From positions 1 through 60,748 of the forward strand of contig JAGAAS010000069.1 in NCBI GenBank assembly GCA_017615125.1: DNA of 60,748 nucleotides, in the 5' to 3' direction. Positions 1-60,748 of this stretch are shown piece by piece; position 1 is the first letter of the stretch; each line of letters opens with the position of its first letter. The position numbers were made by a program, and so were the translations under genes. This DNA is from Bacteroidaceae bacterium (GTDB lineage: Bacteria; Bacteroidota; Bacteroidia; Bacteroidales; Bacteroidaceae). The notes under the pieces were generated by a model. The model saw only the letters and a program-made list of their open reading frames with translations. It was not told the origin of the DNA and did no database searches.

Positions 1-212
1 CCTTCACCAACCAGACGCTGGCGCAGATAGAGCTCTTCAACAAACCCTATCCCATCGACGTCTATCGTCTGCCCAAGCATCTGGACGAGGAGGTAGCACG
101 GCTGCATCTCGAGCGTATCGGGGTTCATCTGACAAAGCTGACACAGGCTCAGGCAGACTATATAGGAGTATCCGTCGACGGACCCTACAAAGCCGAACAC
201 TACAGATATTGA
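1..212 (+). CDS. ahcY: Adenosylhomocysteinase, C-terminal part (5' end outside the window)
   Basis: Open from the window edge (codons in frame from base 3) to TGA at 210-212, giving about 69 residues. The segment starts [11 protein letters not shown] and ends PYKAEHYRY. This matches the end of S-adenosyl-L-homocysteine hydrolase, whose C-terminal lysine and tyrosine (KPxHYRY) reach the NAD of the neighbouring subunit. The family enzyme splits S-adenosylhomocysteine into adenosine and homocysteine in the cytosol. The next gene starts 4 bases after the stop, so the two are probably cotranscribed. Only the tail is visible; the catalytic and NAD-binding parts lie upstream. Confidence 0.9.
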
Positions 213-216
213 GCGC

Positions 217-795
217 ATGAAAACCGTTGCTGTCTACTGTGCCTCCAGCACACAAATCCGACCTTCCTTCTTCGACGCTGCCACCGAAGTGGGGCGCCTG
301 CTTGCAGAAAGCGGTATCCGAGTGGTAACAGGAGCAGGCAACATGGGGTTGATGAATGCCGTTCAGAATGCCGCTCTCGAGGCAGGAGGAACCGTTGTCG
401 GCGTCATCCCGGAATTTATGATCCGCGAAAACTGGCACCATACGGGACTCAGCGAGCTCATCGTCACGCCCGACATGCATACCCGCAAGCAGACGATTGC
501 CGATATGAGCAACGGATGCATTGCGCTGCCTGGAGGATGCGGAACCTTCGAGGAGCTGCTGGAGGTCATCACGTGGAAACAGCTTGGGCTCTACCTCAAC
601 CCCATTGTCGTCCTCAACCAGGACGGATACTACGATCCGCTGCTTGCTCAGCTGCAGAAAGCCGTCGACGAGAACTTCATGCGCAACCTTCATGCCAACA
701 TCTGGAATGTAGCCTCCTCGCCGGCAGAAGCTGTCGATATGGTTCTGAATACGCCTCAATGGGACCCATCCATTCGCAAGTTTGCCAAATTCTGA
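217..795 (+). CDS. LOG-family (TIGR00730) nucleoside-monophosphate phosphoribohydrolase
   Basis: 192 residues, the usual length for this family. The signature PGGCGTFEE lies at residues 105-113 and a nucleotide-binding GAGNMGLM at 39-46. These are the hallmark PGGxGTxxE and Rossmann-like loops of LOG (Lonely Guy) proteins. Family members cleave the N-glycosidic bond of nucleoside 5'-monophosphates, releasing a base and ribose 5-phosphate; in plants and some bacteria the substrates are cytokinin ribotides. In Bacteroidales the true substrate is not settled. It starts 4 bases after ahcY, so a role in purine or adenosine salvage is plausible but inferred. Older names (lysine decarboxylase-like) are misleading. 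Confidence 0.9.
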   Translation: MKTVAVYCASSTQIRPSFFDAATEVGRLLAESGIRVVTGAGNMGLMNAVQNAALEAGGTVVGVIPEFMIRENWHHTGLSELIVTPDMHTRKQTIADMSNGCIALPGGCGTFEELLEVITWKQLGLYLNPIVVLNQDGYYDPLLAQLQKAVDENFMRNLHANIWNVASSPAEAVDMVLNTPQWDPSIRKFAKF

Positions 796-816
796 TAACA
801 CTCTGACGGAATCACA

Positions 817-1536
817 ATGGATACGACAGTCATCAGCCCTTTGATCGATGCTTGGGAAACCCGGAATTCTCAGCCCTTCACTCTCATCGGCGACGATATT
901 GTTATCGGAATCCTTCTGCTTTGCTTCCTCATCATAGCCTTTGCTCTTGCCGACAGGAGCCACTACATCCACCAGCTGATCTACGGCTACTCCTTCGGGC
1001 ATTCCCGCTCCCAGTCCGACAACATACGCACCTCTCGCTCGTTCTATCTGCGCACAACCCTCATCCTGCAGTCGTTCATCAGCTTCGCTCTCATTATTGC
1101 CTACTTCTTCTGGAGAAAAGGATACATCACCGACTCGACACAATGCTGGAAATACATCGTCGCCGGGACGGTAGCCGCAGGTTTGTATATGTTTGTCAAA
1201 TTTCTCCTGTATCTTATCGTCAACAGCACCCTTTACAGCAAGAAGCAGACAGACGCCTGGACGCAAGTCTACGGAGACACTTTTATCTTTGCCGGCATCC
1301 TGTTTTTCGTCTTCGCTGTCGTATGCATTTCCTTCGAAGTTTCCCTTCCTTTTGTCGTAATCGGGATGTCTTCAATACTCGGTTTGATAGAAATCTGGCT
1401 AATAATTAGGGCTTTTCACATCTTTTTCACAAAAAGATATGGCTTATTGCAATTATTTGTCTACCTTTGCACGCTCGAAATTATACCCCTCCTTGTGATA
1501 GGTAAGATTTTGCTGCAGTTAAGTCAAATATTTTGA
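817..1536 (+). CDS. DUF4271-family membrane protein
   Basis: 239 residues with about six hydrophobic segments (for example residues 31-45, 84-100, 114-135, 151-170, 175-195 and 215-232). It resembles the Bacteroidetes-specific DUF4271 family of integral membrane proteins, which has no established function. It begins 21 bases after the LOG gene and is followed 12 bases later by hemD. As I recall, this family commonly sits next to hemD in Bacteroidales, which supports the assignment. The family name is given from overall resemblance and context; no catalytic motif is visible. Confidence 0.75.
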   Translation: MDTTVISPLIDAWETRNSQPFTLIGDDIVIGILLLCFLIIAFALADRSHYIHQLIYGYSFGHSRSQSDNIRTSRSFYLRTTLILQSFISFALIIAYFFWRKGYITDSTQCWKYIVAGTVAAGLYMFVKFLLYLIVNSTLYSKKQTDAWTQVYGDTFIFAGILFFVFAVVCISFEVSLPFVVIGMSSILGLIEIWLIIRAFHIFFTKRYGLLQLFVYLCTLEIIPLLVIGKILLQLSQIF

Positions 1537-1548
1537 ACATAGAAGATT

Positions 1549-2307
1549 GTGAAAATCGAAAAGATCCTGGTATCCCAGCCTCAAGGCGCAGAAGCTAAAA
1601 AGTACTACGACGAAATCGCTCAGAAGTATAACGTACAGATAGACTTCAAGCAGTTCATCTGCATCGAAAGCGTTAGCCCCAAAGAGTTCCGCGCTCAGAA
1701 AGTTTCCATCCTTCCCGAGCATACAGCTATCATCTTCACTTCGCGGCATGCTATCGATCATTTCTTCGGTCTCTGCCAGGAAATGCGCATCAACATTCCC
1801 GACTCGATGAAGTATTTCTGCATCTCCGAGTTGGTTGCCCTTTACATTCAGAAGTATGTTCAGTATAGGAAGCGGAAGATTTTCTTCAGCCCCGACGGAC
1901 ATTTCGAAGGGCTGCTGAATCAGATTCTGCGCCATCCTAACGAGACTTATTTCCTGCCGCAGTCTACCGTTCATACCGATGAAATCAGAGACAAGCTTGA
2001 AGCCAACGGAATCAAGCACGACGAGGCTGTGATGTACCGGACTGTCAGCAAGAAGTTTGCTGAGGGCGAGCTGGACGGATACGATATGTTCATCTTCTTC
2101 AGTCCTGCCGGTATCACCTCTCTGCTTGAGAACAAGCCGGGATTCAAGCAAGGCAAGACGCTTATCGGCTGCTTTGGCCCCAACGCTGCTCAAGCCATCC
2201 ACGAGCAAGGATTCCGTCTCGATCTGGAAGCTCCCACACAGGAGGCTCCTTCTATGACTATGGCTTTAGAGCAATACCTTGCCAAGCACGCCAGCAAGAA
2301 AAAATAA
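1549..2307 (+). CDS. hemD: Uroporphyrinogen-III synthase
   Basis: 252 residues, starting at GTG (1549) just after the DUF4271 stop. HemD closes and inverts ring D of hydroxymethylbilane to give uroporphyrinogen III in tetrapyrrole synthesis. Family sequences are very divergent, so recognition rests on the two-lobed alpha/beta pattern: IIFTSRHAIDHFF near residue 63, a nucleotide-like lobe ending in DMFIFFSPAGITSLL near 179, then IGCFGPNAAQAI. The phrases IFTSRxA and FSPxG are typical. It sits between DUF4271 and rnpA. Many gut Bacteroidales lack full heme synthesis; the other hem genes are not in this window, so the pathway cannot be judged here. Confidence 0.82.
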   Translation: MKIEKILVSQPQGAEAKKYYDEIAQKYNVQIDFKQFICIESVSPKEFRAQKVSILPEHTAIIFTSRHAIDHFFGLCQEMRINIPDSMKYFCISELVALYIQKYVQYRKRKIFFSPDGHFEGLLNQILRHPNETYFLPQSTVHTDEIRDKLEANGIKHDEAVMYRTVSKKFAEGELDGYDMFIFFSPAGITSLLENKPGFKQGKTLIGCFGPNAAQAIHEQGFRLDLEAPTQEAPSMTMALEQYLAKHASKKK

Positions 2308-2312
2308 AAAAC

Positions 2313-2726
2313 ATGGTGAAAAACACTTTCACCAAGCAAGAACGACTTTGTAGCCTCTCTACTATTGAATGGCTATTTGACGGTAAAGGAAGAAGCTTTT
2401 CTGTTTTTCCCCTACGCTATATATATAAGGTAGAACCTGCGAATGAAGAGAACTCCTCCGTTCCTCTCCCGCAGGTTCTCCTCTCTATTTCAAAAAAAAA
2501 GTTTCACCAGGCCGTTGACCGAAACCGAGTGAAACGCCTTATCCGCGAGGCTTACCGTCAACAGAAGCACTCTCTTGTTGCTTACACCAACAGCAAGCGC
2601 CTTTCTCTCTCTTTGGCAATTGTCTTCGTAGGAAACACCCTTCCTTCCCAGGCCGACATAGAGGAGTCCCTTTCCTCTGCTCTTACACGAATCACCAAAT
2701 CACTGGATCATGAAAGCGCCCGCTGA
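2313..2726 (+). CDS. rnpA: Ribonuclease P protein component
   Basis: 137 residues, the size expected for Bacteroidetes RnpA. The diagnostic RNR helix is clear: [10 protein letters not shown] at residues 70-79, after the basic stretch KKKFHQAVD. The protein binds the RNase P RNA and helps it remove 5' leaders from tRNA precursors. It starts 5 bases after hemD, and its last 17 bases overlap the next gene. That is the classic rnpA-yidD arrangement, linking tRNA processing and membrane-protein insertion genes. Confidence 0.93.
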
Positions 2727-3744
2727 CATTTTCCGACTTCTTCTCCGCGCGTTGCGGAATGTCTTGGTGTTCGTGCTGTTGCTCCCCATTAGGTTTTATC
2801 GACGATTCATCTCTCCCCTTACGCCTCCCGCTTGCCGCTATACGCCAACCTGCTCACAATATGCGATAGAAGCTTTACGCAAGCACGGGCCTTTCAAAGG
2901 ACTTTGGCTGGCAACGTATCGGATTCTGCGTTGTGCACCCTGGGGAGGATGGGGATATGATCCTGTTCCCGAGAAATTCAGCTTCTTCTATTACAAGAAG
3001 CCCTCAAAGGGCTCCTCTGGAAAGGCCCAGAAAGAACTATCCTCTTCTTCTGAAGACAACGCTTTTCCTGAAAGCCTGTCTTCAAAAAAAACGCTCGTCG
3101 CCGATGTGCATACGCACAACCTTCCCGAAAAAGCGGGAAGTGCTATTGTCAGCCTCAGCCCACAGGCTTTTCTGAACCTTACACCCGAACAACGGCAGAC
3201 AAATCTGTTTGCTATCGGCATCCATCCCTGGTATATAGAAGGAAGCGGAGCCGAGCAACTCTCCCTGCTGGAATCTGTCCTGCAAGGAGGGGATAGTGAA
3301 TCTATTGTCATGCTGGGAGAGATGGGACTCGACAAGAAGCAAGGTGCCAGCCCGGATATCCAACGAAGCGTCTTCATCAGCCAACTTGAACTGGCGCTAC
3401 GCTACGACAAGATTCCTGTCATCCACGATGTGCGCAGCATGCAGGAGATACTTCAGCTGCGTAAGTCTCTTCGCTATACGTCCCCCTGGCTCATTCACGG
3501 TTTCCGCGGAGGAGCCGAGCAGGCCCAGCAGTATCTCCGCGCAGGATGTCACCTCTCGCTGGGCATGCACTACAAGACGGAAACGCTGCTTTCCCTTCCT
3601 GCAAACGAGATTTTCCTGGAAAGCGACGATGACTCTCTAGGACTTGCAAATCTGTACGAACGGGTCGCAAAGGACCTGAATACAACAGTTTCGGCTCTTT
3701 CCCAACAGGTTAGCGACAATGTTATGCGTCTTTTGGGAAAATAA
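2710..3744 (+). CDS. YidD membrane-insertion factor fused to a TatD-like metal-dependent hydrolase
   Basis: One uninterrupted 344-residue ORF covers two proteins that are usually separate. Residues 1-95 are YidD: a hydrophobic helix (14-33), then [19 protein letters not shown] (35-53) with the conserved cysteines C42 and C48, and [14 protein letters not shown] (74-87). After a low-complexity Ser/Lys/Glu linker (about 98-127) comes a TatD-like TIM-barrel hydrolase. Its metal-ligand candidates are HTH at 134-136, E204 in GEMGLD, H239, H263 in IHGF and an Asp in ESDDD (304-308). YidD helps insert inner-membrane proteins; TatD proteins are metal-dependent DNases or hydrolases. No start codon is needed between the domains. 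The product would be a membrane-tethered hydrolase if the fusion is real rather than a missed stop. Confidence 0.85.
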
Positions 3745-3745
3745 G

Positions 3746-3776
3746 TTTGCTCTCTCGTAAAAAAGTCGTATCTTTG
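3746..3776 (+). promoter_or_regulatory. Bacteroidetes-type promoter of tyrS
   Basis: TTTG at 3746-3749, a 19-base spacer and TATCTTTG at 3769-3776 match the Bacteroidetes consensus TTTG-N19-21-TAnnTTTG. It lies directly after the YidD-TatD stop, so tyrS has a leader of about 70 bases and its own transcription start. Confidence 0.75.
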
Positions 3777-3849
3777 CGCTACTAATTCAAATGATAGAAT
3801 CTGCTATTCATTAACCCGATTTATAAACTCAAAAATACTATTTCAAACG

Positions 3850-5142
3850 ATGAACTTTGTTGAAGAATTAAGCTGGCGTGGAATGATTCACAGCATCATG
3901 CCAGGAACGGAAGAACTGCTGAGCAAAGAAATGGTGACTGCCTACGTAGGTATCGACCCGACGGCAGATTCCTTGCATATCGGACACCTCTGCGGCATTA
4001 TGATGCTGCGTCATTTTCAGCGCTGCGGGCACAAGCCTCTGGCCCTTATCGGAGGAGCTACAGGCATGATCGGCGACCCTAGCGGCAAGAGCCAGGAAAG
4101 AAATCTGCTCAACGAGGAGACGTTACGCCACAATGTTGAGTGCATCAAGAAGCAGCTCAGCCACTTCCTTGACTTTGAGAGCGATGCTCCCAATCACGCC
4201 GAGTTGGTAAACAACTACGACTGGATGAAGGACTTCACGTTCCTCGACTTTGCGCGCGATATCGGCAAGCACATCACCGTCAACTACATGATGGCGAAGG
4301 ACAGCGTGCAGAAGCGCCTCAACGGAGAAGCACGCGACGGACTCTCCTTCACGGAATTCACCTATCAGCTCCTTCAGGGCTACGATTTCCTCTACCTCTA
4401 TCAGAACAAGGGCTGCAAGCTCCAGATGGGAGGAAGCGACCAATGGGGAAACATCACAACAGGCACCGAGCTCATCCGGCGCACCACAGGAGGCGAAGCT
4501 TTCGCCCTCACCTGCCCCCTCATCACCAAAGCCGACGGAGGAAAGTTCGGAAAGACAGAAAGCGGCAACGTGTGGCTCAGCCCGGAATACACTAGCCCGT
4601 ACTCCTTCTACCAGTTCTGGCTCAACGTGGGCGACGAAGACGCTGCCCGCTACATCAAGATTTTCACTTCCCTCACCAAGGAAGAGATCGATGCCCTCAT
4701 CGCCGAGCACACCCAAGCCCCGCACCTCCGCCTTCTGCAGAAACGTCTGGCAAAGGAAGTCACCTGCATGGTTCACAGCGAGGCAGACTACAATGCTGCC
4801 GTAGAAGCCAGCGGAATACTTTTCGGCAACAACACCCACGATGCGCTCGTCAAGCTTGACGAGCGCACGCTGCTGGCAGTCTTCGAGGGCGTTCCCCAGT
4901 TCAAGGTAGCCCGCAGCATCTTCGAGGCAGGCGTCAAAGCTATCGACCTGCTTACGGAAAGCGCTGCCGTCTTCCCCTCGAAAGGCGAAATGCGCAAAAT
5001 GGTGCAGGGAGGAGGCGTCAGCATCAATAAGCAGAAACTCGAGGCCTTCGACCAAGAGATTACCGCTGCCGACTTGCTCGACGGCAAGTACCTCCTCGCC
5101 CAGAGAGGCAAGAAAAACTACTATCTCCTCATCGCTGAATAA
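3850..5142 (+). CDS. tyrS: Tyrosine--tRNA ligase
   Basis: 430 residues, standard for bacterial TyrRS. The class I signatures are visible: HIGH at residues 43-46 and KFGKT at 232-236 in place of KMSKS. The tyrosine-recognition loop around GGSDQWGN is also present. An S4-like RNA-binding domain fills the C-terminus from about residue 365 ([19 protein letters not shown]). It charges tRNA-Tyr with tyrosine using ATP. It has its own promoter and is followed by a hairpin terminator, so it is probably transcribed alone. Confidence 0.96.
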
Positions 5143-5181
5143 AGGAACATTCCTGCGACAGCAGCAAGGACTCCCTATCAT

Positions 5182-5220
5182 AAAAGGCATCAGTCAGTTA
5201 ACGGCTGGTGCCTTTTCCAT
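5182..5220 (+). terminator. Terminator after tyrS
   Basis: A 14-base stem pairs 5182-5195 with 5203-5216, starting AAAAGGCA and ending TGCCTTTT, with two G-U pairs and a 7-base loop. It lies 40 bases after the tyrS stop. The trailing T run is short. Confidence 0.6.
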
Positions 5221-5247
5221 ATTATTTGCGGCAAAAAGCAAAAAAAA

Positions 5248-5279
5248 TTTGGTAGAAAGAAAGGATTGATGTACTTTTG
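5248..5279 (+). promoter_or_regulatory. Promoter of tRNA-Gln
   Basis: TTTG at 5248-5251, a 20-base spacer and TACTTTTG at 5272-5279 match the Bacteroidetes vegetative consensus. The -7 box ends 31 bases before the tRNA. Confidence 0.75.
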
Positions 5280-5310
5280 CAGCGCTTTCCGAAAGGAGCA
5301 CACAAGGTAT

Positions 5311-5381
5311 TGTCCTATGGTGTAATGGTAGCACAACAGGTTTTGGTTCTGTTTGTAGTGGTTCGAATCCGCTTAGGACAA
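5311..5381 (+). tRNA. tRNA-Gln (anticodon TTG)
   Basis: The acceptor stem TGTCCTA (5311-5317) pairs with TAGGACA (5374-5380), with discriminator A at 5381. The D arm contains GGTGTAATGGTAGCAC. The anticodon loop TTTTGGT presents TTG, which reads CAA. The T arm has GGTTCGAATCC. The 3' CCA is not encoded, as is common in Bacteroidetes. Confidence 0.95.
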
Positions 5382-5386
5382 CCGAG

Positions 5387-5425
5387 AAGAAAGCGTCAGA
5401 TATTTATCTGACGCTTTCTTTTTCT
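5387..5425 (+). terminator. Terminator after tRNA-Gln
   Basis: A nearly perfect inverted repeat, AAGAAAGCGTCAGATA at 5387-5402 against its complement at 5405-5420, is followed by more T residues. It starts 6 bases after the tRNA and also separates it from the convergent lipoprotein gene ending at 5490. The rest of the interval 5426-5489 shows nothing recognisable. Confidence 0.85.
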
Positions 5426-5489
5426 TCTATGCCCTAAAGGGCGCTCTTATTGTCTATACCTATGAATTATCAGAAAAACGCCTAACGTT

Positions 5490-6968
5490 TTACTTGAGCT
5501 TCTCGAATTCTTTCATCATCTCTTCCACACCAGGCCAACCAATAATGGTTTTTACAAGCTTACCTTCACGGTCATAGATGAGGTAATGGGGAATTGCATT
5601 GTCGTAATCAGGGATTTGCATCTCTTCCATCTTGTCTTTCGGTACAATGTAATGATCGCCAGCGTGCTGAGCGACATATTCCACCCACTCGTTGGAATCG
5701 CTGCTAGTGTCGGTGATGTAGATGAAGTCTACGCCCCGTGCCGTCAATTCATCCTTCACTTTCTCCATTTCCTTCATCCCCATTCGGCAAGGGCCGCACC
5801 AAGTGGCCCAGAAGTCAACGAAGACGATGTGCCCTTTGTGCTCGGCAACGATTTTGGGCAACCACTTCTGCGGCTCTCCTTCCGGCAGGGCACAGCTGGT
5901 ACCCTTTCCTTCAGAAAGTTTCTGATTCAGTTGTGCTTGCACCTCTCGTATTTGTGTTTGGAACTCAGGAGACAGGGAATTCAGCTCGCTTTCATCTACT
6001 GGCAGATTGGCTTTTGCCTGAGCCATCACGGCTTTAGCCTCATCCAACTCCTTGAACCAACGTCCTAAGGGCGAGTCTTCCAACTCGTTGGCCTGAATGT
6101 ATCGCCTTCCTTCATCAAAAAGATTATTCAGACAAGCGTAGAAGCCTGTGACGTTGCGGTAGTATGTCAGTTCGGGTGCATGAGGATCTTTGAAGGTGAA
6201 TTGCTTCTCGAACATTGCCAGCGAGTCAGGATCCTTGGTCAAGTCCCATATCTTTTTTGTAAATCGGTAATCTCGTAGTTTTTTTAGGTAATCCTGTTCA
6301 ATAACCATTCTTTGGTATTCCCGTTCCTCAAGCGAGAGGTCGATAGAGTCCAACTGCTTCACCACATCCAGAAACTCATTCCAACACACTTCGCGCCATT
6401 CGTCAAAGGTATCGTGATAGTGAGCTGTGGCATATTCGCGATCATATCCCAGTTTAATACTTTTCATTTGAATAGGCAGAGGTAGCTCAAAGGATGCGCC
6501 TTCGATGTGGATGGCTTTCTTCCATAGCTCTTGCAACTTAGGCGTAGTGATGCTGTCGTGTGGAGTATCTTTGTTGTAGGCCTGGTATGCCTCGAAAGCC
6601 TTTTTGTTGAAGTCAACTCGCACGGTGTCGCCTGGGAAGAGCATGACTGACCATCCCGAAAAATTGTGTTTCAGCGGATAGCAAATATCCCACACGAGGG
6701 TGAACGTGCCAGCAACGGAGTCGGTAATGATTTCTGGAAAGCCCCCGCCCTTAAGCGTTTCACATCCCCAAAAGCCCGGACATTTGTCCGTGTCCCCAGG
6801 TTCCCTGTCAACATATCGTCCCAAAATGACGGCAGGAGCGCTCTTTCGCTCCCATTTGGGGAGAGCTGACGAGACAGGAGGAGTGCTGGGAGCACATGCT
6901 GCTAGCGTAAGCACCATAAGGATAAGGCTTGTCTTGCTCAAATTCTTTTTCAAGTTTCTGTTCATCAT
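5490..6968 (-). CDS. TlpA-like thioredoxin-fold lipoprotein
   Basis: 492 residues. An N-terminal lipoprotein signal ends at LAAC with C25 as the likely lipid anchor. The middle (about 30-350) is a long helical and beta region of the kind that precedes TlpA domains in Bacteroidetes. The C-terminal 140 residues are a thioredoxin fold with the active site WCGPC at 390-394, in VDFWATWCGPCRMGM. Such proteins are thought to act as thiol-disulfide oxidoreductases in the periplasm or at the outer membrane; the partner here is unknown. It lies 39 bases downstream of the glycosyltransferase at 7008-8156 on the same strand and may share its transcript. Confidence 0.88.
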   Translation of the reverse strand: MMNRNLKKNLSKTSLILMVLTLAACAPSTPPVSSALPKWERKSAPAVILGRYVDREPGDTDKCPGFWGCETLKGGGFPEIITDSVAGTFTLVWDICYPLKHNFSGWSVMLFPGDTVRVDFNKKAFEAYQAYNKDTPHDSITTPKLQELWKKAIHIEGASFELPLPIQMKSIKLGYDREYATAHYHDTFDEWREVCWNEFLDVVKQLDSIDLSLEEREYQRMVIEQDYLKKLRDYRFTKKIWDLTKDPDSLAMFEKQFTFKDPHAPELTYYRNVTGFYACLNNLFDEGRRYIQANELEDSPLGRWFKELDEAKAVMAQAKANLPVDESELNSLSPEFQTQIREVQAQLNQKLSEGKGTSCALPEGEPQKWLPKIVAEHKGHIVFVDFWATWCGPCRMGMKEMEKVKDELTARGVDFIYITDTSSDSNEWVEYVAQHAGDHYIVPKDKMEEMQIPDYDNAIPHYLIYDREGKLVKTIIGWPGVEEMMKEFEKLK

Positions 6969-7007
6969 AAGCGATATGGGTTTAAGCTTTTGGGAAGTAT
7001 CTCTTCG

Positions 7008-8156
7008 TCAGTCGCCTTTCGTTTGTCGGACGATTTCGTAGAGAGCCTCCGTCACGTTCGACCAAGCGTATTTCTTTTTCTCTTCCTTCGTGTTTTCAAT
7101 GAACATCGTTTCCCTATTGTTTTCGTAAAAATCAGCCAATCCATCGGCAATTTTGGCTGGTTCGGGAGGAACGACATAGCCGATTTTCCCGTTCGGCACA
7201 ATCTCGGCAAGCCCTCCGACGTCGGTAACGAGCATCGGTTTGGCAAAATGGAAAGCAATCTGCGTGACGCCGCTTTGCGTAGCTGTGCGGTAAGGCTGCG
7301 CCACGATGTCGCAGGCGCTGAAATAGCGGTTGACTTCGGCATTCGGAATGAACTGGGTGCTGAGCACCACCCTGTCGTCAAGGTGTAGCGCAGAGATTTT
7401 TTCGCGGTAGGGCTGTTCGTCTTCATAGAACTCTCCGGCAACTATCAGCTTCACTCCCAGCTTTCCCAAACGCTCGTCAGACATAGCCTCGAGCAAAAGG
7501 TCAAGTCCTTTATATGCCCGGATGAATCCGAAAAAGAGCACGTAGCGCCCTTCTTCGTCCAAGTTGAGCAACTGACGCGCCTCGCTCTTCGGCAACAGCT
7601 CTCCGTAATGATCATACACGGGATGAGGGCGGAAGAGCTTTGGCTTGTCCTTATGGTCGAACCGGCTGATATCCTTCGCTACCGACTCCGACAAAGCAAG
7701 GAACCCGTGCATGCGGTTCACAAAGTAGCCGGGAAAGAGCTTGTCCATGATGTTTGGCTCGTGCGGAATCATGTTATGCATAAGCCCCACGAGGCAGATA
7801 TGCTTGTCGCGGCGCAGGCAGGAAGCAATCGTTCCGAAACAAGGGGCCATAAACGACATCCAATAGGCAAAGACGACAATATCAGGGCGTTGGCGACGCA
7901 TCTCCCTGCCTGCCTTCAGCCACGAGAAAGGATTGACGGAGCTGAACCTGCGATAAACGGTAAGCCCCTCAGGGGCGGGGTCGTCGGAAAACTGCGTCTT
8001 TCCCGGGAAAAGAAACGACGGGTACTGAAGGGTAAACGTATAGAGCAGCACCGAGTTTCCCTCGTTGACGAGCTGTCGCGCCAGACGCTCGCTGAAGGCA
8101 GCTATTCCCCCGCGATAAGGCCAAGCCGGGCCGACGATAATGATTTTCTTTCCCAT
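7008..8156 (-). CDS. Glycosyltransferase, GT-B fold (family 4-like)
   Basis: 382 residues. The N-terminus IIIVGPAWPYRGGIAAFSERL is a typical donor-independent lobe of a GT4 enzyme with a glycine-rich loop. The C-terminal lobe contains VLFFGFIRAYKGLDLLLEA and a nucleotide-sugar site in SGVTQIAFHFAKPMLVTDVG followed by LAEIVPNG. GT4 enzymes transfer sugars with retention of configuration, usually in LPS, capsule or O-antigen assembly. It is divergent from the YfhO gene, with back-to-back promoters between them. Donor and acceptor cannot be read from the sequence. Confidence 0.88.
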   Translation of the reverse strand: MGKKIIIVGPAWPYRGGIAAFSERLARQLVNEGNSVLLYTFTLQYPSFLFPGKTQFSDDPAPEGLTVYRRFSSVNPFSWLKAGREMRRQRPDIVVFAYWMSFMAPCFGTIASCLRRDKHICLVGLMHNMIPHEPNIMDKLFPGYFVNRMHGFLALSESVAKDISRFDHKDKPKLFRPHPVYDHYGELLPKSEARQLLNLDEEGRYVLFFGFIRAYKGLDLLLEAMSDERLGKLGVKLIVAGEFYEDEQPYREKISALHLDDRVVLSTQFIPNAEVNRYFSACDIVAQPYRTATQSGVTQIAFHFAKPMLVTDVGGLAEIVPNGKIGYVVPPEPAKIADGLADFYENNRETMFIENTKEEKKKYAWSNVTEALYEIVRQTKGD

Positions 8157-8237
8157 AGCTCCTTTTTTAGTTCCTTTTTTAAGTCTTACGAGTCGGGCTC
8201 AGGCTCTGTTGTCAGAGCCTCAAGCCCTTTCGTTTGC

Positions 8238-8271
8238 CAAAAGTACGCATTTTTTTGCGGATACAGGCAAA
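8238..8271 (-). promoter_or_regulatory. Promoter of the 7008-8156 glycosyltransferase
   Basis: On the minus strand, TACTTTTG (8245 to 8238) is preceded by TTTG (8271-8268) with a 22-base spacer, one base longer than ideal. It lies back to back with the YfhO -7 box at 8289-8296. Confidence 0.6.
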
Positions 8272-8288
8272 AAGAACAAAAAAAGCAC

Positions 8289-8296
8289 TACTTTTG
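8289..8296 (+). promoter_or_regulatory. Candidate -7 box of the YfhO gene
   Basis: TACTTTTG fits TAnnTTTG and lies 32 bases before the start codon. I see no good TTTG at the expected distance upstream, so the call rests on the -7 element alone. Confidence 0.5.
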
Positions 8297-8328
8297 CATG
8301 AATCTATCGACAAAAAACCCTTATCGCT

Positions 8329-10806
8329 ATGAAACAGTTTTTCAACAAATACGGCGCATACATCGTTGCCCTCGTTCTCTTCATCGGCGTTGCCTGCATC
8401 TACTGCCGCCCTTCGCTGCAGGGAAACATCGTCTACGCGGGCGATACAAACAGCTTCAAAGGTATGGTCAACGAGAACGTGGAATATACCAAAGCTACGG
8501 GCGACTACAGCTTCTGGACGGGCTCGATGTTCAGCGGAATGCCCAACTACCAGATAGGAGGCGGGCGCTACAAATCGGGCGTGCTGCTTCGTCCTCTGAA
8601 GAAGGTGCTGCTGGCAGGACACAGCCAGACGAAGACGCCAGCTATCCTGCTGCTCTACTTCGTCTGCTTCTTCATCCTGCTGCGCTGCTACCGCGTCGAC
8701 AAATGGCTCAGCATAGCTGGGGCGCTGGCGATAGGGCTCTCGTCGTACTTCCTCATCATCATCCCCGCAGGGCATATCACGAAGACATCTACCATCGCCC
8801 TGATGGCGGTTGTCGTCGGGGGCTTCCACCTGATTTACCAGAAGAAATACGGCTGGGGCTTTGTGCTGACGGCTATCCCCACAGCTGTCTCCTTTGTCAA
8901 CCATCCTCAGATGGGCTACTATATCTGCATGCTCATCGGAGTTCTCTTTTTTGCGGAGCTGTATAAGCATATCAAGGAAAAACGCCTGAAGGACTTCGGG
9001 CTCAGCACGCTCGTCTTTGCCTTTGCGCTGCTCATCGGACTTGGCTCAAACAGCGCCAACGTCTTTGCCAACCGCGAATATGCCGAGCAGACGATGCGCG
9101 GAGGACACTCCGACCTTGCGAAGGCCGACGACAATACCAACAAGACAAAAGGCCTCGACCTCGACTACGCTACCCAATGGAGCTACGGCATTGACGAGTC
9201 GCTCAGCTTCCTTATTCCTGGAGTGAAGGGAGGCTCCTCGAACTACAACGTCGGCAAGAAATCCAACCTCTACAAGGAGATGCTCCGCAAGGGAATAGAG
9301 CGCCGTACGGTAGCCCAGTTCTGCGAAAACGTGCCTCTTTACTGGGGCGATCAGCCCTTCACCTCGGGCAACGTATACATGGGAGCCATCGTCTGCTTCC
9401 TCTTCGTGCTGGGACTCATCATCGTGAAGGGACCCTACAAATGGGCGCTGCTCGTAGCAACCCTTTTCAGCGTGGCGCTGGCGTGGGGCAATCATTTCAT
9501 GCCGTTTACCGCCTTCTTCTTCAAGGTGTTCCCCCTCTACAACAAGTTCCGCGCCGTATCGTCCATCCTTATCGTTGCGGAGATAACGATGCCTCTGCTG
9601 GGCTTCCTCGCCATACGGGAAATTATGGAAGGCAAGCTGGAGAAAAAGGCTGTCTCGCGCGCCATCTATATCGCTACGGGCATTACGGCAGGACTTTGTG
9701 TGCTCGTTGCCCTTCTCTCGGGAGTACTCTTCTCCTTCCGCGCAGCAGGCGACGCCGCTTGGGCTTCGCAAGTGCCCGACTTTGTCTATCAGGGCATCGT
9801 CAACGAAAGGAAAGCGCTTCTTACCAGCGACGCATTCCGCTCGGCTGCCTTCATCCTGGCAGCAGCAGCCGTCCTTTGGATTTATGCGCACGGAAAGCTG
9901 CGCGCAGGGTGGATGACGGCTATTCTGGCTGTCCTGATTATCGCCGACATGTGGCCCGTCGACAAGCGCTACTTCAACGACGGCAACTACGTTTCGCCCA
10001 AGCAGAACAGCGCATACTTCGCTATGCAGCCTTGGGAGAAGCAAGTGCTGGCTGACTCCGACCCGCACTTCCGCGTGTTCAACCTCACTACCAGCACCTT
10101 CAACGACAGCCGCACTTCCTACTACCTGAAATCACTCGGAGGATACAGCGCAGCCAAGCTTCGCCGCTATCAGGACTTGATTGACGAGCACCTCTCGAAG
10201 ATGAACATGAACGTCGTGAGCATGCTCAACGCCAAGTACATCATCACGAAGGGGAAAGACGGGCAGCCTCAGCCCATGCTGAATCCTGACGCTCTGGGTA
10301 ACGCCTGGTTCGTCGACACGCTCCTTGTTGTCGACAACGCCAACGCCGAGAGCGAGGCGCTCAACACCCTTGACCTGCGCTCCACAGCCGTTCTCGACAA
10401 GGAATTTGCATCCTTCATGCCTGCCTCAGCCCTTGAGCACGACAGCGCGGCAACCGTGAAGCTGACGAAATACACCCCGCACTACATCGACTACGAAAGC
10501 CATTCTTCCAAGGAAGGAACTGTCGTGTTCAGCGAGATTTACTATCCTTACGGCTGGAAGGCAACGATCGACGAGCAGCCTGCCGAACACTACCGCGTCG
10601 ACTACATGCTGCGCGCGCTCAACGTCCCCGCAGGCGATCATCGCATACGCTTCATCTTCGATCCCGAAAACGTGCGGAAGGGCGACACCCTCTCCATCAT
10701 CTGCATCAGCCTGATGTACGCCATTATAGCCGCATTGGCAGCCACAGGCCTCTACAAACTGTTCCGCCGCAGGAAAAGCATCGCATCAAGTCAGAAGCAG
10801 GCTTAG
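8329..10806 (+). CDS. YfhO-family integral membrane protein, probable GT-C type glycosyltransferase
   Basis: 825 residues. About twelve hydrophobic helices occupy residues 10-545 (for example 12-30, 100-120, 131-150, 190-210, 228-245, 343-360, 370-390, 400-425 and 448-470). A soluble C-terminal domain (about 560-790) precedes one last helix near 780-810. The layout, and the first periplasmic loop with YAGDTNSFKG, match bacterial YfhO proteins. In Firmicutes, relatives glycosylate lipoteichoic acid using lipid-linked sugars. Here it faces a surface-polysaccharide region, so a role in transferring sugar from a lipid carrier at the periplasmic face is likely but inferred. It is transcribed alone. 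Confidence 0.85.
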   Translation: MKQFFNKYGAYIVALVLFIGVACIYCRPSLQGNIVYAGDTNSFKGMVNENVEYTKATGDYSFWTGSMFSGMPNYQIGGGRYKSGVLLRPLKKVLLAGHSQTKTPAILLLYFVCFFILLRCYRVDKWLSIAGALAIGLSSYFLIIIPAGHITKTSTIALMAVVVGGFHLIYQKKYGWGFVLTAIPTAVSFVNHPQMGYYICMLIGVLFFAELYKHIKEKRLKDFGLSTLVFAFALLIGLGSNSANVFANREYAEQTMRGGHSDLAKADDNTNKTKGLDLDYATQWSYGIDESLSFLIPGVKGGSSNYNVGKKSNLYKEMLRKGIERRTVAQFCENVPLYWGDQPFTSGNVYMGAIVCFLFVLGLIIVKGPYKWALLVATLFSVALAWGNHFMPFTAFFFKVFPLYNKFRAVSSILIVAEITMPLLGFLAIREIMEGKLEKKAVSRAIYIATGITAGLCVLVALLSGVLFSFRAAGDAAWASQVPDFVYQGIVNERKALLTSDAFRSAAFILAAAAVLWIYAHGKLRAGWMTAILAVLIIADMWPVDKRYFNDGNYVSPKQNSAYFAMQPWEKQVLADSDPHFRVFNLTTSTFNDSRTSYYLKSLGGYSAAKLRRYQDLIDEHLSKMNMNVVSMLNAKYIITKGKDGQPQPMLNPDALGNAWFVDTLLVVDNANAESEALNTLDLRSTAVLDKEFASFMPASALEHDSAATVKLTKYTPHYIDYESHSSKEGTVVFSEIYYPYGWKATIDEQPAEHYRVDYMLRALNVPAGDHRIRFIFDPENVRKGDTLSIICISLMYAIIAALAATGLYKLFRRRKSIASSQKQA

Positions 10807-10845
10807 GCTTTTTCTAGAATAAGCTGACTTTTTAAGCCCGTTCAT

Positions 10846-10950
10846 CCGAGAGTTTAGTGTGTTAAACCGAAAGTTTTGAGCACGAAACCGAGAGTTTAGT
10901 GAATTAAGCAGAAAGCTTAGTTCACTAAGCTCGGAGATTTGGCTTGATTT
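10846..10950 (+). repeat. Degenerate tandem repeat, 21-bp period, about 5 units
   Basis: Units start at 10846, 10867, 10888, 10909 and 10930. The first four share a YnGAAAGTTTAGTnnnnTAAn pattern and the fifth is weaker. Unit 4 contains GCTTAGT-TC-ACTAAGC, a perfect hairpin. It lies in the 343-bp gap between the convergent YfhO gene and the glycosyltransferase gene ending at 11150. No ORF or RNA family is recognisable in that gap. Confidence 0.75.
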
Positions 10951-10951
10951 C

Positions 10952-11017
10952 AAACGACGCATGCGTCGTTTATGAAAGATGCATGGGTCGCTTATAAACG
11001 ACGCATGCGTCTTTTGA
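10952..11017 (+). repeat. Palindromic tandem repeat, 22-bp period, 3 units
   Basis: The core GCATGCG or GCATGGG recurs at 10959, 10981 and 11003. The first unit is a perfect 20-base palindrome, AAACGACGCATGCGTCGTTT (10952-10971). The third keeps 16 bases of it, and the middle unit is degenerate. It directly follows the 21-bp array. The remaining 11018-11149 holds only a weak hairpin near 11064-11082. Confidence 0.8.
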
Positions 11018-11149
11018 ATTTTTCTTTGTCGAAAAAGTTTAATTAAGAAAGAATGACGAATAATCTTCTGAGTTCCAGAAGAGGAATTTTGCCGATGGAA
11101 ACGCGATTTTCTGCTGCGGCACGCGGCGGAAAAGGAGGGGCACGATGCC

Positions 11150-12250
11150 CTACTGAAGCAGACGGCGGAAGCTGTCGAGCACGACATCCTCGCTGTATCG
11201 GGCGAGGAACAGCGAGCGGGAATAGGCGTTGAAGCGGGGGCGAGGGCTGTCGATGAAAGACTGAAGTGCCGCGATGAACTCCTCGCGCGTGTTGCAGCGG
11301 GCTCCCACGCGGCTGTCGTCAACGTCATAGCCCTCGAAGGCTTCGTCTGTCGCCACGATGTTCTTGCCGTACATCAGGCTCTCGCACGTCTTCACCTTCA
11401 TTCCTCCTCCGCTGAAGATGGGGAGAACCATCACGTCGGCCTGTTCGAAATAGGGAAGGAGCTCGGGAGCGTCGGGAACGATTTCCACGTTGTCGGGGAT
11501 GCTGTAATGCTCGCGCAGACGGCCCATTCCCTTGCCGACAACCTGCAGACGAATGTCGACTGCGGGCAGTACTTCGCGTGCGAACCACTCGATGCCCTCG
11601 TTGTTGGGAGGAAAGTACGAGCCGAGGATGAGACACAAGGGGCGCGCCGAGGTTTGTCCCTCGGGGTAGGCGTCGCGCAGATACGTGTCGCGCATTGCGA
11701 TAGGAACCAGCTGGTCGGGACGACGTCCGTAGCGCGCTTCGAGTATCCGCGCGTCGCGCTCGTTGAGTGCTATCACCTTATCGGCAAAGCGGCAGCACCA
11801 GCTGTCGTTCTTGTCGGCACAGCGCACGATGAAGTGTCGCGCGGGATTTCGCTTCGGCAGCTTGGCGCGGAAGTAATCCGTCTCCACATTGTGGAAAAAG
11901 CAGACGACACGCCCTTCGTAGCCCGTTTCCTTCAGGCGACGGGCGATAATCCCAAAGAGGCTCCTGTCAACGTGAACGTAGTCGAAGTCCTGCGCAAAGC
12001 GTACGATTTCTTTCACTCTGCGCGGTGTGAGCCCGAAGAAGTAGTGGAACGGGAAGTAAAGAACCCCCGTCAGATAATCCTTCCACGTGCGTTTCTTCGT
12101 CTCGTCGTGAATGTAATACGTTGTGACGTTCTCTTCGCCCAGCAGACGGGCATACGCGTTGAAGTTGCGCTGCGAGCATTGCTCCCCTCCCTCGAAGATG
12201 TTGGCACTCTTCTTGTATCGGATAAACAACAACGTTTTTGTCGATTTCAT
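11150..12250 (-). CDS. Glycosyltransferase, GT-B fold (family 4-like)
   Basis: 366 residues. The N-terminal lobe opens TLLFIRYKKSANIFEGGEQC. The C-terminal lobe has LCLILGSYFPPNNEGIEWFA (about 212-231) and a nucleotide-sugar segment, VMVLPIFSGGGMKVKTCESL, followed by MYGKNIVATDEAFEGYD. The FSGGGMKVK motif and downstream acidic residue fit retaining GT4-like enzymes. It is the last gene of the seven-gene minus-strand operon, 15 bases after the GT2 gene. Its sugar specificity is unknown. Confidence 0.87.
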   Translation of the reverse strand: MKSTKTLLFIRYKKSANIFEGGEQCSQRNFNAYARLLGEENVTTYYIHDETKKRTWKDYLTGVLYFPFHYFFGLTPRRVKEIVRFAQDFDYVHVDRSLFGIIARRLKETGYEGRVVCFFHNVETDYFRAKLPKRNPARHFIVRCADKNDSWCCRFADKVIALNERDARILEARYGRRPDQLVPIAMRDTYLRDAYPEGQTSARPLCLILGSYFPPNNEGIEWFAREVLPAVDIRLQVVGKGMGRLREHYSIPDNVEIVPDAPELLPYFEQADVMVLPIFSGGGMKVKTCESLMYGKNIVATDEAFEGYDVDDSRVGARCNTREEFIAALQSFIDSPRPRFNAYSRSLFLARYSEDVVLDSFRRLLQ

Positions 12251-12265
12251 CGGTATTTTTCCTTT

Positions 12266-13345
12266 TTATTTGCGAAAAAGACGTACGTACAGACTTGTTG
12301 CAATTTTGTTGACGAAACGGTTGAATTTCTCGAACCAACTGGGCCAGCGACGCTGATGTCGGTGCCAGTATTTCATAGCATCCAAGTGGATGATCTTGTT
12401 CTCGGGGAAGAGGCGTATTTCTCCCAGCTGCAGTTCCTTGCACGCCTGCTGATAACGGCTCTCCAGCTCGACAAAATGAGCCGCATCGAACTGTTCTCGC
12501 GGCATATCGAACAAATGGCTCTTGCAAACCAGACGCAGGCGGTTGAGGTAATACTGACGGATGAAAGCCTGCCGCGAAGGGTGAAGATTCTCCACGCCGT
12601 GCGTCTTGAAATAATCCAGGATTCGCTCCGTCACCGTCTCGAGTTGCCCCACGCTGCGGATGAGAACCTTCGGATCCATCGTCTGCCCTTCGCGCGCCAT
12701 ATTATATAGGTAGAGACAAATGTCAAAAAATACTATCGTGCGGGCATAGAACAAAGGATAGGTGTCCCATTCCAAATCGGTATAGGAAATTCCCTCCGTC
12801 TGCCTATAGCCGTGCTGACGAAGCATTTCCGTCCGATAGGTGATAGCGTGCATGAGGAAAAAGCGGATGTATCCGTCACCAAGGACTTCATCCAGGTTAT
12901 ATACTCGTCCGTATTCGTAGGGTTCCTTTCCGTAGAGGTTGTATTTGGCAATTTCCGTCGTGCCGTCTGCCTTGAGAATCATGAAGTGTGTAACGACAAA
13001 GTCAACATCCACTTCCTGTAGCGCATCAAGCATCAGCACGAGCGCCTGAGAGTCGAACGTGTCGTCGGAATCGAGAATCTTCACGTATTTCCCCTTGACG
13101 ACGGGCAGAGCCGCATTTATCGTGGAGCCATAATTGCCGTTTGGCTTGTCGATGACGGAAACCGTTTGCGGGAAGCGGGCTTCGTAGTCGCGGGCAATAG
13201 CCAGCGAGCCGTCTTTGCTTCCGTCGTTGACGACAACTATCTCCAGCCGCTCCAAAGCCTCATCGACGAGCAGCGAATCGAGGCAGGAGGGCAACAGCGC
13301 CTCCATGTTGTACGTAGGGACGATTATAGATAATAGTTTTTCCAT
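12266..13345 (-). CDS. Glycosyltransferase family 2
   Basis: 359 residues. The GT-A fold is clear: LLSIIVPTYNMEALLPSCLD at residues 4-23, VVNDGSKDGS at 38-47, and the metal/nucleotide motif DSDD at 92-95 in KILDSDDTF. GT2 enzymes transfer sugars with inversion from nucleotide donors. The C-terminal 100 residues are helical and basic, ending in FVNKIATSLYVRLFRK, which may contact the membrane. It starts 12 bases downstream of glf in the capsule or O-antigen operon. Confidence 0.92.
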   Translation of the reverse strand: MEKLLSIIVPTYNMEALLPSCLDSLLVDEALERLEIVVVNDGSKDGSLAIARDYEARFPQTVSVIDKPNGNYGSTINAALPVVKGKYVKILDSDDTFDSQALVLMLDALQEVDVDFVVTHFMILKADGTTEIAKYNLYGKEPYEYGRVYNLDEVLGDGYIRFFLMHAITYRTEMLRQHGYRQTEGISYTDLEWDTYPLFYARTIVFFDICLYLYNMAREGQTMDPKVLIRSVGQLETVTERILDYFKTHGVENLHPSRQAFIRQYYLNRLRLVCKSHLFDMPREQFDAAHFVELESRYQQACKELQLGEIRLFPENKIIHLDAMKYWHRHQRRWPSWFEKFNRFVNKIATSLYVRLFRK

Positions 13346-13357
13346 AACAGATACATC

Positions 13358-14458
13358 CTAATCTATTCTCATTTGCATCACCTTTTCAATAATCTGATGC
13401 ATGTCGTAGTATTTATACTCAGCCAGACGCCCTCCGAAAATGACGTTTTCGCTCTGCGAAGCCAGCTCTGCATACTGGGCGTAGAGCCGATTGTTCCTCT
13501 CGTTGTTGATTGGATAATACGGCGCGGCACCTTCCTTCCACGCGAGGGAATACTCGCGCGTGATAACGGTATCGGGCTGCTGTCCGAATTCAAAATGCTT
13601 GTGCTCGATGCATCGGGTATAGGGAACTTCGGCTTCGGTGTAGTTGACAACGGCATTTCCCTGATAATCACGGACTCCTTCCAAAACTTCGTGCTCAAAA
13701 CGTAGGGAACGGAAATCGAGTTTACCAAACCGGTAATCAAAGAAAGCGTCTATCTGTCCCGTATACACAATCTTTTCGGACTGATTCTCAAAGTAGTCTC
13801 TATCATCGAAAAAGTCTGTCGACAAGCGGACTTCGGAGCCGCTAAGAAGTTTTTCGAAAATCTGCGTATATCCGCCTTCCGGAATGCCCTGATAGGTGTC
13901 GTTGAAGTAGTTGTTGTTGTATTCGAAGCGGAACGGAAGCCTGCGGATGACGAAGGCAGGTATCTCCGTAGCCTTCATTCCCCATTGTTTCTCGGAATAG
14001 CCCTTCACGAGCGTTTCATAAATGTCGCGTCCTGCCAACTTCAGGGCCTGCTCCTCCAGATTTGCGGGGTTTTCGATGTGCTGAAAGGGAGCACGCTGCT
14101 CGTCAATAATGGCTCGAGCCTCTTCTGCAGTTGTCACGCCCCAGAGCTGATGAAACGTGTTCATGTTAAAAGGAAGATTGTATCTCTTTCCTTTATAGCA
14201 AGCGACAGGCGAATTGATAAAATGATTAAATGGAACCAGGCTGTTGACAAAATCCCACACCTCCTTGTTCGACGTATGGAAAATATGAGGGCCATACTTG
14301 TGGACGTTGATTCCCTTTATCCGCTCCGTGTAGCATCCGCCCCCGATATGATCGTTTTTGTCAATAACAAGGCAACGTTTCCCTTTTTGCTTCACCCTAT
14401 AAGCAAACATCGAGCCAAACAGCCCCGCACCAACAATCAAGTAATCAAACGGTTTCAT
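13358..14458 (-). CDS. glf: UDP-galactopyranose mutase
   Basis: 366 residues, normal for the family. The FAD-binding GAGLFG is at 10-15, followed by KNDHIGGGCYTE. Other conserved stretches are YGPHIFHTSNKEVWDFVN and a C-terminal NNRLYAQYAELA. The enzyme interconverts UDP-galactopyranose and UDP-galactofuranose, so the polymer made here probably contains galactofuranose. Its start overlaps the Stealth stop by 4 bases (ATGA), indicating translational coupling. Confidence 0.95.
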   Translation of the reverse strand: MKPFDYLIVGAGLFGSMFAYRVKQKGKRCLVIDKNDHIGGGCYTERIKGINVHKYGPHIFHTSNKEVWDFVNSLVPFNHFINSPVACYKGKRYNLPFNMNTFHQLWGVTTAEEARAIIDEQRAPFQHIENPANLEEQALKLAGRDIYETLVKGYSEKQWGMKATEIPAFVIRRLPFRFEYNNNYFNDTYQGIPEGGYTQIFEKLLSGSEVRLSTDFFDDRDYFENQSEKIVYTGQIDAFFDYRFGKLDFRSLRFEHEVLEGVRDYQGNAVVNYTEAEVPYTRCIEHKHFEFGQQPDTVITREYSLAWKEGAAPYYPINNERNNRLYAQYAELASQSENVIFGGRLAEYKYYDMHQIIEKVMQMRID

Positions 14459-15465
14459 TTCTCAAAAGAACATTTTTCAGGTAAAATAGCATCTAAGGCA
14501 GAATTGATAGCTTTTTTTGCCACATCAAAGGAACGTATTTGCGCAGAGTCATTCATAACAATAATGTTTTTTCTCTGACTGCGAATCGTTGAAACTACCT
14601 GAGGTATGTTTTCGTCACACAGTTCGTAACAGATACTATCTTTATATACGTCGTACGGATAGAAATCCCCCTTTGCTATCTGCCAATCACGGAAAAGCCA
14701 CTGATTTACGTTTCCCAATTCACGAAAACGGGAGGCAGATGTTTCTTCCAATATATCCGAACACTTCTCCCACACTTCTTCTAGCGTTGCTTTCAGGAAA
14801 CTGTTCGGGAAATGAGGCTCGCTGAAGCGGGAGAACTTGGAATAAGGCAATAAAAGAAGAGTCTGGAGCATACATCGCGGGTGCTTGATATAATTCAAGC
14901 TAAACCATTTGAAAAAATGCTTTCGAATACACTCCTTCTTGGAAAAATGCTGATTGATGCACCAAGTGTTGTTCGTTAAGATATGATGGGCATGCAAGAA
15001 CTCATCTGGAAAGTAAATGGGACACCCAACGCGCTCGCAAGGCAATCCTTTCTTAAAGAATCGCTCGGGCTTAACTTCGTTTATAAAGAAACAATCGTCG
15101 TTGAAATAAACAAATTTGTCGGACAAGCCTTCTATCTGGTGCATGTTGATTTCTATCGGATGGCTGCTGAATGTAGGCAAGTATTTCTCGGGTATATAAT
15201 CCGAATGCTTCACGAAATGAAGCTTTGGGTTGTCAAGATTCAGCCATTCGGGAATTTGCCCACAAGTGACAAAATGGATACGGTTAACCCAAGGTGCATA
15301 TTTCTCCACTCCCCGAAACCAGTATCTGAGATTATCCCAATCGCGATAGCGTTCCTCGCGGGTGTCGCTTTCTGCATCCGTCTTTCCAGCGTAAAGATTG
15401 AATTGCTTGCGCCATTCTGGGTCACTTCCGTCAACCCAGATCATTACAAAATCTATCTTTTCCAT
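14455..15465 (-). CDS. Stealth-family capsular polysaccharide phosphotransferase
   Basis: 336 residues from the ATG at 15465. An in-frame ATG at 15519 would overlap the upstream gene and adds 18 residues without family similarity. Stealth conserved region 1 is IDFVMIWVDGSDPEWRKQ (residues 3-20). Region 2 runs from YWFRGVEKYAPWVNRIHF to FVYFNDDCFFIN. A later Cys/His-containing part ends in NSFLKATLEEVW. Stealth proteins transfer hexose 1-phosphate to make phosphodiester-linked surface polysaccharides; the Asp pair in FNDDCFF fits their active site. Neighbours are pyruvyl transferase and glf. Composition here is AT-richer than in the flanking housekeeping genes. Confidence 0.9.
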   Translation of the reverse strand: MEKIDFVMIWVDGSDPEWRKQFNLYAGKTDAESDTREERYRDWDNLRYWFRGVEKYAPWVNRIHFVTCGQIPEWLNLDNPKLHFVKHSDYIPEKYLPTFSSHPIEINMHQIEGLSDKFVYFNDDCFFINEVKPERFFKKGLPCERVGCPIYFPDEFLHAHHILTNNTWCINQHFSKKECIRKHFFKWFSLNYIKHPRCMLQTLLLLPYSKFSRFSEPHFPNSFLKATLEEVWEKCSDILEETSASRFRELGNVNQWLFRDWQIAKGDFYPYDVYKDSICYELCDENIPQVVSTIRSQRKNIIVMNDSAQIRSFDVAKKAINSALDAILPEKCSFEK

Positions 15466-15469
15466 AATC

Positions 15470-16609
15470 CTAACATCCGCATTCCCGAAGGAACTCCTTT
15501 GAATTATCGATATACTCATCTAAAACAGAATCCACCGAGGCCCAATCTATAGATTGATCACAAACTTCCTCATAGTTGTCTTTCAAAATGCGATTCGTCA
15601 ATTGAAGCTTTGTCAGCAAAGTGCCCACTCTATCGTTTCCTCGAGAAAATCTTCCCTCCAGAGGAACATAAACAAAAGGCTTATGAAATTTCAAGCAGAA
15701 CATCACCCCGTGAAAAGATGTCGTTACCACAAGACTCGCATGATATATATTTGACAACCAGCCCTCGATGGAACAATAGTCATATATTGCTTTTTCAAAA
15801 ATATCCTCATACGTAATATACCCGCTGGATGGAGTAACTACTACTTGCCAACCTTTCTTGTCAGCTAATGATAACAACTGACTATAACGTATCTGCTCGG
15901 GATTAACTACATTTACCGAATATATGTAAAGGTATGCTTCGGAACGAGGTGTGACTCCTTTTATCAATGGAAGATAATCCGCCTTCCTTAACAACAGGAC
16001 AGGATCCAAAACCCAAGTAACGTCTAATCCCGCCTTCTCGCAGAGACGCTTCCCTGTTTCTTCACGAACTGATATTCGCTCAAAACCTTTTAAAAGCGTT
16101 TGAAGTAGTTCCGGATTATCATCAAACGACTCGTTATTGCCAAAACTGGCAGCATACGATATGCGTTTCGTTAAAGGTGAGCCAAATTGTAAATAATAGG
16201 GCTGCTGCAGAGCAGAAAGTGGATTGCGCCCCCAAACTTGGTCACTACCAACTATATACATATCCGCCTTCGGAACATCTTTTTGAAGAGACAGAGGGGT
16301 GTGATACCTTTGCTGGGAGTACTCTATCTTCCCTTTCTTAAAAGTAGTAAAACCCCGTTGAAGGTTTTTTCTAAATACTTTTTTCTGCTTTTCGTAATCT
16401 CTGTGATGCAAAAGATATTTTTTTGCGCGTGTAAAAAGAGCCCAAGCAGAACGACTTTGAAAAATGTCCGGGTAAGTCTTCTTCTCCTCGTACCTAATTA
16501 GAAAGGCCTCATGCCCCAAAGAACACAAGTATTTCTGCAAAGCATATCCCTGCAATACCTGCCCGTAGTTGTCCATCGAACTCCAGAAAGTCAATATACC
16601 TATCTTCAT
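15470..16609 (-). CDS. Polysaccharide pyruvyl transferase family protein
   Basis: 379 residues. The opening MKIGILTFWSSMDNYGQVLQ, then DMYIVGSDQVWGRNP (about 117-131), SYAASFGN (about 153-160), and late VVTTSFHGVMFCLKFHKPFV are the standard landmarks of the family. Members add ketal-linked pyruvate to sugars of exopolysaccharides or to cell-wall polymers. It pairs with the F420H2-dehydrogenase-beta-like gene 4 bases upstream. The same pairing is common in bacterial polysaccharide clusters, though the chemical link between the two is not settled. Confidence 0.9.
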   Translation of the reverse strand: MKIGILTFWSSMDNYGQVLQGYALQKYLCSLGHEAFLIRYEEKKTYPDIFQSRSAWALFTRAKKYLLHHRDYEKQKKVFRKNLQRGFTTFKKGKIEYSQQRYHTPLSLQKDVPKADMYIVGSDQVWGRNPLSALQQPYYLQFGSPLTKRISYAASFGNNESFDDNPELLQTLLKGFERISVREETGKRLCEKAGLDVTWVLDPVLLLRKADYLPLIKGVTPRSEAYLYIYSVNVVNPEQIRYSQLLSLADKKGWQVVVTPSSGYITYEDIFEKAIYDYCSIEGWLSNIYHASLVVTTSFHGVMFCLKFHKPFVYVPLEGRFSRGNDRVGTLLTKLQLTNRILKDNYEEVCDQSIDWASVDSVLDEYIDNSKEFLRECGC

Positions 16610-16613
16610 TGGC

Positions 16614-17747
16614 TCAAGATTGCTTATTTAATCGTTTTGCAACAAAGCGAATTAAATTCGGCTTGGATGCATGACTAATGGTCTTTTCTATTGCCCCTAT
16701 TCCTTGCTTAGAAAACTGTTTCCAAAAATAGTCTCTGTCTGGAGAGCGGAAAACAGACTTCTCAATGCAAGCATTACGTTGTGTCGCCTGCGAATAGCTA
16801 CTCTCAACCAGCAACAAAGAGCTATTCTTTATCATCAACAATCCTTTTTCCGTATTGGCAAGAACCAGGCTGACTCCTTTTTCGTCAAAAAAGGCTGGAT
16901 GCTGTTTTTCAACACCCCAATAGTCACCTATCGTAATGTCACTACAACTTCGGCCTCCTTTAGCAGGACACTTGTAGCAGGATGGACGAAGATAAAAGTT
17001 TTTCAGGAAACCCTTCATGAACACATTATCAAGGTAACATTCATCCACTACTTCCTTCTGCTCGATAGCATCACAGATACGTATTCTGTATTTTGTCCAG
17101 CCGTCTCGTTTATTCCGGAACGACACAGAAGAAAGGTCTCTTGCTCCCAGCGATTCAAGGTACTTCCTCCATACCAATGGGCTGGGTACTCCGTGACAAA
17201 CAATATCCACAGCTATAAGATTCTCGAACTCATGCCCGAGAAAAGACTTCAATCCTGCAACTTGGCAAGAAGTCCCGGAAAAAAGAACCTTTCTTCCTAT
17301 TTCCAAAAACTGCTTTACCTTCTGAAAACAATCTCCCATCTTACTCTGCACATACTTGCTCCCGAGAAGTTTGCCCAACGAAGATGTTTCCTCAACGTAA
17401 CTATGTTCCACTTCGAAATGGTTGTCAAAACAGGCGCCGAACACAACACCTCCTTCTTGCAGCACCATTTCTGCCAACTTCACGAAAGCCCCTCCAGAAG
17501 AACTTTTCATTCTAGCCTCATCTGAAACATTCTTTGCTGCAAAAACGGCTTCGCTTGCTTTTGCCTCTGATGGATTGGAAACAGGGCACACCTTTTCACA
17601 TTTCCCACAATTGATGCACAACAGACTGTCGGCAATTGGATAAAGAAAGCCCTCTTCGTCTTCTTGCATACGAATACATGACTTTGGACAAACATTACTG
17701 CATGCTCCGCAGCCACAACAGTTTTCCTTATCCTTTATTACAATCAT
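16614..17747 (-). CDS. Coenzyme F420 hydrogenase/dehydrogenase beta-subunit-like Fe-S protein
   Basis: 377 residues. Two ferredoxin-type 4Fe-4S motifs are at the N-terminus: CCGCGACSNVCPKSCI (about 10-25) and CINCGKCEKVCP (about 44-55). They are followed by the FrhB-type N- and C-terminal domains, with SSGGAFVKLAEMVL, FSGTSCQVAGLKSFL, DIVCHGVPSPLVW and CYKCPAKGGRSCSDITIGDY. In archaea this fold binds FAD and passes electrons to F420. Bacteroidetes lack F420, so the role here is probably a redox step on a sugar or carrier in polysaccharide synthesis (inference). The start overlaps the flippase stop by 20 bases. Confidence 0.88.
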   Translation of the reverse strand: MIVIKDKENCCGCGACSNVCPKSCIRMQEDEEGFLYPIADSLLCINCGKCEKVCPVSNPSEAKASEAVFAAKNVSDEARMKSSSGGAFVKLAEMVLQEGGVVFGACFDNHFEVEHSYVEETSSLGKLLGSKYVQSKMGDCFQKVKQFLEIGRKVLFSGTSCQVAGLKSFLGHEFENLIAVDIVCHGVPSPLVWRKYLESLGARDLSSVSFRNKRDGWTKYRIRICDAIEQKEVVDECYLDNVFMKGFLKNFYLRPSCYKCPAKGGRSCSDITIGDYWGVEKQHPAFFDEKGVSLVLANTEKGLLMIKNSSLLLVESSYSQATQRNACIEKSVFRSPDRDYFWKQFSKQGIGAIEKTISHASKPNLIRFVAKRLNKQS

Positions 17748-19257
17748 AAACTTTTCTTCTTAAGAACTCCAATGCGTGTTTCCGCTCCGAAGCTGTCAAT
17801 CCCCAAAGATAAACGGAAGCCATTACCGAAACGACTGCCAAAAGACAGACGACAAAGAAACGTATCGTCACTTTCGGAATCAACCACTCTCCCGCCAAAG
17901 GAATGACCGACGAAGAAATCGTAACTATACATATCGGTACTATAACCTTTGTCAGATATTGGGAAACAGAGAGTTTCAGGTAGTGTTTCAGCAAAAGTAC
18001 CCTTACTCCTACTGCAAAAAGACTGACAACAATAGAAACCCAGAAGACAGACGAAGCCGGATAGCCCAACTTTAGGAAAAGAGCCGAAATGGGTAATATC
18101 AACAGCAAGATTCCACCACAAATGATGTAATACCATTTCACTTCCCCTTGAGCATTCATCGCTGTAGCCAAAGGCGATGTAAGCACGTCAATAAGGGCAT
18201 TGATGATAACAAGGCGAGTAAAGATTATCGTTCCTTCCGGCACATCTTTCAACCAAATATCCAATATGAGAGGCGTTTCCAGCAGCAAAGGCAGCGAAAC
18301 GGCAAAAAGCAGGAAATAAGAAAACTTGGAACTCTGATATACTAATTTGAACATTCCTTCCCTCTCCCCAGATGAATAAGATTTCATTATCTGGGGACGG
18401 ATAGCGTTAAAAAAGCTGTCGGCAAACTGCTGGATGGTGGAATAAACCTTGTAGGCCATAGCCCGAGCTGCGACGACAGCATTTCCAAAGAAGATATTCA
18501 GCAGGATTGTCAAGCCCTGACTCTTGCAGACACTTGCAAGCGAGCCTATCATGTTCCAGCCGGCAAAGCTGAAAATCTCCCCGAACTTCCCCTTGTCCCA
18601 GCAGAAACGATACCGGCATTCGCCGTAGAAATGAACACAGTAGACAATATAATATAAGGAAACCAACGCATTCAGCACCAGCATCAATATTCCATAAAGG
18701 ATGAGCCTGTCATTAGATGAATGGGCTATGAGCAGCGCAATAGCCAGATTGCCAAGAGCTTCCACCACGCTGATGTATGTAAACACCTTCATTTTCTCCT
18801 TGATGATGATCATTCCCTGATAAGGAGAGCGGAGGATGGTGAAGACAAACGACAGAATGGCACATTGGAACACCCACAGGGCAGCGTTCATGCGCCCGTC
18901 GGTCTTTATTTTTTCATAGAGGAAGTATAGCCCGAGCGTCTCGCAGAAAATCACCACTATCAGCGCGATTCCTATAAAAACCGTCACGCAAATGCTGAAC
19001 ACCCGCTTCAGCTCCTCAAAGTCGCCGCGCCCCATCTCGTAGGCATAGAAACGTTGGCAAGCTGTTGACATCGTGTTGCTTAGGAATGCAAACATCATCA
19101 CGATGCCTGCAACCGTAGCGTAGATGCCCTGATCCGTTTCCCCAAGCGCGTCGAGGACTACGCGCGAGGTGTAGAGGCTGATGAGCATGATCAGCCCCAT
19201 GCGGATGTAGAGCAGCAGCGTGTTCTTCGCTATGCGTTTCTGGTCGATGACGAACAT
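17728..19257 (-). CDS. Polysaccharide flippase (MATE/MVF superfamily, Wzx-like)
   Basis: 509 residues with about twelve to fourteen transmembrane helices. The N-terminal stretch KRIAKNTLLLYIRMGLIMLI then LYTSRVVLDALG is characteristic of Bacteroides lipopolysaccharide-export proteins. A second half shows VCKSQGLTILLNIFFGNAVV and a run of C-terminal helices. These proteins flip undecaprenyl-linked repeat units across the inner membrane. It is the first gene of the operon, consistent with export of the glycan built by the downstream enzymes. Confidence 0.88.
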   Translation of the reverse strand: MFVIDQKRIAKNTLLLYIRMGLIMLISLYTSRVVLDALGETDQGIYATVAGIVMMFAFLSNTMSTACQRFYAYEMGRGDFEELKRVFSICVTVFIGIALIVVIFCETLGLYFLYEKIKTDGRMNAALWVFQCAILSFVFTILRSPYQGMIIIKEKMKVFTYISVVEALGNLAIALLIAHSSNDRLILYGILMLVLNALVSLYYIVYCVHFYGECRYRFCWDKGKFGEIFSFAGWNMIGSLASVCKSQGLTILLNIFFGNAVVAARAMAYKVYSTIQQFADSFFNAIRPQIMKSYSSGEREGMFKLVYQSSKFSYFLLFAVSLPLLLETPLILDIWLKDVPEGTIIFTRLVIINALIDVLTSPLATAMNAQGEVKWYYIICGGILLLILPISALFLKLGYPASSVFWVSIVVSLFAVGVRVLLLKHYLKLSVSQYLTKVIVPICIVTISSSVIPLAGEWLIPKVTIRFFVVCLLAVVSVMASVYLWGLTASERKHALEFLRRKVYDCNKG

Positions 19258-19294
19258 TGCGGTGCCTTTTACGGGCAGTTTCGTTATTAATTGG

Positions 19295-19302
19295 CAAAAA
19301 TA
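19295..19302 (-). promoter_or_regulatory. Candidate -7 box of the polysaccharide operon
   Basis: On the minus strand the sequence reads TATTTTTG, fitting TAnnTTTG, 38 bases upstream of the flippase start. The nearest TTTG lies only 14 bases further upstream (19317-19320), so the -33 element is doubtful. Confidence 0.45.
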
Positions 19303-19459
19303 AGTATAAAAAACGACAAAGCCGAATTTCGACCTATTTTTTTGCTCCGAGGGAGAGAATCGCAGAAGAAAAGAGGCTCATTCTTCCGCTCTTTTCCAGA
19401 AAATCGGAAAAAGGATGATTCCCTTTCTGCAGAAGGGATTTTTCTTTTTCAAAAAGGGC

Positions 19460-19555
19460 GGAAGATTATGAAGAAAGAATCTCGCCGTATGAAGAAAGAA
19501 AACGGCGAGATGTAGAAAGAAAAAAATTTTTTCCCTTCTTCATATTGAAGGCAAG
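19460..19555 (-). repeat. Dispersed repeat copy 1 (CATACGGCGAGATT family)
   Basis: In the 379-bp gap 19258-19636. An exact core on the minus strand is at 19478-19491, flanked on both sides by AAGAAAGAA. A second half-core, CGGCGAGAT, is at 19503-19511, followed by AGAAAGAAAAAAATTTTTT. The stretch 19503-19539 matches 31071-31107 with one mismatch in 37 bases. The rest of the gap holds a CCCTT(T)CTGCAGAAGGG imperfect palindrome near 19421-19438 followed by T-rich DNA, and otherwise nothing recognisable. Confidence 0.8.
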
Positions 19556-19636
19556 TCCTTTCTCCCAAACGGGAGATGCTGACTCGGAAAAATGACGCTT
19601 CTTTCGCAGGAAATGACGGCTATTCGGAAAGGCTGC

Positions 19637-20617
19637 TTATCTGTCGATAACCCAGTTTGTGTTATGGGGCTTTGTGTCGCGCGGATTGTAAAAAAGTGCC
19701 TTTTCATCGGGAATTTTCAGTTCATAGCGACGTCCCGACTTGTTGTTCAATCCGTCTCCGCGAAGCCAAAGATTCTCCGTTTTCAGTTGGGCCAAGCTGA
19801 CGCCTTGTTCCTTCGCAAAAGCCGTAAGGTCGTCTATCTGGGTGTTAACAACTACCGTCTTCTTGGGAGGAATGTAGGGATAAAGGTCTTCGCTACGAAG
19901 CAGGAAGCCGTAACGGGCGGGATTCTCAAAAACCGTCTTCGCAGCAAGCAGACGGAACATGTAGCGCGAGGTTTCCTCCACCAGAAACATGTCGAGAGCA
20001 CTCGTGACGCCCTGCACCTCCTGTTTCTTGGCGACTCCTCCCGTTCCCCCGTTGTAACTGGCTGCTACCGTCATCCAGTCGCCAAACTGCCGATACGATT
20101 TCTTCAGATAGGCACACGCCGCGCGTGTCGATTTCTCGATATTATACCTCTCGTCGATGTTGTCGTTTACCTCCAAACCATACTCACGCCCCGTCGTAGG
20201 CATGAATTGCCACAACCCGACAGCGCCAGCCGATGACTTGATGCGGGGATCAACGTTGCTCTCGATAACCATCAGGTATTTCAGGTCGTCGGGCACGCCA
20301 CACTCCTTGAGGATTGGCTCGATGATAGGGAAGAACCTGTTTGCGCGCTTGATCATCAGCAACGTGAGCTGATGCGAATAGGTGAAGGCCAGCATCTCCC
20401 TATCCATCCGCTCGTGCAAGTCGGCGCGATCGAGCTTGACTGTCTGCCCGGCAAACTCCACCGACGAGGGCACTCGGGGCGAGGACGAAGCCGAAGGAAC
20501 CTCCGTAAGCGGATGCTCATCCTCCGACACCGACTGGCTGGAAATGAGGAACGGGATGCAGAAACCGATAGCTGCGCCGGCAAGGAAAACGAAAAGAGTT
20601 CTATTTTTCATGTTCAT
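19637..20617 (-). CDS. Membrane-bound lytic murein transglycosylase domain protein (MltD-like)
   Basis: 326 residues from ATG at 20617. The longer frame starts at 20644 but would begin at the edge of the -7 box, so I reject it; ATG 20611 is equally possible. A signal or anchor helix lies in the first 25 residues. The SLT domain shows VIESNVDPRIKSSAGAVGLW with the catalytic Glu near 119, then QFMPTTGREYGL and AASYNGGTGG. These enzymes cleave the MurNAc-GlcNAc bond of peptidoglycan, forming 1,6-anhydro ends. The C-terminus contains PPKKTVVVNTQIDDLTAFAK and LKTENLWLRGDGL, which resembles a degenerate LysM repeat. It is divergent from the RNA methyltransferase gene. Confidence 0.88.
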   Translation of the reverse strand: MNMKNRTLFVFLAGAAIGFCIPFLISSQSVSEDEHPLTEVPSASSSPRVPSSVEFAGQTVKLDRADLHERMDREMLAFTYSHQLTLLMIKRANRFFPIIEPILKECGVPDDLKYLMVIESNVDPRIKSSAGAVGLWQFMPTTGREYGLEVNDNIDERYNIEKSTRAACAYLKKSYRQFGDWMTVAASYNGGTGGVAKKQEVQGVTSALDMFLVEETSRYMFRLLAAKTVFENPARYGFLLRSEDLYPYIPPKKTVVVNTQIDDLTAFAKEQGVSLAQLKTENLWLRGDGLNNKSGRRYELKIPDEKALFYNPRDTKPHNTNWVIDR

Positions 20618-20628
20618 ATTTTCAAGGT

Positions 20629-20662
20629 TTTGGCAAAAATACAAATTTTATTTGTAATTTTG
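20629..20662. promoter_or_regulatory. Divergent promoter region (lytic transglycosylase / RNA methyltransferase)
   Basis: On the plus strand TTTG (20629-20632), 22 bases, then TAATTTTG (20655-20662), 28 bases before the TTG start at 20690. On the minus strand TATTTTTG (20641-20634), 17 bases before the ATG at 20617, without a clear -33 box. The two overlap, so the genes may compete for polymerase. Confidence 0.55.
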
Positions 20663-20689
20663 CAGCCAAACAAAAAAAATACTTTCACA

Positions 20690-22249
20690 TTGGAGACATT
20701 TCAACTTATAGCCAAAACCTTCCAAGGACTGGAAGAAGTATTGGCAAAGGAACTTATCGAACTGGGAGCCAACGACATACAGATAGGGCGCCGAATGGTT
20801 TCGTTTACGGGAGATAAAGCCTTGATGTACAAAGCTAACCTCTGCCTGCGTACCGCCATTCGTATCTTGAAGCCCATTCTGCACTTCAAGGCGCAGGATG
20901 CCGATGAAATCTACGAGAAGCTGAAAACGTTCGACTGGGATTCGTATATGGATGCCAACACCAGCTTTGCTGTTGACTCCGTTGTCTACAGCGACGAGTT
21001 CCGGCATTCCAAGTTCGTCGCCTACAGAGTAAAGGACGCCATCGCCGACTACTTCCGCGAGCGCGACGGAAAACGCCCCTTCGTGCAGGTGACAAATCCC
21101 GACCTTCTCTTCCATATTCATATCGCCCAGGAGGACTGCACGCTTGCCCTCGACAGCTCGGGCGAATCGCTGCACAAAAGAGGCTACCGGCAGGAAACCG
21201 TCGGCGCGCCGCTGAACGAAGTCCTTGCTGCCGGCATGATAATGACGACAGGATGGAAGGGAGAGTGTGACCTCATCGACCCTATGTGCGGCTCAGGAAC
21301 CATTCTCATCGAGGCAGCGCTCATTGCCCGCAACATAGCTCCCGGGCTCTTCCGCAAGGAATTTGCCTTCGAAAAGTGGAAGGACTTCAACCAAGAGCTC
21401 TTCGACGAGATTTATAACGACGACTCCAACGAACGGGAATTCGAGCATCATATCTACGGCTACGACAAAGAGTGGAAAGCCGTCAACATCGCCAAAGCCA
21501 ACGTGCGTGCCGCAGGGTTAACCAAAGACATCGACATCGAGCACCGCCCATTCGAGGAATTTGAGCAGCCGGAAGAAAAAGCTATCATCATCACCAACCC
21601 TCCCTACGGCGAGAGGCTTGTTCCCGACGATCTTCTGGAGCTGTACAGCACCATCGGCACGAAGCTGAAACATTGCTTCCAAGGCAACGAAGCCTGGATT
21701 ATCAGCTACAAGGAAGAGTGTTTCAACAAAATAGGACTGAAACCCTCGGTTATCATCCCTCTCTACAACGGAGCCCTTGCCTGCGAATTCCGAAAATACG
21801 AGATGTTCAGCGGAAGATTCAGCGAATTCCGCGAAGGAGGAGAGAAACTTGACAAAGCAGAACGTCCTACCAAAGAGCGTCGCCCCTTGAGGAAGAGACA
21901 GAATATAGGAGAAGCCGCTACCGAAGGAGACACGGGGAACTACAACCGAGAAGATTTCGAAACGAAAGAAGAGCGGCTGGAATACGAAAAGCGCCGTAGT
22001 CGTCACGACACCTTCATGCAAGAACAAAATGCACGCGCCAGAAAAGAACGCGCTGCCAAAAGAAGCGAAGGAGAAGGCTTCCGTGAAAATTTCAGGAAAG
22101 ACGACAAACGACGCGATTTCAAGAAGGGAGCAGAGCGCAACGACAACAAGAAAGGCTACGCCAAGCGCAAAGAAATAAGTGCAAAGCGTTTTGCCAAAGG
22201 AAAAGAAGGGAACAAAGGCGGTTTCCGTAAATCAAAAAACAAAGAATGA
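20690..22249 (+). CDS. THUMP-domain class I SAM-dependent RNA methyltransferase (RlmL/RlmK N-like)
   Basis: 519 residues from TTG at 20690. The frame stays open upstream, but similarity begins at ETFQLIAKTFQGLEEVLAKE and the promoter lies between. A THUMP domain (about 45-165) is followed by the methyltransferase: DPMCGSGT at 197-204 binds SAM, and NPPYGERL starts at 303. This is the layout of the enzymes that make m2G in 23S rRNA (G2445 in E. coli). The last 110 residues are very rich in Lys, Arg and Glu, a flexible RNA-contacting tail. The S9 peptidase gene starts one base after the stop. Confidence 0.9.
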   Translation: METFQLIAKTFQGLEEVLAKELIELGANDIQIGRRMVSFTGDKALMYKANLCLRTAIRILKPILHFKAQDADEIYEKLKTFDWDSYMDANTSFAVDSVVYSDEFRHSKFVAYRVKDAIADYFRERDGKRPFVQVTNPDLLFHIHIAQEDCTLALDSSGESLHKRGYRQETVGAPLNEVLAAGMIMTTGWKGECDLIDPMCGSGTILIEAALIARNIAPGLFRKEFAFEKWKDFNQELFDEIYNDDSNEREFEHHIYGYDKEWKAVNIAKANVRAAGLTKDIDIEHRPFEEFEQPEEKAIIITNPPYGERLVPDDLLELYSTIGTKLKHCFQGNEAWIISYKEECFNKIGLKPSVIIPLYNGALACEFRKYEMFSGRFSEFREGGEKLDKAERPTKERRPLRKRQNIGEAATEGDTGNYNREDFETKEERLEYEKRRSRHDTFMQEQNARARKERAAKRSEGEGFRENFRKDDKRRDFKKGAERNDNKKGYAKRKEISAKRFAKGKEGNKGGFRKSKNKE

Positions 22250-22250
22250 C

Positions 22251-24179
22251 ATGAAAAAGCATATCCTCTTATTCACCCTTTCCACGCTCTTCGCTTTCAC
22301 TCCCTCTATGACAGCCAGCGCACAGGAAATAACTGGGAAGAAGACTTTTTCCCTTGAAGACTTGATTCCCGGAGGCAAGAACTACAGCAAAATGCGCCCC
22401 GAGAACAAGCGCTTCTACTTCGACGGCGAGAAATGCGTAGAAGGCACAAAGGAAAAAGGACCTGACAAGTTCCCCTATAAGTCGTTTACAAGAGAAAACA
22501 ATCTTTTCGTCTCCACAGCCGACGGAAAGGAAATACAGGTTACCGACGAGCCCAAGGGCGTCGTTTGCGGGCAAAGCGTTCACCGAAACGAGTTTGGCAT
22601 CAACGGCGGAACATTCTGGAGCCCGAAAGGCAATCTGCTTGCTTTCTATCGGATGGACGAACGGATGGTGACTGACTATCCGCAAATAGACTATGCCGCG
22701 CGCTTTGCGGAGCTTCGTCCCGACAAATACCCTATGGCGGGAATGACGAGCCACGTTGTCTCGATAGGAATCTTCAACCCGGCAACCAGCGAAACCGTCT
22801 GGCTGGAAACGGGCAATACGGTAGACCGTTACCTGACAAACGTCAGCTGGAGCCCCGATGAAAAGAATGTCTACGTCATCGAACTCAACCGAGACCAGAA
22901 CCATTCGCAGCTGGTACGCTACGATGCGGCAACGGGAGCCCGGGAAGCCATCCTTATCGAGGAAACAAACGAAAAGTATGTCGAGCCCTTGCACCCTATC
23001 GTATTCCTCCCGTGGGACGACTCGCGGTTTATCTATCAGAGCCAGAAGGACGGATACAATCATCTCTACCTTTATAATACTGACGGCACCCTGATAAGAC
23101 AGCTCACCAAAGGAGAATGGGTTGTTGAGAACATTGTCGGTTTCAACACGAAGAAGAAGCTCATCATCTTCCAGAGCCGCGAGACCTCCCCGCTGAGCAT
23201 CACTACGTGGAAAGTTACCCTCAAGGGCAAACGCTCCCTTCTGGGCGACAGCGAAGGAACACACCGAGTTGTGCTTTCCGAAAGCGGAAATCAATTTATC
23301 GACACCTATTCCAAGCCGGATGTTCCCCGAAAAGTGCAATTAGTGAATGTCATCAGCGGAAAGAGTGAAACGCTCTTTGAAGCCGAAGACCCTTGGGCAG
23401 AGTATGATGTTCCAGAGATTACTGTCGGCACCTTGAAGGCTGCCGACGAAGTAACGGATCTTTACTACCGACTTGTAAAGCCCACGAACTTCAACCCCGC
23501 TGAGAAATATCCCGCAGTAGTATACGTCTACGGAGGTCCTCACGCTCAGAACGTCTCGGGAGGATGGAATTGGGATGTCCGAGGATGGGATATCTATATG
23601 GCTCAGCTAGGATATGTTGTCTTTACTCTCGACAATCGAGGAAGCGCAGGCAGAGGGCTTGCCTTTGAGAACAGCACCTTCCGTCATCTGGGTAGAGAGG
23701 AAGCAAAAGACCAGATGGAAGGAGTCAAACTCCTGCAAAGCCTTCCCTTCGTAGATGCAGAGCGCATCGGAGTGCACGGATGGAGCTTCGGAGGATTCAT
23801 GACAATAACGATGATGACTACTTACCCCGAAGTATTCAAGGTTGGTGTTGCAGGAGGTCCTGTCATCGACTGGAAATACTACGAAGTAATGTACGGCGAA
23901 CGATATATGGATACTCCGCAGGACAATCCTGACGGATATGCCGAATCGAGCCTGCTGAACAAAGCCGGCAAGCTGAAAGGAAAGCTGCAAATTATTATCG
24001 GAGGCAACGACGACACCGTTGTTCCGCAGCACACGATGGCTTTCCTCAGAGCCTGCATCGATGCCGAGACACAGCCCGATCTCTTCATCTATCCCGCTCA
24101 GGGGCACAATATGGTTGGAAGAGACAGGATTCACCTGCATCAGCGAATCACCCAGTATTTCGAAGATTACCTTAAATAA
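22251..24179 (+). CDS. Dipeptidyl peptidase IV-like S9 serine peptidase
   Basis: 642 residues from ATG 22251, one base after the upstream stop. The longer frame from 22179 overlaps the RNA methyltransferase and would spoil the signal peptide [20 protein letters not shown]. An N-terminal beta-propeller domain (about 50-385) resembles DPPIV_N. The alpha/beta-hydrolase part has [17 protein letters not shown] with nucleophile S512, D587 or D588 in GGNDDTV, and H619 in PAQGHNM. DPP IV removes X-Pro or X-Ala dipeptides from peptide N-termini, probably in the periplasm here. It is slightly shorter than the usual 700 residues or more. Confidence 0.9.
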
Positions 24180-24201
24180 ACAGCGCGCAAAAGAGTCCCG
24201 A

Positions 24202-24282
24202 TTTTTTTCTTTCTTCAAAAAAATTTTTCCCTTCTTCATACGGCGAGATTCCTTCTCGAAAAAAATTATTCTTTCTACATAA
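24202..24282 (+). repeat. Dispersed repeat copy 2 (CATACGGCGAGATT family)
   Basis: An exact core is at 24237-24250 on the plus strand, within a segment of TTCTTTCTTC, AAAAAAATTTTT and CCTTCTCGAAAAAAA. It fills almost all of the 107-bp gap between the peptidase stop and purD and ends just before the purD start. Confidence 0.8.
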
Positions 24283-24286
24283 TTCT

Positions 24287-25558
24287 ATGAAACTTTTACT
24301 TCTTGGCAGCGGAGGGCGCGAACATGCGCTAGCGTGGAAAATCAGTCAAAGCCCCAGAGTGGAAAAACTCTTCATCGCTCCCGGCAACGCAGGCACAGCC
24401 CTCGTGGGAGAGAACTTGGCTGTGAAAGCTGATGACTTCGGAGCCATTCGGGATGTCGTACTAAAGAACGGCATCGATATGGTTGTCGTAGGCCCTGAAG
24501 ATCCTTTGGTAAAAGGCATCTACGACTTTTTCAAAGCCGATGAGGCTCTCCGCACGGTTCCCGTGATAGGCCCCTCGAAAGCAGGAGCCCTGCTTGAAGG
24601 AAGCAAGAACTTCGCTAAGGAGTTCATGCAAAGGCACGATATTCCCACAGCACGCTACCAGACGTTCACAAGCGAAACGCTGGAACAAGGAATCGCCTTC
24701 CTGCATACGCTCCAAGCCCCTTATGTGTTGAAAGCCGACGGGCTCTGCGCCGGAAAAGGCGTTCTTATCCTTCCTACTCTTGAGGAAGCGGAAAAAGAGC
24801 TCAAGGAGATGCTCGGGGGCATGTTCGGCACAGCATCCAGCCAAGTAGTTATCGAAGAATATCTTGATGGAGTAGAATGTTCCGTCTTCGTTCTTACCGA
24901 CGGAACCAGCTACAAAATCCTTCCCGAAGCCAAAGACTACAAGCGCATCGGAGAAGGCGACACGGGCAACAATACCGGAGGAATGGGCTCCGTCTCGCCC
25001 GTTCCGTTTGCCGATGCCGAATGGATGAAAAAGGTGGAAGACCGAATCATCCGTCCTACCGTCGAAGGCCTTGCAAGTGAGGGAATTGATTATAAGGGCT
25101 TCATCTTCTTCGGCTTGATGAACTGCAAGGGCAATCCTTACGTCATCGAATACAATGTGCGAATGGGAGACCCTGAAACGGAAACCATCATGCTCCGCCT
25201 GAAAAGCGACATCGTCGATCTCTTCGAAGGAGTTGCCAACGGAGACTTGGGCAAAAGGGATTTGGAAATAGACACAAGAAGCGCTGTCTGCATCATGCTC
25301 GTCTCGGGAGGATATCCTGGGCATTACGAAAAAGGATTCCCCATTTCAGGGCTGAAGGATGTGGAAGACAGCATCGTCTTTCACGCAGGAACAGCCCTGA
25401 AGGAAGGACAAGTTGTCACCAACGGAGGGCGCGTGATTGCTGTCAGCTCTTATGGCGCTACCGGGAAGGATGCCCTTGCGCTCTCGCTGAGAAATGCTGA
25501 ACGGATTAACTTCTCCGGAAAGTACTTCCGAAAAGATATTGGGAAGGATATTCTATGA
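24287..25558 (+). CDS. purD: Phosphoribosylamine--glycine ligase
   Basis: 423 residues, the standard length. ATP-grasp features: an opening [67 protein letters not shown] and the late metal-binding RMGDPETE. The enzyme joins 5-phosphoribosylamine and glycine using ATP, the second step of purine synthesis. Its last four bases overlap the next gene (ATGA). The dispersed repeat just upstream occupies the place where the promoter or leader should be. Confidence 0.96.
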
Positions 25559-26550
25559 GAAATTTTCTTGAACAAACCCTTCGCAGCTATTTCCCGCTGA
25601 TAGCAGGAGTGTTGCTTTTCATCATCCTCTGGGGAGGGTGTCTGGCTGGCTTCTGGTGGAAGCCGCTGACGGAGACAACGCTCTCCTTCTTCGGCACTAT
25701 TGTTACCGTCAGCCCCTTGACTCAGAGCATCGTGTCGCCCCTTTTGTACGTCATTTCCGCCTATCTGCTGTTTCGCACTATCGGTGAGTTTCAGCTTTTC
25801 AGCACGCGCACCCATTTCCCGACGGGTTTGTTCTTTGCCTTAGTTGCCGGCGCCTCGTTTCTCCTTCCTCTTCGGGCAGGAAGCATCTGCCTGCCGATAA
25901 TGATGATTGCTGCCTATATGCTGATGACAACGTATCAGCAGCACGACTCTATCAGCGAATACGTCATCGCCTTCGCCCTCGTCAGCCTTGCTTCCATCCT
26001 GTTTCCGAAGTGGCTCCTTCTCGTGCCCTTCTTCCTGATAGGAGGAGGCTTGCTTCAGTCGCTCACTCCGCGCACCTTTATGGCAGCTCTCATCGGGCTG
26101 ATCATTCCCTACTGGATTAGTGCCGGAATGCTGTTCCTTTGCGACGACATCAGTTCCTTTGTTGTGCCTTTCCAGCAGCTGATTCAGTTTGACGCCATCA
26201 AGTATCAGAGCCTGACGCTCAACGAGATTACCGCTGGGGCGCTGCTGCTGCTCATTGCCGTCCCAGGCATCGTGCTTTTCCCGTCAACGCTCTTTGCCAT
26301 CAAGGAAAAGGCGCGCGTCTGCTACCAGTTCCTGCTGCTTGTCTTCGTTGCCGTCTTCATCCTGGCGCTTCTGCAGCCCACGCTGTTTGCCGACTTGTTC
26401 CCGCTGCTGATGACGATTGCCACGTTGTTTGTTACGAATATGCTCCTTTCGGGCAAGTCCCGTCTGGGGGGTGTTTATCTGCTGATGCTTATCATTTTCT
26501 ACCTTGTATATATTTCTCAGCCACTATGGGAGCCTTTGAAGCCTTTCTGA
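25555..26550 (+). CDS. Uncharacterised integral membrane protein
   Basis: 331 residues with about nine to ten hydrophobic helices spread over the whole length (for example 15-35, 58-75, 92-112, 114-125, 143-160, 175-198, 222-242, 256-275 and 305-325). It resembles a Bacteroidetes family of polytopic proteins without known function that I cannot name with certainty. No charged catalytic motif is obvious. It is coupled to purD by a 4-base overlap and to the DedA-like gene by a 25-base overlap. Confidence 0.75.
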
Positions 26551-26993
26551 GCAATTACGGAAACCTGGGAATGTTTCTGGCAGCCCTGCTTTCGGGCTCC
26601 ATTCTTCCCATCAGCAGCGAAGCTATCATGATAGCCTTGCTGGCTGTCGGGATAGAGCCTTGGGGCTTGCTGCTGTGGGGGACCTTGGGGAACATCATCG
26701 GGGGTGTCATCTGCTACTATGCGGGCTCAAGGGGCACGCCGGAGCAGCTTGCCCGCGTCCTTCACATCCGAAACGAGCGAATGGAAAAAGCCGCTGCCAT
26801 CATCCAGAAGTACGGGTGGTGGGCAGCATTCTTCAGTTTCGTCCCGCTGTTGGGAAGCGCCATCCTGATAGCGATGGGCGTCATGCACTCCGACGTTCCG
26901 CGCACGATGGTGTCGATGATTCTGGGCAAGTTCCTGCGGTATTTCGTCATCGTGCTCTCGGCAGTCGGCATCACGTTGATTTTCGCCCATTGA
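26526..26993 (+). CDS. YqaA/DedA-family small membrane protein
   Basis: 155 residues. The N-terminal stretch LSGSILPISSEAIMIALLAV, the glycine-rich GTLGNIIGGVICYYAGSRG and the later helix FFSFVPLLGSAILIAMGVM fit the YqaA branch of the DedA/SNARE-associated superfamily. DedA relatives take part in membrane-lipid homeostasis and some recycle undecaprenyl phosphate, but the YqaA branch has no settled role. Its start lies inside the previous gene, so the two are probably translated together. Confidence 0.85.
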   Translation: MGAFEAFLSNYGNLGMFLAALLSGSILPISSEAIMIALLAVGIEPWGLLLWGTLGNIIGGVICYYAGSRGTPEQLARVLHIRNERMEKAAAIIQKYGWWAAFFSFVPLLGSAILIAMGVMHSDVPRTMVSMILGKFLRYFVIVLSAVGITLIFAH

Positions 26994-27074
26994 TGCAGGA
27001 TGATGTTTACCCCGATTTTTCCCTCCTTCGGAGCATGCCCGAGAAACGGCTCCTGGATATGTTTAACGAATACA

Positions 27075-27160
27075 AATTTTTTCTTTCTACATACGGCGAG
27101 ATTCTTTCTTCATACGGCGAGATTCCTTCTCCAAAAAATTTTATTCTTTCTTCAAAAAAA
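27075..27160 (+). repeat. Dispersed repeat copy 3, two cores in tandem
   Basis: Exact cores at 27090-27103 and 27111-27124 (21-base period), between TTTTTTCTTTCTA and TTCTCCAAAAAATTTTATTC. It lies in the 341-bp gap 26994-27334 between the DedA-like and TMEM260-like genes. The rest of that gap has a candidate -7 box (27283-27290) and no credible gene; short reading frames across the repeat encode only Phe/Ser/Lys-rich low-complexity sequence. Confidence 0.8.
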
Positions 27161-27282
27161 GACACGCCTGATGAATCATTCGCAATACTCCTTCAACAAC
27201 GCCTTTTTCTCCGGGCACGCGATGCTGCGAGGGCTTTCCTGCTAAATAACGTTAATTGATGGGATTATTCCGAAATTGTCAC

Positions 27283-27290
27283 TACCTTTG
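27283..27290 (+). promoter_or_regulatory. Candidate -7 box of the TMEM260-like gene
   Basis: TACCTTTG matches TAnnTTTG, 44 bases before the ATG at 27335. The nearest TTG upstream (27256-27258) is 24 bases away, longer than the usual spacer. Confidence 0.5.
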
Positions 27291-27334
27291 CAGCTAATTC
27301 AAACCGAAATAAAAACAATTCTCAAACAGATAGG

Positions 27335-30300
27335 ATGAAGCAATACAAACTCGTAAACAACCTCATGGGATGGCTCACGTTTGCCATCGCCGCTGTGGTT
27401 TACTGCCTAACCATCGAGCCTTCGGCAAGTTTCTGGGACTGCCCCGAGTTTATCACTACGGGCTATAAGCTGGAAGTGGGACATCCGCCAGGGGCCCCGT
27501 TCTTCATGCTTGTGGCAAACCTGTTCTCGCAACTCGTGAGCGATCCTGCACAAGTGGCACGTATGGTCAATACAATGTCGGCACTTCTGAGTGCGGGCTG
27601 CATACTTTTCCTCTTCTGGACCATCACACACCTGACGAAGAAGCTCATCTGCGCAAAGGACGACGAGATGACAACAAGCCAGCTCGTCACCATCATTGGC
27701 GCAGGACTCGTGGGGGCGCTTGCCTACACGTTCAGCGACACGTTCTGGTACAGCGCCGTTGAAGGGGAGGTTTACGCATTCAGCTCCTTCTTCACGGCAA
27801 TTGTCTTCTGGTTCATCCTGAAATGGGAGGATGTGGCCGATCAGCCTCACAGCGACAGGTGGATTATTCTCATCGCCTATATGATAGGACTTTCCGTTGG
27901 CGTGCACTTGCTAAACCTGCTCTGCATTCCTGCTATCGTGCTCGTTTATTACTTTAATAGGAAGAAAGAGCAAGTAACCTTCTGGGGAACCGTCCTCGCG
28001 CTGGTTATTTCGGCACTTTTGGTTGCCGTTGTTCTCTATGGCATCGTGCCAGGCATTGTGAAGGTAGGCGGATGGTTTGAGCTGCTGTTTGTGAACCGCC
28101 TGCATATGCACTTCAACACAGGACTTGTCCTCTACATCATTCTATTGGTTGCTAGCCTCGTATGGAGCATCTTCGCCACATACAAGAAAAACAAGTCGGC
28201 ACAGAAGATTGCCTTCCTCGTTACTGTCGGCATGCTCGGTATCCCCTTCCTCGGACACGGGCCCCTGAGCATCATCGTCGGCATCCTCATCCTCGCAGCG
28301 CTGACTGCCGTTCTCTTCATCAGCAAGAAAGACGTCACGCGCCTGCTCAACACGTCGCTGCTCTGCCTGCTGGTGATGGTTGTGGGATACTCCTCGTATG
28401 CACTCATCGTCATTCGCTCTACGGCTAACACGCCTATGGATCAGAACTCCCCGGAAGACATCTTCACGCTGGGCGACTATCTGGGACGTGAGCAGTACGG
28501 CAGCACGCCGCTCTTCTACGGGCAGACCTACGCTTCGAAGGTGAAGCTGAGAGTGGACGGCAGGTACTGCGTGCCTGAGATAAAGAAGGGAGCCCCCATC
28601 TACGGCAAGAAGGAGAAAAAGACTGCCGACGAGAAGGACAGCTACGTCGTTGTCAGCAATCGCGACAAGTACATCTACGCGCAGAACATGTTCTTCCCGC
28701 GTATGTACAGCGAGCCTCACAGCCACTACGGCGCGCAGCAGATAAACCTCTACGATCAATGGGTTCCGGGAGGCATCAAGGGACACAAAGTTAAGTATGA
28801 CCAATGCGGGGAAATGCAGACGCTCACCATCCCCACGATGGGAGAGAACCTTGCCTTCTTCTTCAATTACCAGGTTAACTACATGTATTGGCGCTACTTC
28901 CTCTGGAACTTCGTCGGACGGCAGAACGACATCCAGGGAAACGGCGAGCTGGAAAACGGCAACTGGATTACCGGCATCAAGTTCATCGACAACCTGCTGG
29001 TAGGAAACCAGACGCTCCTCCCCACCGAGCTCAAGGAGAACAAAGGGCACAACGTCTTCTACGGACTCCCCCTCCTCTTGGGACTTATCGGCCTCTTCTG
29101 GCAAGCCTTCCGCGGAAAGAAGGGCATGCAGCAGTTCTGGATTATCTTCTTCCTCTTCTTCATGACGGGACTTGCTATCGTCCTCTACCTGAACCAGACT
29201 CCTATGCAGCCCCGCGAGCGTGACTACGCCTATGCTGCCTCGTTCTATGCCTTTACTATCTGGATCGGGCTTAGCGTGCCTGCTGTTGCCTCTTGGCTGA
29301 GCAAGCTGACGAAGAAAGAGAGCGTCTTGCCTGCTGCCGCAGCTACCGTTCTATGCTTGCTCGTTCCCATTCAGATGGGAAGCCAGACGTGGGACGATCA
29401 TGACAGAAGTCATCGCTTTATGTGCCGCGACTTCGGGCAGAACTATCTCAACACGCTTCCCGATCACGGATATCCTATTATCTATACCAACGGCGACAAC
29501 GACACCTTCCCCCTCTGGTACAATCAGGAGACGGAGCAGTTCCGCACAGATGCCCGCGTCTGCAACCTCAGCTACCTGCAGACTCCTTGGTACATCGATC
29601 AGATGCGTCGTCCTGCCTACGACTCGCCCAGCGTTCCCATCAGCTGGCCTCGTCTGCAGTATGTGGAAGGGACAAACGATTACATCGCCATACAGAGCGA
29701 TGCAAAGAAGGAGATTCTCTCTCTCTACAAACAGAATCCGGAAGCTGCTGCAGCACGGTTCGGCGAGGAGCCTTTCGAGCTGAAGAATATCCTCGCACAT
29801 TGGGTGCAGAGCGAAAACAGCGATCTTCACTTCGTGCCTACCGACTCGGTTTACATCAAGCTTGACAAGGCAGCCATCCTTCGCTCGGGCATGATGATTC
29901 CGAAAGAATACCTCGGCGCTACCGACGAGGAGACGATGTCGAAGATGCCCGACAGGATGTATATCTCGCTGAAAGGCAAGCGCTCTCTTTACAAAAACGA
30001 GCTGATGATGCTCGAGATGCTTGCCCAATGCAACTGGGAGCGCCCCATCTTTATGGCTATCACCGTAGGCTCGGAGAACCATCTCGGATTGGAGCCCTAC
30101 TTCGTGCAGGAAGGCCTCGCCTATCGCCTCACGCCCTTCAACTGGCAGCAGCTGGGGTATGTGAAAGACGCGAAAAGGGAGTTTGTCATCGACACAGAAA
30201 AGATGTACGACAACTTGATGAACCGCTTCCGCTTCGGCAACATGAACAAGGAGGGCATCTATCTTGACGAGACGATTACCCGAATGGCTTGCACCCATCG

Positions 30301-30712
30301 CCGAATGTTCGTACAGCTTGCCGATCAGCTGATTGCGGAAGGCAAGAACGACAAAGCGCTTGCCGTTCTCAACAAGTGCGAGGAGGAACTTCCCGCCTAC
30401 AACCTTCCTCACAGCTACTTCATGAGCTATTCTCACAGTATGGCGCTCGACTACATCGAGCTGGGCGAGAAGGAAAAAGGCCTTCAGATCCTTTGCGATA
30501 TGGCCGACAACGAAATAGAGTACGCTACGTGGTACCTCAGCCTTTCGGGCAAGAAGTTTGCTACCAACGCCACAAGCTGCCGCTCTAACATAGATACCCT
30601 CTACCGGCTCATCCGCTTTATGGAAGAGGCCGACAATCAGGAAGTTGTCGACCGCTATTCGAAACTATTCGAGGAGATCTACCAAGCATACAACTTCCGC
30701 ATGAAAGGATGA
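27335..30712 (+). CDS. DUF2723 (TMEM260-like) GT-C membrane glycosyltransferase
   Basis: 1125 residues. The start, with AAVVYCLTIEPSASFWDCPE at 19-38 and HPPGAPFFMLV, is the hallmark of the DUF2723 family: an acidic residue in the first periplasmic loop is typical of GT-C enzymes. About twelve helices cover residues 10-380, another group lies around 560-690, and the C-terminal 430 residues are soluble with helical, TPR-like repeats near 985-1110. The human relative TMEM260 is a protein O-mannosyltransferase. By analogy this may glycosylate secreted proteins, and Bacteroidetes are known to O-glycosylate them; substrate and sugar are inference. It overlaps the deacetylase gene by 4 bases. Confidence 0.85.
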   Translation: MKQYKLVNNLMGWLTFAIAAVVYCLTIEPSASFWDCPEFITTGYKLEVGHPPGAPFFMLVANLFSQLVSDPAQVARMVNTMSALLSAGCILFLFWTITHLTKKLICAKDDEMTTSQLVTIIGAGLVGALAYTFSDTFWYSAVEGEVYAFSSFFTAIVFWFILKWEDVADQPHSDRWIILIAYMIGLSVGVHLLNLLCIPAIVLVYYFNRKKEQVTFWGTVLALVISALLVAVVLYGIVPGIVKVGGWFELLFVNRLHMHFNTGLVLYIILLVASLVWSIFATYKKNKSAQKIAFLVTVGMLGIPFLGHGPLSIIVGILILAALTAVLFISKKDVTRLLNTSLLCLLVMVVGYSSYALIVIRSTANTPMDQNSPEDIFTLGDYLGREQYGSTPLFYGQTYASKVKLRVDGRYCVPEIKKGAPIYGKKEKKTADEKDSYVVVSNRDKYIYAQNMFFPRMYSEPHSHYGAQQINLYDQWVPGGIKGHKVKYDQCGEMQTLTIPTMGENLAFFFNYQVNYMYWRYFLWNFVGRQNDIQGNGELENGNWITGIKFIDNLLVGNQTLLPTELKENKGHNVFYGLPLLLGLIGLFWQAFRGKKGMQQFWIIFFLFFMTGLAIVLYLNQTPMQPRERDYAYAASFYAFTIWIGLSVPAVASWLSKLTKKESVLPAAAATVLCLLVPIQMGSQTWDDHDRSHRFMCRDFGQNYLNTLPDHGYPIIYTNGDNDTFPLWYNQETEQFRTDARVCNLSYLQTPWYIDQMRRPAYDSPSVPISWPRLQYVEGTNDYIAIQSDAKKEILSLYKQNPEAAAARFGEEPFELKNILAHWVQSENSDLHFVPTDSVYIKLDKAAILRSGMMIPKEYLGATDEETMSKMPDRMYISLKGKRSLYKNELMMLEMLAQCNWERPIFMAITVGSENHLGLEPYFVQEGLAYRLTPFNWQQLGYVKDAKREFVIDTEKMYDNLMNRFRFGNMNKEGIYLDETITRMACTHRRMFVQLADQLIAEGKNDKALAVLNKCEEELPAYNLPHSYFMSYSHSMALDYIELGEKEKGLQILCDMADNEIEYATWYLSLSGKKFATNATSCRSNIDTLYRLIRFMEEADNQEVVDRYSKLFEEIYQAYNFRMKG

Positions 30713-31512
30713 TCTTCCAGCATCCGATAAAACCGTTCCGTCTGCTCTATCCCTCTGCCCTCTGGAGAATGGATAGGGCAGACGGTTCTGTTTATCTCAC
30801 TTTCGACGACGGGCCTATTCCCCAATCGACACCTTTCCTGCTGGAGACGCTAAGGCAATTCGACGCGAAAGCAACCTTCTTTGTTGTCGGAGACAACGTA
30901 CGCAAATACCCCGAGCTTTTCGAAGCGATTCTCCGTGAAGGGCATGCTGTGGGAAACCACACATTTCATCATCTTCGGGCTAAAAATTGCAGCGTTGCAC
31001 ACTATCTGGACGACATCGGGAAAGCGCAAGATCTTATCGAAAACGCATCCGAATTTTTCGAGAAAGAATCCGGCGAGATGAAGAAAGAAAAAAATTTTTT
31101 CCCTTCTCGAAAAAATTTTTTGGAGAAGGAAAAAATTTTCCTTGAGAAAGAAGATGAGAATACGGGTGAGAATTACGAGGATGAGAAGAAGGAAAACGAA
31201 AAAAACCCTTCTCTCGACTTGAGCGACAACGAAGCTCTCCCGCTCTTCCGCCCTCCGCACGGAACTATCCCCTTGAGGCACTATCGTGCCGTTGCCGAAA
31301 GGTACCGCATCGTCCAATGGGACATCGTCACGCGTGACTATAACCGACACGTATCGGCAGAACACATCGTGCACACGATTCAAGCCTACGCCCGTCCAGG
31401 TTCTATCATCAATATGCATGACTCGCTGCGCAGCATCGACAAGCTTCACACCGCCCTTCCTGCTGCTCTCGAATGGCTCATCCAGCAAGGCTACACCCTT
31501 CAGACTCTCTGA
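30709..31512 (+). CDS. Polysaccharide deacetylase (NodB-type CE4) with an in-frame repeat insertion
   Basis: 267 residues. NodB motifs: TFDDGP at 31-36 with the metal-binding and catalytic aspartates, HTFHH at 84-88, RPPHG at 181-185, W204 with D205, and H237 in NMHD. Enzymes of this family remove N- or O-acetyl groups from glycans. Between motif 2 and motif 3, residues about 111-175 form an extra, highly charged Lys/Glu/Asn/Phe segment encoded by the dispersed repeat found in intergenic regions. The frame is kept, and all catalytic motifs survive, so the protein may still be active with a disordered loop. It is coupled by ATGA to the upstream gene, and queG starts 1 base after its stop. Confidence 0.88.
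   Translation: MIFQHPIKPFRLLYPSALWRMDRADGSVYLTFDDGPIPQSTPFLLETLRQFDAKATFFVVGDNVRKYPELFEAILREGHAVGNHTFHHLRAKNCSVAHYLDDIGKAQDLIENASEFFEKESGEMKKEKNFFPSRKNFLEKEKIFLEKEDENTGENYEDEKKENEKNPSLDLSDNEALPLFRPPHGTIPLRHYRAVAERYRIVQWDIVTRDYNRHVSAEHIVHTIQAYARPGSIINMHDSLRSIDKLHTALPAALEWLIQQGYTLQTL
31050..31160 (-). repeat. Dispersed repeat copy 4, inside the deacetylase gene
   Basis: A variant core CGGCGAGATG starts at 31071, followed by AAGAAAGAAAAAAATTTTTT and CCCTTCTCGAAAAAATTTTTT, then a GGAGAAGGAAAAAATTTTCC palindromic run. 31071-31107 equals 19503-19539 except for one base. It contributes coding sequence without a stop. Confidence 0.8.
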
Positions 31513-31513
31513 T

Positions 31514-32455
31514 ATGGAAGCATTTATCAAGCAGAAAGCGTGCGAGCTGGGCTTCACAGCCTGCGGAATTGCAAAAGCCGGGCCTGTGGAGGAAGCCGAA
31601 AGACAGCGCTATCTAAAATGGATTGAGGAGCAGCGACACGGGGAGATGGGCTATCTGGAGCGCAACATCGAGAAGCGCTTTGACCCTACGTTGCTCGTTC
31701 CCGGATGTAAGAGCCTCATTGTCTGCGCGCTCAACTATTTTCCTCCGCAAACCATCAAGGAAAGCCACCTTCGGATTGCTTACTACGCTTACGGTAAGGA
31801 CTACCACAAGGTGCTGAAAGACAAGCTCTACCAGCTGGCGCAAGCAATTGAAGAGCGAAAGAAGGAATCCTCCACCAGCTCTTCCCCTCAGCCTTCCGCA
31901 ATGAAGCCTCGCGCTTTGGTTGACTCCGCTCCTATCCTCGAGCGCTACTGGGCGCAGAAGGCAGGACTGGGATGGATTGGGCGCAACAGACAACTCATCA
32001 TTCCCGGAGCGGGAAGCTTCTTCTTCCTGGGAATCCTGGCTGTGGGCGACGAACTGAAAGCCGACAATCCTTGTCCCAATCGATGCGGCACTTGTCACGC
32101 CTGCCTCGATGCTTGTCCCACAGGAGCGCTGAAGGAAGTCTTTGATGCGCGAAAGTGCATCAGCTACCTCACGATAGAACAAAAAACGCCCATTTCATCG
32201 GGCTTTTTGCCGCTCATCAAGCCCCGCATCTACGGTTGCGACAGCTGCCAGACGAGCTGTCCTTGGAATCGTTTTGCGCAAGCAACCGACGAAAAGGCCT
32301 TCTTTCCTTCCGACAAGCTGCTCCAGATGACCGATGCCGAATGGGAAGCTCTCAGCGAAGAGCAGTATGCTGCGCTGTTTGCCGAAAGTGCTGTCGAACG
32401 GGCTGGCTACAACAAACTCAAAGACAACATCCAAGCAACAAAAGCGGAAAAATAG
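31514..32455 (+). CDS. queG: Epoxyqueuosine reductase
   Basis: 313 residues from ATG 31514, one base after the deacetylase stop. The upstream open extension shows no similarity and overlaps the deacetylase. Features: GFTACGIAKAGPVEEA at the start, GEMGYLERNIEKRFDP, RALVDSAPILER with the catalytic Asp, and two 4Fe-4S motifs, CPNRCGTCHACLDACP and CDSCQTSCPWN. QueG uses cobalamin and Fe-S clusters to reduce epoxyqueuosine to queuosine at the tRNA wobble position. Length is slightly below that of E. coli QueG (379), as is normal for Bacteroidetes versions without the extra C-terminal part. Confidence 0.94.
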   Translation: MEAFIKQKACELGFTACGIAKAGPVEEAERQRYLKWIEEQRHGEMGYLERNIEKRFDPTLLVPGCKSLIVCALNYFPPQTIKESHLRIAYYAYGKDYHKVLKDKLYQLAQAIEERKKESSTSSSPQPSAMKPRALVDSAPILERYWAQKAGLGWIGRNRQLIIPGAGSFFFLGILAVGDELKADNPCPNRCGTCHACLDACPTGALKEVFDARKCISYLTIEQKTPISSGFLPLIKPRIYGCDSCQTSCPWNRFAQATDEKAFFPSDKLLQMTDAEWEALSEEQYAALFAESAVERAGYNKLKDNIQATKAEK

Positions 32456-32462
32456 GGAAAAA

Positions 32463-32494
32463 TTTGCATGTTCCCTTATCTTCCACTATTTTTG
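32463..32494 (+). promoter_or_regulatory. Promoter of kduI
   Basis: TTTG (32463-32466), 20 bases, TATTTTTG (32487-32494), 30 bases before the kduI ATG. This is a near-ideal Bacteroidetes promoter and separates the kdu genes from queG. Confidence 0.8.
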
Positions 32495-32524
32495 TCTTCA
32501 CGAAAACTATTTAATAAGGTATAT

Positions 32525-33367
32525 ATGAAAACAAACTACGAAATCCGCTATGCGGCAAACCCCGCAGACGCCAAACATTACGACACCGCTCGCATCCGTC
32601 AGGAATTCCTGATTGAAACGGTTTTTGCTGCCGACGAAGTCAACATGGTCTACTCCCTCTACGACAGAATGATTGCCGGAGGCGCTATGCCCGTGAACGA
32701 GGAGCTTAAACTCGAAGCCATCGACCCTCTGAAGGCGCAGTTCTTCCTTGAGCGCAGAGAGCTGGGCATCTTCAACGTAGGAGGCGAGGGATGCGTCAAG
32801 GTAGGCGACAAAGTCTATGAGATGAGCTACAAGGAAGCCCTCTACCTGGGACGAGGACAGCGTGACGTGTTCTTCTGCAGCAAAGACGCGCATAAACCTG
32901 CCAAGTTCTACTTCTGCTCAGCCAACGCCCACACTTCGTACCCCGACTACCAGACGACGAAAGCCGAAGCTGTTCACATGCATCTCGGCAGCCTCGAGGA
33001 GAGCAACGAGCGCACCATCAACCGTATGCTCGTGAAGGAAGTCGTTCCCACATGCCAGCTCCAAATGGGTATGACAGAACTCAATCCAGGCAGCACGTGG
33101 AACACGATGCCTGCCCACACCCACAACCGCCGCATGGAGGTTTACTTCTATTTTGAGATTCCTGCTGACCAAGCCGTCTGCCACTTCATGGGCGAGCCCG
33201 ACGAGACGCGCCACATCTGGATGAAAGGCGAGCAAGCCGTCATCAGCCCCACGTGGAGCATCCACAGCGCCTGCGCCACACGCAACTATACGTTCATCTG
33301 GGCTATGTGCGGAGAGAACCTCGACTACAACGATATGGACGGCGTAGCTACTACCGACTTGAAATAA
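32525..33367 (+). CDS. kduI: 5-dehydro-4-deoxy-D-glucuronate isomerase
   Basis: 280 residues from ATG 32525; the longer frame starts upstream of the promoter. The zinc ligands known in E. coli KduI align well: H198, H200 and E205 in HTHNRRME, and H247 in SIHSACA. The family turns 5-keto-4-deoxyuronate, the product of pectate and other uronate lyases, into 3-deoxy-D-glycero-2,5-hexodiulosonate. KduD, encoded next, performs the following step. No lyase, SusC/D or regulator lies next to it. Confidence 0.96.
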   Translation: MKTNYEIRYAANPADAKHYDTARIRQEFLIETVFAADEVNMVYSLYDRMIAGGAMPVNEELKLEAIDPLKAQFFLERRELGIFNVGGEGCVKVGDKVYEMSYKEALYLGRGQRDVFFCSKDAHKPAKFYFCSANAHTSYPDYQTTKAEAVHMHLGSLEESNERTINRMLVKEVVPTCQLQMGMTELNPGSTWNTMPAHTHNRRMEVYFYFEIPADQAVCHFMGEPDETRHIWMKGEQAVISPTWSIHSACATRNYTFIWAMCGENLDYNDMDGVATTDLK

Positions 33368-33411
33368 ACCTCCCTTCAAGGCAGCTACTCCTTTTCTTTG
33401 TCCAACGCGCG

Positions 33412-33492
33412 ATATGAAGAAAGAATCTCGCCGTATGAAGAAGGGAAAATTTTTTATTCCTTCTCGAAAAAAATTTATGTAGAAAGAAAAAA
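33412..33492 (-). repeat. Dispersed repeat copy 5, between kduI and kduD
   Basis: An exact core on the minus strand is at 33424-33437, with GAAGAAAGAA before it and GAAGAAGGGAAAATTTTTTA, TTCTCGAAAAAAATTTAT and GTAGAAAGAAAAAAT after it. It abuts the kduD start codon, so the kduD translation-initiation region is made of repeat sequence. Confidence 0.82.
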
Positions 33493-33493
33493 T

Positions 33494-34300
33494 ATGGATT
33501 CATTGAACATTTTCTCACTCGAAGGAAAGAACGCCTGGATTACAGGCGCTTCCTACGGCATCGGCTTTAACATCGCCCTTGCTTTCCACGCTGCCGGCAT
33601 ACGGCACATTGTCTTCAACGACATCAACCAGGAACTCGTCAACCGCGGGCTTGCTTCCTACAAGGAGGCAGGCGTCGACAACGTCACGGGCTACGTCTGC
33701 GACGTCACGAAGGAAGACGACGTGAAGGCGCTCGTTGAGCGCATCCACGCCGAGATAGGACAAATCGACATCCTGGTAAACAATGCCGGCATCATCAAGC
33801 GCATCCCCATGCACGAGATGACGCGCCAGCAGTTCCAGCAAGTCATCGACATCGACTTGGTAGGACCCTACATCTGCTCCGCAGCCGTCGTTCCCGAGAT
33901 GATGGAGCGCCGCGAAGGAAAGATTATCAACATGTGCTCCATGATGTCCGAGCTGGGACGCGAGACGGTAAGCGCCTACGCGGCAGCAAAGGGCGGCTTG
34001 AAGATGCTCACGCGCAACATCTGCTCCGAGTACGGAGGCTACAACATCCAATGCAACGCCATCGGCCCGGGCTACATCGCCACACCGCAGACAGCCCCGC
34101 TGCGCGAGCGTCAGCCCGACGGCAGCCGGCATCCTTTCGACAGCTTCATCTGCGCCAAGACTCCCGCAGGGCGCTGGCTCGACCCCTCTGAGCTGGGAGC
34201 ACCTGCCGTGTTCCTCGCTTCGCACGCTTCCGATGCTGTCAACGGACACGTCCTTTATGTCGATGGAGGCATCCTCGCCTATATAGGCAAACAGCCCTAA
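33494..34300 (+). CDS. kduD: 2-dehydro-3-deoxy-D-gluconate 5-dehydrogenase (SDR family)
   Basis: 268 residues from ATG 33494; the longer frame runs through the dispersed repeat and adds only low-complexity residues. Classical SDR features: TGASYGIG at 17-24 for NAD(P), NNAG at 96-99, Y162 and K166 in YAAAK with a Ser at 149 or 152. KduD reduces the KduI product to 2-keto-3-deoxygluconate, which enters central metabolism through KDG kinase and aldolase. It could also be annotated gluconate 5-dehydrogenase, but its place after kduI decides the name. Confidence 0.93.
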   Translation: MDSLNIFSLEGKNAWITGASYGIGFNIALAFHAAGIRHIVFNDINQELVNRGLASYKEAGVDNVTGYVCDVTKEDDVKALVERIHAEIGQIDILVNNAGIIKRIPMHEMTRQQFQQVIDIDLVGPYICSAAVVPEMMERREGKIINMCSMMSELGRETVSAYAAAKGGLKMLTRNICSEYGGYNIQCNAIGPGYIATPQTAPLRERQPDGSRHPFDSFICAKTPAGRWLDPSELGAPAVFLASHASDAVNGHVLYVDGGILAYIGKQP

Positions 34301-34400
34301 CAGACGGTTCTATGAAAGCTGCGCAAGGGAGACGAGGCGCACGACAAGCCCTTCGCTCCCTTTCGCCCGCTTCTCGATTACACACTTTATCTTTCTATCT

Positions 34401-35642
34401 ATGAAAAAGTCTGCTTTCGCCTTCTTGGCAACCCTTCTCCTCCTCTCATGCGGCAATACGCCCAAGAGCGACTTCACCGTAACGGTAAAGAACAGCCTCA
34501 ACATCGAGCGCACCGACGAGATGGTGGAAATCCCTATGGCTGACATCACGGCGCGCCTGCCCCTCACCGACGACGGCCAGTATATCGTCACCGACAAGGA
34601 GGGAAACGAGATTCCCTGCCAGATTACCTTCGACGACAACCTCCTCTTCCTTGCCAACGTAAAGGCAAACGGCACGAGCGTCTACTCTATCTCCGTAGGC
34701 TCGTCGTTGGAAGAGCCTGTTTCCTATGCCTACGGGCGTCACTACCCCGAGCGTGTCGACGACATCGCTTGGGAGAACGACGTCACAGCCTACCGCTGCT
34801 ACGGCCCTGCCCTGCAGGCTAACGGAGAGAAGGCTTACGGCTACGACGTTTGGGTGAAGAATACGCCCTCGCTTGTTGTCGAGGAGCGCTATGCCAACGA
34901 GCTCAACCCCGAGACGGCAGCGCAGATTGCCGACTTGCGCCGACAGCACAAGACAGCCGAAGCCGATGAGCTCTATCACTCCGTCTCCTATCATGTCGAT
35001 CACGGCAACGGGCTCGACTGCTACAAGGTAGGCCCTACGCTGGGCGGAGGAGCCGATGCTTTGCTCGATGCCGATGGAAACATCATCTATCCCTACTGCT
35101 GGGCCGACTTCGAGATAATGGAAAACGGCCCCCTGCGCTTCATGGTGCGGCTCACCTACAACCCCTTTGCCTACCGCGAGGATTCGCTTGTCGAGACACG
35201 CATCATCTCGCTTGTCAAAGGCTCGCAGCTCAACAAGGCCGACGTCTCCTTCGCGGGGCTGACAAATGCCGCGCCCATCGTCTCCGGCATCGTTGTCCAT
35301 CCCGAGAATCCCGACGCCTACACGCTGAAGGCTGACGAAGGCTACATCGCCTATCAGGACCTTACCGACAACATCCACAACGACAACGGGCAGATCTACG
35401 TCGGCATCGTAGCCCCAGGCATGAGCGAAGCCCGCTACCAGCCCTTCGGCCCAGCTGAGGCAAGCCAGCGCGGAGCATCGGGGCACATCCTTGCCACAGG
35501 CACCTGCAAGCCTAACGACACCTACACCTACTACTGGGGCAGCGCCTGGAGCAAGGCAGGATGGAAGAGCCGCGAGGAGTGGAACAAATACCTCAGCGAC
35601 TACGCCAAACGGCTGAAAAGCCCCCTCGAAGTCCATTTTTAA
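34401..35642 (+). CDS. DUF4861 lipoprotein of uronate/pectin utilisation
   Basis: 413 residues with a lipoprotein signal LLLLSC (C17). The body resembles the DUF4861 family, which in Bacteroidetes is often encoded beside kduI, kduD and polysaccharide lyases; conserved-looking stretches are YGRHYPERVDDIAWENDVTA, YHVDHGNGLDCYKVGPTLGG and YYWGSAWSKAGW. The fold and reaction are not established as far as I know; a lyase- or hydrolase-like role on unsaturated oligosaccharides at the cell surface or periplasm is inference. It lies 100 bases after kduD and ends the unit at a strong terminator. Confidence 0.8.
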   Translation: MKKSAFAFLATLLLLSCGNTPKSDFTVTVKNSLNIERTDEMVEIPMADITARLPLTDDGQYIVTDKEGNEIPCQITFDDNLLFLANVKANGTSVYSISVGSSLEEPVSYAYGRHYPERVDDIAWENDVTAYRCYGPALQANGEKAYGYDVWVKNTPSLVVEERYANELNPETAAQIADLRRQHKTAEADELYHSVSYHVDHGNGLDCYKVGPTLGGGADALLDADGNIIYPYCWADFEIMENGPLRFMVRLTYNPFAYREDSLVETRIISLVKGSQLNKADVSFAGLTNAAPIVSGIVVHPENPDAYTLKADEGYIAYQDLTDNIHNDNGQIYVGIVAPGMSEARYQPFGPAEASQRGASGHILATGTCKPNDTYTYYWGSAWSKAGWKSREEWNKYLSDYAKRLKSPLEVHF

Positions 35643-35667
35643 ACGGCGTTTCCTCATCCTTTCCCAC

Positions 35668-35700
35668 AGGACGACATCCAAGAGGTGTCGTCCTTTTTCT
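35668..35700 (+). terminator. Terminator of the kdu unit
   Basis: AGGACGACA (35668-35676) pairs with TGTCGTCCT (35686-35694), extended by two inner pairs, and TTTTT follows. It starts 26 bases after the DUF4861 stop. Confidence 0.82.
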
Positions 35701-35841
35701 TCTCTTTTTGCAAAAGGTATCTTCTCTTTTGCAGAATGAAACGCGCAGCACGGAGCTGACAACAAATGCCGGCTCCGCTTATTTTTTCCCTTTTGTAGGA
35801 CTTTCGGGATTTTTTCTTTCTCCAAGTTGTTTATACCATCG

Positions 35842-35920
35842 TGAAGGCTCACGTGTTCCTTCATGAAGGTTAACGTGTTCCTTCGTGAAGGCTAACGTGT
35901 TCCTTCGTGAAGGTATAAAC
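35842..35920 (+). repeat. Tandem repeat, 22-bp period, 3.5 units
   Basis: Units of TGAAGG..AACGTGTTCCTTCG start at 35842, 35864, 35886 and 35908 (partial). CCTTCGTGAAGG spans each junction and can fold. The array is bracketed by GTTTATACC (35829-35837) and its complement GGTATAAAC (35912-35920). It lies in the 453-bp gap between the DUF4861 gene and rpsO, which otherwise holds the two terminators and nothing else recognisable. Confidence 0.85.
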
Positions 35921-36024
35921 AAAATCCGAACTCTACGCGGAAAAAAACCGAATAATAAGGACTATCTCATCATCCGATGAAAGTCAACGGACAATATCTA
36001 TTCGTCAAAAAACTACGAATCCCA

Positions 36025-36064
36025 AGAAAAACAAAGGAGCCGCAGCCTGTTGGCTGCAGCTCCT
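36025..36064 (-). terminator. Terminator of rpsO
   Basis: Read on the minus strand, AGGAGCTGCAGCC, a 4-base loop and GGCTGCGGCTCCT form a long stem (36064-36035), followed by TTTGTTTTTC. It begins 32 bases after the rpsO stop. Confidence 0.85.
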
Positions 36065-36095
36065 CAGCGAGATTTTTCGTACTGAAACCGACGGA

Positions 36096-36365
36096 TTAGC
36101 GACGCAATCCGAGAGCCTTCACGATGTTGCGGTAACGCTCGATGTCGTTCTTCTTCAGATAGTTGAGAAGAGCGCGGCGCTTGCCTACAAGCTGGGTAAG
36201 AGCTCTAGCAGTACTATAATCTTTACGGTTCACCTTCAGGTGCTCCGTCAAATGGGAAATACGGTAGGAGAACAATGCTATCTGGCTCTCAGCGGAACCG
36301 GTATCAGTGTTAGACTTCCCGTACTGTCCAAAGATCTCTTGTTTTTTGTCAGAAGTTAAGTACAT
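36096..36365 (-). CDS. rpsO: 30S ribosomal protein S15
   Basis: 89 residues from ATG 36365, the universal S15 length. The in-frame ATG at 36419 lies at the -7 box and is rejected. The sequence [54 protein letters not shown] and [14 protein letters not shown] is unmistakable. S15 binds 16S rRNA near the central junction and helps form the subunit bridge. It is monocistronic with its own promoter and terminator. Confidence 0.97.
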
Positions 36366-36416
36366 ACTGAAAGGTTTAATGAATAAAAAATGCCCTCCTT
36401 TTTGGAAAAGCGGGTG

Positions 36417-36446
36417 CAAATGTACGGATAAAATTCATTCCCACAA
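36417..36446 (-). promoter_or_regulatory. Promoter of rpsO
   Basis: On the minus strand TTG (36446-36444), 19 bases, TACATTTG (36424-36417), leaving a leader of about 45 bases before the ATG. Confidence 0.7.
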
Positions 36447-36495
36447 GCGTTTTTTCAAAAAAATCCGTAAATTTCTCTCCAAACAGGCTCATTTA

Positions 36496-36527
36496 TTTGA
36501 CATTTCCATCCTCTTGACGTAATTTTG
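36496..36527 (+). promoter_or_regulatory. Promoter of typA
   Basis: TTTG (36496-36499), 20 bases, TAATTTTG (36520-36527), 29 bases before the typA ATG. It is divergent from the rpsO promoter. Confidence 0.75.
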
Positions 36528-36556
36528 CACCGAAAATCAAGAGAAAAACAGTAGAG

Positions 36557-38353
36557 ATGCAAGATATAAGAAACATCGCTATCATCGCCCATGTGGATCA
36601 CGGAAAGACGACGCTTGTGGACAAGATGATGCTTGCCGGCCACCTGTTCAAGAACGACCAGGCGACAGGCGAGCTCGTGCTCGACAGCAACGACCTGGAG
36701 CGAGAGAGAGGTATCACCATCCTGTCGAAGAACGTTTCCATCCAATACAAGGGTGTGAAGATCAACATCATCGACACGCCGGGACACAGCGACTTCGGAG
36801 GCGAGGTGGAACGCGTGCTCAACATGGCCGACGGCTGCCTGCTGCTGGTGGATGCCTTTGAGGGCCCTATGCCGCAGACACGCTTCGTGCTGCAGAAGGC
36901 GCTGCAGATAGGGCTGAAGCCCATCGTGGTAGTGAACAAGGTGGACAAGCCCAACTGCCGTCCCGACGAAGTGCACGAGATGGTCTTCGACCTGATGTGC
37001 AACCTCGACGCCTCGGAGGAGCAGCTCGACTTCCCCGTCGTCTTCGGCTCGGCCAAGAACAACTGGATGGGCGAGGACTGGCGCACGCCTACGGGCGACA
37101 TCACCTACCTGCTCGACGCCATCCTCCAGTACATCCCTGCTCCGCAGCAGCTGGAGGGCACGCCGCAAATGCTCATCACTTCGCTCGACTACTCGTCGTA
37201 CACCGGGCGCATCGCCGTTGGGCGCGTGCACCGAGGCACCCTGCGCGACGGGATGATGACGACGGTAGCCCATCGCGACGGCTCGATGGAGAAAGCTAAG
37301 ATCAAGGAGCTGCACACCTTCGACGGACTCACGCACAAGCGCACGAGCGAGGTGAGTAGCGGCGACATCTGCGCCATCGTCGGGCTGGAGCACTTCGAGA
37401 TTGGCGACACCATCTGCGATGCAGAGAATCCCGAACCCTTGCCGCCTATCGCCATCGACGAGCCCACGATGAGCATGCTCTTCGCTATCAACGACTCGCC
37501 CTTCTTCGGACGGGAGGGTAAATATGTTACCTCGCGCCACATCCACGAGCGCCTGCAGCGCGAATTGGAGAAGAACCTCGCCCTCCGCGTAGAGAAAGCC
37601 GAAGGGGAAGACAAGTGGACGGTCTTCGGGCGCGGCGTGCTGCACCTCTCGGTGCTCATTGAGACGATGCGGCGCGAAGGCTACGAGCTACAGGTGGGCC
37701 AGCCGCAGGTTATCTACAAGCAGATTGACGGCGTGCGCTGCGAGCCCATCGAGGAGCTTACCATCAATGTTCCCGAGGAGTACTCGAGCAAGATGATCGA
37801 CATGATTACGCGCCGCAAGGGAGAGATGCTGTCGATGGAGACACAGGGCGACCGTATCAACATCGAGTTTGAGATTCCCTCGCGAGGCATCATCGGCTTG
37901 CGCACCAACATCCTCACAGCATCGGCAGGCGAAGCCATCATGGCCCACCGCTACAAGAACTACCAGCCCTACAAGGGCGACATCGAGCGCCGCACCAACG
38001 GCTCGATGGTAGCGATGGAGAGCGGAACGGCTGTCGCCTATGCTATCGACCACCTGCAGGACAGAGGCAAGTTCTTCATCTACCCGCAGCAGGAAGTGTA
38101 CGCAGGACAGGTTGTGGGCGAGCACGTGCACGAAAACGATCTCGTCATTAACGTCACCAAAGCCAAGCAGCTCACAAACATGCGCGCCAGCGGCTCCGAC
38201 GAGAAGGCACGCCTCGTTCCTCCCGTCATCTTCTCCCTCGAAGAGGCGCTGGAGTACATCAAGGAAGACGAATACGTGGAGGTGACACCGAAGTCGATGC
38301 GCATGCGCAAGATTATCCTCGACGCTTTGGAGCGCAAGCGCGCTGCCCATTAA
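36557..38353 (+). CDS. typA: Translational GTPase TypA/BipA
   Basis: 598 residues, the standard length. The P-loop HVDHGKTT is at 12-19, followed by [12 protein letters not shown] (switch I) and [16 protein letters not shown] (switch II), then NKVDKPN. EF-G-like domains and the TypA-specific C-terminal domain follow, with [19 protein letters not shown] and [13 protein letters not shown]. TypA binds ribosomes and supports 50S assembly and growth at low temperature or under stress. Confidence 0.97.
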
Positions 38354-38381
38354 CAAACAAACAAACAAACGCACTCGTGCT

Positions 38382-39491
38382 ATGACAAAGACGCTACGCT
38401 GCCTCCTGCTCTCCTTGCAACTCCTGATGGTTGTGGGGTTGGTGCTGTGCAGCTGTAGCGACAAGAAAACCACCTTCACGCTGAAGGGACGCCTCAGCGC
38501 GTTGAAGAGCGACACGCTGCTGATATACGGCGCCGACGACTGGTACGACAGCCTCGACTCCGTAGCCATCCAGAACGGGCGCTTCACCTACAAAGCAAAA
38601 GTCGATACGGTGACTCCGCTCTGGCTTGCTTTCTCCAACGGCTACCGCACGATGCTGCTGGCAGAGAAGAACACCGTCACCACGTTGTCGGGAGATGTGC
38701 CTGCCGACGGGCACTTCTTTTTAAAAGGAGGCGCGCAGAACACCATCCTGCAGGAGTTCAACAGCCTCATCCAAGACACCACGCTCTCTTCCAACGACAT
38801 CCTGAGCTTGGCTGACTCGTTCATCACCTGCCACCCGTTCGACGAGGCTTCCATCGTCCTGTTGCGCAAGTACTTCGTTGACGTTCCCGAGCCCTCCTAT
38901 TCGAAAATCAAGCACCTGATAGGCTCCATGAGCGGCACACTTCAGGACAACAACTACCTTGTTTCCCTGAACATCGCGATGGAAGCGCTGAAAAGCAACG
39001 CCGTGAATGCAGCACGCTACACGCTTCACGACACCATCAACAAGGTTATCACGCCCACGCTGTTTGCCGACTCCTGCGTGCTCGTCACCTTCTGGGCATC
39101 GTACGACGAGAAGAGCCGCGAGAGGCAACGCGAGTACAGGGCGCTCGTCGACACCTTCTCAGGAAGACCTTTCAAGATACTCAGCGTCTCCCTTGACCTC
39201 AACCGAGAGGCCTGGCTGAAAGCTATCCGCGAAGATTCCACCACTACCTGGTGCCAAACCAACGACTTCGCGGGATGGACGCTGGACCTTGTGCGGCAAA
39301 TGGGGGTAAAGGAACTTCCCTGGAACGTGCTCACCAACGCCCAACGGCGCATCAGCAGCACGAATCTCTACGGTGACAGCCTGCGAATGAAAATCCACGA
39401 AGTTGTCAAGCAGGAAGAGGACCGAAAGAAGGCAGAGGAAGAAAAGAAGAAAGAAGAGGAAAGGAAAAACAAAAACAAGAAAAAGAAATGA
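38382..39491 (+). CDS. Thioredoxin-fold lipoprotein (DUF4369-like N-terminus) without a CxxC
   Basis: 369 residues. A lipoprotein signal ends at VLCSC (C23 or C25). Residues 30-120 (FTLKGRLSALKSDTLLIYG and onward) look like DUF4369, the domain that precedes TlpA/AhpC domains in Bacteroidetes. In the thioredoxin-like part, the usual FWATWCxxC is replaced by LVTFWASYDEKSRERQ near residue 228-243. The redox cysteines are therefore missing and a thiol-disulfide exchange role is unlikely. The C-terminus is a Lys/Glu run. It overlaps the next gene by 4 bases. Confidence 0.8.
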   Translation: MTKTLRCLLLSLQLLMVVGLVLCSCSDKKTTFTLKGRLSALKSDTLLIYGADDWYDSLDSVAIQNGRFTYKAKVDTVTPLWLAFSNGYRTMLLAEKNTVTTLSGDVPADGHFFLKGGAQNTILQEFNSLIQDTTLSSNDILSLADSFITCHPFDEASIVLLRKYFVDVPEPSYSKIKHLIGSMSGTLQDNNYLVSLNIAMEALKSNAVNAARYTLHDTINKVITPTLFADSCVLVTFWASYDEKSRERQREYRALVDTFSGRPFKILSVSLDLNREAWLKAIREDSTTTWCQTNDFAGWTLDLVRQMGVKELPWNVLTNAQRRISSTNLYGDSLRMKIHEVVKQEEDRKKAEEEKKKEEERKNKNKKKK

Positions 39492-41470
39492 AAAGCTGTA
39501 AGCTCCTGCCTATTCTTCTTGTCGGCGCGGCAGTTGCCACCATCGTCAGCTGCGCTTCCATCGGCTCGCCCGACGGAGGCCCTTACGATGAGACACCGCC
39601 TACTTTCCTCGGAAGCTCACCTGCCCAGCGTGCTGTAAACGTCGACCAGCAAAAGGTGACGCTGGAGTTCGACGAATACATCAAGATAGAAAAGGCCAAC
39701 GAGAAGGTGGTCTTCTCTCCCCCTCAGATTTCGCAGCCCATTATCAAGACAAGCGGGAAGAAAATCATCGTTTCCATCGAGGATTCTCTCCTTTCCAACA
39801 CTACCTACACCATCGACTTCAACGACGCTATCGTCGATAATAACGAAGCAAACCCCTTGGGCGACTTCGCTTTCACGTTCTCTACGGGCGATCATATCGA
39901 CACGCTGTGCGTCTCGGGCCTCGTGCTCGACGCCTCAAACCTCGAGCCTGTTGCCAACATCCTCGTCGGGCTCCACAGCAACCTGGAGGACAGCGCCTTC
40001 ACCACGAAGCCCTTCGACAGAGTGAGCCGCACGGATGCGGAAGGGCACTTCACCATCCGCGGAATAGCCGAAGGCAGCTACCGAGCCTACGCCCTGCAGG
40101 ACATGAATCAGAACTACATCTTCGACCAAAAATCGGAGATGCTCTCCTGGCTCGACTCGCTCGTCGTGCCCACTACGGAGGTTCGTATGGAGCCCGACAC
40201 CCTTTGGATTGACTCGCTTACTATCGACACCATCCGCATCCTTCCCGTCACGCACTATCTGCCCGAAGACCTCGTGCTGCTTGCCTTCACCGAGACGCCC
40301 ACGTTCCGCTATATGCTGAAGAGCGAGCGCCCCTCGCTGAACAAGTTCAACCTGCTCTTCTCTACCCCCAGCGACAGCCTTCCCCTCATCGAGCCGCTGA
40401 ACTTCCCTGCCGACTCGGGATACATCGTGCAGCCCAACGCGGGGAACGACACCATCGTCTACTGGATGCGTGACTCCCTCTACTACTATCAGGATACGCT
40501 GGCGATGGTTGTCACCTACCCTGCGACAGACACGCTGGGCTTGCTCTCTCCCCGTACCGACACGCTTCGCTTAGTGCCCAAGAAGACGCGCGCAAAGCTG
40601 TTGGAGGAAGAGGAGAAGAAACGCAAGGAGGAAGAGAAAGCCCGCGAGAAACGTCTGAAGAAGGGCGACTCGACAATCGTCCAGAAGCCCGCGCCCGTGC
40701 TCTCCGTGAAAATCGGAGGCGGAAGCACGATGGACCTGAACTCGCGCATCACCGTTTCTTTCGACGAGCCGCTGGAGTCGTGGAACGATACCGCCTTGCA
40801 CCTCTACCGCAAGGTCGACTCGCTCTTCGTCGACGAACCCTTCGTCTTCCGCCAAATCAAGGGACAGCTGCTCCAGTACGAGCTGCTGGGCGAGTGGCGC
40901 CCCGAGGAGGAGTACAAATTCTCCATCGACTCGGCAGCCTTCAAGGGCATCTACGGGCTGGCATCGAAGAAGACCGACACGAGCTTCAAGTTCAATCCTC
41001 TCGACAAATATAGTTCCTTCACCCTCCGCATCGAAGGAGCACAGCGCTTCAACGCCCTAGGATCGAAGCTGCAGGCACAGCTCGTCGACAAGTCCGAGAA
41101 GGTTGTGCGGCAGGTAACCGTCACCGACGGCGCAGCAAACTTCTACTTCCTCAAGCCCGCAACTTACTACGTACGCCTGCTCTACGACCTCAACGGCAAC
41201 GGCGTTTGGGACACGGGGCTCTACGAGGAGCATCGGCGCGCCGAACCGCTCTACTATTATAATAAAGGTATCGAGATGCGCGAGAACTGGGATTACAGCG
41301 AGGACTGGAACCCTCTCGCAGCCCCCATCGACAAGCAGAAGCCTGCGGAGATGAAGAAAGGAAAGGCAGAGAAGAAGGAGAAGAAATCGAAGAACGAGCA
41401 GCGCGAGGAGCAGAAGCGCAAGCGCGCCTCCGGGCAGAGCTCGAGCCGAGGGGGCAACTTCGGATTCTAA
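39488..41470 (+). CDS. Large lipoprotein with N-terminal Ig-like (Big_5) domain
   Basis: 660 residues with a lipoprotein signal ending at IVSC (C22). Directly after it, SPDGGPYDETPPTFLGSSPA and VTLEFDEYIKIEKANEKVVF followed by YTIDFNDAIVDNNEANPLGD and FAFTFSTG form a Big_5-like Ig domain. A carboxypeptidase-regulatory-like beta-sandwich follows (VSGLVLDASNLEPVANILVG, about 140-215). A coiled coil with KRKEEEKAREKRLKKG is near 375-400, a second Ig-like unit at 405-500, and a Lys/Glu-rich tail. Similar lipoproteins occur across Bacteroidetes without assigned function, probably on the cell surface. The start overlaps the previous stop by 4 bases. Confidence 0.82.
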   Translation: MKSCKLLPILLVGAAVATIVSCASIGSPDGGPYDETPPTFLGSSPAQRAVNVDQQKVTLEFDEYIKIEKANEKVVFSPPQISQPIIKTSGKKIIVSIEDSLLSNTTYTIDFNDAIVDNNEANPLGDFAFTFSTGDHIDTLCVSGLVLDASNLEPVANILVGLHSNLEDSAFTTKPFDRVSRTDAEGHFTIRGIAEGSYRAYALQDMNQNYIFDQKSEMLSWLDSLVVPTTEVRMEPDTLWIDSLTIDTIRILPVTHYLPEDLVLLAFTETPTFRYMLKSERPSLNKFNLLFSTPSDSLPLIEPLNFPADSGYIVQPNAGNDTIVYWMRDSLYYYQDTLAMVVTYPATDTLGLLSPRTDTLRLVPKKTRAKLLEEEEKKRKEEEKAREKRLKKGDSTIVQKPAPVLSVKIGGGSTMDLNSRITVSFDEPLESWNDTALHLYRKVDSLFVDEPFVFRQIKGQLLQYELLGEWRPEEEYKFSIDSAAFKGIYGLASKKTDTSFKFNPLDKYSSFTLRIEGAQRFNALGSKLQAQLVDKSEKVVRQVTVTDGAANFYFLKPATYYVRLLYDLNGNGVWDTGLYEEHRRAEPLYYYNKGIEMRENWDYSEDWNPLAAPIDKQKPAEMKKGKAEKKEKKSKNEQREEQKRKRASGQSSSRGGNFGF

Positions 41471-41613
41471 CGCTGCAAAGCCCGTTACCTGCTATTAACC
41501 TATTGGCCTTTAGCCTTTTCGCCCAACACCTGATTATTTGATCATCTTATATCTGATTCCCCGATAAACCTTTTCCTCTCCAAGATGTCTAATAATTGTA
41601 AGAAACATCGGAA

Positions 41614-42414
41614 ATGAAGAAAACCTCATATATCCTTGCCCTCCTTATCCTCATCAGCATAGGCTTAAAGCCGAATGCTGCATGGGGCACGCCGGCGCTT
41701 CTCGCAAGCGACAGCGCTGCTGCGACGCTCATCGACGGCGAGCGCCTCTCCTACACCCTCTTCTTCAACTGGAAGTTCGTCTGGATCAAGGCAGGCGACG
41801 CAAGCCTCACTACCCGCAGCACCACCTACAAGGGCACCGACGCCTACCGCTCCACCCTTCTCGGCTGCACCAACAAGACTGCCGACGCCATCTTCCGCCT
41901 GCGCGACACCCTCACCACCATCGTGCGCTCCGACGCACAGCCGCTCTACTTCGTCAAGCATTGCCAGGAGGGCGACGACATCGTCTACGAGCGCGCCTGG
42001 TTCACACAGCCCAAAGCAGGCACCTACATCGCCAAGCAGACGAAAGTCTATGTCGACGGGCATGAGCGCAACACCGAGTTCTCACGCACGGCGCCCATCT
42101 TCGACATGATAAGCCTCATGCAGTACGCCCGCACGTTCGACATGAGCACCCTCAAGGAAAACCAGCGGCTTGTCTATCCGATGGTGACGGGAAAGAAAGT
42201 CGAGGAGCAGACCCTCATCTATCTGGGAAAGAAAACGGTAGAGAAGCTCTCGGGCGACAAAGCCCCCTGCCACGTGTTCTCCCTCGTGCAGGCCGACGGC
42301 AAGGGCGCCGAAGCCGAACTCCTCCGCTTCTTCATCTCCGACGACGACAAGCACATCCCTATCCAGATAGACATCACGCTGAAGTTCGGTACCGCAAAAG
42401 CAAAACTCAATTGA
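41614..42414 (+). CDS. DUF3108-family periplasmic protein
   Basis: 266 residues with a signal peptide (MKKTSYILALLILISIGLKP). The body, GERLSYTLFFNWKFVWIKAG, a central DTLTTIVRSDAQPLYFVKHC and the end RFFISDDDKHIPIQIDITLK then FGTAKAKLN, fits DUF3108, a beta-rich family of unknown role. It follows the Ig-like lipoprotein after 143 bases and ends at a terminator. Confidence 0.8.
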   Translation: MKKTSYILALLILISIGLKPNAAWGTPALLASDSAAATLIDGERLSYTLFFNWKFVWIKAGDASLTTRSTTYKGTDAYRSTLLGCTNKTADAIFRLRDTLTTIVRSDAQPLYFVKHCQEGDDIVYERAWFTQPKAGTYIAKQTKVYVDGHERNTEFSRTAPIFDMISLMQYARTFDMSTLKENQRLVYPMVTGKKVEEQTLIYLGKKTVEKLSGDKAPCHVFSLVQADGKGAEAELLRFFISDDDKHIPIQIDITLKFGTAKAKLN

Positions 42415-42445
42415 CGGGAAAGATGTCAGCAAATGAAAAAGGCAA

Positions 42446-42484
42446 CGCAGGGATGAACCAGTTTTCATCCCTGCGATTTTTTCT
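42446..42484 (+). terminator. Terminator after the DUF3108 gene
   Basis: CGCAGGGATGAA (42446-42457) pairs perfectly with TTCATCCCTGCG (42464-42475), and ATTTTTTC follows. It lies 32 bases after the stop. Confidence 0.88.
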
Positions 42485-42735
42485 TTCTACATCTCGCGCG
42501 TTTCTTTGAGCATATTTTTCTATGCTCTTCCTCTGTCGCGACTCAGCATAGCTCAAACAAGTTTGGCTCTGCCTTCGCTGCTCCATCGGTTCTTCATACG
42601 GCGAGATTCCTTCTCGAAAAAGAAATATTCCTTCTCCAAAAAAAAATTTCCCTTCTCGAAAAAAAAATTATTCTTTCTTCATACGGATTTTTGAAGAAAG
42701 AAAAAAATCTTTTCCCTTCTCCATAATTCCGTATG
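42476..42735 (+). repeat. Dispersed repeat copy 6, long form
   Basis: Fills most of the 354-bp gap between the convergent DUF3108 and pectinesterase genes. It has an exact core at 42595-42608, repeated TTCCTTCTCGAAAAA and TTCCTTCTCCAAAAA units (42608-42665), and a hairpin of TTCTTTCTTC with GAAGAAAGAA near 42670-42700. No gene is supported here: a 62-codon frame across it encodes only Phe/Ser/Lys-rich sequence. Confidence 0.8.
42502..42614 (+). repeat. 113-bp direct repeat, left copy
   Basis: Identical over 113 bases to 46256-46368 and in the same orientation. The unit has a hairpin GAGCATA-tttttc-TATGCTC (42508-42527), a TCGCGA hexamer, a CAAACAAGTTTG palindrome and the CATACGGCGAGATT core near its right end. 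The two copies bracket the pectinesterase gene. Confidence 0.92.
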
Positions 42736-42768
42736 TGTTCTTCTCTCTCAGCGAAGCTTTCTACTGCA

Positions 42769-45700
42769 TCATTTTACGAAAAACTTCTTTTTCTGCGCGA
42801 TTTTCACGCCGCGCGTATGCGGTGAAGTCTCTCTTCCCGACAAGTCGTATAGTTTGTCGCTGACAGCTGCCGAAGGAGGCATCACGGAAGTATCTACGGC
42901 TGCCGAAGGCTCACTCAGCCCTCCCATTTCGTTAGCAGCACGCACTGTCCAGACACCCGGCTCCGCTCCTACTGCATAGCTGGCGGTAGTAGTGAAATCA
43001 ACTACATTTCCGTCTTTGCACACAGCCCAGCAGAGCACGTGCTCCGACGTGTCCCACGTCATCATGCCCTCTTGAAGGGTTACCCCTTCAGGCGCCGAAG
43101 CCTGCTCGGTAGCTTCCGTCGGGTCCCATCCGTCGCTGTCTCCCATCACGTTCTGCAACGTAAGCTCGGCTGCTTCTTCGGCAGAGAGCACGGGATTGTT
43201 CGTATGTCCGTCGCCGAAAGTTGTCTTGCGTTTCGACATATCGATAGGAGAGCCTGCTGCGGTGCGGGAGTTATATTCGGCAAAGCGCTTGGGCCAACCG
43301 CCGCTCATCTCGCTCCATCCAGCTGCCGAAGGCTTTGCTATCATCGTCGTATTGACATACAGGGCTATCGGTGTGCCCGAGCCCCAGGGGCGTCCGAGAG
43401 TGAACGTGCCGTCTGTTCCGGAGCTTTCGGCAGTAAGCACACAGTCGGAGAAGACGTATCCGTACTTTCGGGGTGCGGAAGGAGCCGTGATGTAGCCTCC
43501 TGTGCCGCAGTTGCGCAGTTCGACTCCGTTCCAGAATCCGTCTCCCTTCCCGCACAAATAGTCCGTTCGCCCGCGTATCACGCCTCCTTCGAAGTAATAT
43601 CGTCCGTTCTGGTTGTTCGAGCAGTAGGTATCCTGATAGCCGTAGAGGCAGACGTTCTTCAGAATGGTCTTGTCGGCATTGTCTTCCAAAGCCTCACCTC
43701 GCCCGCAGGCATCGTTGAGCCCGCTTCGGAGGGTGATGTCCTGCAGATAAGTGTTGGCAGCCGTTTTATTCAGGAAAAGCACAGTGACGTTGTGCAGCCC
43801 CTCAATGGGATAGGCTGTGCCGCTGGGCGTGTTGTCCTTCAGCTCGTTCCGCACGACTGTCTCATCGCGGCTTTCCCCGATGATGGAGACATACGGCGAA
43901 GAGAGGTACGTGATAGGATTTGGGAGCGAGACGCCGTCGTCGTTGGTGATGAACTCCGTCGTACTGTAGGGCAGCAGGTACGAGCCCTTCTTCACGAAGA
44001 TGCGGAAGCGGCTTGTCTTGTCCTTTCGTGCGTCAGCAGCGGCGATTGCCTCCTTGAACGTCCCGTCGTCGGGCACGATGAAGTCAAAGAGCTGCTTCTT
44101 CACGGAGCTTTTGTCGCGAGTGGAGAAATGGATGACGATGTCTTCGGAGAGGATGTTGTTCCCCGACAAATCGGCAACGGAGCCAGCCTTGAGCACAAAG
44201 GTGTAGGCTGTGTTGTATGCCAATCCGCTGTACTCAGCCCTCACGTTCTTCCCCGACACGCTGAGTGCCAGCTCCTTGCCGTCGAGCACAGCGTGGGCGT
44301 CGCTCGTCAGCTGCACCTTCTTGTCGAAGGTGAGGACCACCCTTCCGTTAGCTGAGGCAGAAGACTCCCCTTCGTTAGGCACAGAGCTCTCCAGACGGGG
44401 AGCCTTTCCGTCGTCGATGACCTTGTGCGTGCCGTAGATGAAGATGTTCGTGATGGAGGCGCCGTCGTTGCCGCTGCTTCCTGCTATTTCCGACGTACGG
44501 TCGGCAATCCAGCGGATGAAGAGCTTCGGCTGGTTGTCTGCCTCGTGGGGAAGGAGTATCTCACTCTCTGTCCATCGTTTCGTGCCCTCCATGTGGATGG
44601 AGCCTGCCTTCGTCCACTCCTCTCCGTCAAGGGAAAACTCTACCAGATAGGTGGTATAGGCATTGTAGTTGTAGAGCATCTCGCTCGAGACGATGATGTC
44701 GGTGAAATCCTTCACGTTCACGCACGTCTGCCAGTAAAAGTCGCCTATGCTGCTTTGCCAAGCTACCGCAGCAGGCTTGCCCTCGTAGCCGCCTGCAGCT
44801 TCCTGACTCTTGTCAAGCCAGCCTTTCTCGGTGCCCGAGGCGGAGCGCATCACTAGCACATCCAGGTCGTTGTCGTCAGTGTAGAAGTCAGCCGCGCGGC
44901 TTGAGTTACCCTTGCGGATGAAGTCCCATCCTGCTATCACGTCGTACGTTGCCGAATAGTGAGCCGTGAGGGTTACGTCCTTGTCCATCAGCACCTTAAT
45001 GCTGTTGCTTGTCTGCCCGTCACTCCAATGCGAGAAGGAGAGGATTTTGTTTGACGCAGCCGTGAGCGTCACCTCCGTCTGCTCCTCATACATCTTCTTC
45101 GTATCTATCAGCGTGGGTGCGGGCGAGAGGTCCACCATATAGTCGTTGGCTCCTCCCTCTACGCTAAGGTCTAGGCGGAACGTCTCCAGCTGGGTGAAGT
45201 TAGCTGTGAGCACTTCGTCGTGCGTCACCGTATAGACAAATGACTCCTCCTCCGAGACAACCTTTCCGCTGCCGTCTGTCCAGTTAGTGAAGTGGAAGCC
45301 GAAGTTGGGCGTAGCGCTGACTGTCACCTGCGTGCCCTCGTCGAACTGCGTTCCTGCGGGCGAGACGGCTGTGGAGCAGGCAGCGGGCGGATTGCTGGCG
45401 GTAGTGAGCGAGTAGCGCGCCACATTCTCGCGCGTGCCGTTCAAAATGCCCTCGATGCAGATGTTGGCAAAGCCGCCTTCCTTGCCTTCGTTCACCCCGA
45501 CGGTTGTCTGCAGAACAAATTCTTCTGTGGTACTGTATCGCCGCTGAAGCTCCTCGGGAAGGGTTATCTCAAAAAAGTTGGCATAGTTCGACTCAGAGCC
45601 GTATTTATCCTCGCTCTGCGTCTTGTTGTTGCGTGCTGCCGTGAACGAGCCCAGGCTCTGCGACGTTTCGTTTGCAAAGATGCTCACTACGACTCCGTCC

Positions 45701-46122
45701 TTCGCATCGGTGCCGAAGCGCTGGATGTTCCCGCTCACCTTTGTGGGAGTGAACGTGAGCCCTCTTGCAGGCTTCACTACCCAGCGCACCGACTTGGTGG
45801 AGCCCGAAGGACGCAGCTTGATGTACGTAACTCCTTGCGGAGAGCCCGTTCCCGTGCCTGTCAGCTCCAAGTCGCCCAGCTCCACGTTGACAACCGTAAA
45901 CCCCTCCTCGGGCGAGGCAGCAAACGTCTCGGGCTTCAATACCGACGAGAAGGGCCACGTGACTCGCGCCTCCACATTGTCGTACGTATCGTCGTCGGCA
46001 AGAAGCATTCCTGCTGCCTGCGGCGTATTAGTGCTTTCAAGAACATCCCTCGAAGGGTTTCCTGCTATCATAGAAACACTTGCCGTCAGGCATGCAGCAA
46101 AGAGTATTATCCTGTTTTTCAT
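42769..46122 (-). CDS. Secreted multidomain pectinesterase-like protein (CE8)
   Basis: 1117 residues from ATG 46122, where a signal peptide MKNRIILFAACLTASVSMIA begins; the ATG at 46188 only adds 22 residues before it. Order: beta-rich N-terminal domain (to about 230), two glycine/tryptophan InlB-like repeats (FGFHFTNWTDGSG; LSFSHWSDGQ), a discoidin-like sandwich (about 405-560), a Big_5 Ig domain, then the CE8 right-handed helix from about 677. CE8 landmarks: YGYQDTYC near 829, GRTDYLCGKGDGFWNG near 853 in place of the usual DFIFG, and LGRPW near 909. The end, LYDLSGRETSPH and VKIAQKKKFFVK, is a Bacteroidales secretion-type tail. Pectinesterases remove methyl esters from homogalacturonan. 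It is flanked by 113-bp direct repeats. Confidence 0.87.
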   Translation of the reverse strand: MKNRIILFAACLTASVSMIAGNPSRDVLESTNTPQAAGMLLADDDTYDNVEARVTWPFSSVLKPETFAASPEEGFTVVNVELGDLELTGTGTGSPQGVTYIKLRPSGSTKSVRWVVKPARGLTFTPTKVSGNIQRFGTDAKDGVVVSIFANETSQSLGSFTAARNNKTQSEDKYGSESNYANFFEITLPEELQRRYSTTEEFVLQTTVGVNEGKEGGFANICIEGILNGTRENVARYSLTTASNPPAACSTAVSPAGTQFDEGTQVTVSATPNFGFHFTNWTDGSGKVVSEEESFVYTVTHDEVLTANFTQLETFRLDLSVEGGANDYMVDLSPAPTLIDTKKMYEEQTEVTLTAASNKILSFSHWSDGQTSNSIKVLMDKDVTLTAHYSATYDVIAGWDFIRKGNSSRAADFYTDDNDLDVLVMRSASGTEKGWLDKSQEAAGGYEGKPAAVAWQSSIGDFYWQTCVNVKDFTDIIVSSEMLYNYNAYTTYLVEFSLDGEEWTKAGSIHMEGTKRWTESEILLPHEADNQPKLFIRWIADRTSEIAGSSGNDGASITNIFIYGTHKVIDDGKAPRLESSVPNEGESSASANGRVVLTFDKKVQLTSDAHAVLDGKELALSVSGKNVRAEYSGLAYNTAYTFVLKAGSVADLSGNNILSEDIVIHFSTRDKSSVKKQLFDFIVPDDGTFKEAIAAADARKDKTSRFRIFVKKGSYLLPYSTTEFITNDDGVSLPNPITYLSSPYVSIIGESRDETVVRNELKDNTPSGTAYPIEGLHNVTVLFLNKTAANTYLQDITLRSGLNDACGRGEALEDNADKTILKNVCLYGYQDTYCSNNQNGRYYFEGGVIRGRTDYLCGKGDGFWNGVELRNCGTGGYITAPSAPRKYGYVFSDCVLTAESSGTDGTFTLGRPWGSGTPIALYVNTTMIAKPSAAGWSEMSGGWPKRFAEYNSRTAAGSPIDMSKRKTTFGDGHTNNPVLSAEEAAELTLQNVMGDSDGWDPTEATEQASAPEGVTLQEGMMTWDTSEHVLCWAVCKDGNVVDFTTTASYAVGAEPGVWTVRAANEMGGLSEPSAAVDTSVMPPSAAVSDKLYDLSGRETSPHTRGVKIAQKKKFFVK

Positions 46123-46189
46123 CGCTTTGTTGGTTTTTCGTTTGTAAAGATAGGCAGAACTCACGAAAATTCCTCGAAGTTTCTCCAAA

Positions 46190-46375
46190 AAGTCCTATCA
46201 CGAAAGAAAAAACTGTTTTTTCGAAAGAAATTTTTTCTTTCTTCATACGGCGAGATTCTTTGAGCATATTTTTCTATGCTCTTCCTCTGTCGCGACTCAG
46301 CATAGCTCAAACAAGTTTGGCTCTGCCTTCGCTGCTCCATCGGTTCTTCATACGGCGAGATTCCTTCTTAATATG
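46190..46375 (+). repeat. Dispersed repeat copy 7, two cores
   Basis: Exact cores at 46244-46257 and 46349-46362, the second inside the 113-bp unit. It starts with TCACGAAAGAAAAAACTG and lies in the 445-bp gap between the divergent pectinesterase and SGNH genes. The rest of that gap (46376-46567) is AT-rich leader with the SGNH promoter. Confidence 0.8.
46256..46368 (+). repeat. 113-bp direct repeat, right copy
   Basis: Base-for-base identical to 42502-42614. Its first bases overlap the end of another core, so the copy seems to have been added at, or generated from, a pre-existing core. The start-to-start distance is 3754 bases. Confidence 0.92.
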
Positions 46376-46480
46376 AAAATTGGTCTTTTTCTTGTCTGCA
46401 TACCTTTTCATAGATATTCCTTATAAAAATACAGGCTTGCCGGCAAATAATAATTAACGGCAATTTTTTCGTTAGAATGC

Positions 46481-46511
46481 TTGCTTTTTGTTTTTGGTAT
46501 CTCTATTTTTG
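46481..46511 (+). promoter_or_regulatory. Promoter of the SGNH esterase gene
   Basis: TTG (46481-46483), 20 bases, TATTTTTG (46504-46511), giving a leader of about 50 bases before the ATG at 46568. Confidence 0.65.
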
Positions 46512-46567
46512 CCCTCACATAATAACAAAAGTATTCTTTTTATTCAACCTTTTTTTATAATACCGTT

Positions 46568-49500
46568 ATGAAACACTCACGTATTCTTTGTTTCGCGGCG
46601 ATACTGATGGCATTCAGTACCGTCTGGGCTGAAGACTACATTTGGACCTTCAACCCCGAAGAGGGACTCATCACCGATCCCTCGCAGTTGTATGCTAACT
46701 CGGTAGAAAGTGAGCAGTTCAATGTGGAAAGGCTCATCGACGAGAGCGACGACTACACCAACATCATCTTCCACTCTTCGTGGAGCAACCCTCTCCCCTC
46801 AGGTGTGTACAACTACCTGCAGGTACACCTCAACGAAGCCCGCGAGGATTTCATCTTCACCATGATTGGTTCCAACTGGGTTTCCACCTATGACACGCCC
46901 GACCAGATGGAGATTCTTGTCTCCAATGAACCCGAGAACGACCTTTCGTGGGTATCGGTAGCTAACTTGCCCGACATGATTCCCGAAGAGCTTCACGGTC
47001 AGCATCCTGCCTTCTACACCTCCCCGCGCATAGCGCTTGGCGACAAGTACACCGACGTGCGCTTTGTGGTGAAGGCTACGGTGAACAACCGCAGCAACGG
47101 CAACGGCAACGTCTACTTCAGCCTCGCTCGCTTCCAGATGTATCCCCCCATCAAGATCGACGATCCTGTACAGCTGCTGGAGATGACCCTCGATGAGTTG
47201 CTCGAGAACTACGACTTCCCCACAGGCACCGACCCGGGATTCCACGATCCCGACCTGGTGGAAGCTTACGAGAAAGCCGTACGCGAGGCACAGAAAGCTT
47301 TGGCCACGGGTGACCCTGAGAGCTGCCGCGCTGCAAAGAATGCCCTGGAGGCTGCCTTCGAAGCCGTCAAGGATGCCGTGAACCCCGTTACCGACGGCTT
47401 CTACTACATCGTCAACAGCGACGACCGCTTCGAGGCTACTCAAGGCGAGGAGAAGGCTATGTTCGTGAACGACTCACACATGTTGAGCTGGAAGTCATTT
47501 GACCCAGGCGACGAAGGCTTCGTCTTTTATATAGAGAAGCAGAAGAACGGTAACTTCACCATTCGCGACTTCAACAACGGAGAGTACGTCTCCGGACAGG
47601 ACAACACCTCTTCCGTAATGATGAGTACCACGCCTACCGTAGGCCAGCTGCTGACAAGCAAGGGCGCTGGAAGATGGCACATCTCGAACCTCAACAACAA
47701 CAAGGCCTATCACGCTGCCGGGCACGGTATGGGCGCAGGCGCAAGTGGCTACGTCACCCAATGGCAGAATGCTGCTTTCGACTTCTGCCTGTGGTACCTG
47801 CGCCGCATCGATGACGAATCCTACGTACAGGAACTCATCGAGCGTCAGGAGCAGCGCGCCCTTTGCAACACCATCTCCGAGCTCGCAAGAACAGGACGCG
47901 AGGTGTACAACTCTGCTTTCTCCTACATTATCGACACCGATCATCCCCTCATCACGATGGCTGACGACAATCCCGAGAACAGCCAGATCTGGACCAATGC
48001 CCAGTCACCCCTTGAGGGCAGCATCGGCGCACTCATCGACGGCAACAAGGGCACCTACTTCCACTCGCTCTACAACGAGACCGAGAGCGTAGGCCCTCAC
48101 TACCTGATGATTGACTTGCGCGACAAGGCTGTCAGCCAGTTCGTCTTCCACATGACCTCTCGTCAGAGCTCCTATCACGACACTCCCTCCGACATCCGCA
48201 TCTATGCCAGCAACGACATCTCTTCCGATGACAACTGGGAGGAGGTAGCCCATATCACAGAGGGCGCTCCTACGGGCTCGGGCGAAGACTACGACTCGCC
48301 AGGCATCGTGATGAACAACGTCTACCGCTATCTGCGCTTCGACGTGCTGAACACCGTCAGCGGACGTAGCAACGCCTCCACAGGCTCGTACTTCTTCACC
48401 CTCAGCGAGTTCCAGATCTACGGCTTCGACATCGACTTCGAGAACTCCCTGTGCTACATCGTAGAGGGTCTGGAGGATGCCTGCAACGACCTCATCGACC
48501 TCATCGACGAGGCTCAGTTCAAGGTCGACGCCGAGGAGGTAACCCAGGCTGACATCGATGCGCTTAATGAAGCCATCGCTGCCGTACGCGAGCTCATCGA
48601 GGGCAAGCCGCTCATCAAGTTCAACTACACCAAGGACCTCAACACAGGCAACTACTGGTACTACAATCCTGCCGACGGCCTGCTCACCTCCGAGGATCAG
48701 CTCTATGCCAACTCTGTAGAGAGCTCGGTATTCCGCATTGGACGCCTTATCGACCCGACAGACAACTACAGCGGCATCATCTACCACTCTTCGTGGAGCA
48801 ACCCGCTGCCTGCCGACGTCGACAACTACTTCCAGTTCCACTTCAACGAGCCGCACGACGCCTTCGTCTTCACCATGATTGGCTCCAACTGGAGCGGCAC
48901 CTACGATACGCCCGACCACGTTATCTTCCTCGGCTCCAACACGCCCGACGTTGAAGAGTCGTGGAAGACTCTCCTCGAGATGCCCGACCTCATCCCCGAT
49001 GAGCAGCACGAGACCTATCCTGCAATGTACCAGTCGCCGCGCATCAGCCTCGACGACAGCTACACCGACTTGCGTATGGTGATAAAGGCAACGACGAACA
49101 ACCGCAACAACGGCAAGAACAACATCTTCGTAAGCCTCGCCCGCATGCAGTTCTACGAGGCACGCGAGGTGAACGACAAGGCCGTCATCGACTCGCTCAA
49201 GAAAGCCGAGGTTGATGCTGTTGTCAACCCGCTGCTCGACTCCGTAGCCCTCTTCTACAACAAGGTTATGGGCGTGGGCACTATGCCGCTCATCACCCGC
49301 GACGACCAGCTCTACGCCAACTCCGAGGAGAGCGATCAGTTCTACGTCGGCCGCCTCATCGATCCTTCGCAGGACTACAGCTCCATCATCTTCCATACCT
49401 CGTGGAGCAATCCGCTGCCTGCCGGCGAAACCAACTACATCCAGGTACACCTCGACGAGCCTGTCGAGCACTTCGTCTTCTCGATGATAGGCTCCAACTG

Positions 49501-50779
49501 GCCCAGCACCTATGATACGCCCGACCACGTTATTATCCAGGCTACCAACACGCCCGACAACGACGACTCGTGGGTTAACATTATCGAGATGCCCGACCTC
49601 ATCCCTGCTGCCGAGCACGGAGTTCATCCTGCCAACTACACCTCGCCCGTCATCGAGCTGGGTGCTGCCTACAGCGACATCCGCTTCATGATTCTGAAGA
49701 CTGTCAACATGCGCCTGGGCGCCTACGGCGTTCCTTACGTCAGCCTTGCACGCTTCCAGATGTGGGGCGACGTAGCCGTAGAGGAAGCTCCTTACAGCAC
49801 CGTGAAGGGTCTGAGCGACGCCGTCGATGCTATGATGGCTGCCGCCGAAGTGGTGAAGGCTGAGCCTACCGACGAGAACATCGCCCGCCTGCGCGAAGCC
49901 GTCAAGCTGGTTCGCTGGACACTCATCAACGGCAACATCGAGCCGGGCGAAGAACCCGTGAACATCCTCTTCATCGGTAACAGCATCACTTACGGCGCAG
50001 GCCTCTCGGATCGCGGTACACAGGCTCCTCCTGCTCAATGCGCCAAGAAGATTGCCGAGCAGACCAAACGCCAAGTCTTCTTCCAGAACAACGGCGTGAG
50101 CGGTGCTACCACCCTCAACTGGCTGCCCAAGACGGCACTCTTCCGCAACTCCAGCAAGTCGGCAGGCGAGCTGACCAACAACGGCGGCTACCTCTTCTTC
50201 AGCATGATGCTGGGCACCAACGACAGCGCCGAGAGCGGTCCTACCGGCTCACCCGTCAGCCCCGAGGACTATGCTGCCAACATGAAGACCATCATCAACA
50301 AGCTGCACGACACCTATCCCGATGCCCGCTTCATCGTCAACTACCCCATCTGGTACAGCCCCAACACGCACAACGGCGCTGTCTATATGGAAGCTGGCCT
50401 GAACCGCCTGAAGAGCTATCATCCTGTCATCGACCAGTTGGTAGCTGAGCTGCAGGCCGAGGGCGTGAAGGTTTGGACAGGCAGCAAGGAGGCCTTCAGC
50501 TTCTTCGAGGAGAAGCCCGAGTACTTCTTCGCTGAGAACGGCTACGACGGCACCTTCTACCTGCATCCCAACCCAACGGGTGCTGAGTACCTGGGCGCCT
50601 TCTGGGCACAGAGCATCATCGAGCACCTCGACACGCCCGACATCGTTGAGTGGATGTCTGTCGAAGCTCCTGCTTCCACAGCCGTCTACAACATGCAGGG
50701 CCAGCGCATCGCCGATGCCGAGCCTCTCGCTCCCGGACTCTACATCGTTAACGGACGCAAGGTAGCCATCTTCCGTTGA
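46568..50779 (+). CDS. Secreted SGNH/GDSL carbohydrate esterase with triplicated discoidin-like modules
   Basis: 1403 residues with a signal peptide (1-21). Three related modules of about 155 residues lie at about 35-195, 710-870 and 915-1070. Each has YANS.ES..F...RLID, SSWSNPLP, MIGSNW..TYDTPD and a late VSLARFQM or SLARMQFY. Between modules 1 and 2 are a ricin-like beta-trefoil region (about 278-420) and a distinct F5/8C-like domain (about 465-640); helical FIVAR-like linkers follow each. The C-terminal SGNH hydrolase has GNSIT (S1139), GTND (1216-1219) and LHPN (H1333), with D1327 as probable triad partner. The tail YNMQGQRIADA then GLYIVNGRKVAIF is a secretion-type end. It probably deacetylates a plant glycan such as pectin (inference from the adjacent CE8 gene). 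Confidence 0.87.
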   Translation: MKHSRILCFAAILMAFSTVWAEDYIWTFNPEEGLITDPSQLYANSVESEQFNVERLIDESDDYTNIIFHSSWSNPLPSGVYNYLQVHLNEAREDFIFTMIGSNWVSTYDTPDQMEILVSNEPENDLSWVSVANLPDMIPEELHGQHPAFYTSPRIALGDKYTDVRFVVKATVNNRSNGNGNVYFSLARFQMYPPIKIDDPVQLLEMTLDELLENYDFPTGTDPGFHDPDLVEAYEKAVREAQKALATGDPESCRAAKNALEAAFEAVKDAVNPVTDGFYYIVNSDDRFEATQGEEKAMFVNDSHMLSWKSFDPGDEGFVFYIEKQKNGNFTIRDFNNGEYVSGQDNTSSVMMSTTPTVGQLLTSKGAGRWHISNLNNNKAYHAAGHGMGAGASGYVTQWQNAAFDFCLWYLRRIDDESYVQELIERQEQRALCNTISELARTGREVYNSAFSYIIDTDHPLITMADDNPENSQIWTNAQSPLEGSIGALIDGNKGTYFHSLYNETESVGPHYLMIDLRDKAVSQFVFHMTSRQSSYHDTPSDIRIYASNDISSDDNWEEVAHITEGAPTGSGEDYDSPGIVMNNVYRYLRFDVLNTVSGRSNASTGSYFFTLSEFQIYGFDIDFENSLCYIVEGLEDACNDLIDLIDEAQFKVDAEEVTQADIDALNEAIAAVRELIEGKPLIKFNYTKDLNTGNYWYYNPADGLLTSEDQLYANSVESSVFRIGRLIDPTDNYSGIIYHSSWSNPLPADVDNYFQFHFNEPHDAFVFTMIGSNWSGTYDTPDHVIFLGSNTPDVEESWKTLLEMPDLIPDEQHETYPAMYQSPRISLDDSYTDLRMVIKATTNNRNNGKNNIFVSLARMQFYEAREVNDKAVIDSLKKAEVDAVVNPLLDSVALFYNKVMGVGTMPLITRDDQLYANSEESDQFYVGRLIDPSQDYSSIIFHTSWSNPLPAGETNYIQVHLDEPVEHFVFSMIGSNWPSTYDTPDHVIIQATNTPDNDDSWVNIIEMPDLIPAAEHGVHPANYTSPVIELGAAYSDIRFMILKTVNMRLGAYGVPYVSLARFQMWGDVAVEEAPYSTVKGLSDAVDAMMAAAEVVKAEPTDENIARLREAVKLVRWTLINGNIEPGEEPVNILFIGNSITYGAGLSDRGTQAPPAQCAKKIAEQTKRQVFFQNNGVSGATTLNWLPKTALFRNSSKSAGELTNNGGYLFFSMMLGTNDSAESGPTGSPVSPEDYAANMKTIINKLHDTYPDARFIVNYPIWYSPNTHNGAVYMEAGLNRLKSYHPVIDQLVAELQAEGVKVWTGSKEAFSFFEEKPEYFFAENGYDGTFYLHPNPTGAEYLGAFWAQSIIEHLDTPDIVEWMSVEAPASTAVYNMQGQRIADAEPLAPGLYIVNGRKVAIFR

Positions 50780-50824
50780 TGCCCTTCGCAACGCGCCTGT
50801 TGCCTTCTTGACAGGCGCTAACAC

Positions 50825-50862
50825 AAAGCCGGTGGTTCTTTCCGAACCACCGGCTTTCTTTT
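50825..50862 (+). terminator. Terminator after the SGNH gene
   Basis: AAAGCCGGTGGTTC (50825-50838) pairs perfectly with GAACCACCGGCTTT (50844-50857), followed by CTTTT. It lies between two convergent genes and may serve both. Confidence 0.85.
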
Positions 50863-50905
50863 GCTCGCTGCTTGGCGCAAACTCAGGTTGCGGGCTTGCC
50901 TTTTC

Positions 50906-51904
50906 TTATTCCAGGATGGTCTCAAGACCATCGAACATACTCTCAAGGCCCTTGAACAGACATTGCTTCATGCCCTGAGTCAGGAACTCAAAGCACTTTG
51001 CATCGTACTTCCTCATCTCCTCGTCTGTCCGGTTGGAGACGTACTGCTCCTTTCCCACGTAGGAAGGATTGGCAAGCTGCGCTACAGCGTCGCGCGTCGC
51101 GGGCGTGTCCTCCTCCCAGAAGGCATTGATGGCCTCCGGGATGCCCAGCTCGTCAAGGCTATAGTCCGTCCCGTCCTTGCTGACTTCGGTAATGTCTATT
51201 CGGACGTCGTAGCGCTGGAGGAACTCCTCTACCGTCAGCCCGTCGAACATCTCCCTTTCCAGAAAGTCTATCTCAAAGCGGCACTCCGTCGGGCCTGCGA
51301 CGGGCGTGTCGTACGTATAGTCCTGCGTCTCCCTGTCGCCAAAGCTGTCGTCCTCCTTCGGCGCGTAGCTGAAGGTAAACGTCAGCTTATCGATGGCTCC
51401 CTGCAGGGGTGTGACGGTGAAGCAGAAGTAAGCGTCGTCGATGCCGTCGAAGTACTCATAGTGCATGATGAGAAAGCGCGAGAGCTCCACCTTAACAAAG
51501 CGCCCAGGCGAGTTCTGTGCCTTGTAGTCGGCCCAGTACGCCACCGTCTCGTCCACTCGCGACAACTCCTTTTCCATCGTCTCGGCCCATTCCCGTTCCC
51601 ACTTCTCAGCGCGCGGCTTCCAGTATGCTTCATCATCCAGACGGCTCATGAACCGATAGAGCCTCCGGTAGCTGACATCCTTGAACTGCGCCTTCTGCTC
51701 CTCCGAGAAGTCGGCCATCGTGACAATCGTGCGCAACGTCCTGTACGTCTCCGCGAAGTTCGTGTCAACCTTCACGAAAGCCGACAGCTCCTCTGCCGAC
51801 AGCTCCTCAAAGACCGATTTGTCGGGCTTCTGGCTACAGGCTCCGAAGAGCGTTCCCGCAGCAACGAACAGCCCCGCAAGAAGGGGGAAAACAATCTTTT
51901 TCAT
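50906..51904 (-). CDS. Lipoprotein of unknown function
   Basis: 332 residues from ATG 51904, which starts a lipoprotein signal MKKIVFPLLAGLFVAAGTLF-GAC (C23). The frame opens further upstream, but those 49 residues precede the signal and cross a -7 box. The first 130 residues are charged and helical (LSAEELSAFVKVDTNFAETY; WEREWAETMEKELSRV). The middle is beta-rich (VTPLQGAIDKLTFTFSY), and the end is helical again. I do not recognise the family. It is convergent with the SGNH gene and isolated from other genes. Confidence 0.75.
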   Translation of the reverse strand: MKKIVFPLLAGLFVAAGTLFGACSQKPDKSVFEELSAEELSAFVKVDTNFAETYRTLRTIVTMADFSEEQKAQFKDVSYRRLYRFMSRLDDEAYWKPRAEKWEREWAETMEKELSRVDETVAYWADYKAQNSPGRFVKVELSRFLIMHYEYFDGIDDAYFCFTVTPLQGAIDKLTFTFSYAPKEDDSFGDRETQDYTYDTPVAGPTECRFEIDFLEREMFDGLTVEEFLQRYDVRIDITEVSKDGTDYSLDELGIPEAINAFWEEDTPATRDAVAQLANPSYVGKEQYVSNRTDEEMRKYDAKCFEFLTQGMKQCLFKGLESMFDGLETILE

Positions 51905-51971
51905 ATCGTCAGTTTTTACCTTAATAGCTAAACATCCGTTTCGTGCTTCCGCGCGCGCAACGAATCGGCTG

Positions 51972-51979
51972 CAAAGATA
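51972..51979 (-). promoter_or_regulatory. Candidate -7 box of the 50906-51904 lipoprotein gene
   Basis: TATCTTTG on the minus strand, 67 bases before the ATG at 51904. No TTTG is placed correctly upstream. Confidence 0.45.
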
Positions 51980-52180
51980 GCATCTTCTTTCCAAAAGACT
52001 TCCTCCTGTCGGTAATAATTTCGTGACAAGCCATTTCAAATAACGTGCCAAACGGCTCTCAAAAACGGCATCCTGAGGCTCTCAAACCTCCACTTTCGGT
52101 AGCAAGAAAGGCCGTTTAGCAACACCCCCCTTCCTTTGAGGGCTAAATAGCGAAAAGTTCGAAGGTCCCAAATGGTTCAC

Positions 52181-52210
52181 CGGTGTAGATTGGTGTAGAT
52201 TGGTGTAGAT
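52181..52210 (+). repeat. 10-bp tandem repeat, 3 units
   Basis: YGGTGTAGAT occurs three times in a row. A complementary ATCTACA at 52220-52226 can form a hairpin with TGTAGAT at 52204-52210, and degenerate copies (GGTGTAAAT, AGTGTAGAT) follow to 52275. It lies in the 753-bp gene-free stretch 51905-52657, which also holds the 21-bp array and a terminator. Confidence 0.8.
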
Positions 52211-52352
52211 GATTTGGCTATCTACATCGGGATAACGAGGTGTAAATCAAGACTTTTTACTGCCTGGTGTAGGAGTGTAGATTAATTTTAAAAAAACAGG
52301 AAAAAAGAGTATCTGTTTTTCCTATATGTCACTATTGTTTTACAAAAACTAT

Positions 52353-52415
52353 AAAAGACGCCCCCTTTTATATAAAAGCCAGCCCTTTTTATATAAAAGG
52401 CGTCCGCTTTTATAA
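52353..52415 (+). repeat. Tandem repeat, 21-bp period, 3 units
   Basis: Units start at 52353, 52374 and 52395. Each reads AAAAG, a GC-rich middle of about 8 bases that differs between units, then CTTTTATAT or similar, so each can form a hairpin with the A/T ends pairing. Confidence 0.82.
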
Positions 52416-52508
52416 AAATCCCTTTGCTCCGCCACTAGCCGTAAAAGTGCTGGAGTACACTCCTTCTGTAAGAAAACGAGAAAGAAAAGCTTCTTTAATC
52501 GGTGCAAA

Positions 52509-52551
52509 GCCAAAAAAGAAGCGGAGCCGACAATAAGTGTGTCGGCTCCGC
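52509..52551 (-). terminator. Terminator of the RHS cassette
   Basis: GCGGAGCCGACA (52521-52532) pairs perfectly with TGTCGGCTCCGC (52540-52551). On the minus strand TTCTTTTTTGG follows. It lies about 107 bases after the stop of the last cassette gene. Confidence 0.88.
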
Positions 52552-52657
52552 GCTGTAGGAAGAAAGAAGCAGGGCTTGCTTTCGCGTCTGAAATGGATTA
52601 TTCTATTCTATCACGTTTATGAAAATCTTGACTTGCGCCCTGCCTCCTGGGTGGTTT

Positions 52658-53950
52658 TTAGAATCTCAGCGTAGTCAAGCAAAACGATATGTTCCACTTG
52701 TCTATGAACGGATTCTTTCCGTCTGCCTGTGCCGTGTTGTTGAAGGTGTAGGCTCTTGCTTTGACTCCTATGGAAAGATAGTTGGTTAACATATAGCTGT
52801 ATGAAAGAGAGGCACTCTCGGCAACAAAGCCGTTTGACCGATTCCACAGAGAACCATTACTCATTTCCTTCGTGCTTCCGTCCCCGAGCGGCAAATAGTA
52901 TGGCCGACGCCACATGTATCCGGCGCTTATCTCGAAGTTTATCATATTCCTTTTTCCGAAGCGCTTGTTTGTCGCAAACATAGGGCCGATATAACAATTG
53001 TCCCTATACTCCCATGATCCATATTCCAAGGATGCTCCGAGCCATAGCGGGGATTTACGAATGCGCCAGGCTGCATCTAAGTTCTGTGCTATCTGACCGG
53101 ACTCAACAGACTGTCCTGCACTCCCCTTTGCAGAAGGGCTGAAGCTACCATATCCAATTCCAACGGTAATGTAGTTTTTCGGTTCTGTTTCGGTTATCGG
53201 CTTTATTACAGGTTTCCCCGTAGTATACCTTCCAAAAAGATGATACAAAGCATCGTCGATGAATTCAGGGTCTGTAGGTTTACCCTTTGCTTCATGGCGA
53301 AGATTGTTTCTCCCATAGCCGTATTCTCTGCCATAATAGTCCAGTCTGTTCTGGGCGGCATCGGCAACAAGACATTCCATCTCAATGTAATTGCCGTTGG
53401 TACCTTCCGTTTCTGAATCCGAGGATGAGTGTCTGTTCCAAAATGAGGTTTCGGGACTTGGCTCGAATCCGTTCAGCAGGAGAATCATCACATAGGGCAG
53501 CCCGTTTCTGTTCATATAGTCCAGCAACGAGGAGGGAAGGGTTGCCGCAGCCAGCTTCTTCTTGTCTGCAGGATGGAAGATGAACTCTTTGTTTCTGGTT
53601 TTTTTCTCGGTAGACTTCAACAGGCCGTAGATATCCTGGCGGATAGATTCGTACTCCGAAGGATCAGACAGGACGAGGATATCTCCTAAATCCCAGTTCT
53701 CGTCCTTGTCCAGTACATCCAAAAGGGCTTTATGTGCAAGTAATGTCAGAGAGTCGCTGTGCTCTCTTTCCCAGAATTTGGTTTTGAAAGTACTGATATC
53801 CGTGTATGGCTCTATGATGGAAAGGTCTGAAAGAGGAACATCCTTTGAGTCTTTCGCTGAATAGGCGTGCGTAAGTGTATCTACATACACAGCACAACTG
53901 CTAAATGCTATTAAAAATAGAATAACAGTAAAAAATAAACTCTTTTTCAT
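52658..53950 (-). CDS. Lipoprotein with barrel-like C-terminus, downstream of the RHS gene
   Basis: 430 residues from ATG 53950, where the lipoprotein signal MKKSLFFTVILFLIAFSSC (C19) begins; the ATG at 53986 would put charged residues before it. The N-terminal half is mixed alpha/beta (EFIFHPADKKKLAAATLPSS; GLPYVMILLLNGF). From about residue 260 there are alternating beta strands ending in a terminal aromatic-like NISFCLTTLRF, as in outer-membrane barrels. It starts 8 bases after the RHS stop, so the two are coupled. The family is unknown to me. It could be an immunity or anchoring partner of the RHS protein, but that is only positional inference. Confidence 0.7.
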   Translation of the reverse strand: MKKSLFFTVILFLIAFSSCAVYVDTLTHAYSAKDSKDVPLSDLSIIEPYTDISTFKTKFWEREHSDSLTLLAHKALLDVLDKDENWDLGDILVLSDPSEYESIRQDIYGLLKSTEKKTRNKEFIFHPADKKKLAAATLPSSLLDYMNRNGLPYVMILLLNGFEPSPETSFWNRHSSSDSETEGTNGNYIEMECLVADAAQNRLDYYGREYGYGRNNLRHEAKGKPTDPEFIDDALYHLFGRYTTGKPVIKPITETEPKNYITVGIGYGSFSPSAKGSAGQSVESGQIAQNLDAAWRIRKSPLWLGASLEYGSWEYRDNCYIGPMFATNKRFGKRNMINFEISAGYMWRRPYYLPLGDGSTKEMSNGSLWNRSNGFVAESASLSYSYMLTNYLSIGVKARAYTFNNTAQADGKNPFIDKWNISFCLTTLRF

Positions 53951-53957
53951 AATCAAG

Positions 53958-54600
53958 TCAATTACGTATTGATAAATTGATTTCAAGAGGCCAACTTTTT
54001 TCCAAAATGGATACTGGTGATTTTCTTTTAGTCTCCATTAAAGTATTAATTTCATTTACACCACCTTCTTTCCAAGCTCCTGATGAAGGAGATGAAGATT
54101 TTCCATAAGTGAGACTCATTGTTCCTATGCCATCAATTTTTAATCCATTACTTCCATAACTGAATTCCGGGAAGTAATCTAATCCCAACTCTTCTTTAAT
54201 AAAATGAACGGGCTCTTTAGACCTTACGTAAACATTCCATTCAAAAGAGCCTCTTTTTTTATCATTAGAAGAATTATTCTCTTTGTTATAGTTAAAAAGA
54301 ACATATTTGTAAGAAACAGAACCACCGACAGTAATTAATTCCATGTTTATTTTGGCAGAAGCCTCTATTTTGGCATAGATATTTTTTTGTGAGATATTCC
54401 AATTTAGGCTACCGATTATACCTACCTCTGTTGTATTCGGAAGCCCAATTGTTTCTCCGCCAACTTGAACGCCACCAAATAAACTAAATACTTTGTCTCC
54501 TGACCAACTAAAACTGAATCCAACTACATATTGGAGGATGTCATCATGGTAATAGACTTTTAAATAGCCTAAATGAACATCAACAACTAGTTTTTCCCCA
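53958..54600 (-). other. AT-rich RHS tip-coding segment
   Basis: Downstream of the PSGE end of the RHS core, base composition changes abruptly from GC-rich to AT-rich, and codon use becomes A/T-ended. The encoded tip has strand-rich stretches (FSLFGGVQVGGETIG; INMELITVGGSVSYKY) and no cysteine or known nuclease motif. The same AT-rich character continues in the next gene. Confidence 0.7.
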
Positions 54601-57600
54601 CTCGGATCGGTATACTTTAGCGGATTGTTGAAGCAGTAAGCGTAGCGGTTGTAATTAAGCCAGTTGCCAGCGTCTTGGATGTAGTTGTCGGGCGAGAGGA
54701 ACTGCGCCACGGCAGGGTCGAACACGCGGCCGTTCATGTTGATGAGGCCGAACTCCCTCAGGTGCTCGTGCATCGTGTACCCTCGGTTGATGTGGTACAG
54801 CTCCGCCTGCGTGTCGTCCTGCGTCCAGTCGTCGGGATCCACCCTCCGCCCCCACGGGTCGTAGGCAAAGCGCCGCACGACGTTCCCGCTGGCATTCACC
54901 AGAGCAATCAAAGAACCCTGAGCGTCGTAGTATCCCTGCAGGACGGCCGTCGGCGTGGGAGGCACCGGAGTCTCTGGGGGTGGCGCATGACGTCCCGTCC
55001 CATGGTGTACTACGATTGCACCGTGGCAAAGATAAGACAAATAATCGAGATTGTAGTTATCGCCGACCGCTTTTTCTGTTCCGTTACCGTAATAGCGCAC
55101 GGTGTAGCCTCCGTTCCCGTCCGTCAAGTAGCTCTTGACACGTGCTCCGTCGGGCGAGTAGTCAATGCTATACGAATAGTCGCCCTCCGTGACGGAACGA
55201 ACCTTCCCGAAATCGGTATAGGCGATGACGACGGCATCCGTTCCCCAGTCCGTAGCCACGTCGCTGACCTGATAGAGGGCATGGGGCTTGCCCGAGGAGA
55301 CGTAGTTGAACGCGGCATCCTCTCCCATGTCCGACTTGGTCAGGATGTTGCCCGTCGTCTCGTCGTACGTCATGGTGAACGTGCTGTCGACGACGACGAG
55401 AGGCTCGGAGCGCGGGCCGTCGGGAACGGGAAGAGGCTGCAGGAACGTCTTCACGTTCCATGCCGTGAGCCTGTTCTTTCCGTCGTAGCCGTACGTCACC
55501 GTCTGCTCCGTGATGCTGTCCGTCTTGGAGAGCAGGTTGCCCGCCTCGTCGTAAGTGTAGGTGAGGTTGACAATGTTAGGAGCCTTCATGCTGAGCATAC
55601 GCCCCGCATTGTCGTAGGTGTAGGTGGTGACAATGGAGCCCTTCTGCTCGCGCAGCACCTGTCCCCGCGCGTTCACGTCCAGCAGCTGCCATGTAGTGGC
55701 GTAAGGAGTCAGCCCCTCTGCCGTCTGGTTGCCGTAGGTGTCGTAGGTGAACGTCTCCAGCGTCTTGCCGTTGTGGTTATGCTGGCTGACGAGGCTTCCG
55801 GCACCGTATGTATAGGTATCGCTCACCGTCTCGCTCCCCTTGACACGCGTGCATCCCGTCTGTCGCCCTCGGGAGTCATAGGTGTACGCCACATAGTCGG
55901 TGGCATTGTAGGCTATCCGCACGGGAAGGTCCTTCAGCGTGGCATGATAGGTATAGGTCTTGGTTTGTGTGCTGTTCCCCACGGTTGTCTCCGACAGCAG
56001 CTGTCCGCTGGTAGAGCTGTAGCTGTAGGTGGTCGTCGCCGTTCCGTTGTGTATAGGTTGGCTGTGCGTCATCACCTGCCCGAAGGCGTTGTAGGTGTCG
56101 GTGACGGTTCCCGCGTCGGGGTCAGCCATGGACGTGCGGTTGCCCTTGCCGTCGTACTGCAGGGTGATGGCCGTGCTGCCGTCGGGCGTGACGGTCTTCA
56201 CCTGTCCCGTAGGATAGTAGGTATAGTGGATGCTGCGACTGTTGTCGACATGACTGCGGGGAGGCTCAATGGGAAGGTCGGGCTCAACACTAAAGCCGTC
56301 GTCATGGATGGTCCGCGTAATGACGAACCCCGCGCTGTTCATCGTGGAGCCGAACGTTCCCTCGCTGGTTGTGACGTCGGTAGTGAGCCCACCGTATGCG
56401 TATGTGCTGTTTCCTGCAGGTGAGCGCACGGTCTTCGTGCGTCCGTAGGCATCATAGGTGTAGAGGGTAGCATCCGCCTCGGTGAACGTACGGCTGGCCG
56501 CGTCACTCAGCGAGGAGGCATAGAAAGGCTCGGAGACGTACTGCTTGCTCCCGTCTGTGTTGTAGCCGCAGGCCGTATAGGTCTGGCGACTGGCGAAGCC
56601 CACGCTCTTCGTGAAGAGCGGCATGCCCGAGCTATTGTAGTAGGTAGTTTGAACGGGAGACTTTGTGCGTGTCTCGGTAACAGCATATCTGACACTGCCT
56701 GCTCCCGTGATGTATTCCCTGGAGACCGTTGCCACCGCACCGTCGGGATACGTCGTCTGCACGGGACGCCCGAAGGCATCGTAGGTGTAGGCCGTCGTCC
56801 CCACGGCGCTGACGCTACTCCTGAGCAGTCCCGTTGTGTCGTTGTACGTGAAGGTTGTCGTCATCCCCAGCTCGTCGGTCGATGACAGCGGGTAGCGCCC
56901 GCTCGCAGCCCACACGGTGGAGGAGGTGCGCGTCTGTGTGCCGTCGGTCACCGTTTCGCCCGTCATATTGCCGAAGGTGTCGTATGTATAGCGGTGCACG
57001 AGCTTCTTGCCGTAGATAAGTGAGTCGTCGACCTGACGGATCACGTTGCCGTGGTTGTCGTATTCGTAGTCGATGCTCCTGTAGGAAGAGGACTCGCCTC
57101 CGTAATAATTATAGGCAGACTCCCTGACGATGCGGTTGTCGCACCAGGAACCGGCGGACGTATATGTAAAGCCCCTGTGCTCCGACAGGTTTCCCTTGTA
57201 CTTTATCCTGACGGAGATATTTCCGTAATTGTCGTAGACAAACCTCGTGCTGTCGCGGAGCGTTGTCAGGCAGTCAGCATGGACTGCTGTTGTCAGCTGC
57301 GGAAACATATTCCTCCTGTCATTGTCAAAACCCTTAATGAAATACTCGAACGCATCCTGTGAGACAGGCTGCCCGCCCGTTGTGCGGACGGTGTCTCCGC
57401 TGGGATACATGTAGGCGTAATAGGTGCTCAGCGACTTTGTGCGGACCGTCACCCTGTTGGTGAGGGCGTCCGTCTCTGTAACGGTACCAAATCCAAGGAA
57501 TCCCTTTCCTCCTTTATGCATGACGGCTTTCCCATAAAGGTACTGCCGTGAAACGAACGGAGCAGAATAGGAGGAAACAACACACAGGGAACCTCTAAGC

Positions 57601-59747
57601 TCTCCAAAAGGATAGTTCCCCTGAAAGGTGGAAGCGTAGACCTCCGGGCCAGCCAGCGTTCTGTATGTGAACTGGTGCGCGTTCCCCAGACCGTCTGTCA
57701 CGGAGGATACCAGGTGGACGTTCCCGCTATACAGCTTTTTCGTGATGACCTGCGACGTGCCGTACAGGCAGACGATGTCCGCCATTCCGTCGCCGTTCAT
57801 GTCAGACAGAGAAGGGCTCTTCGCGCTGCTCCAAGTGATTCCGCTTACCGACTGCGACTGGGACGAGAAAGAGTCGCCCGTGTTGAGCGAGATTCTTATC
57901 GTGGCGCTTGTCCCGCTGCCCGTTATGTTCACCACGTCAGGCAGGCGGTCTCCGTTGACGTCTGCACTTCTCAGGAACAGGGAAGGGGAAGATGGGGAGC
58001 TGTAAAGGAGGTCCGTGCGCTCCAGCAGGAACGTCTGCGGGGCAGACAGGCACAGGCGAGCCTCTAAATAGTAATCCTGCGTGTTGCTGTCATAGCCATA
58101 GTAGATGAAGTCCGTCGTGCCGTCGCCGTTGTAGTCGCCGAACAGGAACTTTGTCTCGTCGTGCGTGCCGTTGACGCCCAGGCTGGAGAAGGACGTCTGC
58201 TTGATGCAGTCGAACATGGATTCGTCGTCTTCCGACAGCTCGTAGACATAGATATTGTCGGTTGTGGCAAAGAGAAGGTCCGTTTTACCGTTACCGTTGA
58301 AGTCAAGCGGGAATGACCCGTCCTTGGCAAGGTTGTAGTTTCCCGAGAAGCTCTGGTAGATTCCGCTGAAGGTGACGGGGATTGTTCTCTCTTGATGGTA
58401 GATAGCGTTCTGTGTGGAGATGATGAACTCGTCCCTTCCGTCACCGTCGAAGTCTCCGCTGATGATCTGGGAACTGCTTTGGGCATTCTGCGTAAGTGTG
58501 GGCGTGTCAAACCCGTTTCCGTTGCTGAGTGCACAGCTCATCCTGTACAGCGAAGAGCTGACCTTATACCGCCCGATGATGTCCATGCGCCCGTCGCCGT
58601 CGTAGTCAAGTGTCCATATCTGGTTGTAGCCCTCGTCCAAGGTTATGGATACTGGCGTGTAGCTGACGGAGGCAATGCTCGAAGTGTTCTTGTACAGGAC
58701 TGCGGCCGTATTGCCGGACGTATAGGTCAGGACATCCGTCCTGCCGTCACCCGTGAAGTCTGCATACAGGACATTGGACTTAGCCGACAGGGACATTGTA
58801 CTGGTCGTATTGCTTCCCGTTCCTGCTGCGTTCCAGACGACGTTGACGGGATTGAAATGGTTCCCTCCCGCATCCTCCTTTGTGACGGATACAAGACGGG
58901 GTTCCACGTCTGAGGTGTCATAGGTCAGGGAGTACGAGTACAATAATGTTCCTTTGTACTTGATATCGATACGCTCCAGCAACTTGGTCTGTGCAAAGAT
59001 GGCAGGAACACTCCATTCTTCCATTTCCATCAGGGACGTGCGCGCGTGCGGAGCAGCCCTGTACTGGAAACTCACACTATAAACCGAGTCCGTGCCTGCA
59101 GAGCCGGCATATTCAATCTTGGTAAGATATATCTGTGATGGCTCGTCGTACACGTTGTAGGAGAACGCCATGCTGTTGCCGTTAGTATCGGTCGTGCGGC
59201 TGAGGTACCAGCTCAGGGTGTAAAACGGGCCATAGGAGAGGCGTGAGGTATAGCTGTTTCCATATAGCGAAGTTGTTCCGTCCTTGGACTGAACCTGAAA
59301 CCCGTTACCCGTCAGCTGGTACTGGACTTTGTTGAAGGTTTCTACTGCCGTATGGTAGACAGCCCCGGGCGACAGGTTGTTGCCCGACTTGAGGATCAGG
59401 CGCTGTCCGTCCAGAGTCAGGTTGTCTTCGGTGGTAAACTTTACACCGCAGATATTGTCGTCATAGAAGGAGTTGCTTCCCGTCCGTGTTATGGAGGAGA
59501 TACCTGAAAGGCTCCAGCCCCAGCCGGCGATGCCGTAGCCGCTCTGGCTGTTGTAGACAAGAGAGAGGCTGGGCTGCATACCGTTGATGCCCGCAGGGAC
59601 ATCAATGGGGATGCTGACGACAGCACCTCCCGACTCGCTCACGGTGGCCTGCACGTCGATGGTGCCGACAAGCAGGTTGCCGTCGGCAAGGACGGGAAGG
59701 GTTACGAGCAGGGAGGAGAGTAGGAAAAGATATAACTTGCGTTGCAT
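53958..59747 (-). CDS. Giant SpvB/FG-GAP/RHS-repeat secreted protein with variable tip
   Basis: 1929 residues from ATG 59747, where the signal peptide MQRKLYLFLLSSLLVTLPVL begins; the longer frame to 60029 antisense-reads the upstream gene. Order: an SpvB-type start (VSESGGAVVSIPIDVPAGIN; SGYGIAGWGWSLSGI, about 30-85); at least seven FG-GAP/VCBS blades (DFTGDGRTD, DYDGDGRMD, DFDGDGRDE, DFNGNGKTD, DYNGDGTTD, DVNGDRLPD, DMNGDGMAD) between about 320 and 660; many YD repeats (YDTFGN, YDAFGR, YDSRGR); the RHS core (YDPWGRR ... FLSPDNYIQD, YAYCFNNPLKYTDPSGE) ending near 1716. A beta-rich tip of about 213 residues follows. Such proteins form closed cages around a toxic or adhesive tip; the tip here is unrecognised. 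Confidence 0.9.
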   Translation of the reverse strand: MQRKLYLFLLSSLLVTLPVLADGNLLVGTIDVQATVSESGGAVVSIPIDVPAGINGMQPSLSLVYNSQSGYGIAGWGWSLSGISSITRTGSNSFYDDNICGVKFTTEDNLTLDGQRLILKSGNNLSPGAVYHTAVETFNKVQYQLTGNGFQVQSKDGTTSLYGNSYTSRLSYGPFYTLSWYLSRTTDTNGNSMAFSYNVYDEPSQIYLTKIEYAGSAGTDSVYSVSFQYRAAPHARTSLMEMEEWSVPAIFAQTKLLERIDIKYKGTLLYSYSLTYDTSDVEPRLVSVTKEDAGGNHFNPVNVVWNAAGTGSNTTSTMSLSAKSNVLYADFTGDGRTDVLTYTSGNTAAVLYKNTSSIASVSYTPVSITLDEGYNQIWTLDYDGDGRMDIIGRYKVSSSLYRMSCALSNGNGFDTPTLTQNAQSSSQIISGDFDGDGRDEFIISTQNAIYHQERTIPVTFSGIYQSFSGNYNLAKDGSFPLDFNGNGKTDLLFATTDNIYVYELSEDDESMFDCIKQTSFSSLGVNGTHDETKFLFGDYNGDGTTDFIYYGYDSNTQDYYLEARLCLSAPQTFLLERTDLLYSSPSSPSLFLRSADVNGDRLPDVVNITGSGTSATIRISLNTGDSFSSQSQSVSGITWSSAKSPSLSDMNGDGMADIVCLYGTSQVITKKLYSGNVHLVSSVTDGLGNAHQFTYRTLAGPEVYASTFQGNYPFGELRGSLCVVSSYSAPFVSRQYLYGKAVMHKGGKGFLGFGTVTETDALTNRVTVRTKSLSTYYAYMYPSGDTVRTTGGQPVSQDAFEYFIKGFDNDRRNMFPQLTTAVHADCLTTLRDSTRFVYDNYGNISVRIKYKGNLSEHRGFTYTSAGSWCDNRIVRESAYNYYGGESSSYRSIDYEYDNHGNVIRQVDDSLIYGKKLVHRYTYDTFGNMTGETVTDGTQTRTSSTVWAASGRYPLSSTDELGMTTTFTYNDTTGLLRSSVSAVGTTAYTYDAFGRPVQTTYPDGAVATVSREYITGAGSVRYAVTETRTKSPVQTTYYNSSGMPLFTKSVGFASRQTYTACGYNTDGSKQYVSEPFYASSLSDAASRTFTEADATLYTYDAYGRTKTVRSPAGNSTYAYGGLTTDVTTSEGTFGSTMNSAGFVITRTIHDDGFSVEPDLPIEPPRSHVDNSRSIHYTYYPTGQVKTVTPDGSTAITLQYDGKGNRTSMADPDAGTVTDTYNAFGQVMTHSQPIHNGTATTTYSYSSTSGQLLSETTVGNSTQTKTYTYHATLKDLPVRIAYNATDYVAYTYDSRGRQTGCTRVKGSETVSDTYTYGAGSLVSQHNHNGKTLETFTYDTYGNQTAEGLTPYATTWQLLDVNARGQVLREQKGSIVTTYTYDNAGRMLSMKAPNIVNLTYTYDEAGNLLSKTDSITEQTVTYGYDGKNRLTAWNVKTFLQPLPVPDGPRSEPLVVVDSTFTMTYDETTGNILTKSDMGEDAAFNYVSSGKPHALYQVSDVATDWGTDAVVIAYTDFGKVRSVTEGDYSYSIDYSPDGARVKSYLTDGNGGYTVRYYGNGTEKAVGDNYNLDYLSYLCHGAIVVHHGTGRHAPPPETPVPPTPTAVLQGYYDAQGSLIALVNASGNVVRRFAYDPWGRRVDPDDWTQDDTQAELYHINRGYTMHEHLREFGLINMNGRVFDPAVAQFLSPDNYIQDAGNWLNYNRYAYCFNNPLKYTDPSGEKLVVDVHLGYLKVYYHDDILQYVVGFSFSWSGDKVFSLFGGVQVGGETIGLPNTTEVGIIGSLNWNISQKNIYAKIEASAKINMELITVGGSVSYKYVLFNYNKENNSSNDKKRGSFEWNVYVRSKEPVHFIKEELGLDYFPEFSYGSNGLKIDGIGTMSLTYGKSSSPSSGAWKEGGVNEINTLMETKRKSPVSILEKSWPLEINLSIRN

Positions 59748-59775
59748 GGTAGGTCGGATTATATAGGAATAAAGG

Positions 59776-60216
59776 TTAGAGCTTGATGATCTTGAACTCC
59801 TTTGTGGTTTCCTTGTAGAACAGGCGGAGGACATAGAGACCGGGAGGGCATTCCGAAAGGTTTGCCTCCGCCGGATTGTCGGAAGTTTCCGCTTCGATGA
59901 TGCGGTGACCGGAGGAGCTGGCGATAAGGTAGCGGAAGGTGTCTCCCTCTGGCAGGCCGAGGAGCTCGATGAGAAGATGTCCCTTCGTGGGATTAGGATG
60001 GACGCGGAGCTCGAACTCGGCAAAGACATCCGAGAAGATAGGGATGCTGTCCGAGGGCGTCAAGTCGTCCAGCGCACCACGAGTCAGAACTGGAATGACA
60101 ATGGCGCGGGAGATGCGGTTGCCGCCGCTGTCATACAAGAATTGCACCGTATGGTCGGCATGCACGGCCAGGCATACGGTAACGATTAGAGAGAGGAAAA
60201 GAAATAACTTTTTCAT
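59776..60216 (-). CDS. Small secreted protein with RHS-like YDxxGNR start and Por-type sorting tail
   Basis: 146 residues. A signal peptide (MKKLFLFLSLIVTVCLAVHA) is followed directly by FLYDSGGNRISRAIVI, the motif at which RHS/YD proteins or their companions begin. The last 75 residues, LRVHPNPTKGHLLIELLG to PPGLYVLRLFYKETTKEFKI, fit a type 9 secretion-type C-terminal sorting domain. It lies 28 bases upstream of the RHS gene and 35 bases downstream of the DUF3244 gene. Similar small proteins accompany RHS genes in gut Bacteroidales as far as I recall. It may be a remnant of, or a carrier for, the giant. Confidence 0.8.
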   Translation of the reverse strand: MKKLFLFLSLIVTVCLAVHADHTVQFLYDSGGNRISRAIVIPVLTRGALDDLTPSDSIPIFSDVFAEFELRVHPNPTKGHLLIELLGLPEGDTFRYLIASSSGHRIIEAETSDNPAEANLSECPPGLYVLRLFYKETTKEFKIIKL

Positions 60217-60251
60217 ACCTTATTATATAGTAATGTTTGCGTGCCTTATTG

Positions 60252-60629
60252 TTATTCCTCTTCCAACACGAATTCACCCCACCACCATTTGCCAAAGGCA
60301 TAGATGCGGAGCAGGTAGTTTCCTTCACCAAGACCCTCATCCTCCAGATCTATGATGACTTGTGTAGTGGAGGCAAAGCTGTCGGAATAGACTGTCTGGT
60401 TTGAGCTTTTGTCTATGATTACAACTTGCGATACTGTGCAGACAGGAAAACTGACCTGCAGAATGCTTCTTTCCAAAGATGCAACGGGAACTAACACCAA
60501 TTCTTTATTCCCGTTATGCCCTGCTCCAATAGTATCAGCCTCTTCAGTACTTAATACGATATTGTTTCCTTGTCCATAAACTGTAAGGAAAACAAAAAGG
60601 GAACAAATAATTGACAATGTTTTTTTCAT
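60252..60629 (-). CDS. DUF3244-family small secreted protein
   Basis: 125 residues with a signal peptide (MKKTLSIICSLFVFLTVYGQ). The Ig-like beta-sandwich pattern PVCTVSQVVIIDKSSNQTVY, TTQVIIDLEDEGLGEGNYLL and IYAFGKWWWGEFVLEEE fits DUF3244, a family found in gut Bacteroidales with no known function. It is the first gene of the RHS cassette. On the minus strand, upstream of it, TTG (60690-60688), 20 bases and TTCATTTG (60667-60660) form a weak promoter. The remaining bases to the window end show nothing else. Confidence 0.82.
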   Translation of the reverse strand: MKKTLSIICSLFVFLTVYGQGNNIVLSTEEADTIGAGHNGNKELVLVPVASLERSILQVSFPVCTVSQVVIIDKSSNQTVYSDSFASTTQVIIDLEDEGLGEGNYLLRIYAFGKWWWGEFVLEEE

Positions 60630-60748
60630 AGTTCTTCATTTTTATGGTTAAACATACCGCAAATGAAGAACAAGTGAAGGGCTCTTACAAGAAAAAAGCG
60701 GGACAAAAAGTGAGACATTTTGTGTTTTTACCCCCAAAACAGCCCGAA

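Follow-up and report, generated by a model that had tools for sequence, protein, structure and literature searches.

A family of dispersed 21-base arrays with freely oriented boxes in two related Bacteroidaceae species

Dispersed repeats in bacteria are for the most part fixed mobile elements or else simple tandem repeats. REP and BIME palindromes (GTAG/CGTC-tagged repeats) consist of short units that alternate in orientation, are dispersed between genes and have a link to RAYT, Rickettsia palindromic elements (RPE) insert in frame in genes, and the pneumococcal BOX element is modular; to our knowledge none of RPE, the mycobacterial MIRU and BOX is built of modules that face freely either way while keeping to a grid of two turns. 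In the sections of the published account drawn on here, BrickBuilt of Porphyromonas gingivalis is described as a minisatellite/MITE built of 23-base bricks with a leader, a tail and IS-like inverted ends, present in 19 copies in ATCC 33277 and always intergenic (PMC4596501). The TAACTGA heptamer repeats of Beggiatoaceae, Cyanobacteria and some Bacteroidetes are, in the corresponding part of their description, almost only direct repeats, which in Maribeggiatoa lie mostly close upstream of start codons (PMC4679880).

The repeats considered here lie in a window of 60,748 nucleotides, the whole of the DNA analysed at the outset (contig JAGAAS010000069.1 of a Bacteroidaceae bacterium). They belong to a family of dispersed minisatellite-like arrays of an unusual form, and a literature search of open-licence papers returned no description of this 21-base array family. 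Like REP/BIME, the family consists of short dispersed intergenic units in both orientations; unlike them, it has no Y1 transposase and no hairpin selection. BrickBuilt, as far as the sections cited go, is the nearest published kind, with short tandem units dispersed in a member of the same bacterial order, a high number of copies in each genome and a limited host range (PMC4596501). However, the unit here is 21 rather than 23 bases long, units face either way on one grid, extrapolation puts the arrays at about 390 per genome, leader and tail segments were not seen, and some arrays are found within genes (PMC4596501). The heptamers are a more distant parallel than BrickBuilt (PMC4679880, PMC4596501). 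They too form many dispersed intergenic short tandem arrays that are absent from the matching gaps of relatives, whereas here the unit has 21 bases instead of 7, occurs in two orientations and shows no preference for gene starts (PMC4679880). Orientation-free phase locking over two turns is a feature of the present arrays and, in the cited portions of the two accounts, of neither BrickBuilt nor the heptamer arrays (PMC4596501, PMC4679880).

The initial annotation of the window had described a repeat built on a 14-base core, CATACGGCGAGATT. All eight exact copies that it listed were found again, at 24237, 27090, 27111, 42595, 46244 and 46349 and, on the minus strand, at 19478 and 33424, and its two related cores at 19503 and 31071 correspond to three-mismatch matches at 19499-19512 and 31067-31080. 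If up to three mismatches are allowed, the window holds 14 matches to the core against a shuffle mean of 4.59, and none of 100 shuffles reached 14. The 14-mer proved to be one piece of a modular array. Arrays aligned on the core resolve into 21-base units whose constant part is an 11-base box, Y (TTCYTTCTNCA, that is, the pyrimidine stretch TTCYTTCTNC followed by A), and boxes are separated by a 10-base spacer, X, of A/T type or GC type. The pyrimidine, A/T and TTCTCGAAAAA modules noticed initially are present; what had been missed is the strict 21-base grid into which they resolve, and on which a box may face either way. When boxes were located with regular expressions in 453 kb, their spacing was 21 bases for boxes facing the same way (++ or --, 99 pairs), 20 for diverging (-+, 31 pairs) and 22 for converging boxes (+-, 25 pairs), the spacings required if 11-base boxes of either orientation share one grid. 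The arrays of the window are collected in Table 1.

Table 1. Positions of 21-base grid arrays and of other short-period arrays within the window (boxes are given as + or - in order of position).
Feature	Position	Strand	Composition or context
21-base grid array, boxes - - - +	19470..19541	.	between divergent ORFs 17728-19257(-) and 19592-20236(+)
Array + + +, fourth box one base off grid	24207..24281	+	upstream of purD (24287-25558)
Array + + + +, two exact cores 21 bases apart	27081..27153	+	between codirectional ORFs
Array - - + -	31059..31131	.	in frame inside polysaccharide deacetylase ORF 30709-31512
Array - - + -	33416..33488	.	just upstream of SDR-family gene
Long composite array	42481..42722	.	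boxes flank 84-base (4 x 21) insert, then + + + and + - + blocks
Composite array	46218..46371	+	same 84-base insert as 42481..42722; two exact cores separated by 105 bases (5 x 21)
Short-period arrays	10846..11018	.	21-base CCGAGAGTTTAGTG-type and 22-base GACGCATGCGTC-type units
Palindromic array, 22-base CCTTCACGAAGG-type	35837..35913	.	
Palindromic array, 21-base TTTTATATAAAA-type	52350..52418	.	

The same grammar is present in two related species and one further contig. The window's own genome (G000; 3.03 Mb in 107 contigs, 87% complete, 4% contamination) was sampled over 707 kb (23%), which held 91 arrays with 322 boxes, and a same-genus sister species (G005; 78% identity to G000, genome about 3.4 Mb, 91% complete) over 786 kb, which held 97 arrays with 331 boxes. 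The commonest spacers were TACGGCGAGA (56), AAAAAATTTT (30), AAAAATTTTT (22) and TCTCGCGAGA (8) in G000, and AAAAAATTTT (29), TATCGCGAGA (22), TACGGCGATA (16) and GCGCGCGATA (12) in G005. The family is dispersed, as had been claimed, and occurs through the genome in high copy number, with 144 exact copies of the 14-mer across G000 (77 and 67 on the two strands) and none of a reversed control. A 19-mer with at most two mismatches occurred 224 times in G000, 91 times in G005 and not at all in 59 further genomes searched, of which 17 belong to the same genus. Two Y boxes 21 bases apart were found 179 times in G000 and 143 times in G005; among 397 other genomes of the family, 24 have one or two such occurrences, and 15 were counted in G164, which belongs to another genus and whose spacers differ and are in part palindromic. 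In a scan of species genomes that may omit the window's own, an exact 20-mer was found only in two isolates, RGIG9746 from yak omasum (at four loci) and RGIG7568 from the omasum of a water buffalo (at one locus). RGIG7568 has, besides this single exact site, one three-mismatch match elsewhere; because there is only one exact site, we suspect a misbinned contig from a G000-like species. Spread by phages or plasmids was rejected: viral contigs gave no match to the 19-mer, the stretch 27060-27170 had no match among plasmids, and the one phage record, MT836274.1, matches part of the insert (42526-42591) and not the grid.

Adjacent boxes favour the same orientation, by 158 to 67 in G000 and by 163 to 52 in G005, so that about 30% of neighbours are inverted (67/225 and 52/215). 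Free orientation is unusual for a cooperative site, and this as well as the preference for like-facing neighbours speaks against phased binding. The spacers are closer to palindromes than shuffled ones (mean mismatches out of five of 2.15 vs 3.09, and 2.01 vs 3.11), and some inverted neighbours produce perfect palindromes, for example GAAGAAGGGAAAAAATTTTTTCCCTTCTTC. Perfect GC palindromes look scarce, TCTCG/TCTCG and TACGG/TACGG together accounting for 9 of 87 against about 32 expected, a value worked out by hand from arm frequencies.

The length of the unit is far more constant than its sequence. Among close box pairs with spacers of 3-22 bases, the spacer was exactly 10 bases in 138/141, 35/35 and 27/28 cases in G000 (200/204 in total) and in 101/103, 20/21 and 16/16 cases in G005. 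The exceptions number 4 of 204 and 3 of 140, one of them at the purD array of the window. In A/T-type spacers the point of change from A to T varies widely while length stays constant, and with their A/T make-up so variable the constant length does not come from one frozen sequence. Boxes at array edges that carry two or three mismatches also keep to the grid (57 in G000 vs about 9 per off-grid position, and 52 in G005 vs 9.4), and positions displaced from it by one base show no excess (16 vs 18 in G000, 19 vs 18.9 in G005). These decayed boxes include the recurrent types TTCTTTGAGCA and TTTGTCCA, and because such types may be copied as they stand, they do not count as independent mutations. 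For comparison, noncoding DNA of one close relative showed 9 indels per 73 substitutions, from small numbers and with a crude coding mask. A second repeated element inside the arrays spans exactly 84 bases (4 x 21) in six of eight copies, which may be related by descent, and 78 and 154 bases in the remaining two. The few spacers that depart from 10 bases, and the two inserts that depart from 84, are observations that run against phased binding. Whole-turn spacing that stays constant whatever the spacer sequence, a feature of phased binding arrays, is found here.

The joins between units are informative as to what may be exchanged. The two halves of a spacer are strongly coupled (0.56 and 0.51 bits), the end of Y and the neighbouring arm less so (0.28 and 0.19; 0.08 and 0.19), and within a single Y the two sides vary independently (0.006, a value that 124 of 1000 shuffles reached, and 0.002, which 403 of 1000 reached). 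It follows from this pattern that what is exchanged seems to be a spacer together with the adjoining half of the box on each side. A contig 94-97% identical to G000:C23 retains both of two arrays. The first is in place and of equal length, with ATACGGCGAGA replaced by ATCTCGCCGGC through 17 substitutions in 78 bases and no gap, a cassette swap in the making at this single locus; the second differs by three substitutions in 70 bases, again without a gap.

Comparison of matching loci shows gain, loss or rebuilding of arrays from one species to another and, in one case, the in-frame entry of an array into a conserved gene. The deacetylase gene is present in 13 of 19 genomes of the genus searched, G000 included, and in all 12 of the other aligned relatives the array is absent and the conserved parts of the gene meet directly. 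Such an entry is possible for a short array because its unit amounts to seven codons. The copy inside a gene noted initially does lie in frame in this enzyme; its core is degenerate and not the exact 14-mer, and degenerate modules run on to about 31205. Empty sites, which the initial annotation had proposed looking for, were found also at purD, where four relatives (G009, G012, G016 and G017) have the same upstream gene and a short gap with no array, and where G005 has an array in a different order. Of the other arrays in the window, that at 19470 faces a syntenic G005 gap whose array is differently ordered, that at 33416 a gap with boxes - +, and those at 27081 and 42481 gaps in which an array is absent. 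Over 23 syntenic gaps, arrays were present in both species in 6, in G000 only in 6, in G005 only in 5 and in neither in 6, the 6 occupied in both comparing with 5.7 from the marginals (12 x 11 / 23). The purD site, inside one aligned block, is a further shared site, and none of the seven shared sites has the same orientation string. Shared ancestry of the G000 and G005 arrays was therefore rejected. Both arrays were kept at 94-97% identity and none in the same order between G000 and G005, which points to turnover on the time scale of species. A two-box array within a G005 gene (C5 117283-117313), in an aligned block with no G000 partner, may be a chance pair.

The placement of arrays bears out the initial impression that they follow no gene pattern. 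In 453 kb of G000, with genes called by a simple script, 61 arrays were assigned as 32 codirectional, 9 convergent, 10 divergent and 7 inside genes, with 3 unassigned; two-box arrays in genes may be chance pairs. Per gap of at least 60 bases this amounts to 32/134 codirectional, 9/34 convergent and 10/38 divergent, and in G005 to 57/231, 14/50 and 16/63; of the remaining G005 arrays, 9 lie within genes and 1 is at an end. Array rates are similar across the three kinds of gap, with no enrichment at convergent or downstream positions of the kind that intrinsic terminators show. Within codirectional gaps, pyrimidine boxes lie on the coding strand in 78 of 121 cases in G000, a bias, and in 99 of 196 in G005.

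Arrays of similar period and unrelated sequence occur in the same genome and beyond it. G000 has 22-base palindromic arrays, such as those of CAACGCGTTG (32 units, with none in the G005 sample) and of CCTTCACGAAGG, and three relatives of the same genus have 7- and 8-base arrays instead. In samples taken from first contigs in 16 further genera of the family (at most 20 kb per sample, 283 kb in total), a repeat lag of 22 bases was found 11 times and lags of 19, 20 and 23 bases 0, 1 and 0 times; lags of 21 (8) and 18 (6) may be inflated by coding repeats. The 22-base cases are a mixture of palindromic and non-palindromic repeats.

Dispersal of the family is observed directly; our account of how the grid is held and of how new arrays arise is inferred. 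In the reading that we favour, to which we give a probability of roughly 0.4, these are dispersing minisatellite-like arrays whose helical phase is held by a putative binding protein and whose new members arise by cassette copying. The constant step of 21.0 bases corresponds to two turns of B-DNA, and it could be kept because a putative DNA-binding protein forms oligomers on one face of the double helix and reads box after box, serving either to organise the nucleoid or in cooperative regulation. New arrays would form by the copying of Y-half/X/Y-half cassettes between arrays, joined near the invariant middle of Y, and not by transposition of a fixed element. The constant length is read here as a constraint on helical phase, and it is from the geometry itself that we infer binding; a grid inherited through the copying of whole cassettes could be an alternative to such a constraint. 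It is also possible, if somewhat doubtful, that the arrays are a selfish or neutral minisatellite with no binding protein. At its quasi-palindromic spacers, template switching or slippage would expand the units, ectopic conversion would disperse them, and the 21-base step would be no more than a relic of the founding unit. The excess of tandem neighbours in the same orientation, the near-palindromic spacers, the indifference to gene orientation, and the unrelated 21- and 22-base palindromic arrays in G000 and 7- and 8-base arrays in three relatives all suit such an origin. However, slippage should leave length variants too, whereas lengths are exact even across A/T runs of varying composition and decayed boxes remain on the grid.

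The initial annotation had taken the repeat for a miniature mobile or palindromic element. Its dispersal and its empty sites stand, and a discrete element of fixed form is not supported, the composition and length of arrays varying from copy to copy. A non-autonomous transposon (MITE) served by a transposase in trans would account for the high copy number, for presence and absence between species and for the insertion into a gene, and outward array ends do tend weakly to CATAATT; we nevertheless consider it improbable. No leader or tail with terminal inverted repeats of the BrickBuilt kind accompanies that tendency. The tested inverted ends occurred on both sides in only three pattern hits per species, two of the three in G000 being the same array, and no consistent target-site duplication was seen among the six: flank matches averaged 2.3 vs 1.1 when re-paired for the three G000 hits and 0 vs 0 in G005, the longest being a single match of 4 bases, and intergenic G005 flanks are too diverged to fix exact insertion points. 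The matching transposase was sought as the Y1 family (RAYT/IS200-type, PF01797), with no match in G000 (87% complete) or G005 (91%), on which ground a REP/RAYT reading was rejected. Far less probable still is action at the RNA level, as bidirectional terminators, REP-like hairpins or mRNA-stability leaders. The perfect palindromes made by some inverted neighbours would suit it, whereas the small share of inverted neighbours and the lack of enrichment in convergent gaps would not, and a cmscan of the window against Rfam at gathering thresholds reported a tRNA and no family at any array. Random re-orientation of the boxes moreover gave better folding than the real order (mean rank of the real order 0.66 +- 0.03 and 0.74 +- 0.03, with 0.5 neutral), a result opposite to that expected of hairpin selection, which was rejected.

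A more far-reaching version of the phased-binding reading, which we regard as rather unlikely, is that the arrays form a chromosome-wide lattice. A lineage-specific architectural protein would read one box per two turns, in either direction, at the ~390 sites, and the code of AT and GC spacers and box variants would be rewritten between species through cassette exchange. If this were true, the unrelated 22-base palindromic arrays of G000 and of further genera in the family would represent parallel lattices built to a common design. In these arrays sequence, orientation and order vary and spacing hardly does, so that what is inherited can be separated from what is seemingly constrained. This raises the testable question of whether some bacteria carry genome-wide, helically phased protein sites that spread in the manner of minisatellites.

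Palindromic GC-type spacers between the pyrimidine boxes were scarce in perfect form. In the window's own genome (G000), 9 of 87 spacers were perfect GC palindromes against about 32 expected, and in its sister species they were likewise rarer than predicted (3 of 78, with about 16 expected), both expectations being hand calculations from the frequencies of the spacer arms. The arrays of G000 also harbour a second dispersed element, TTTGAGCATA...GCTGCTCCATCGG, which was found at eight places in the 707 kb examined and spans 84 bases in six of these copies; phage record MT836274.1 contains an 88% match to a portion of the element. Several unrelated palindromic arrays with 21/22-base units (GACGCATGCGTC, CCTTCACGAAGG, CAACGCGTTG and TTTTATATAAAA) are present in this genome as well.

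Array loci and the second dispersed element
Feature	Genome	Location
TTTGAGCATA...GCTGCTCCATCGG element	G000 (window)	42502-42590; 46256-46344
21/22-base palindromic arrays	G000 (window)	10940-11018; 35837-35913; 52350-52418
21/22-base palindromic arrays, further loci		L067, L074, L075, L184, L190-L197
7-/8-base tandem arrays	G012, G016	L103-L115
7-/8-base tandem arrays	G001	L096-L102

The Paludibacteraceae MAG RGIG7568 includes a 26.6-kb contig (L055 / L181-L182) that shares 94-97% identity with contig C23 of G000 over all but about 7.6 kb, which has no counterpart in C23; the contig was probably misbinned.

Two loci of the sister species (L076 and L084) carry arrays of up to about 20 degenerate 8-base units, GATTATCC/GATTACCC/GATTATCT. 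Three other congeneric relatives (G012, G016 and G001) have dispersed 7-/8-base tandem arrays, of the types AATTGAC, GTTGACCT and AGTTAAG, in place of the 21-base family. In another genus of the same family (G164, loci L185-L189), 21-base arrays combine the box TTCCTTCTAC with spacers of the ATTGATCAAT type and run on, in register, into TTCTTACACT/CACTGAGTCAGTG units.

What the first reader, a model, noticed from the sequence alone, without database searches (positions are those of the whole stretch)
19460..46375. Dispersed repeat family built on CATACGGCGAGATT
Seen directly: exact copies of the 14-base core lie at 19478, 24237, 27090, 27111, 33424, 42595, 46244 and 46349, on both strands, with related cores at 19503 and 31071. 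All are embedded in strongly purine/pyrimidine-skewed DNA with TTCTTTCTTC, AAAAAATTTTTT and TTCTCGAAAAA modules of about 80-250 bp. Spacing and orientation follow no gene pattern: copies occur between codirectional, convergent and divergent genes and once inside a gene. I know no named Bacteroidales element that matches. It behaves like a miniature mobile or palindromic element spreading without its own transposase.
Basis: partly seen in the sequence, partly recalled or inferred. Interest (0 to 1): 0.8.

Follow-up and report, generated by a model that had tools for sequence, protein, structure and literature searches.

The report
Dispersed 21-base mosaic repeat arrays
Two related bacteria of the Bacteroidaceae carry hundreds of short DNA arrays, each a different mix of a few shared 'words' set exactly two turns of the DNA helix apart, a mosaic repeat that looks copied between sites rather than carried by an ordinary transposon.

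Summary
The 14-base core occurs 8 times in the window and 144 times in the 3.03-Mb genome. It is one word of a larger system: 9-base linkers (YCYTTCTNS) alternate with 12-base near-palindromic spacers on a strict 21-base pitch, with linkers in either orientation yet in register. I estimate about 300 arrays in this genome and 380 in one sister species; 17 other species of the genus are at control level. Orthologous sites can be empty, or hold an array of different content. Four arrays sit in frame inside ORFs.

I found no fixed element, no conserved terminal repeat, no Y1-type transposase and little RNA-level signal. Neighbouring units are not more alike than the genome-wide pool in G000 (slightly more in G015), yet near-identical multi-unit tracts are shared; one exact 113-base tract in the window runs from linker to linker.

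Best reading: a DNA-level mosaic repeat (BIME-like in style), kept alike by copying of short tracts between arrays, with a constrained two-turn pitch. Transposase mobility is not shown; function is inferred.

The parts
19458..19556 (.). Array 1: four in-register linkers (19470-19541) plus flanking half-units, orientation ---+; holds the core at 19478 (-) and a variant at 19503
   Evidence: G015 has an array of different content at the orthologous site
24202..24284 (+). Array 2, between the ORF ending at 24179 and purD; core at 24237
   Evidence: G015 has a differently built, inverted array here; L102-L105 (G003, G001, G009, G016) have a short array-free gap
27076..27160 (+). Array 3; cores at 27090 and 27111, exactly 21 bases apart
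   Evidence: orthologous G015 gap has no array
31059..31193 (+). Array 4, inside the polysaccharide deacetylase ORF 30709-31512, read in frame (FEKESGEMKKEKNFFPSRKNFLEKE...)
   Evidence: (PF01522, residues 23-114); the G015 orthologue lacks the insert
30709..31512 (+). Host gene of array 4: polysaccharide deacetylase, 267 aa
33395..33493 (.). Array 5, ends at the start codon (33494) of a short-chain dehydrogenase gene; core at 33424 (-)
   Evidence: the G015 array at the same site shares the last units and the ATG but not the upstream units
42482..42728 (.). Arrays 6a (42482-42658) and 6b (42672-42722), between convergent genes; core at 42595; the two are one base out of register with each other
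   Evidence: no array at the orthologous G015 gap
46236..46374 (+). Array 7, between divergent genes; cores at 46244 and 46349, 105 bases (5 x 21) apart
42502..42614 (+). 113-base tract identical to 46256-46368; starts at one linker (TTCTTTGAGC) and stops inside another (TTCCTTCT), with different flanks: a recent copy between two arrays 3,754 bases apart
46256..46368 (+). Partner of the identical 113-base tract
42508..42589 (+). Embedded module X (hairpin GAGCATA...TATGCTC, then TCTTCCTCTGTCGCGACTC ... GCTGCTCCATCGG), a separate dispersed repeat nested in the array
   Evidence: its 19-base core occurs 22 times in G000
46262..46343 (+). Second copy of module X in the window

Best explanation
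It is a dispersed mosaic DNA repeat. Each array is a string of 21-base units (9-base pyrimidine linker plus 12-base near-palindromic spacer of an A/T or a G/C type) from a lexicon shared across one genome. SHOWN: the rigid pitch, the shared lexicon, presence in two related species and not in the 17 others of the genus searched, different contents at the same site in the sister species, in-frame copies in proteins, rarity of close neighbours, and one exact tract shared by two arrays with ends in linkers. INFERRED: arrays seed new intergenic sites and exchange short tracts by recombination or template switching through the linkers; inversions stay in register because they turn on the palindromic spacers; and the 21-base pitch (two helical turns) is kept because something acts on these arrays as double-stranded DNA every two turns, most simply a phased protein or a DNA-shape effect. 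The lexicon then drifts in concert within a species.
For: Pitch: in-register pairs 356 vs 3-13 at other distances; spacer length 12 in 311 of 324 (G000) and 76 of 79 (G015) linker-linker steps with 4-20 bases between; A(n)T(m) spacers total 12 in 58 of 61 and 10 of 10 although n runs from 4 to 9. DNA level: orientation neutral to transcription, 120:106 linkers, p 0.39; RNA folding only somewhat below that of other intergenic DNA (mean z -1.95 and -2.04 vs -1.30). Copying: 113-base identical tract; 72-base words with a 90% or better partner in another array: 24 of 47 vs 8.7 under a first-order Markov null (five G000 contigs), 69 of 135 vs 35.5 (all G000), 4 of 37 vs 1.3, within the null range (G015). 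Shuffling: adjacent linkers identical 0.09 vs 0.14 pool expectation (five G000 contigs), 0.15 vs 0.16 (all G000), 0.17 vs 0.11 (G015); association is strongest across the spacer centre and weakest across a linker. Concerted drift: core 144 vs 7 copies. Exchange or deletion between near neighbours would explain why arrays less than 2.5 kb apart are rare: 1 vs 7.5-8.0 expected (p 0.001 or less, G000) and 2 vs 7.6-8.9 (p 0.0045 or less, G015).
Against: In 2 of 7 copies with the embedded module, an indel in its loop shifted the register by exactly that indel and nothing restored it, so pitch across the module is inherited, not policed. Adjacent linkers in G015 are somewhat more alike than its pool (0.17 vs 0.11), and the copy test there is within the null range. 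The strong link across the spacer centre may reflect the palindrome rather than inheritance. No binding protein, recombinase or active exchange was identified. Purely neutral copying could also keep the pitch if arrays are young.
Confidence: 0.5

Rival explanations
1. Non-autonomous transposable element (MITE) with an internal minisatellite, of the BrickBuilt kind, moved by a host transposase.
For: Clade-restricted dispersal with array-free orthologous sites. Other 21-23-base arrays in the same genome do have inverted ends, and G139 carries near-identical dispersed 21-base arrays.
Against: No terminal repeat or leader/tail shared by the arrays, no exact four-linker word shared by two arrays, orthologous arrays of different content, no Y1_Tnp in either genome (other transposase families not tested).
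Confidence: 0.2
2. Selected binding arrays: every unit is an operator-like site for one DNA-binding or nucleoid protein, kept by selection at each locus, and the lexicon drifts with the protein's specificity.
For: Exact two-turn pitch and constant spacer length; orientation-neutral; close neighbours rare; 43 of 172 gaps of 80 bases or more occupied in G000 and 45 of 148 in G015.
Against: The commonest G/C spacer is a hetero-palindrome (ATACGGCGAGAT: 33 of 134 spacers in five G000 contigs, where the homo-palindrome ATACGGCCGTAT occurs once; 93 against 8 for ATCTCGCGAGAT in the larger, core-enriched set), which looks like a copied word rather than an optimum for a symmetric dimer. No significant gene-class preference (convergent p 0.17, divergent p 0.45). 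No candidate protein.
Confidence: 0.22
3. Transcription terminators or other RNA hairpins at gene ends.
For: Arrays lie nearer the upstream stop (median 53) than the downstream start (median 129.5) in 56 codirectional cases; some inverted unit pairs can pair; folding is somewhat stronger than in other gaps.
Against: The folding excess is small; no significant preference for convergent gaps; in-frame copies inside genes; exact DNA pitch unexplained; no Rfam match at the arrays above a family's cut-off.
Confidence: 0.05
4. Ordinary minisatellite growth by local slippage.
For: Arrays are tandem and edges are degenerate, as in satellites; in G015 adjacent linkers are somewhat more alike than the pool.
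Against: In G000 neighbouring units are not more alike than units from other loci, linkers invert in register, and the same words recur at many loci.
Confidence: 0.03

Closest known systems
BIMEs / REP elements (bacterial interspersed mosaic elements, with RAYT transposases)
   Same: Many extragenic mosaic arrays of short near-palindromic units and linkers in both orientations, species-specific (PMC2817692: abstract and found passages read)
   Different: REP units are 20-40 bp (PMC3733652, abstract start in a listing) and go with RAYT genes; here the pitch is 21 bases and no Y1_Tnp was found in the two bearing genomes
BrickBuilt MITE with 23-nt minisatellite, Porphyromonas gingivalis (Bacteroidales)
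   Same: Dispersed intergenic arrays of about two-turn units in the same order of bacteria, with conserved and variable parts of the unit (PMC4596501: abstract, section 5 and section 7 part 1 read)
   Different: BrickBuilt in strain ATCC 33277: 19 copies, all intergenic, leader and tail, IS5-like terminal repeats, tandem direct repeats. Here: about 300 arrays (estimate), no leader, tail or terminal repeat found, units inverted in register, arrays built from a shared lexicon
Rickettsia palindromic elements and enterobacterial RU repeats found inside genes
   Same: Short repeats tolerated in frame in proteins (RPE recalled, not read; RU repeats: title and abstract start of PMC2759123 seen in listing)
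   Different: Those are single elements (RU 103-168 bp); here any number of 7-codon units stays in frame
Pneumococcal BOX (boxA-boxB-boxC) modular repeats
   Same: Modular intergenic repeat with variable internal unit number (structure recalled; only the listing of PMC3049150 seen)
   Different: BOX has fixed end modules (recalled); none found here

Membership tests
BIME/REP (RAYT-associated) | Mosaic of palindromic units and linkers, mostly extragenic, high copy | tested here: met
   93 arrays in 804 kb of two genomes, 89 of 93 outside genes by my gene calls and ORF checks
BIME/REP (RAYT-associated) | Cognate Y1 tyrosine transposase (RAYT) in the genome | tested here: not met
   PF01797 not found in G000 or G015; found in 7 of 19 genomes of the genus, none of them array-bearing. 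The two drafts are 87% and 91% complete
BIME/REP (RAYT-associated) | REP stem-loop of 20-40 bases with GTAG/CGTC-type tag (from the title and abstract start of PMC3733652) | not tested
   no such tag is apparent to the eye, but no search was run
BrickBuilt / MITE | Terminal inverted repeats matching a host IS | tested here: not met
   318 array edges (two overlapping arrays counted twice) show no conserved end beyond one half-spacer and a degenerate outer unit; IS ends were not compared
BrickBuilt / MITE | Target-site duplication | tested here: inconclusive
   filled and empty sites are too diverged to read one
BrickBuilt / MITE | Copies of one recognisable element | tested here: not met
   0 of 133 (G000) and 0 of 37 (G015) exact four-linker words shared between arrays; near copies do exist and so does one 113-base exact tract through module X
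Minisatellite | Neighbouring units more alike than distant ones | tested here: not met
   for G000 (five contigs: linkers 0.09 vs 0.14, spacers 0.07 vs 0.10); in G015 linkers are above the pool (0.17 vs 0.11), spacers not (0.03 vs 0.05)
Phased protein-binding array | A protein that binds with the same pitch | not testable with these tools
   no binding data

The most novel reading that the evidence does not exclude
A new class of chromosomal element: combinatorial two-turn lattices, each locus a different sentence from a species-specific lexicon, rewritten by exchange through 9-base linkers and read as double-stranded DNA by a phased protein that sets array spacing along the chromosome. Lexicon and reader would co-evolve, so sister species write different words at the same sites.
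Probability: 0.18. Interest if true: 0.85.

Novelty: new variant of a known kind. Interest (0 to 1): 0.6.

Why it matters
If right, about 1% of these genomes is a repeat that is neither a plain transposon copy family nor a slippage satellite but a shuffled lattice with fixed helical pitch. It makes two open questions testable in one system: how repeats keep in concert across a bacterial chromosome without an evident transposase, and whether regularly pitched intergenic arrays have a structural job. The in-frame copies in a polysaccharide deacetylase and, in the sister species, in what look like DNA polymerase I and a YidD-TatD fusion also show a source of 7-codon insertions in proteins.

Tried and rejected
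RNA structure: small excess only, no Rfam family above cut-off at the arrays. Phage or plasmid carriage: a 20-base word of the array gave 0 hits in viral contigs; a plasmid search with window 42380-42760 gave one 66-base match, within module X, in a Phocaeicola plasmid. RAYT system: not found. A strictly combinatorial model (units drawn independently) was my reading after and was withdrawn, which show more near copies than independent or Markov drawing gives in G000. Pitch policed across the embedded module: spoken against by 2 of 7 copies. Gene-class or transcription-direction preference: none significant. Regular chromosomal spacing as such: coefficient of variation not different from random (p 0.25); only short-range avoidance is significant.

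Limits: the list shows 100 of 144 places; I fetched loci for 93 of those 100 (one search shows these 93 and 7 from G015). 'G000 all' is therefore enriched for core-bearing loci; the five G000 contigs used whole (C33, C40, C53, C24, and C32 to base 60,000) include the window, which was picked for this finding (without it 38 arrays in 369 kb). Two of 114 arrays in 'G000 all' overlap others; counts for the five contigs and G015 are not touched, and word counts given here are the cleaned ones (searches ran with the two extra). Overlapping words are not independent. Gene calls are from my own simple caller. The palindrome filter missed some true arrays, such as purD in G015; one search replaced it, but the occupancy count was not rerun. 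One search's Fisher test (p 0.016) used 8 off-length spacers; with the recount, 7 of 318 (lengths 11 or 13) p is 0.013 and with 13 of 324 (any other length) 0.035.
Full report
WHAT WAS CHECKED. The window is contig 33 of a 3.03-Mb draft genome, G000, 87% complete. That genome has 144 exact copies, 77 and 67 on the two strands, and none of the reversed control. In 18 other species of the genus the core occurs 7 times in one, G015, and not at all in 17. A 20-base version was found in named genomes only in MAG JAGCFO01 (Bacteroidaceae bacterium RGIG9746, yak omasum; four loci, on contigs whose lengths equal those of G015 C5 and C26, so I take it to be G015) and once in a contig labelled Paludibacteraceae, which holds a three-linker array of the same words; that search may leave out the window's own genome. 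None was found in viral contigs.

THE ANATOMY. Printing 100 copies in register (93 from G000, 7 from G015) shows that the core is one word of a system. Nine-base linkers YCYTTCTNS (also TTGTTCTCC, TCTTTGAGC and others) alternate with 12-base spacers: an A/T type (AAAAAATTTTTT, AAAAAAATTTTT, ATAATTTTTTTT) and a G/C type (ATACGGCGAGAT, ATCTCGCCGTAT, ATCTCGCGAGAT; in G015 also ATCTCGCGATAT and ATATCGCGCGCT). Linker starts are 21 bases apart 198 times, 20 or 22 bases 4 times in all, and inverted linkers mostly keep the register. With a wider linker definition, pairs number 356 at distance 21 against 3-13 at other distances from 15 to 29 (G000), and 126 against 1-7 (G015). The spacer is 12 bases in 311 of 324 and 76 of 79 steps. 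In pure A(n)T(m) spacers n runs from 4 to 9 while the sum is 12 in 58 of 61 and 10 of 10. Arrays of two or more linkers with recognisable half-spacers: 46 in 430 kb of G000, 47 in 374 kb of G015, 1 and 0 in the reversed sequences. Scaled by the genome-wide pair counts this gives about 296 and 382 arrays per genome, about 1% of the DNA.

WHO HAS IT. The linker-pair pattern counts 470 in G000 and 406 in G015. In the other 299 genomes of the family searched it is 0-8, similar to the reversed control, except for 17 in G139. G139, G140 and G039 hold 21-base arrays of other sequence. So within what was searched the system belongs to two related species, with the one odd contig as an exception. G015 has the closest purD, 83% identical, the others found 79% or less. 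Pitches of 21-23 bases recur in other repeat families of G000. In a scan of periods 9-39, G000 shows 21, 22 and 23 and almost nothing else; G015 shows 21 first (2.1 per 100 kb), then 27 (1.6), with 9, 22 and 33 at 0.8. Of six other genomes in that scan, G002 has one 22-base and G231 one 21-base case, G014 has 14- and 21-base cases that look like heptamer repeats, and G006, G027 and G159 have no period of 20-23.

SITES. By my gene of 93 arrays are between codirectional genes, 21 convergent, 14 divergent and 3 inside genes; one of the 55 is really inside an ORF, so 4 of 93 are intragenic. The gaps of 80 bases or more divide 204:54:62, and the differences are not significant (p 0.17 and 0.45). 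Linker orientation is neutral to transcription (120:106, p 0.39). Intragenic cases, all in an open frame: the window's polysaccharide deacetylase (array 31059-31193; PF01522; the G015 orthologue has no insert); in G015, what I recognise as DNA polymerase I, with the array between its 5' and 3' domains, a DUF349-like protein with the array near its N terminus and a YidD-TatD-like fusion. The three G015 names are recalled from the sequences, not searched. Since 21 bases are 7 codons, any number of units keeps the frame. Arrays avoid each other at short range: fewer than 2.5 kb apart 1 observed against 7.5-8.0 expected in G000, and 2 against 7.6-8.9 in G015, p 0.0045 or less in each test.

COMPARISON OF SITES. 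Of 14 G000 arrays (13 sites, as two share one gap) with matching flanks in the G015 contigs, 7 have an array at the G015 site under a strict filter and an eighth (purD) by eye. In the reverse direction it is 7 of 11. Between 25% and 30% of gaps are occupied overall (43 of 172, 45 of 148), so sites seem shared more than chance but far from always. Contents differ: at purD the G015 array is inverted and differently built, while four species with the same gene order (G003, G001, G009, G016) have only a short gap. At 33395-33493 the last units and the start codon agree and the upstream units do not. At the C7 locus the first linker starts 19 bases after the stop codon in both species but the units that follow differ (distance counted by eye). 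These look like old sites with rewritten interiors. Clean insertion scars cannot be read at this distance (matching window DNA is 77% identical).

HOW IT MAY SPREAD. Neighbouring linkers are identical no more often than linkers drawn from the pool in G000 (0.09 vs 0.14 in the five contigs; 0.15 vs 0.16 in all), and somewhat more often in G015 (0.17 vs 0.11), so local slippage is not the main source. No exact word of four consecutive linkers (72 bases) is shared by two arrays; 9 of 221 distinct 51-base words and 33 of 230 distinct 30-base words are in G000, 0 of 74 and 1 of 117 in G015. Allowing mismatches, more 72-base words have a 90% partner elsewhere than a Markov null gives (24 vs 8.7 of 47; 69 vs 35.5 of 135; 4 vs 1.3 of 37, the last within the null range). 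So in G000 at least there is copying of several units at a time plus reshuffling. Association between parts is highest across the spacer centre and lowest across a linker, though the palindrome itself may cause the former. The clearest single case lies in the window: 42502-42614 and 46256-46368 are identical over 113 bases, starting at a linker and stopping inside another, with different flanks; it spans module X and so was not part of the word test. Array edges show one half-spacer and then a degenerate outer unit (information at positions 10-22 outward), with no terminal repeat. A Y1 transposase was not found in the two bearing genomes. I infer tract exchange through the linkers by recombination or template switching; a dedicated enzyme is not excluded.

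WHY THE PITCH. Constant length with variable A/T boundary is not what homopolymer slippage gives. An internal comparison points the same way: in the embedded module X a loop indel is seen in 2 of 7 copies, against 7 of 318 lattice spacers one base off (p 0.013) or 13 of 324 with any other length (p 0.035); the numbers are small. But those two indels moved the downstream units out of register and nothing corrected it. The RNA signal is small. I therefore favour a constraint on double-stranded DNA at two helical turns, and mark it as inference.

KNOWN KINDS. In style it is closest to BIMEs (PMC2817692, abstract and passages) and, by taxon and unit length, to BrickBuilt (PMC4596501, abstract, section 5 and section 7 part 1), but it fails tested defining features of both (RAYT; terminal repeats; copies of one element). 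Searches for a published description of such arrays in Bacteroidales (listings only) showed none among the rows listed; the library lacks most subscription papers.

Noticed in passing
window 35830-35922; also G000 C40:130551-130636 and C53:32131-32203: A different 22-base array family (CGTGTTCCTTCGTGAAGGCTAA) with inverted ends TTGTTTATACC/GGTATAAACAA in the window copy, MITE-like in build.
   Followed up: partly
window 10846-10901, 10952-11015 and 52349-52418; G000 C53:61570, 87615, 23654; C32:57569, 42902; C40:27995, 99303, 101622: At least six further 21-23-base array families in the same genome, several at more than one site and several with inverted ends by eye; one (CACGTTGGGACA...) resembles arrays at three sites in G015.
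   Followed up: partly
window 42508-42589 and 46262-46343; 19-base core 22 times in G000, 6 in G001, 4 in G017; found in 9 of 201 genomes of the family: Module X (TCTTCCTCTGTCGCGACTC...GCTGCTCCATCGG), a short dispersed repeat that in G000 mostly sits in these arrays and in several copies from G001 and G017 sits in other local short repeats; some copies near contig ends; a 66-base relative in a Phocaeicola plasmid and one viral contig with a second copy beside it.
   Followed up: partly
L173-L184 (G139): A 21-base array family (GTAGAAGGAATTGATGAATTA) found at ten places in the fetched stretches, in part nearly identical copies and sometimes next to a 23-base array: an ordinary copy family, useful as contrast.
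   Followed up: partly
L152:7275-7325: A three-linker array next to a tRNA-like sequence and an integrase-like ORF (both by eye) in a contig labelled Paludibacteraceae (JAFYZR010000098.1); either transfer or a misplaced contig.
   Followed up: no
L158 and L160 (G014), L101 (G011), L182 (G139) and L192 (G039): Heptamer-like or other short tandem repeats in DNA of other species of the genus and family, which also give periods of 14, 21 and 28.
   Followed up: no
G015 C5 about 87966-90815 (-): A gene that looks like DNA polymerase I carrying an in-frame array between its domains.
   Followed up: partly
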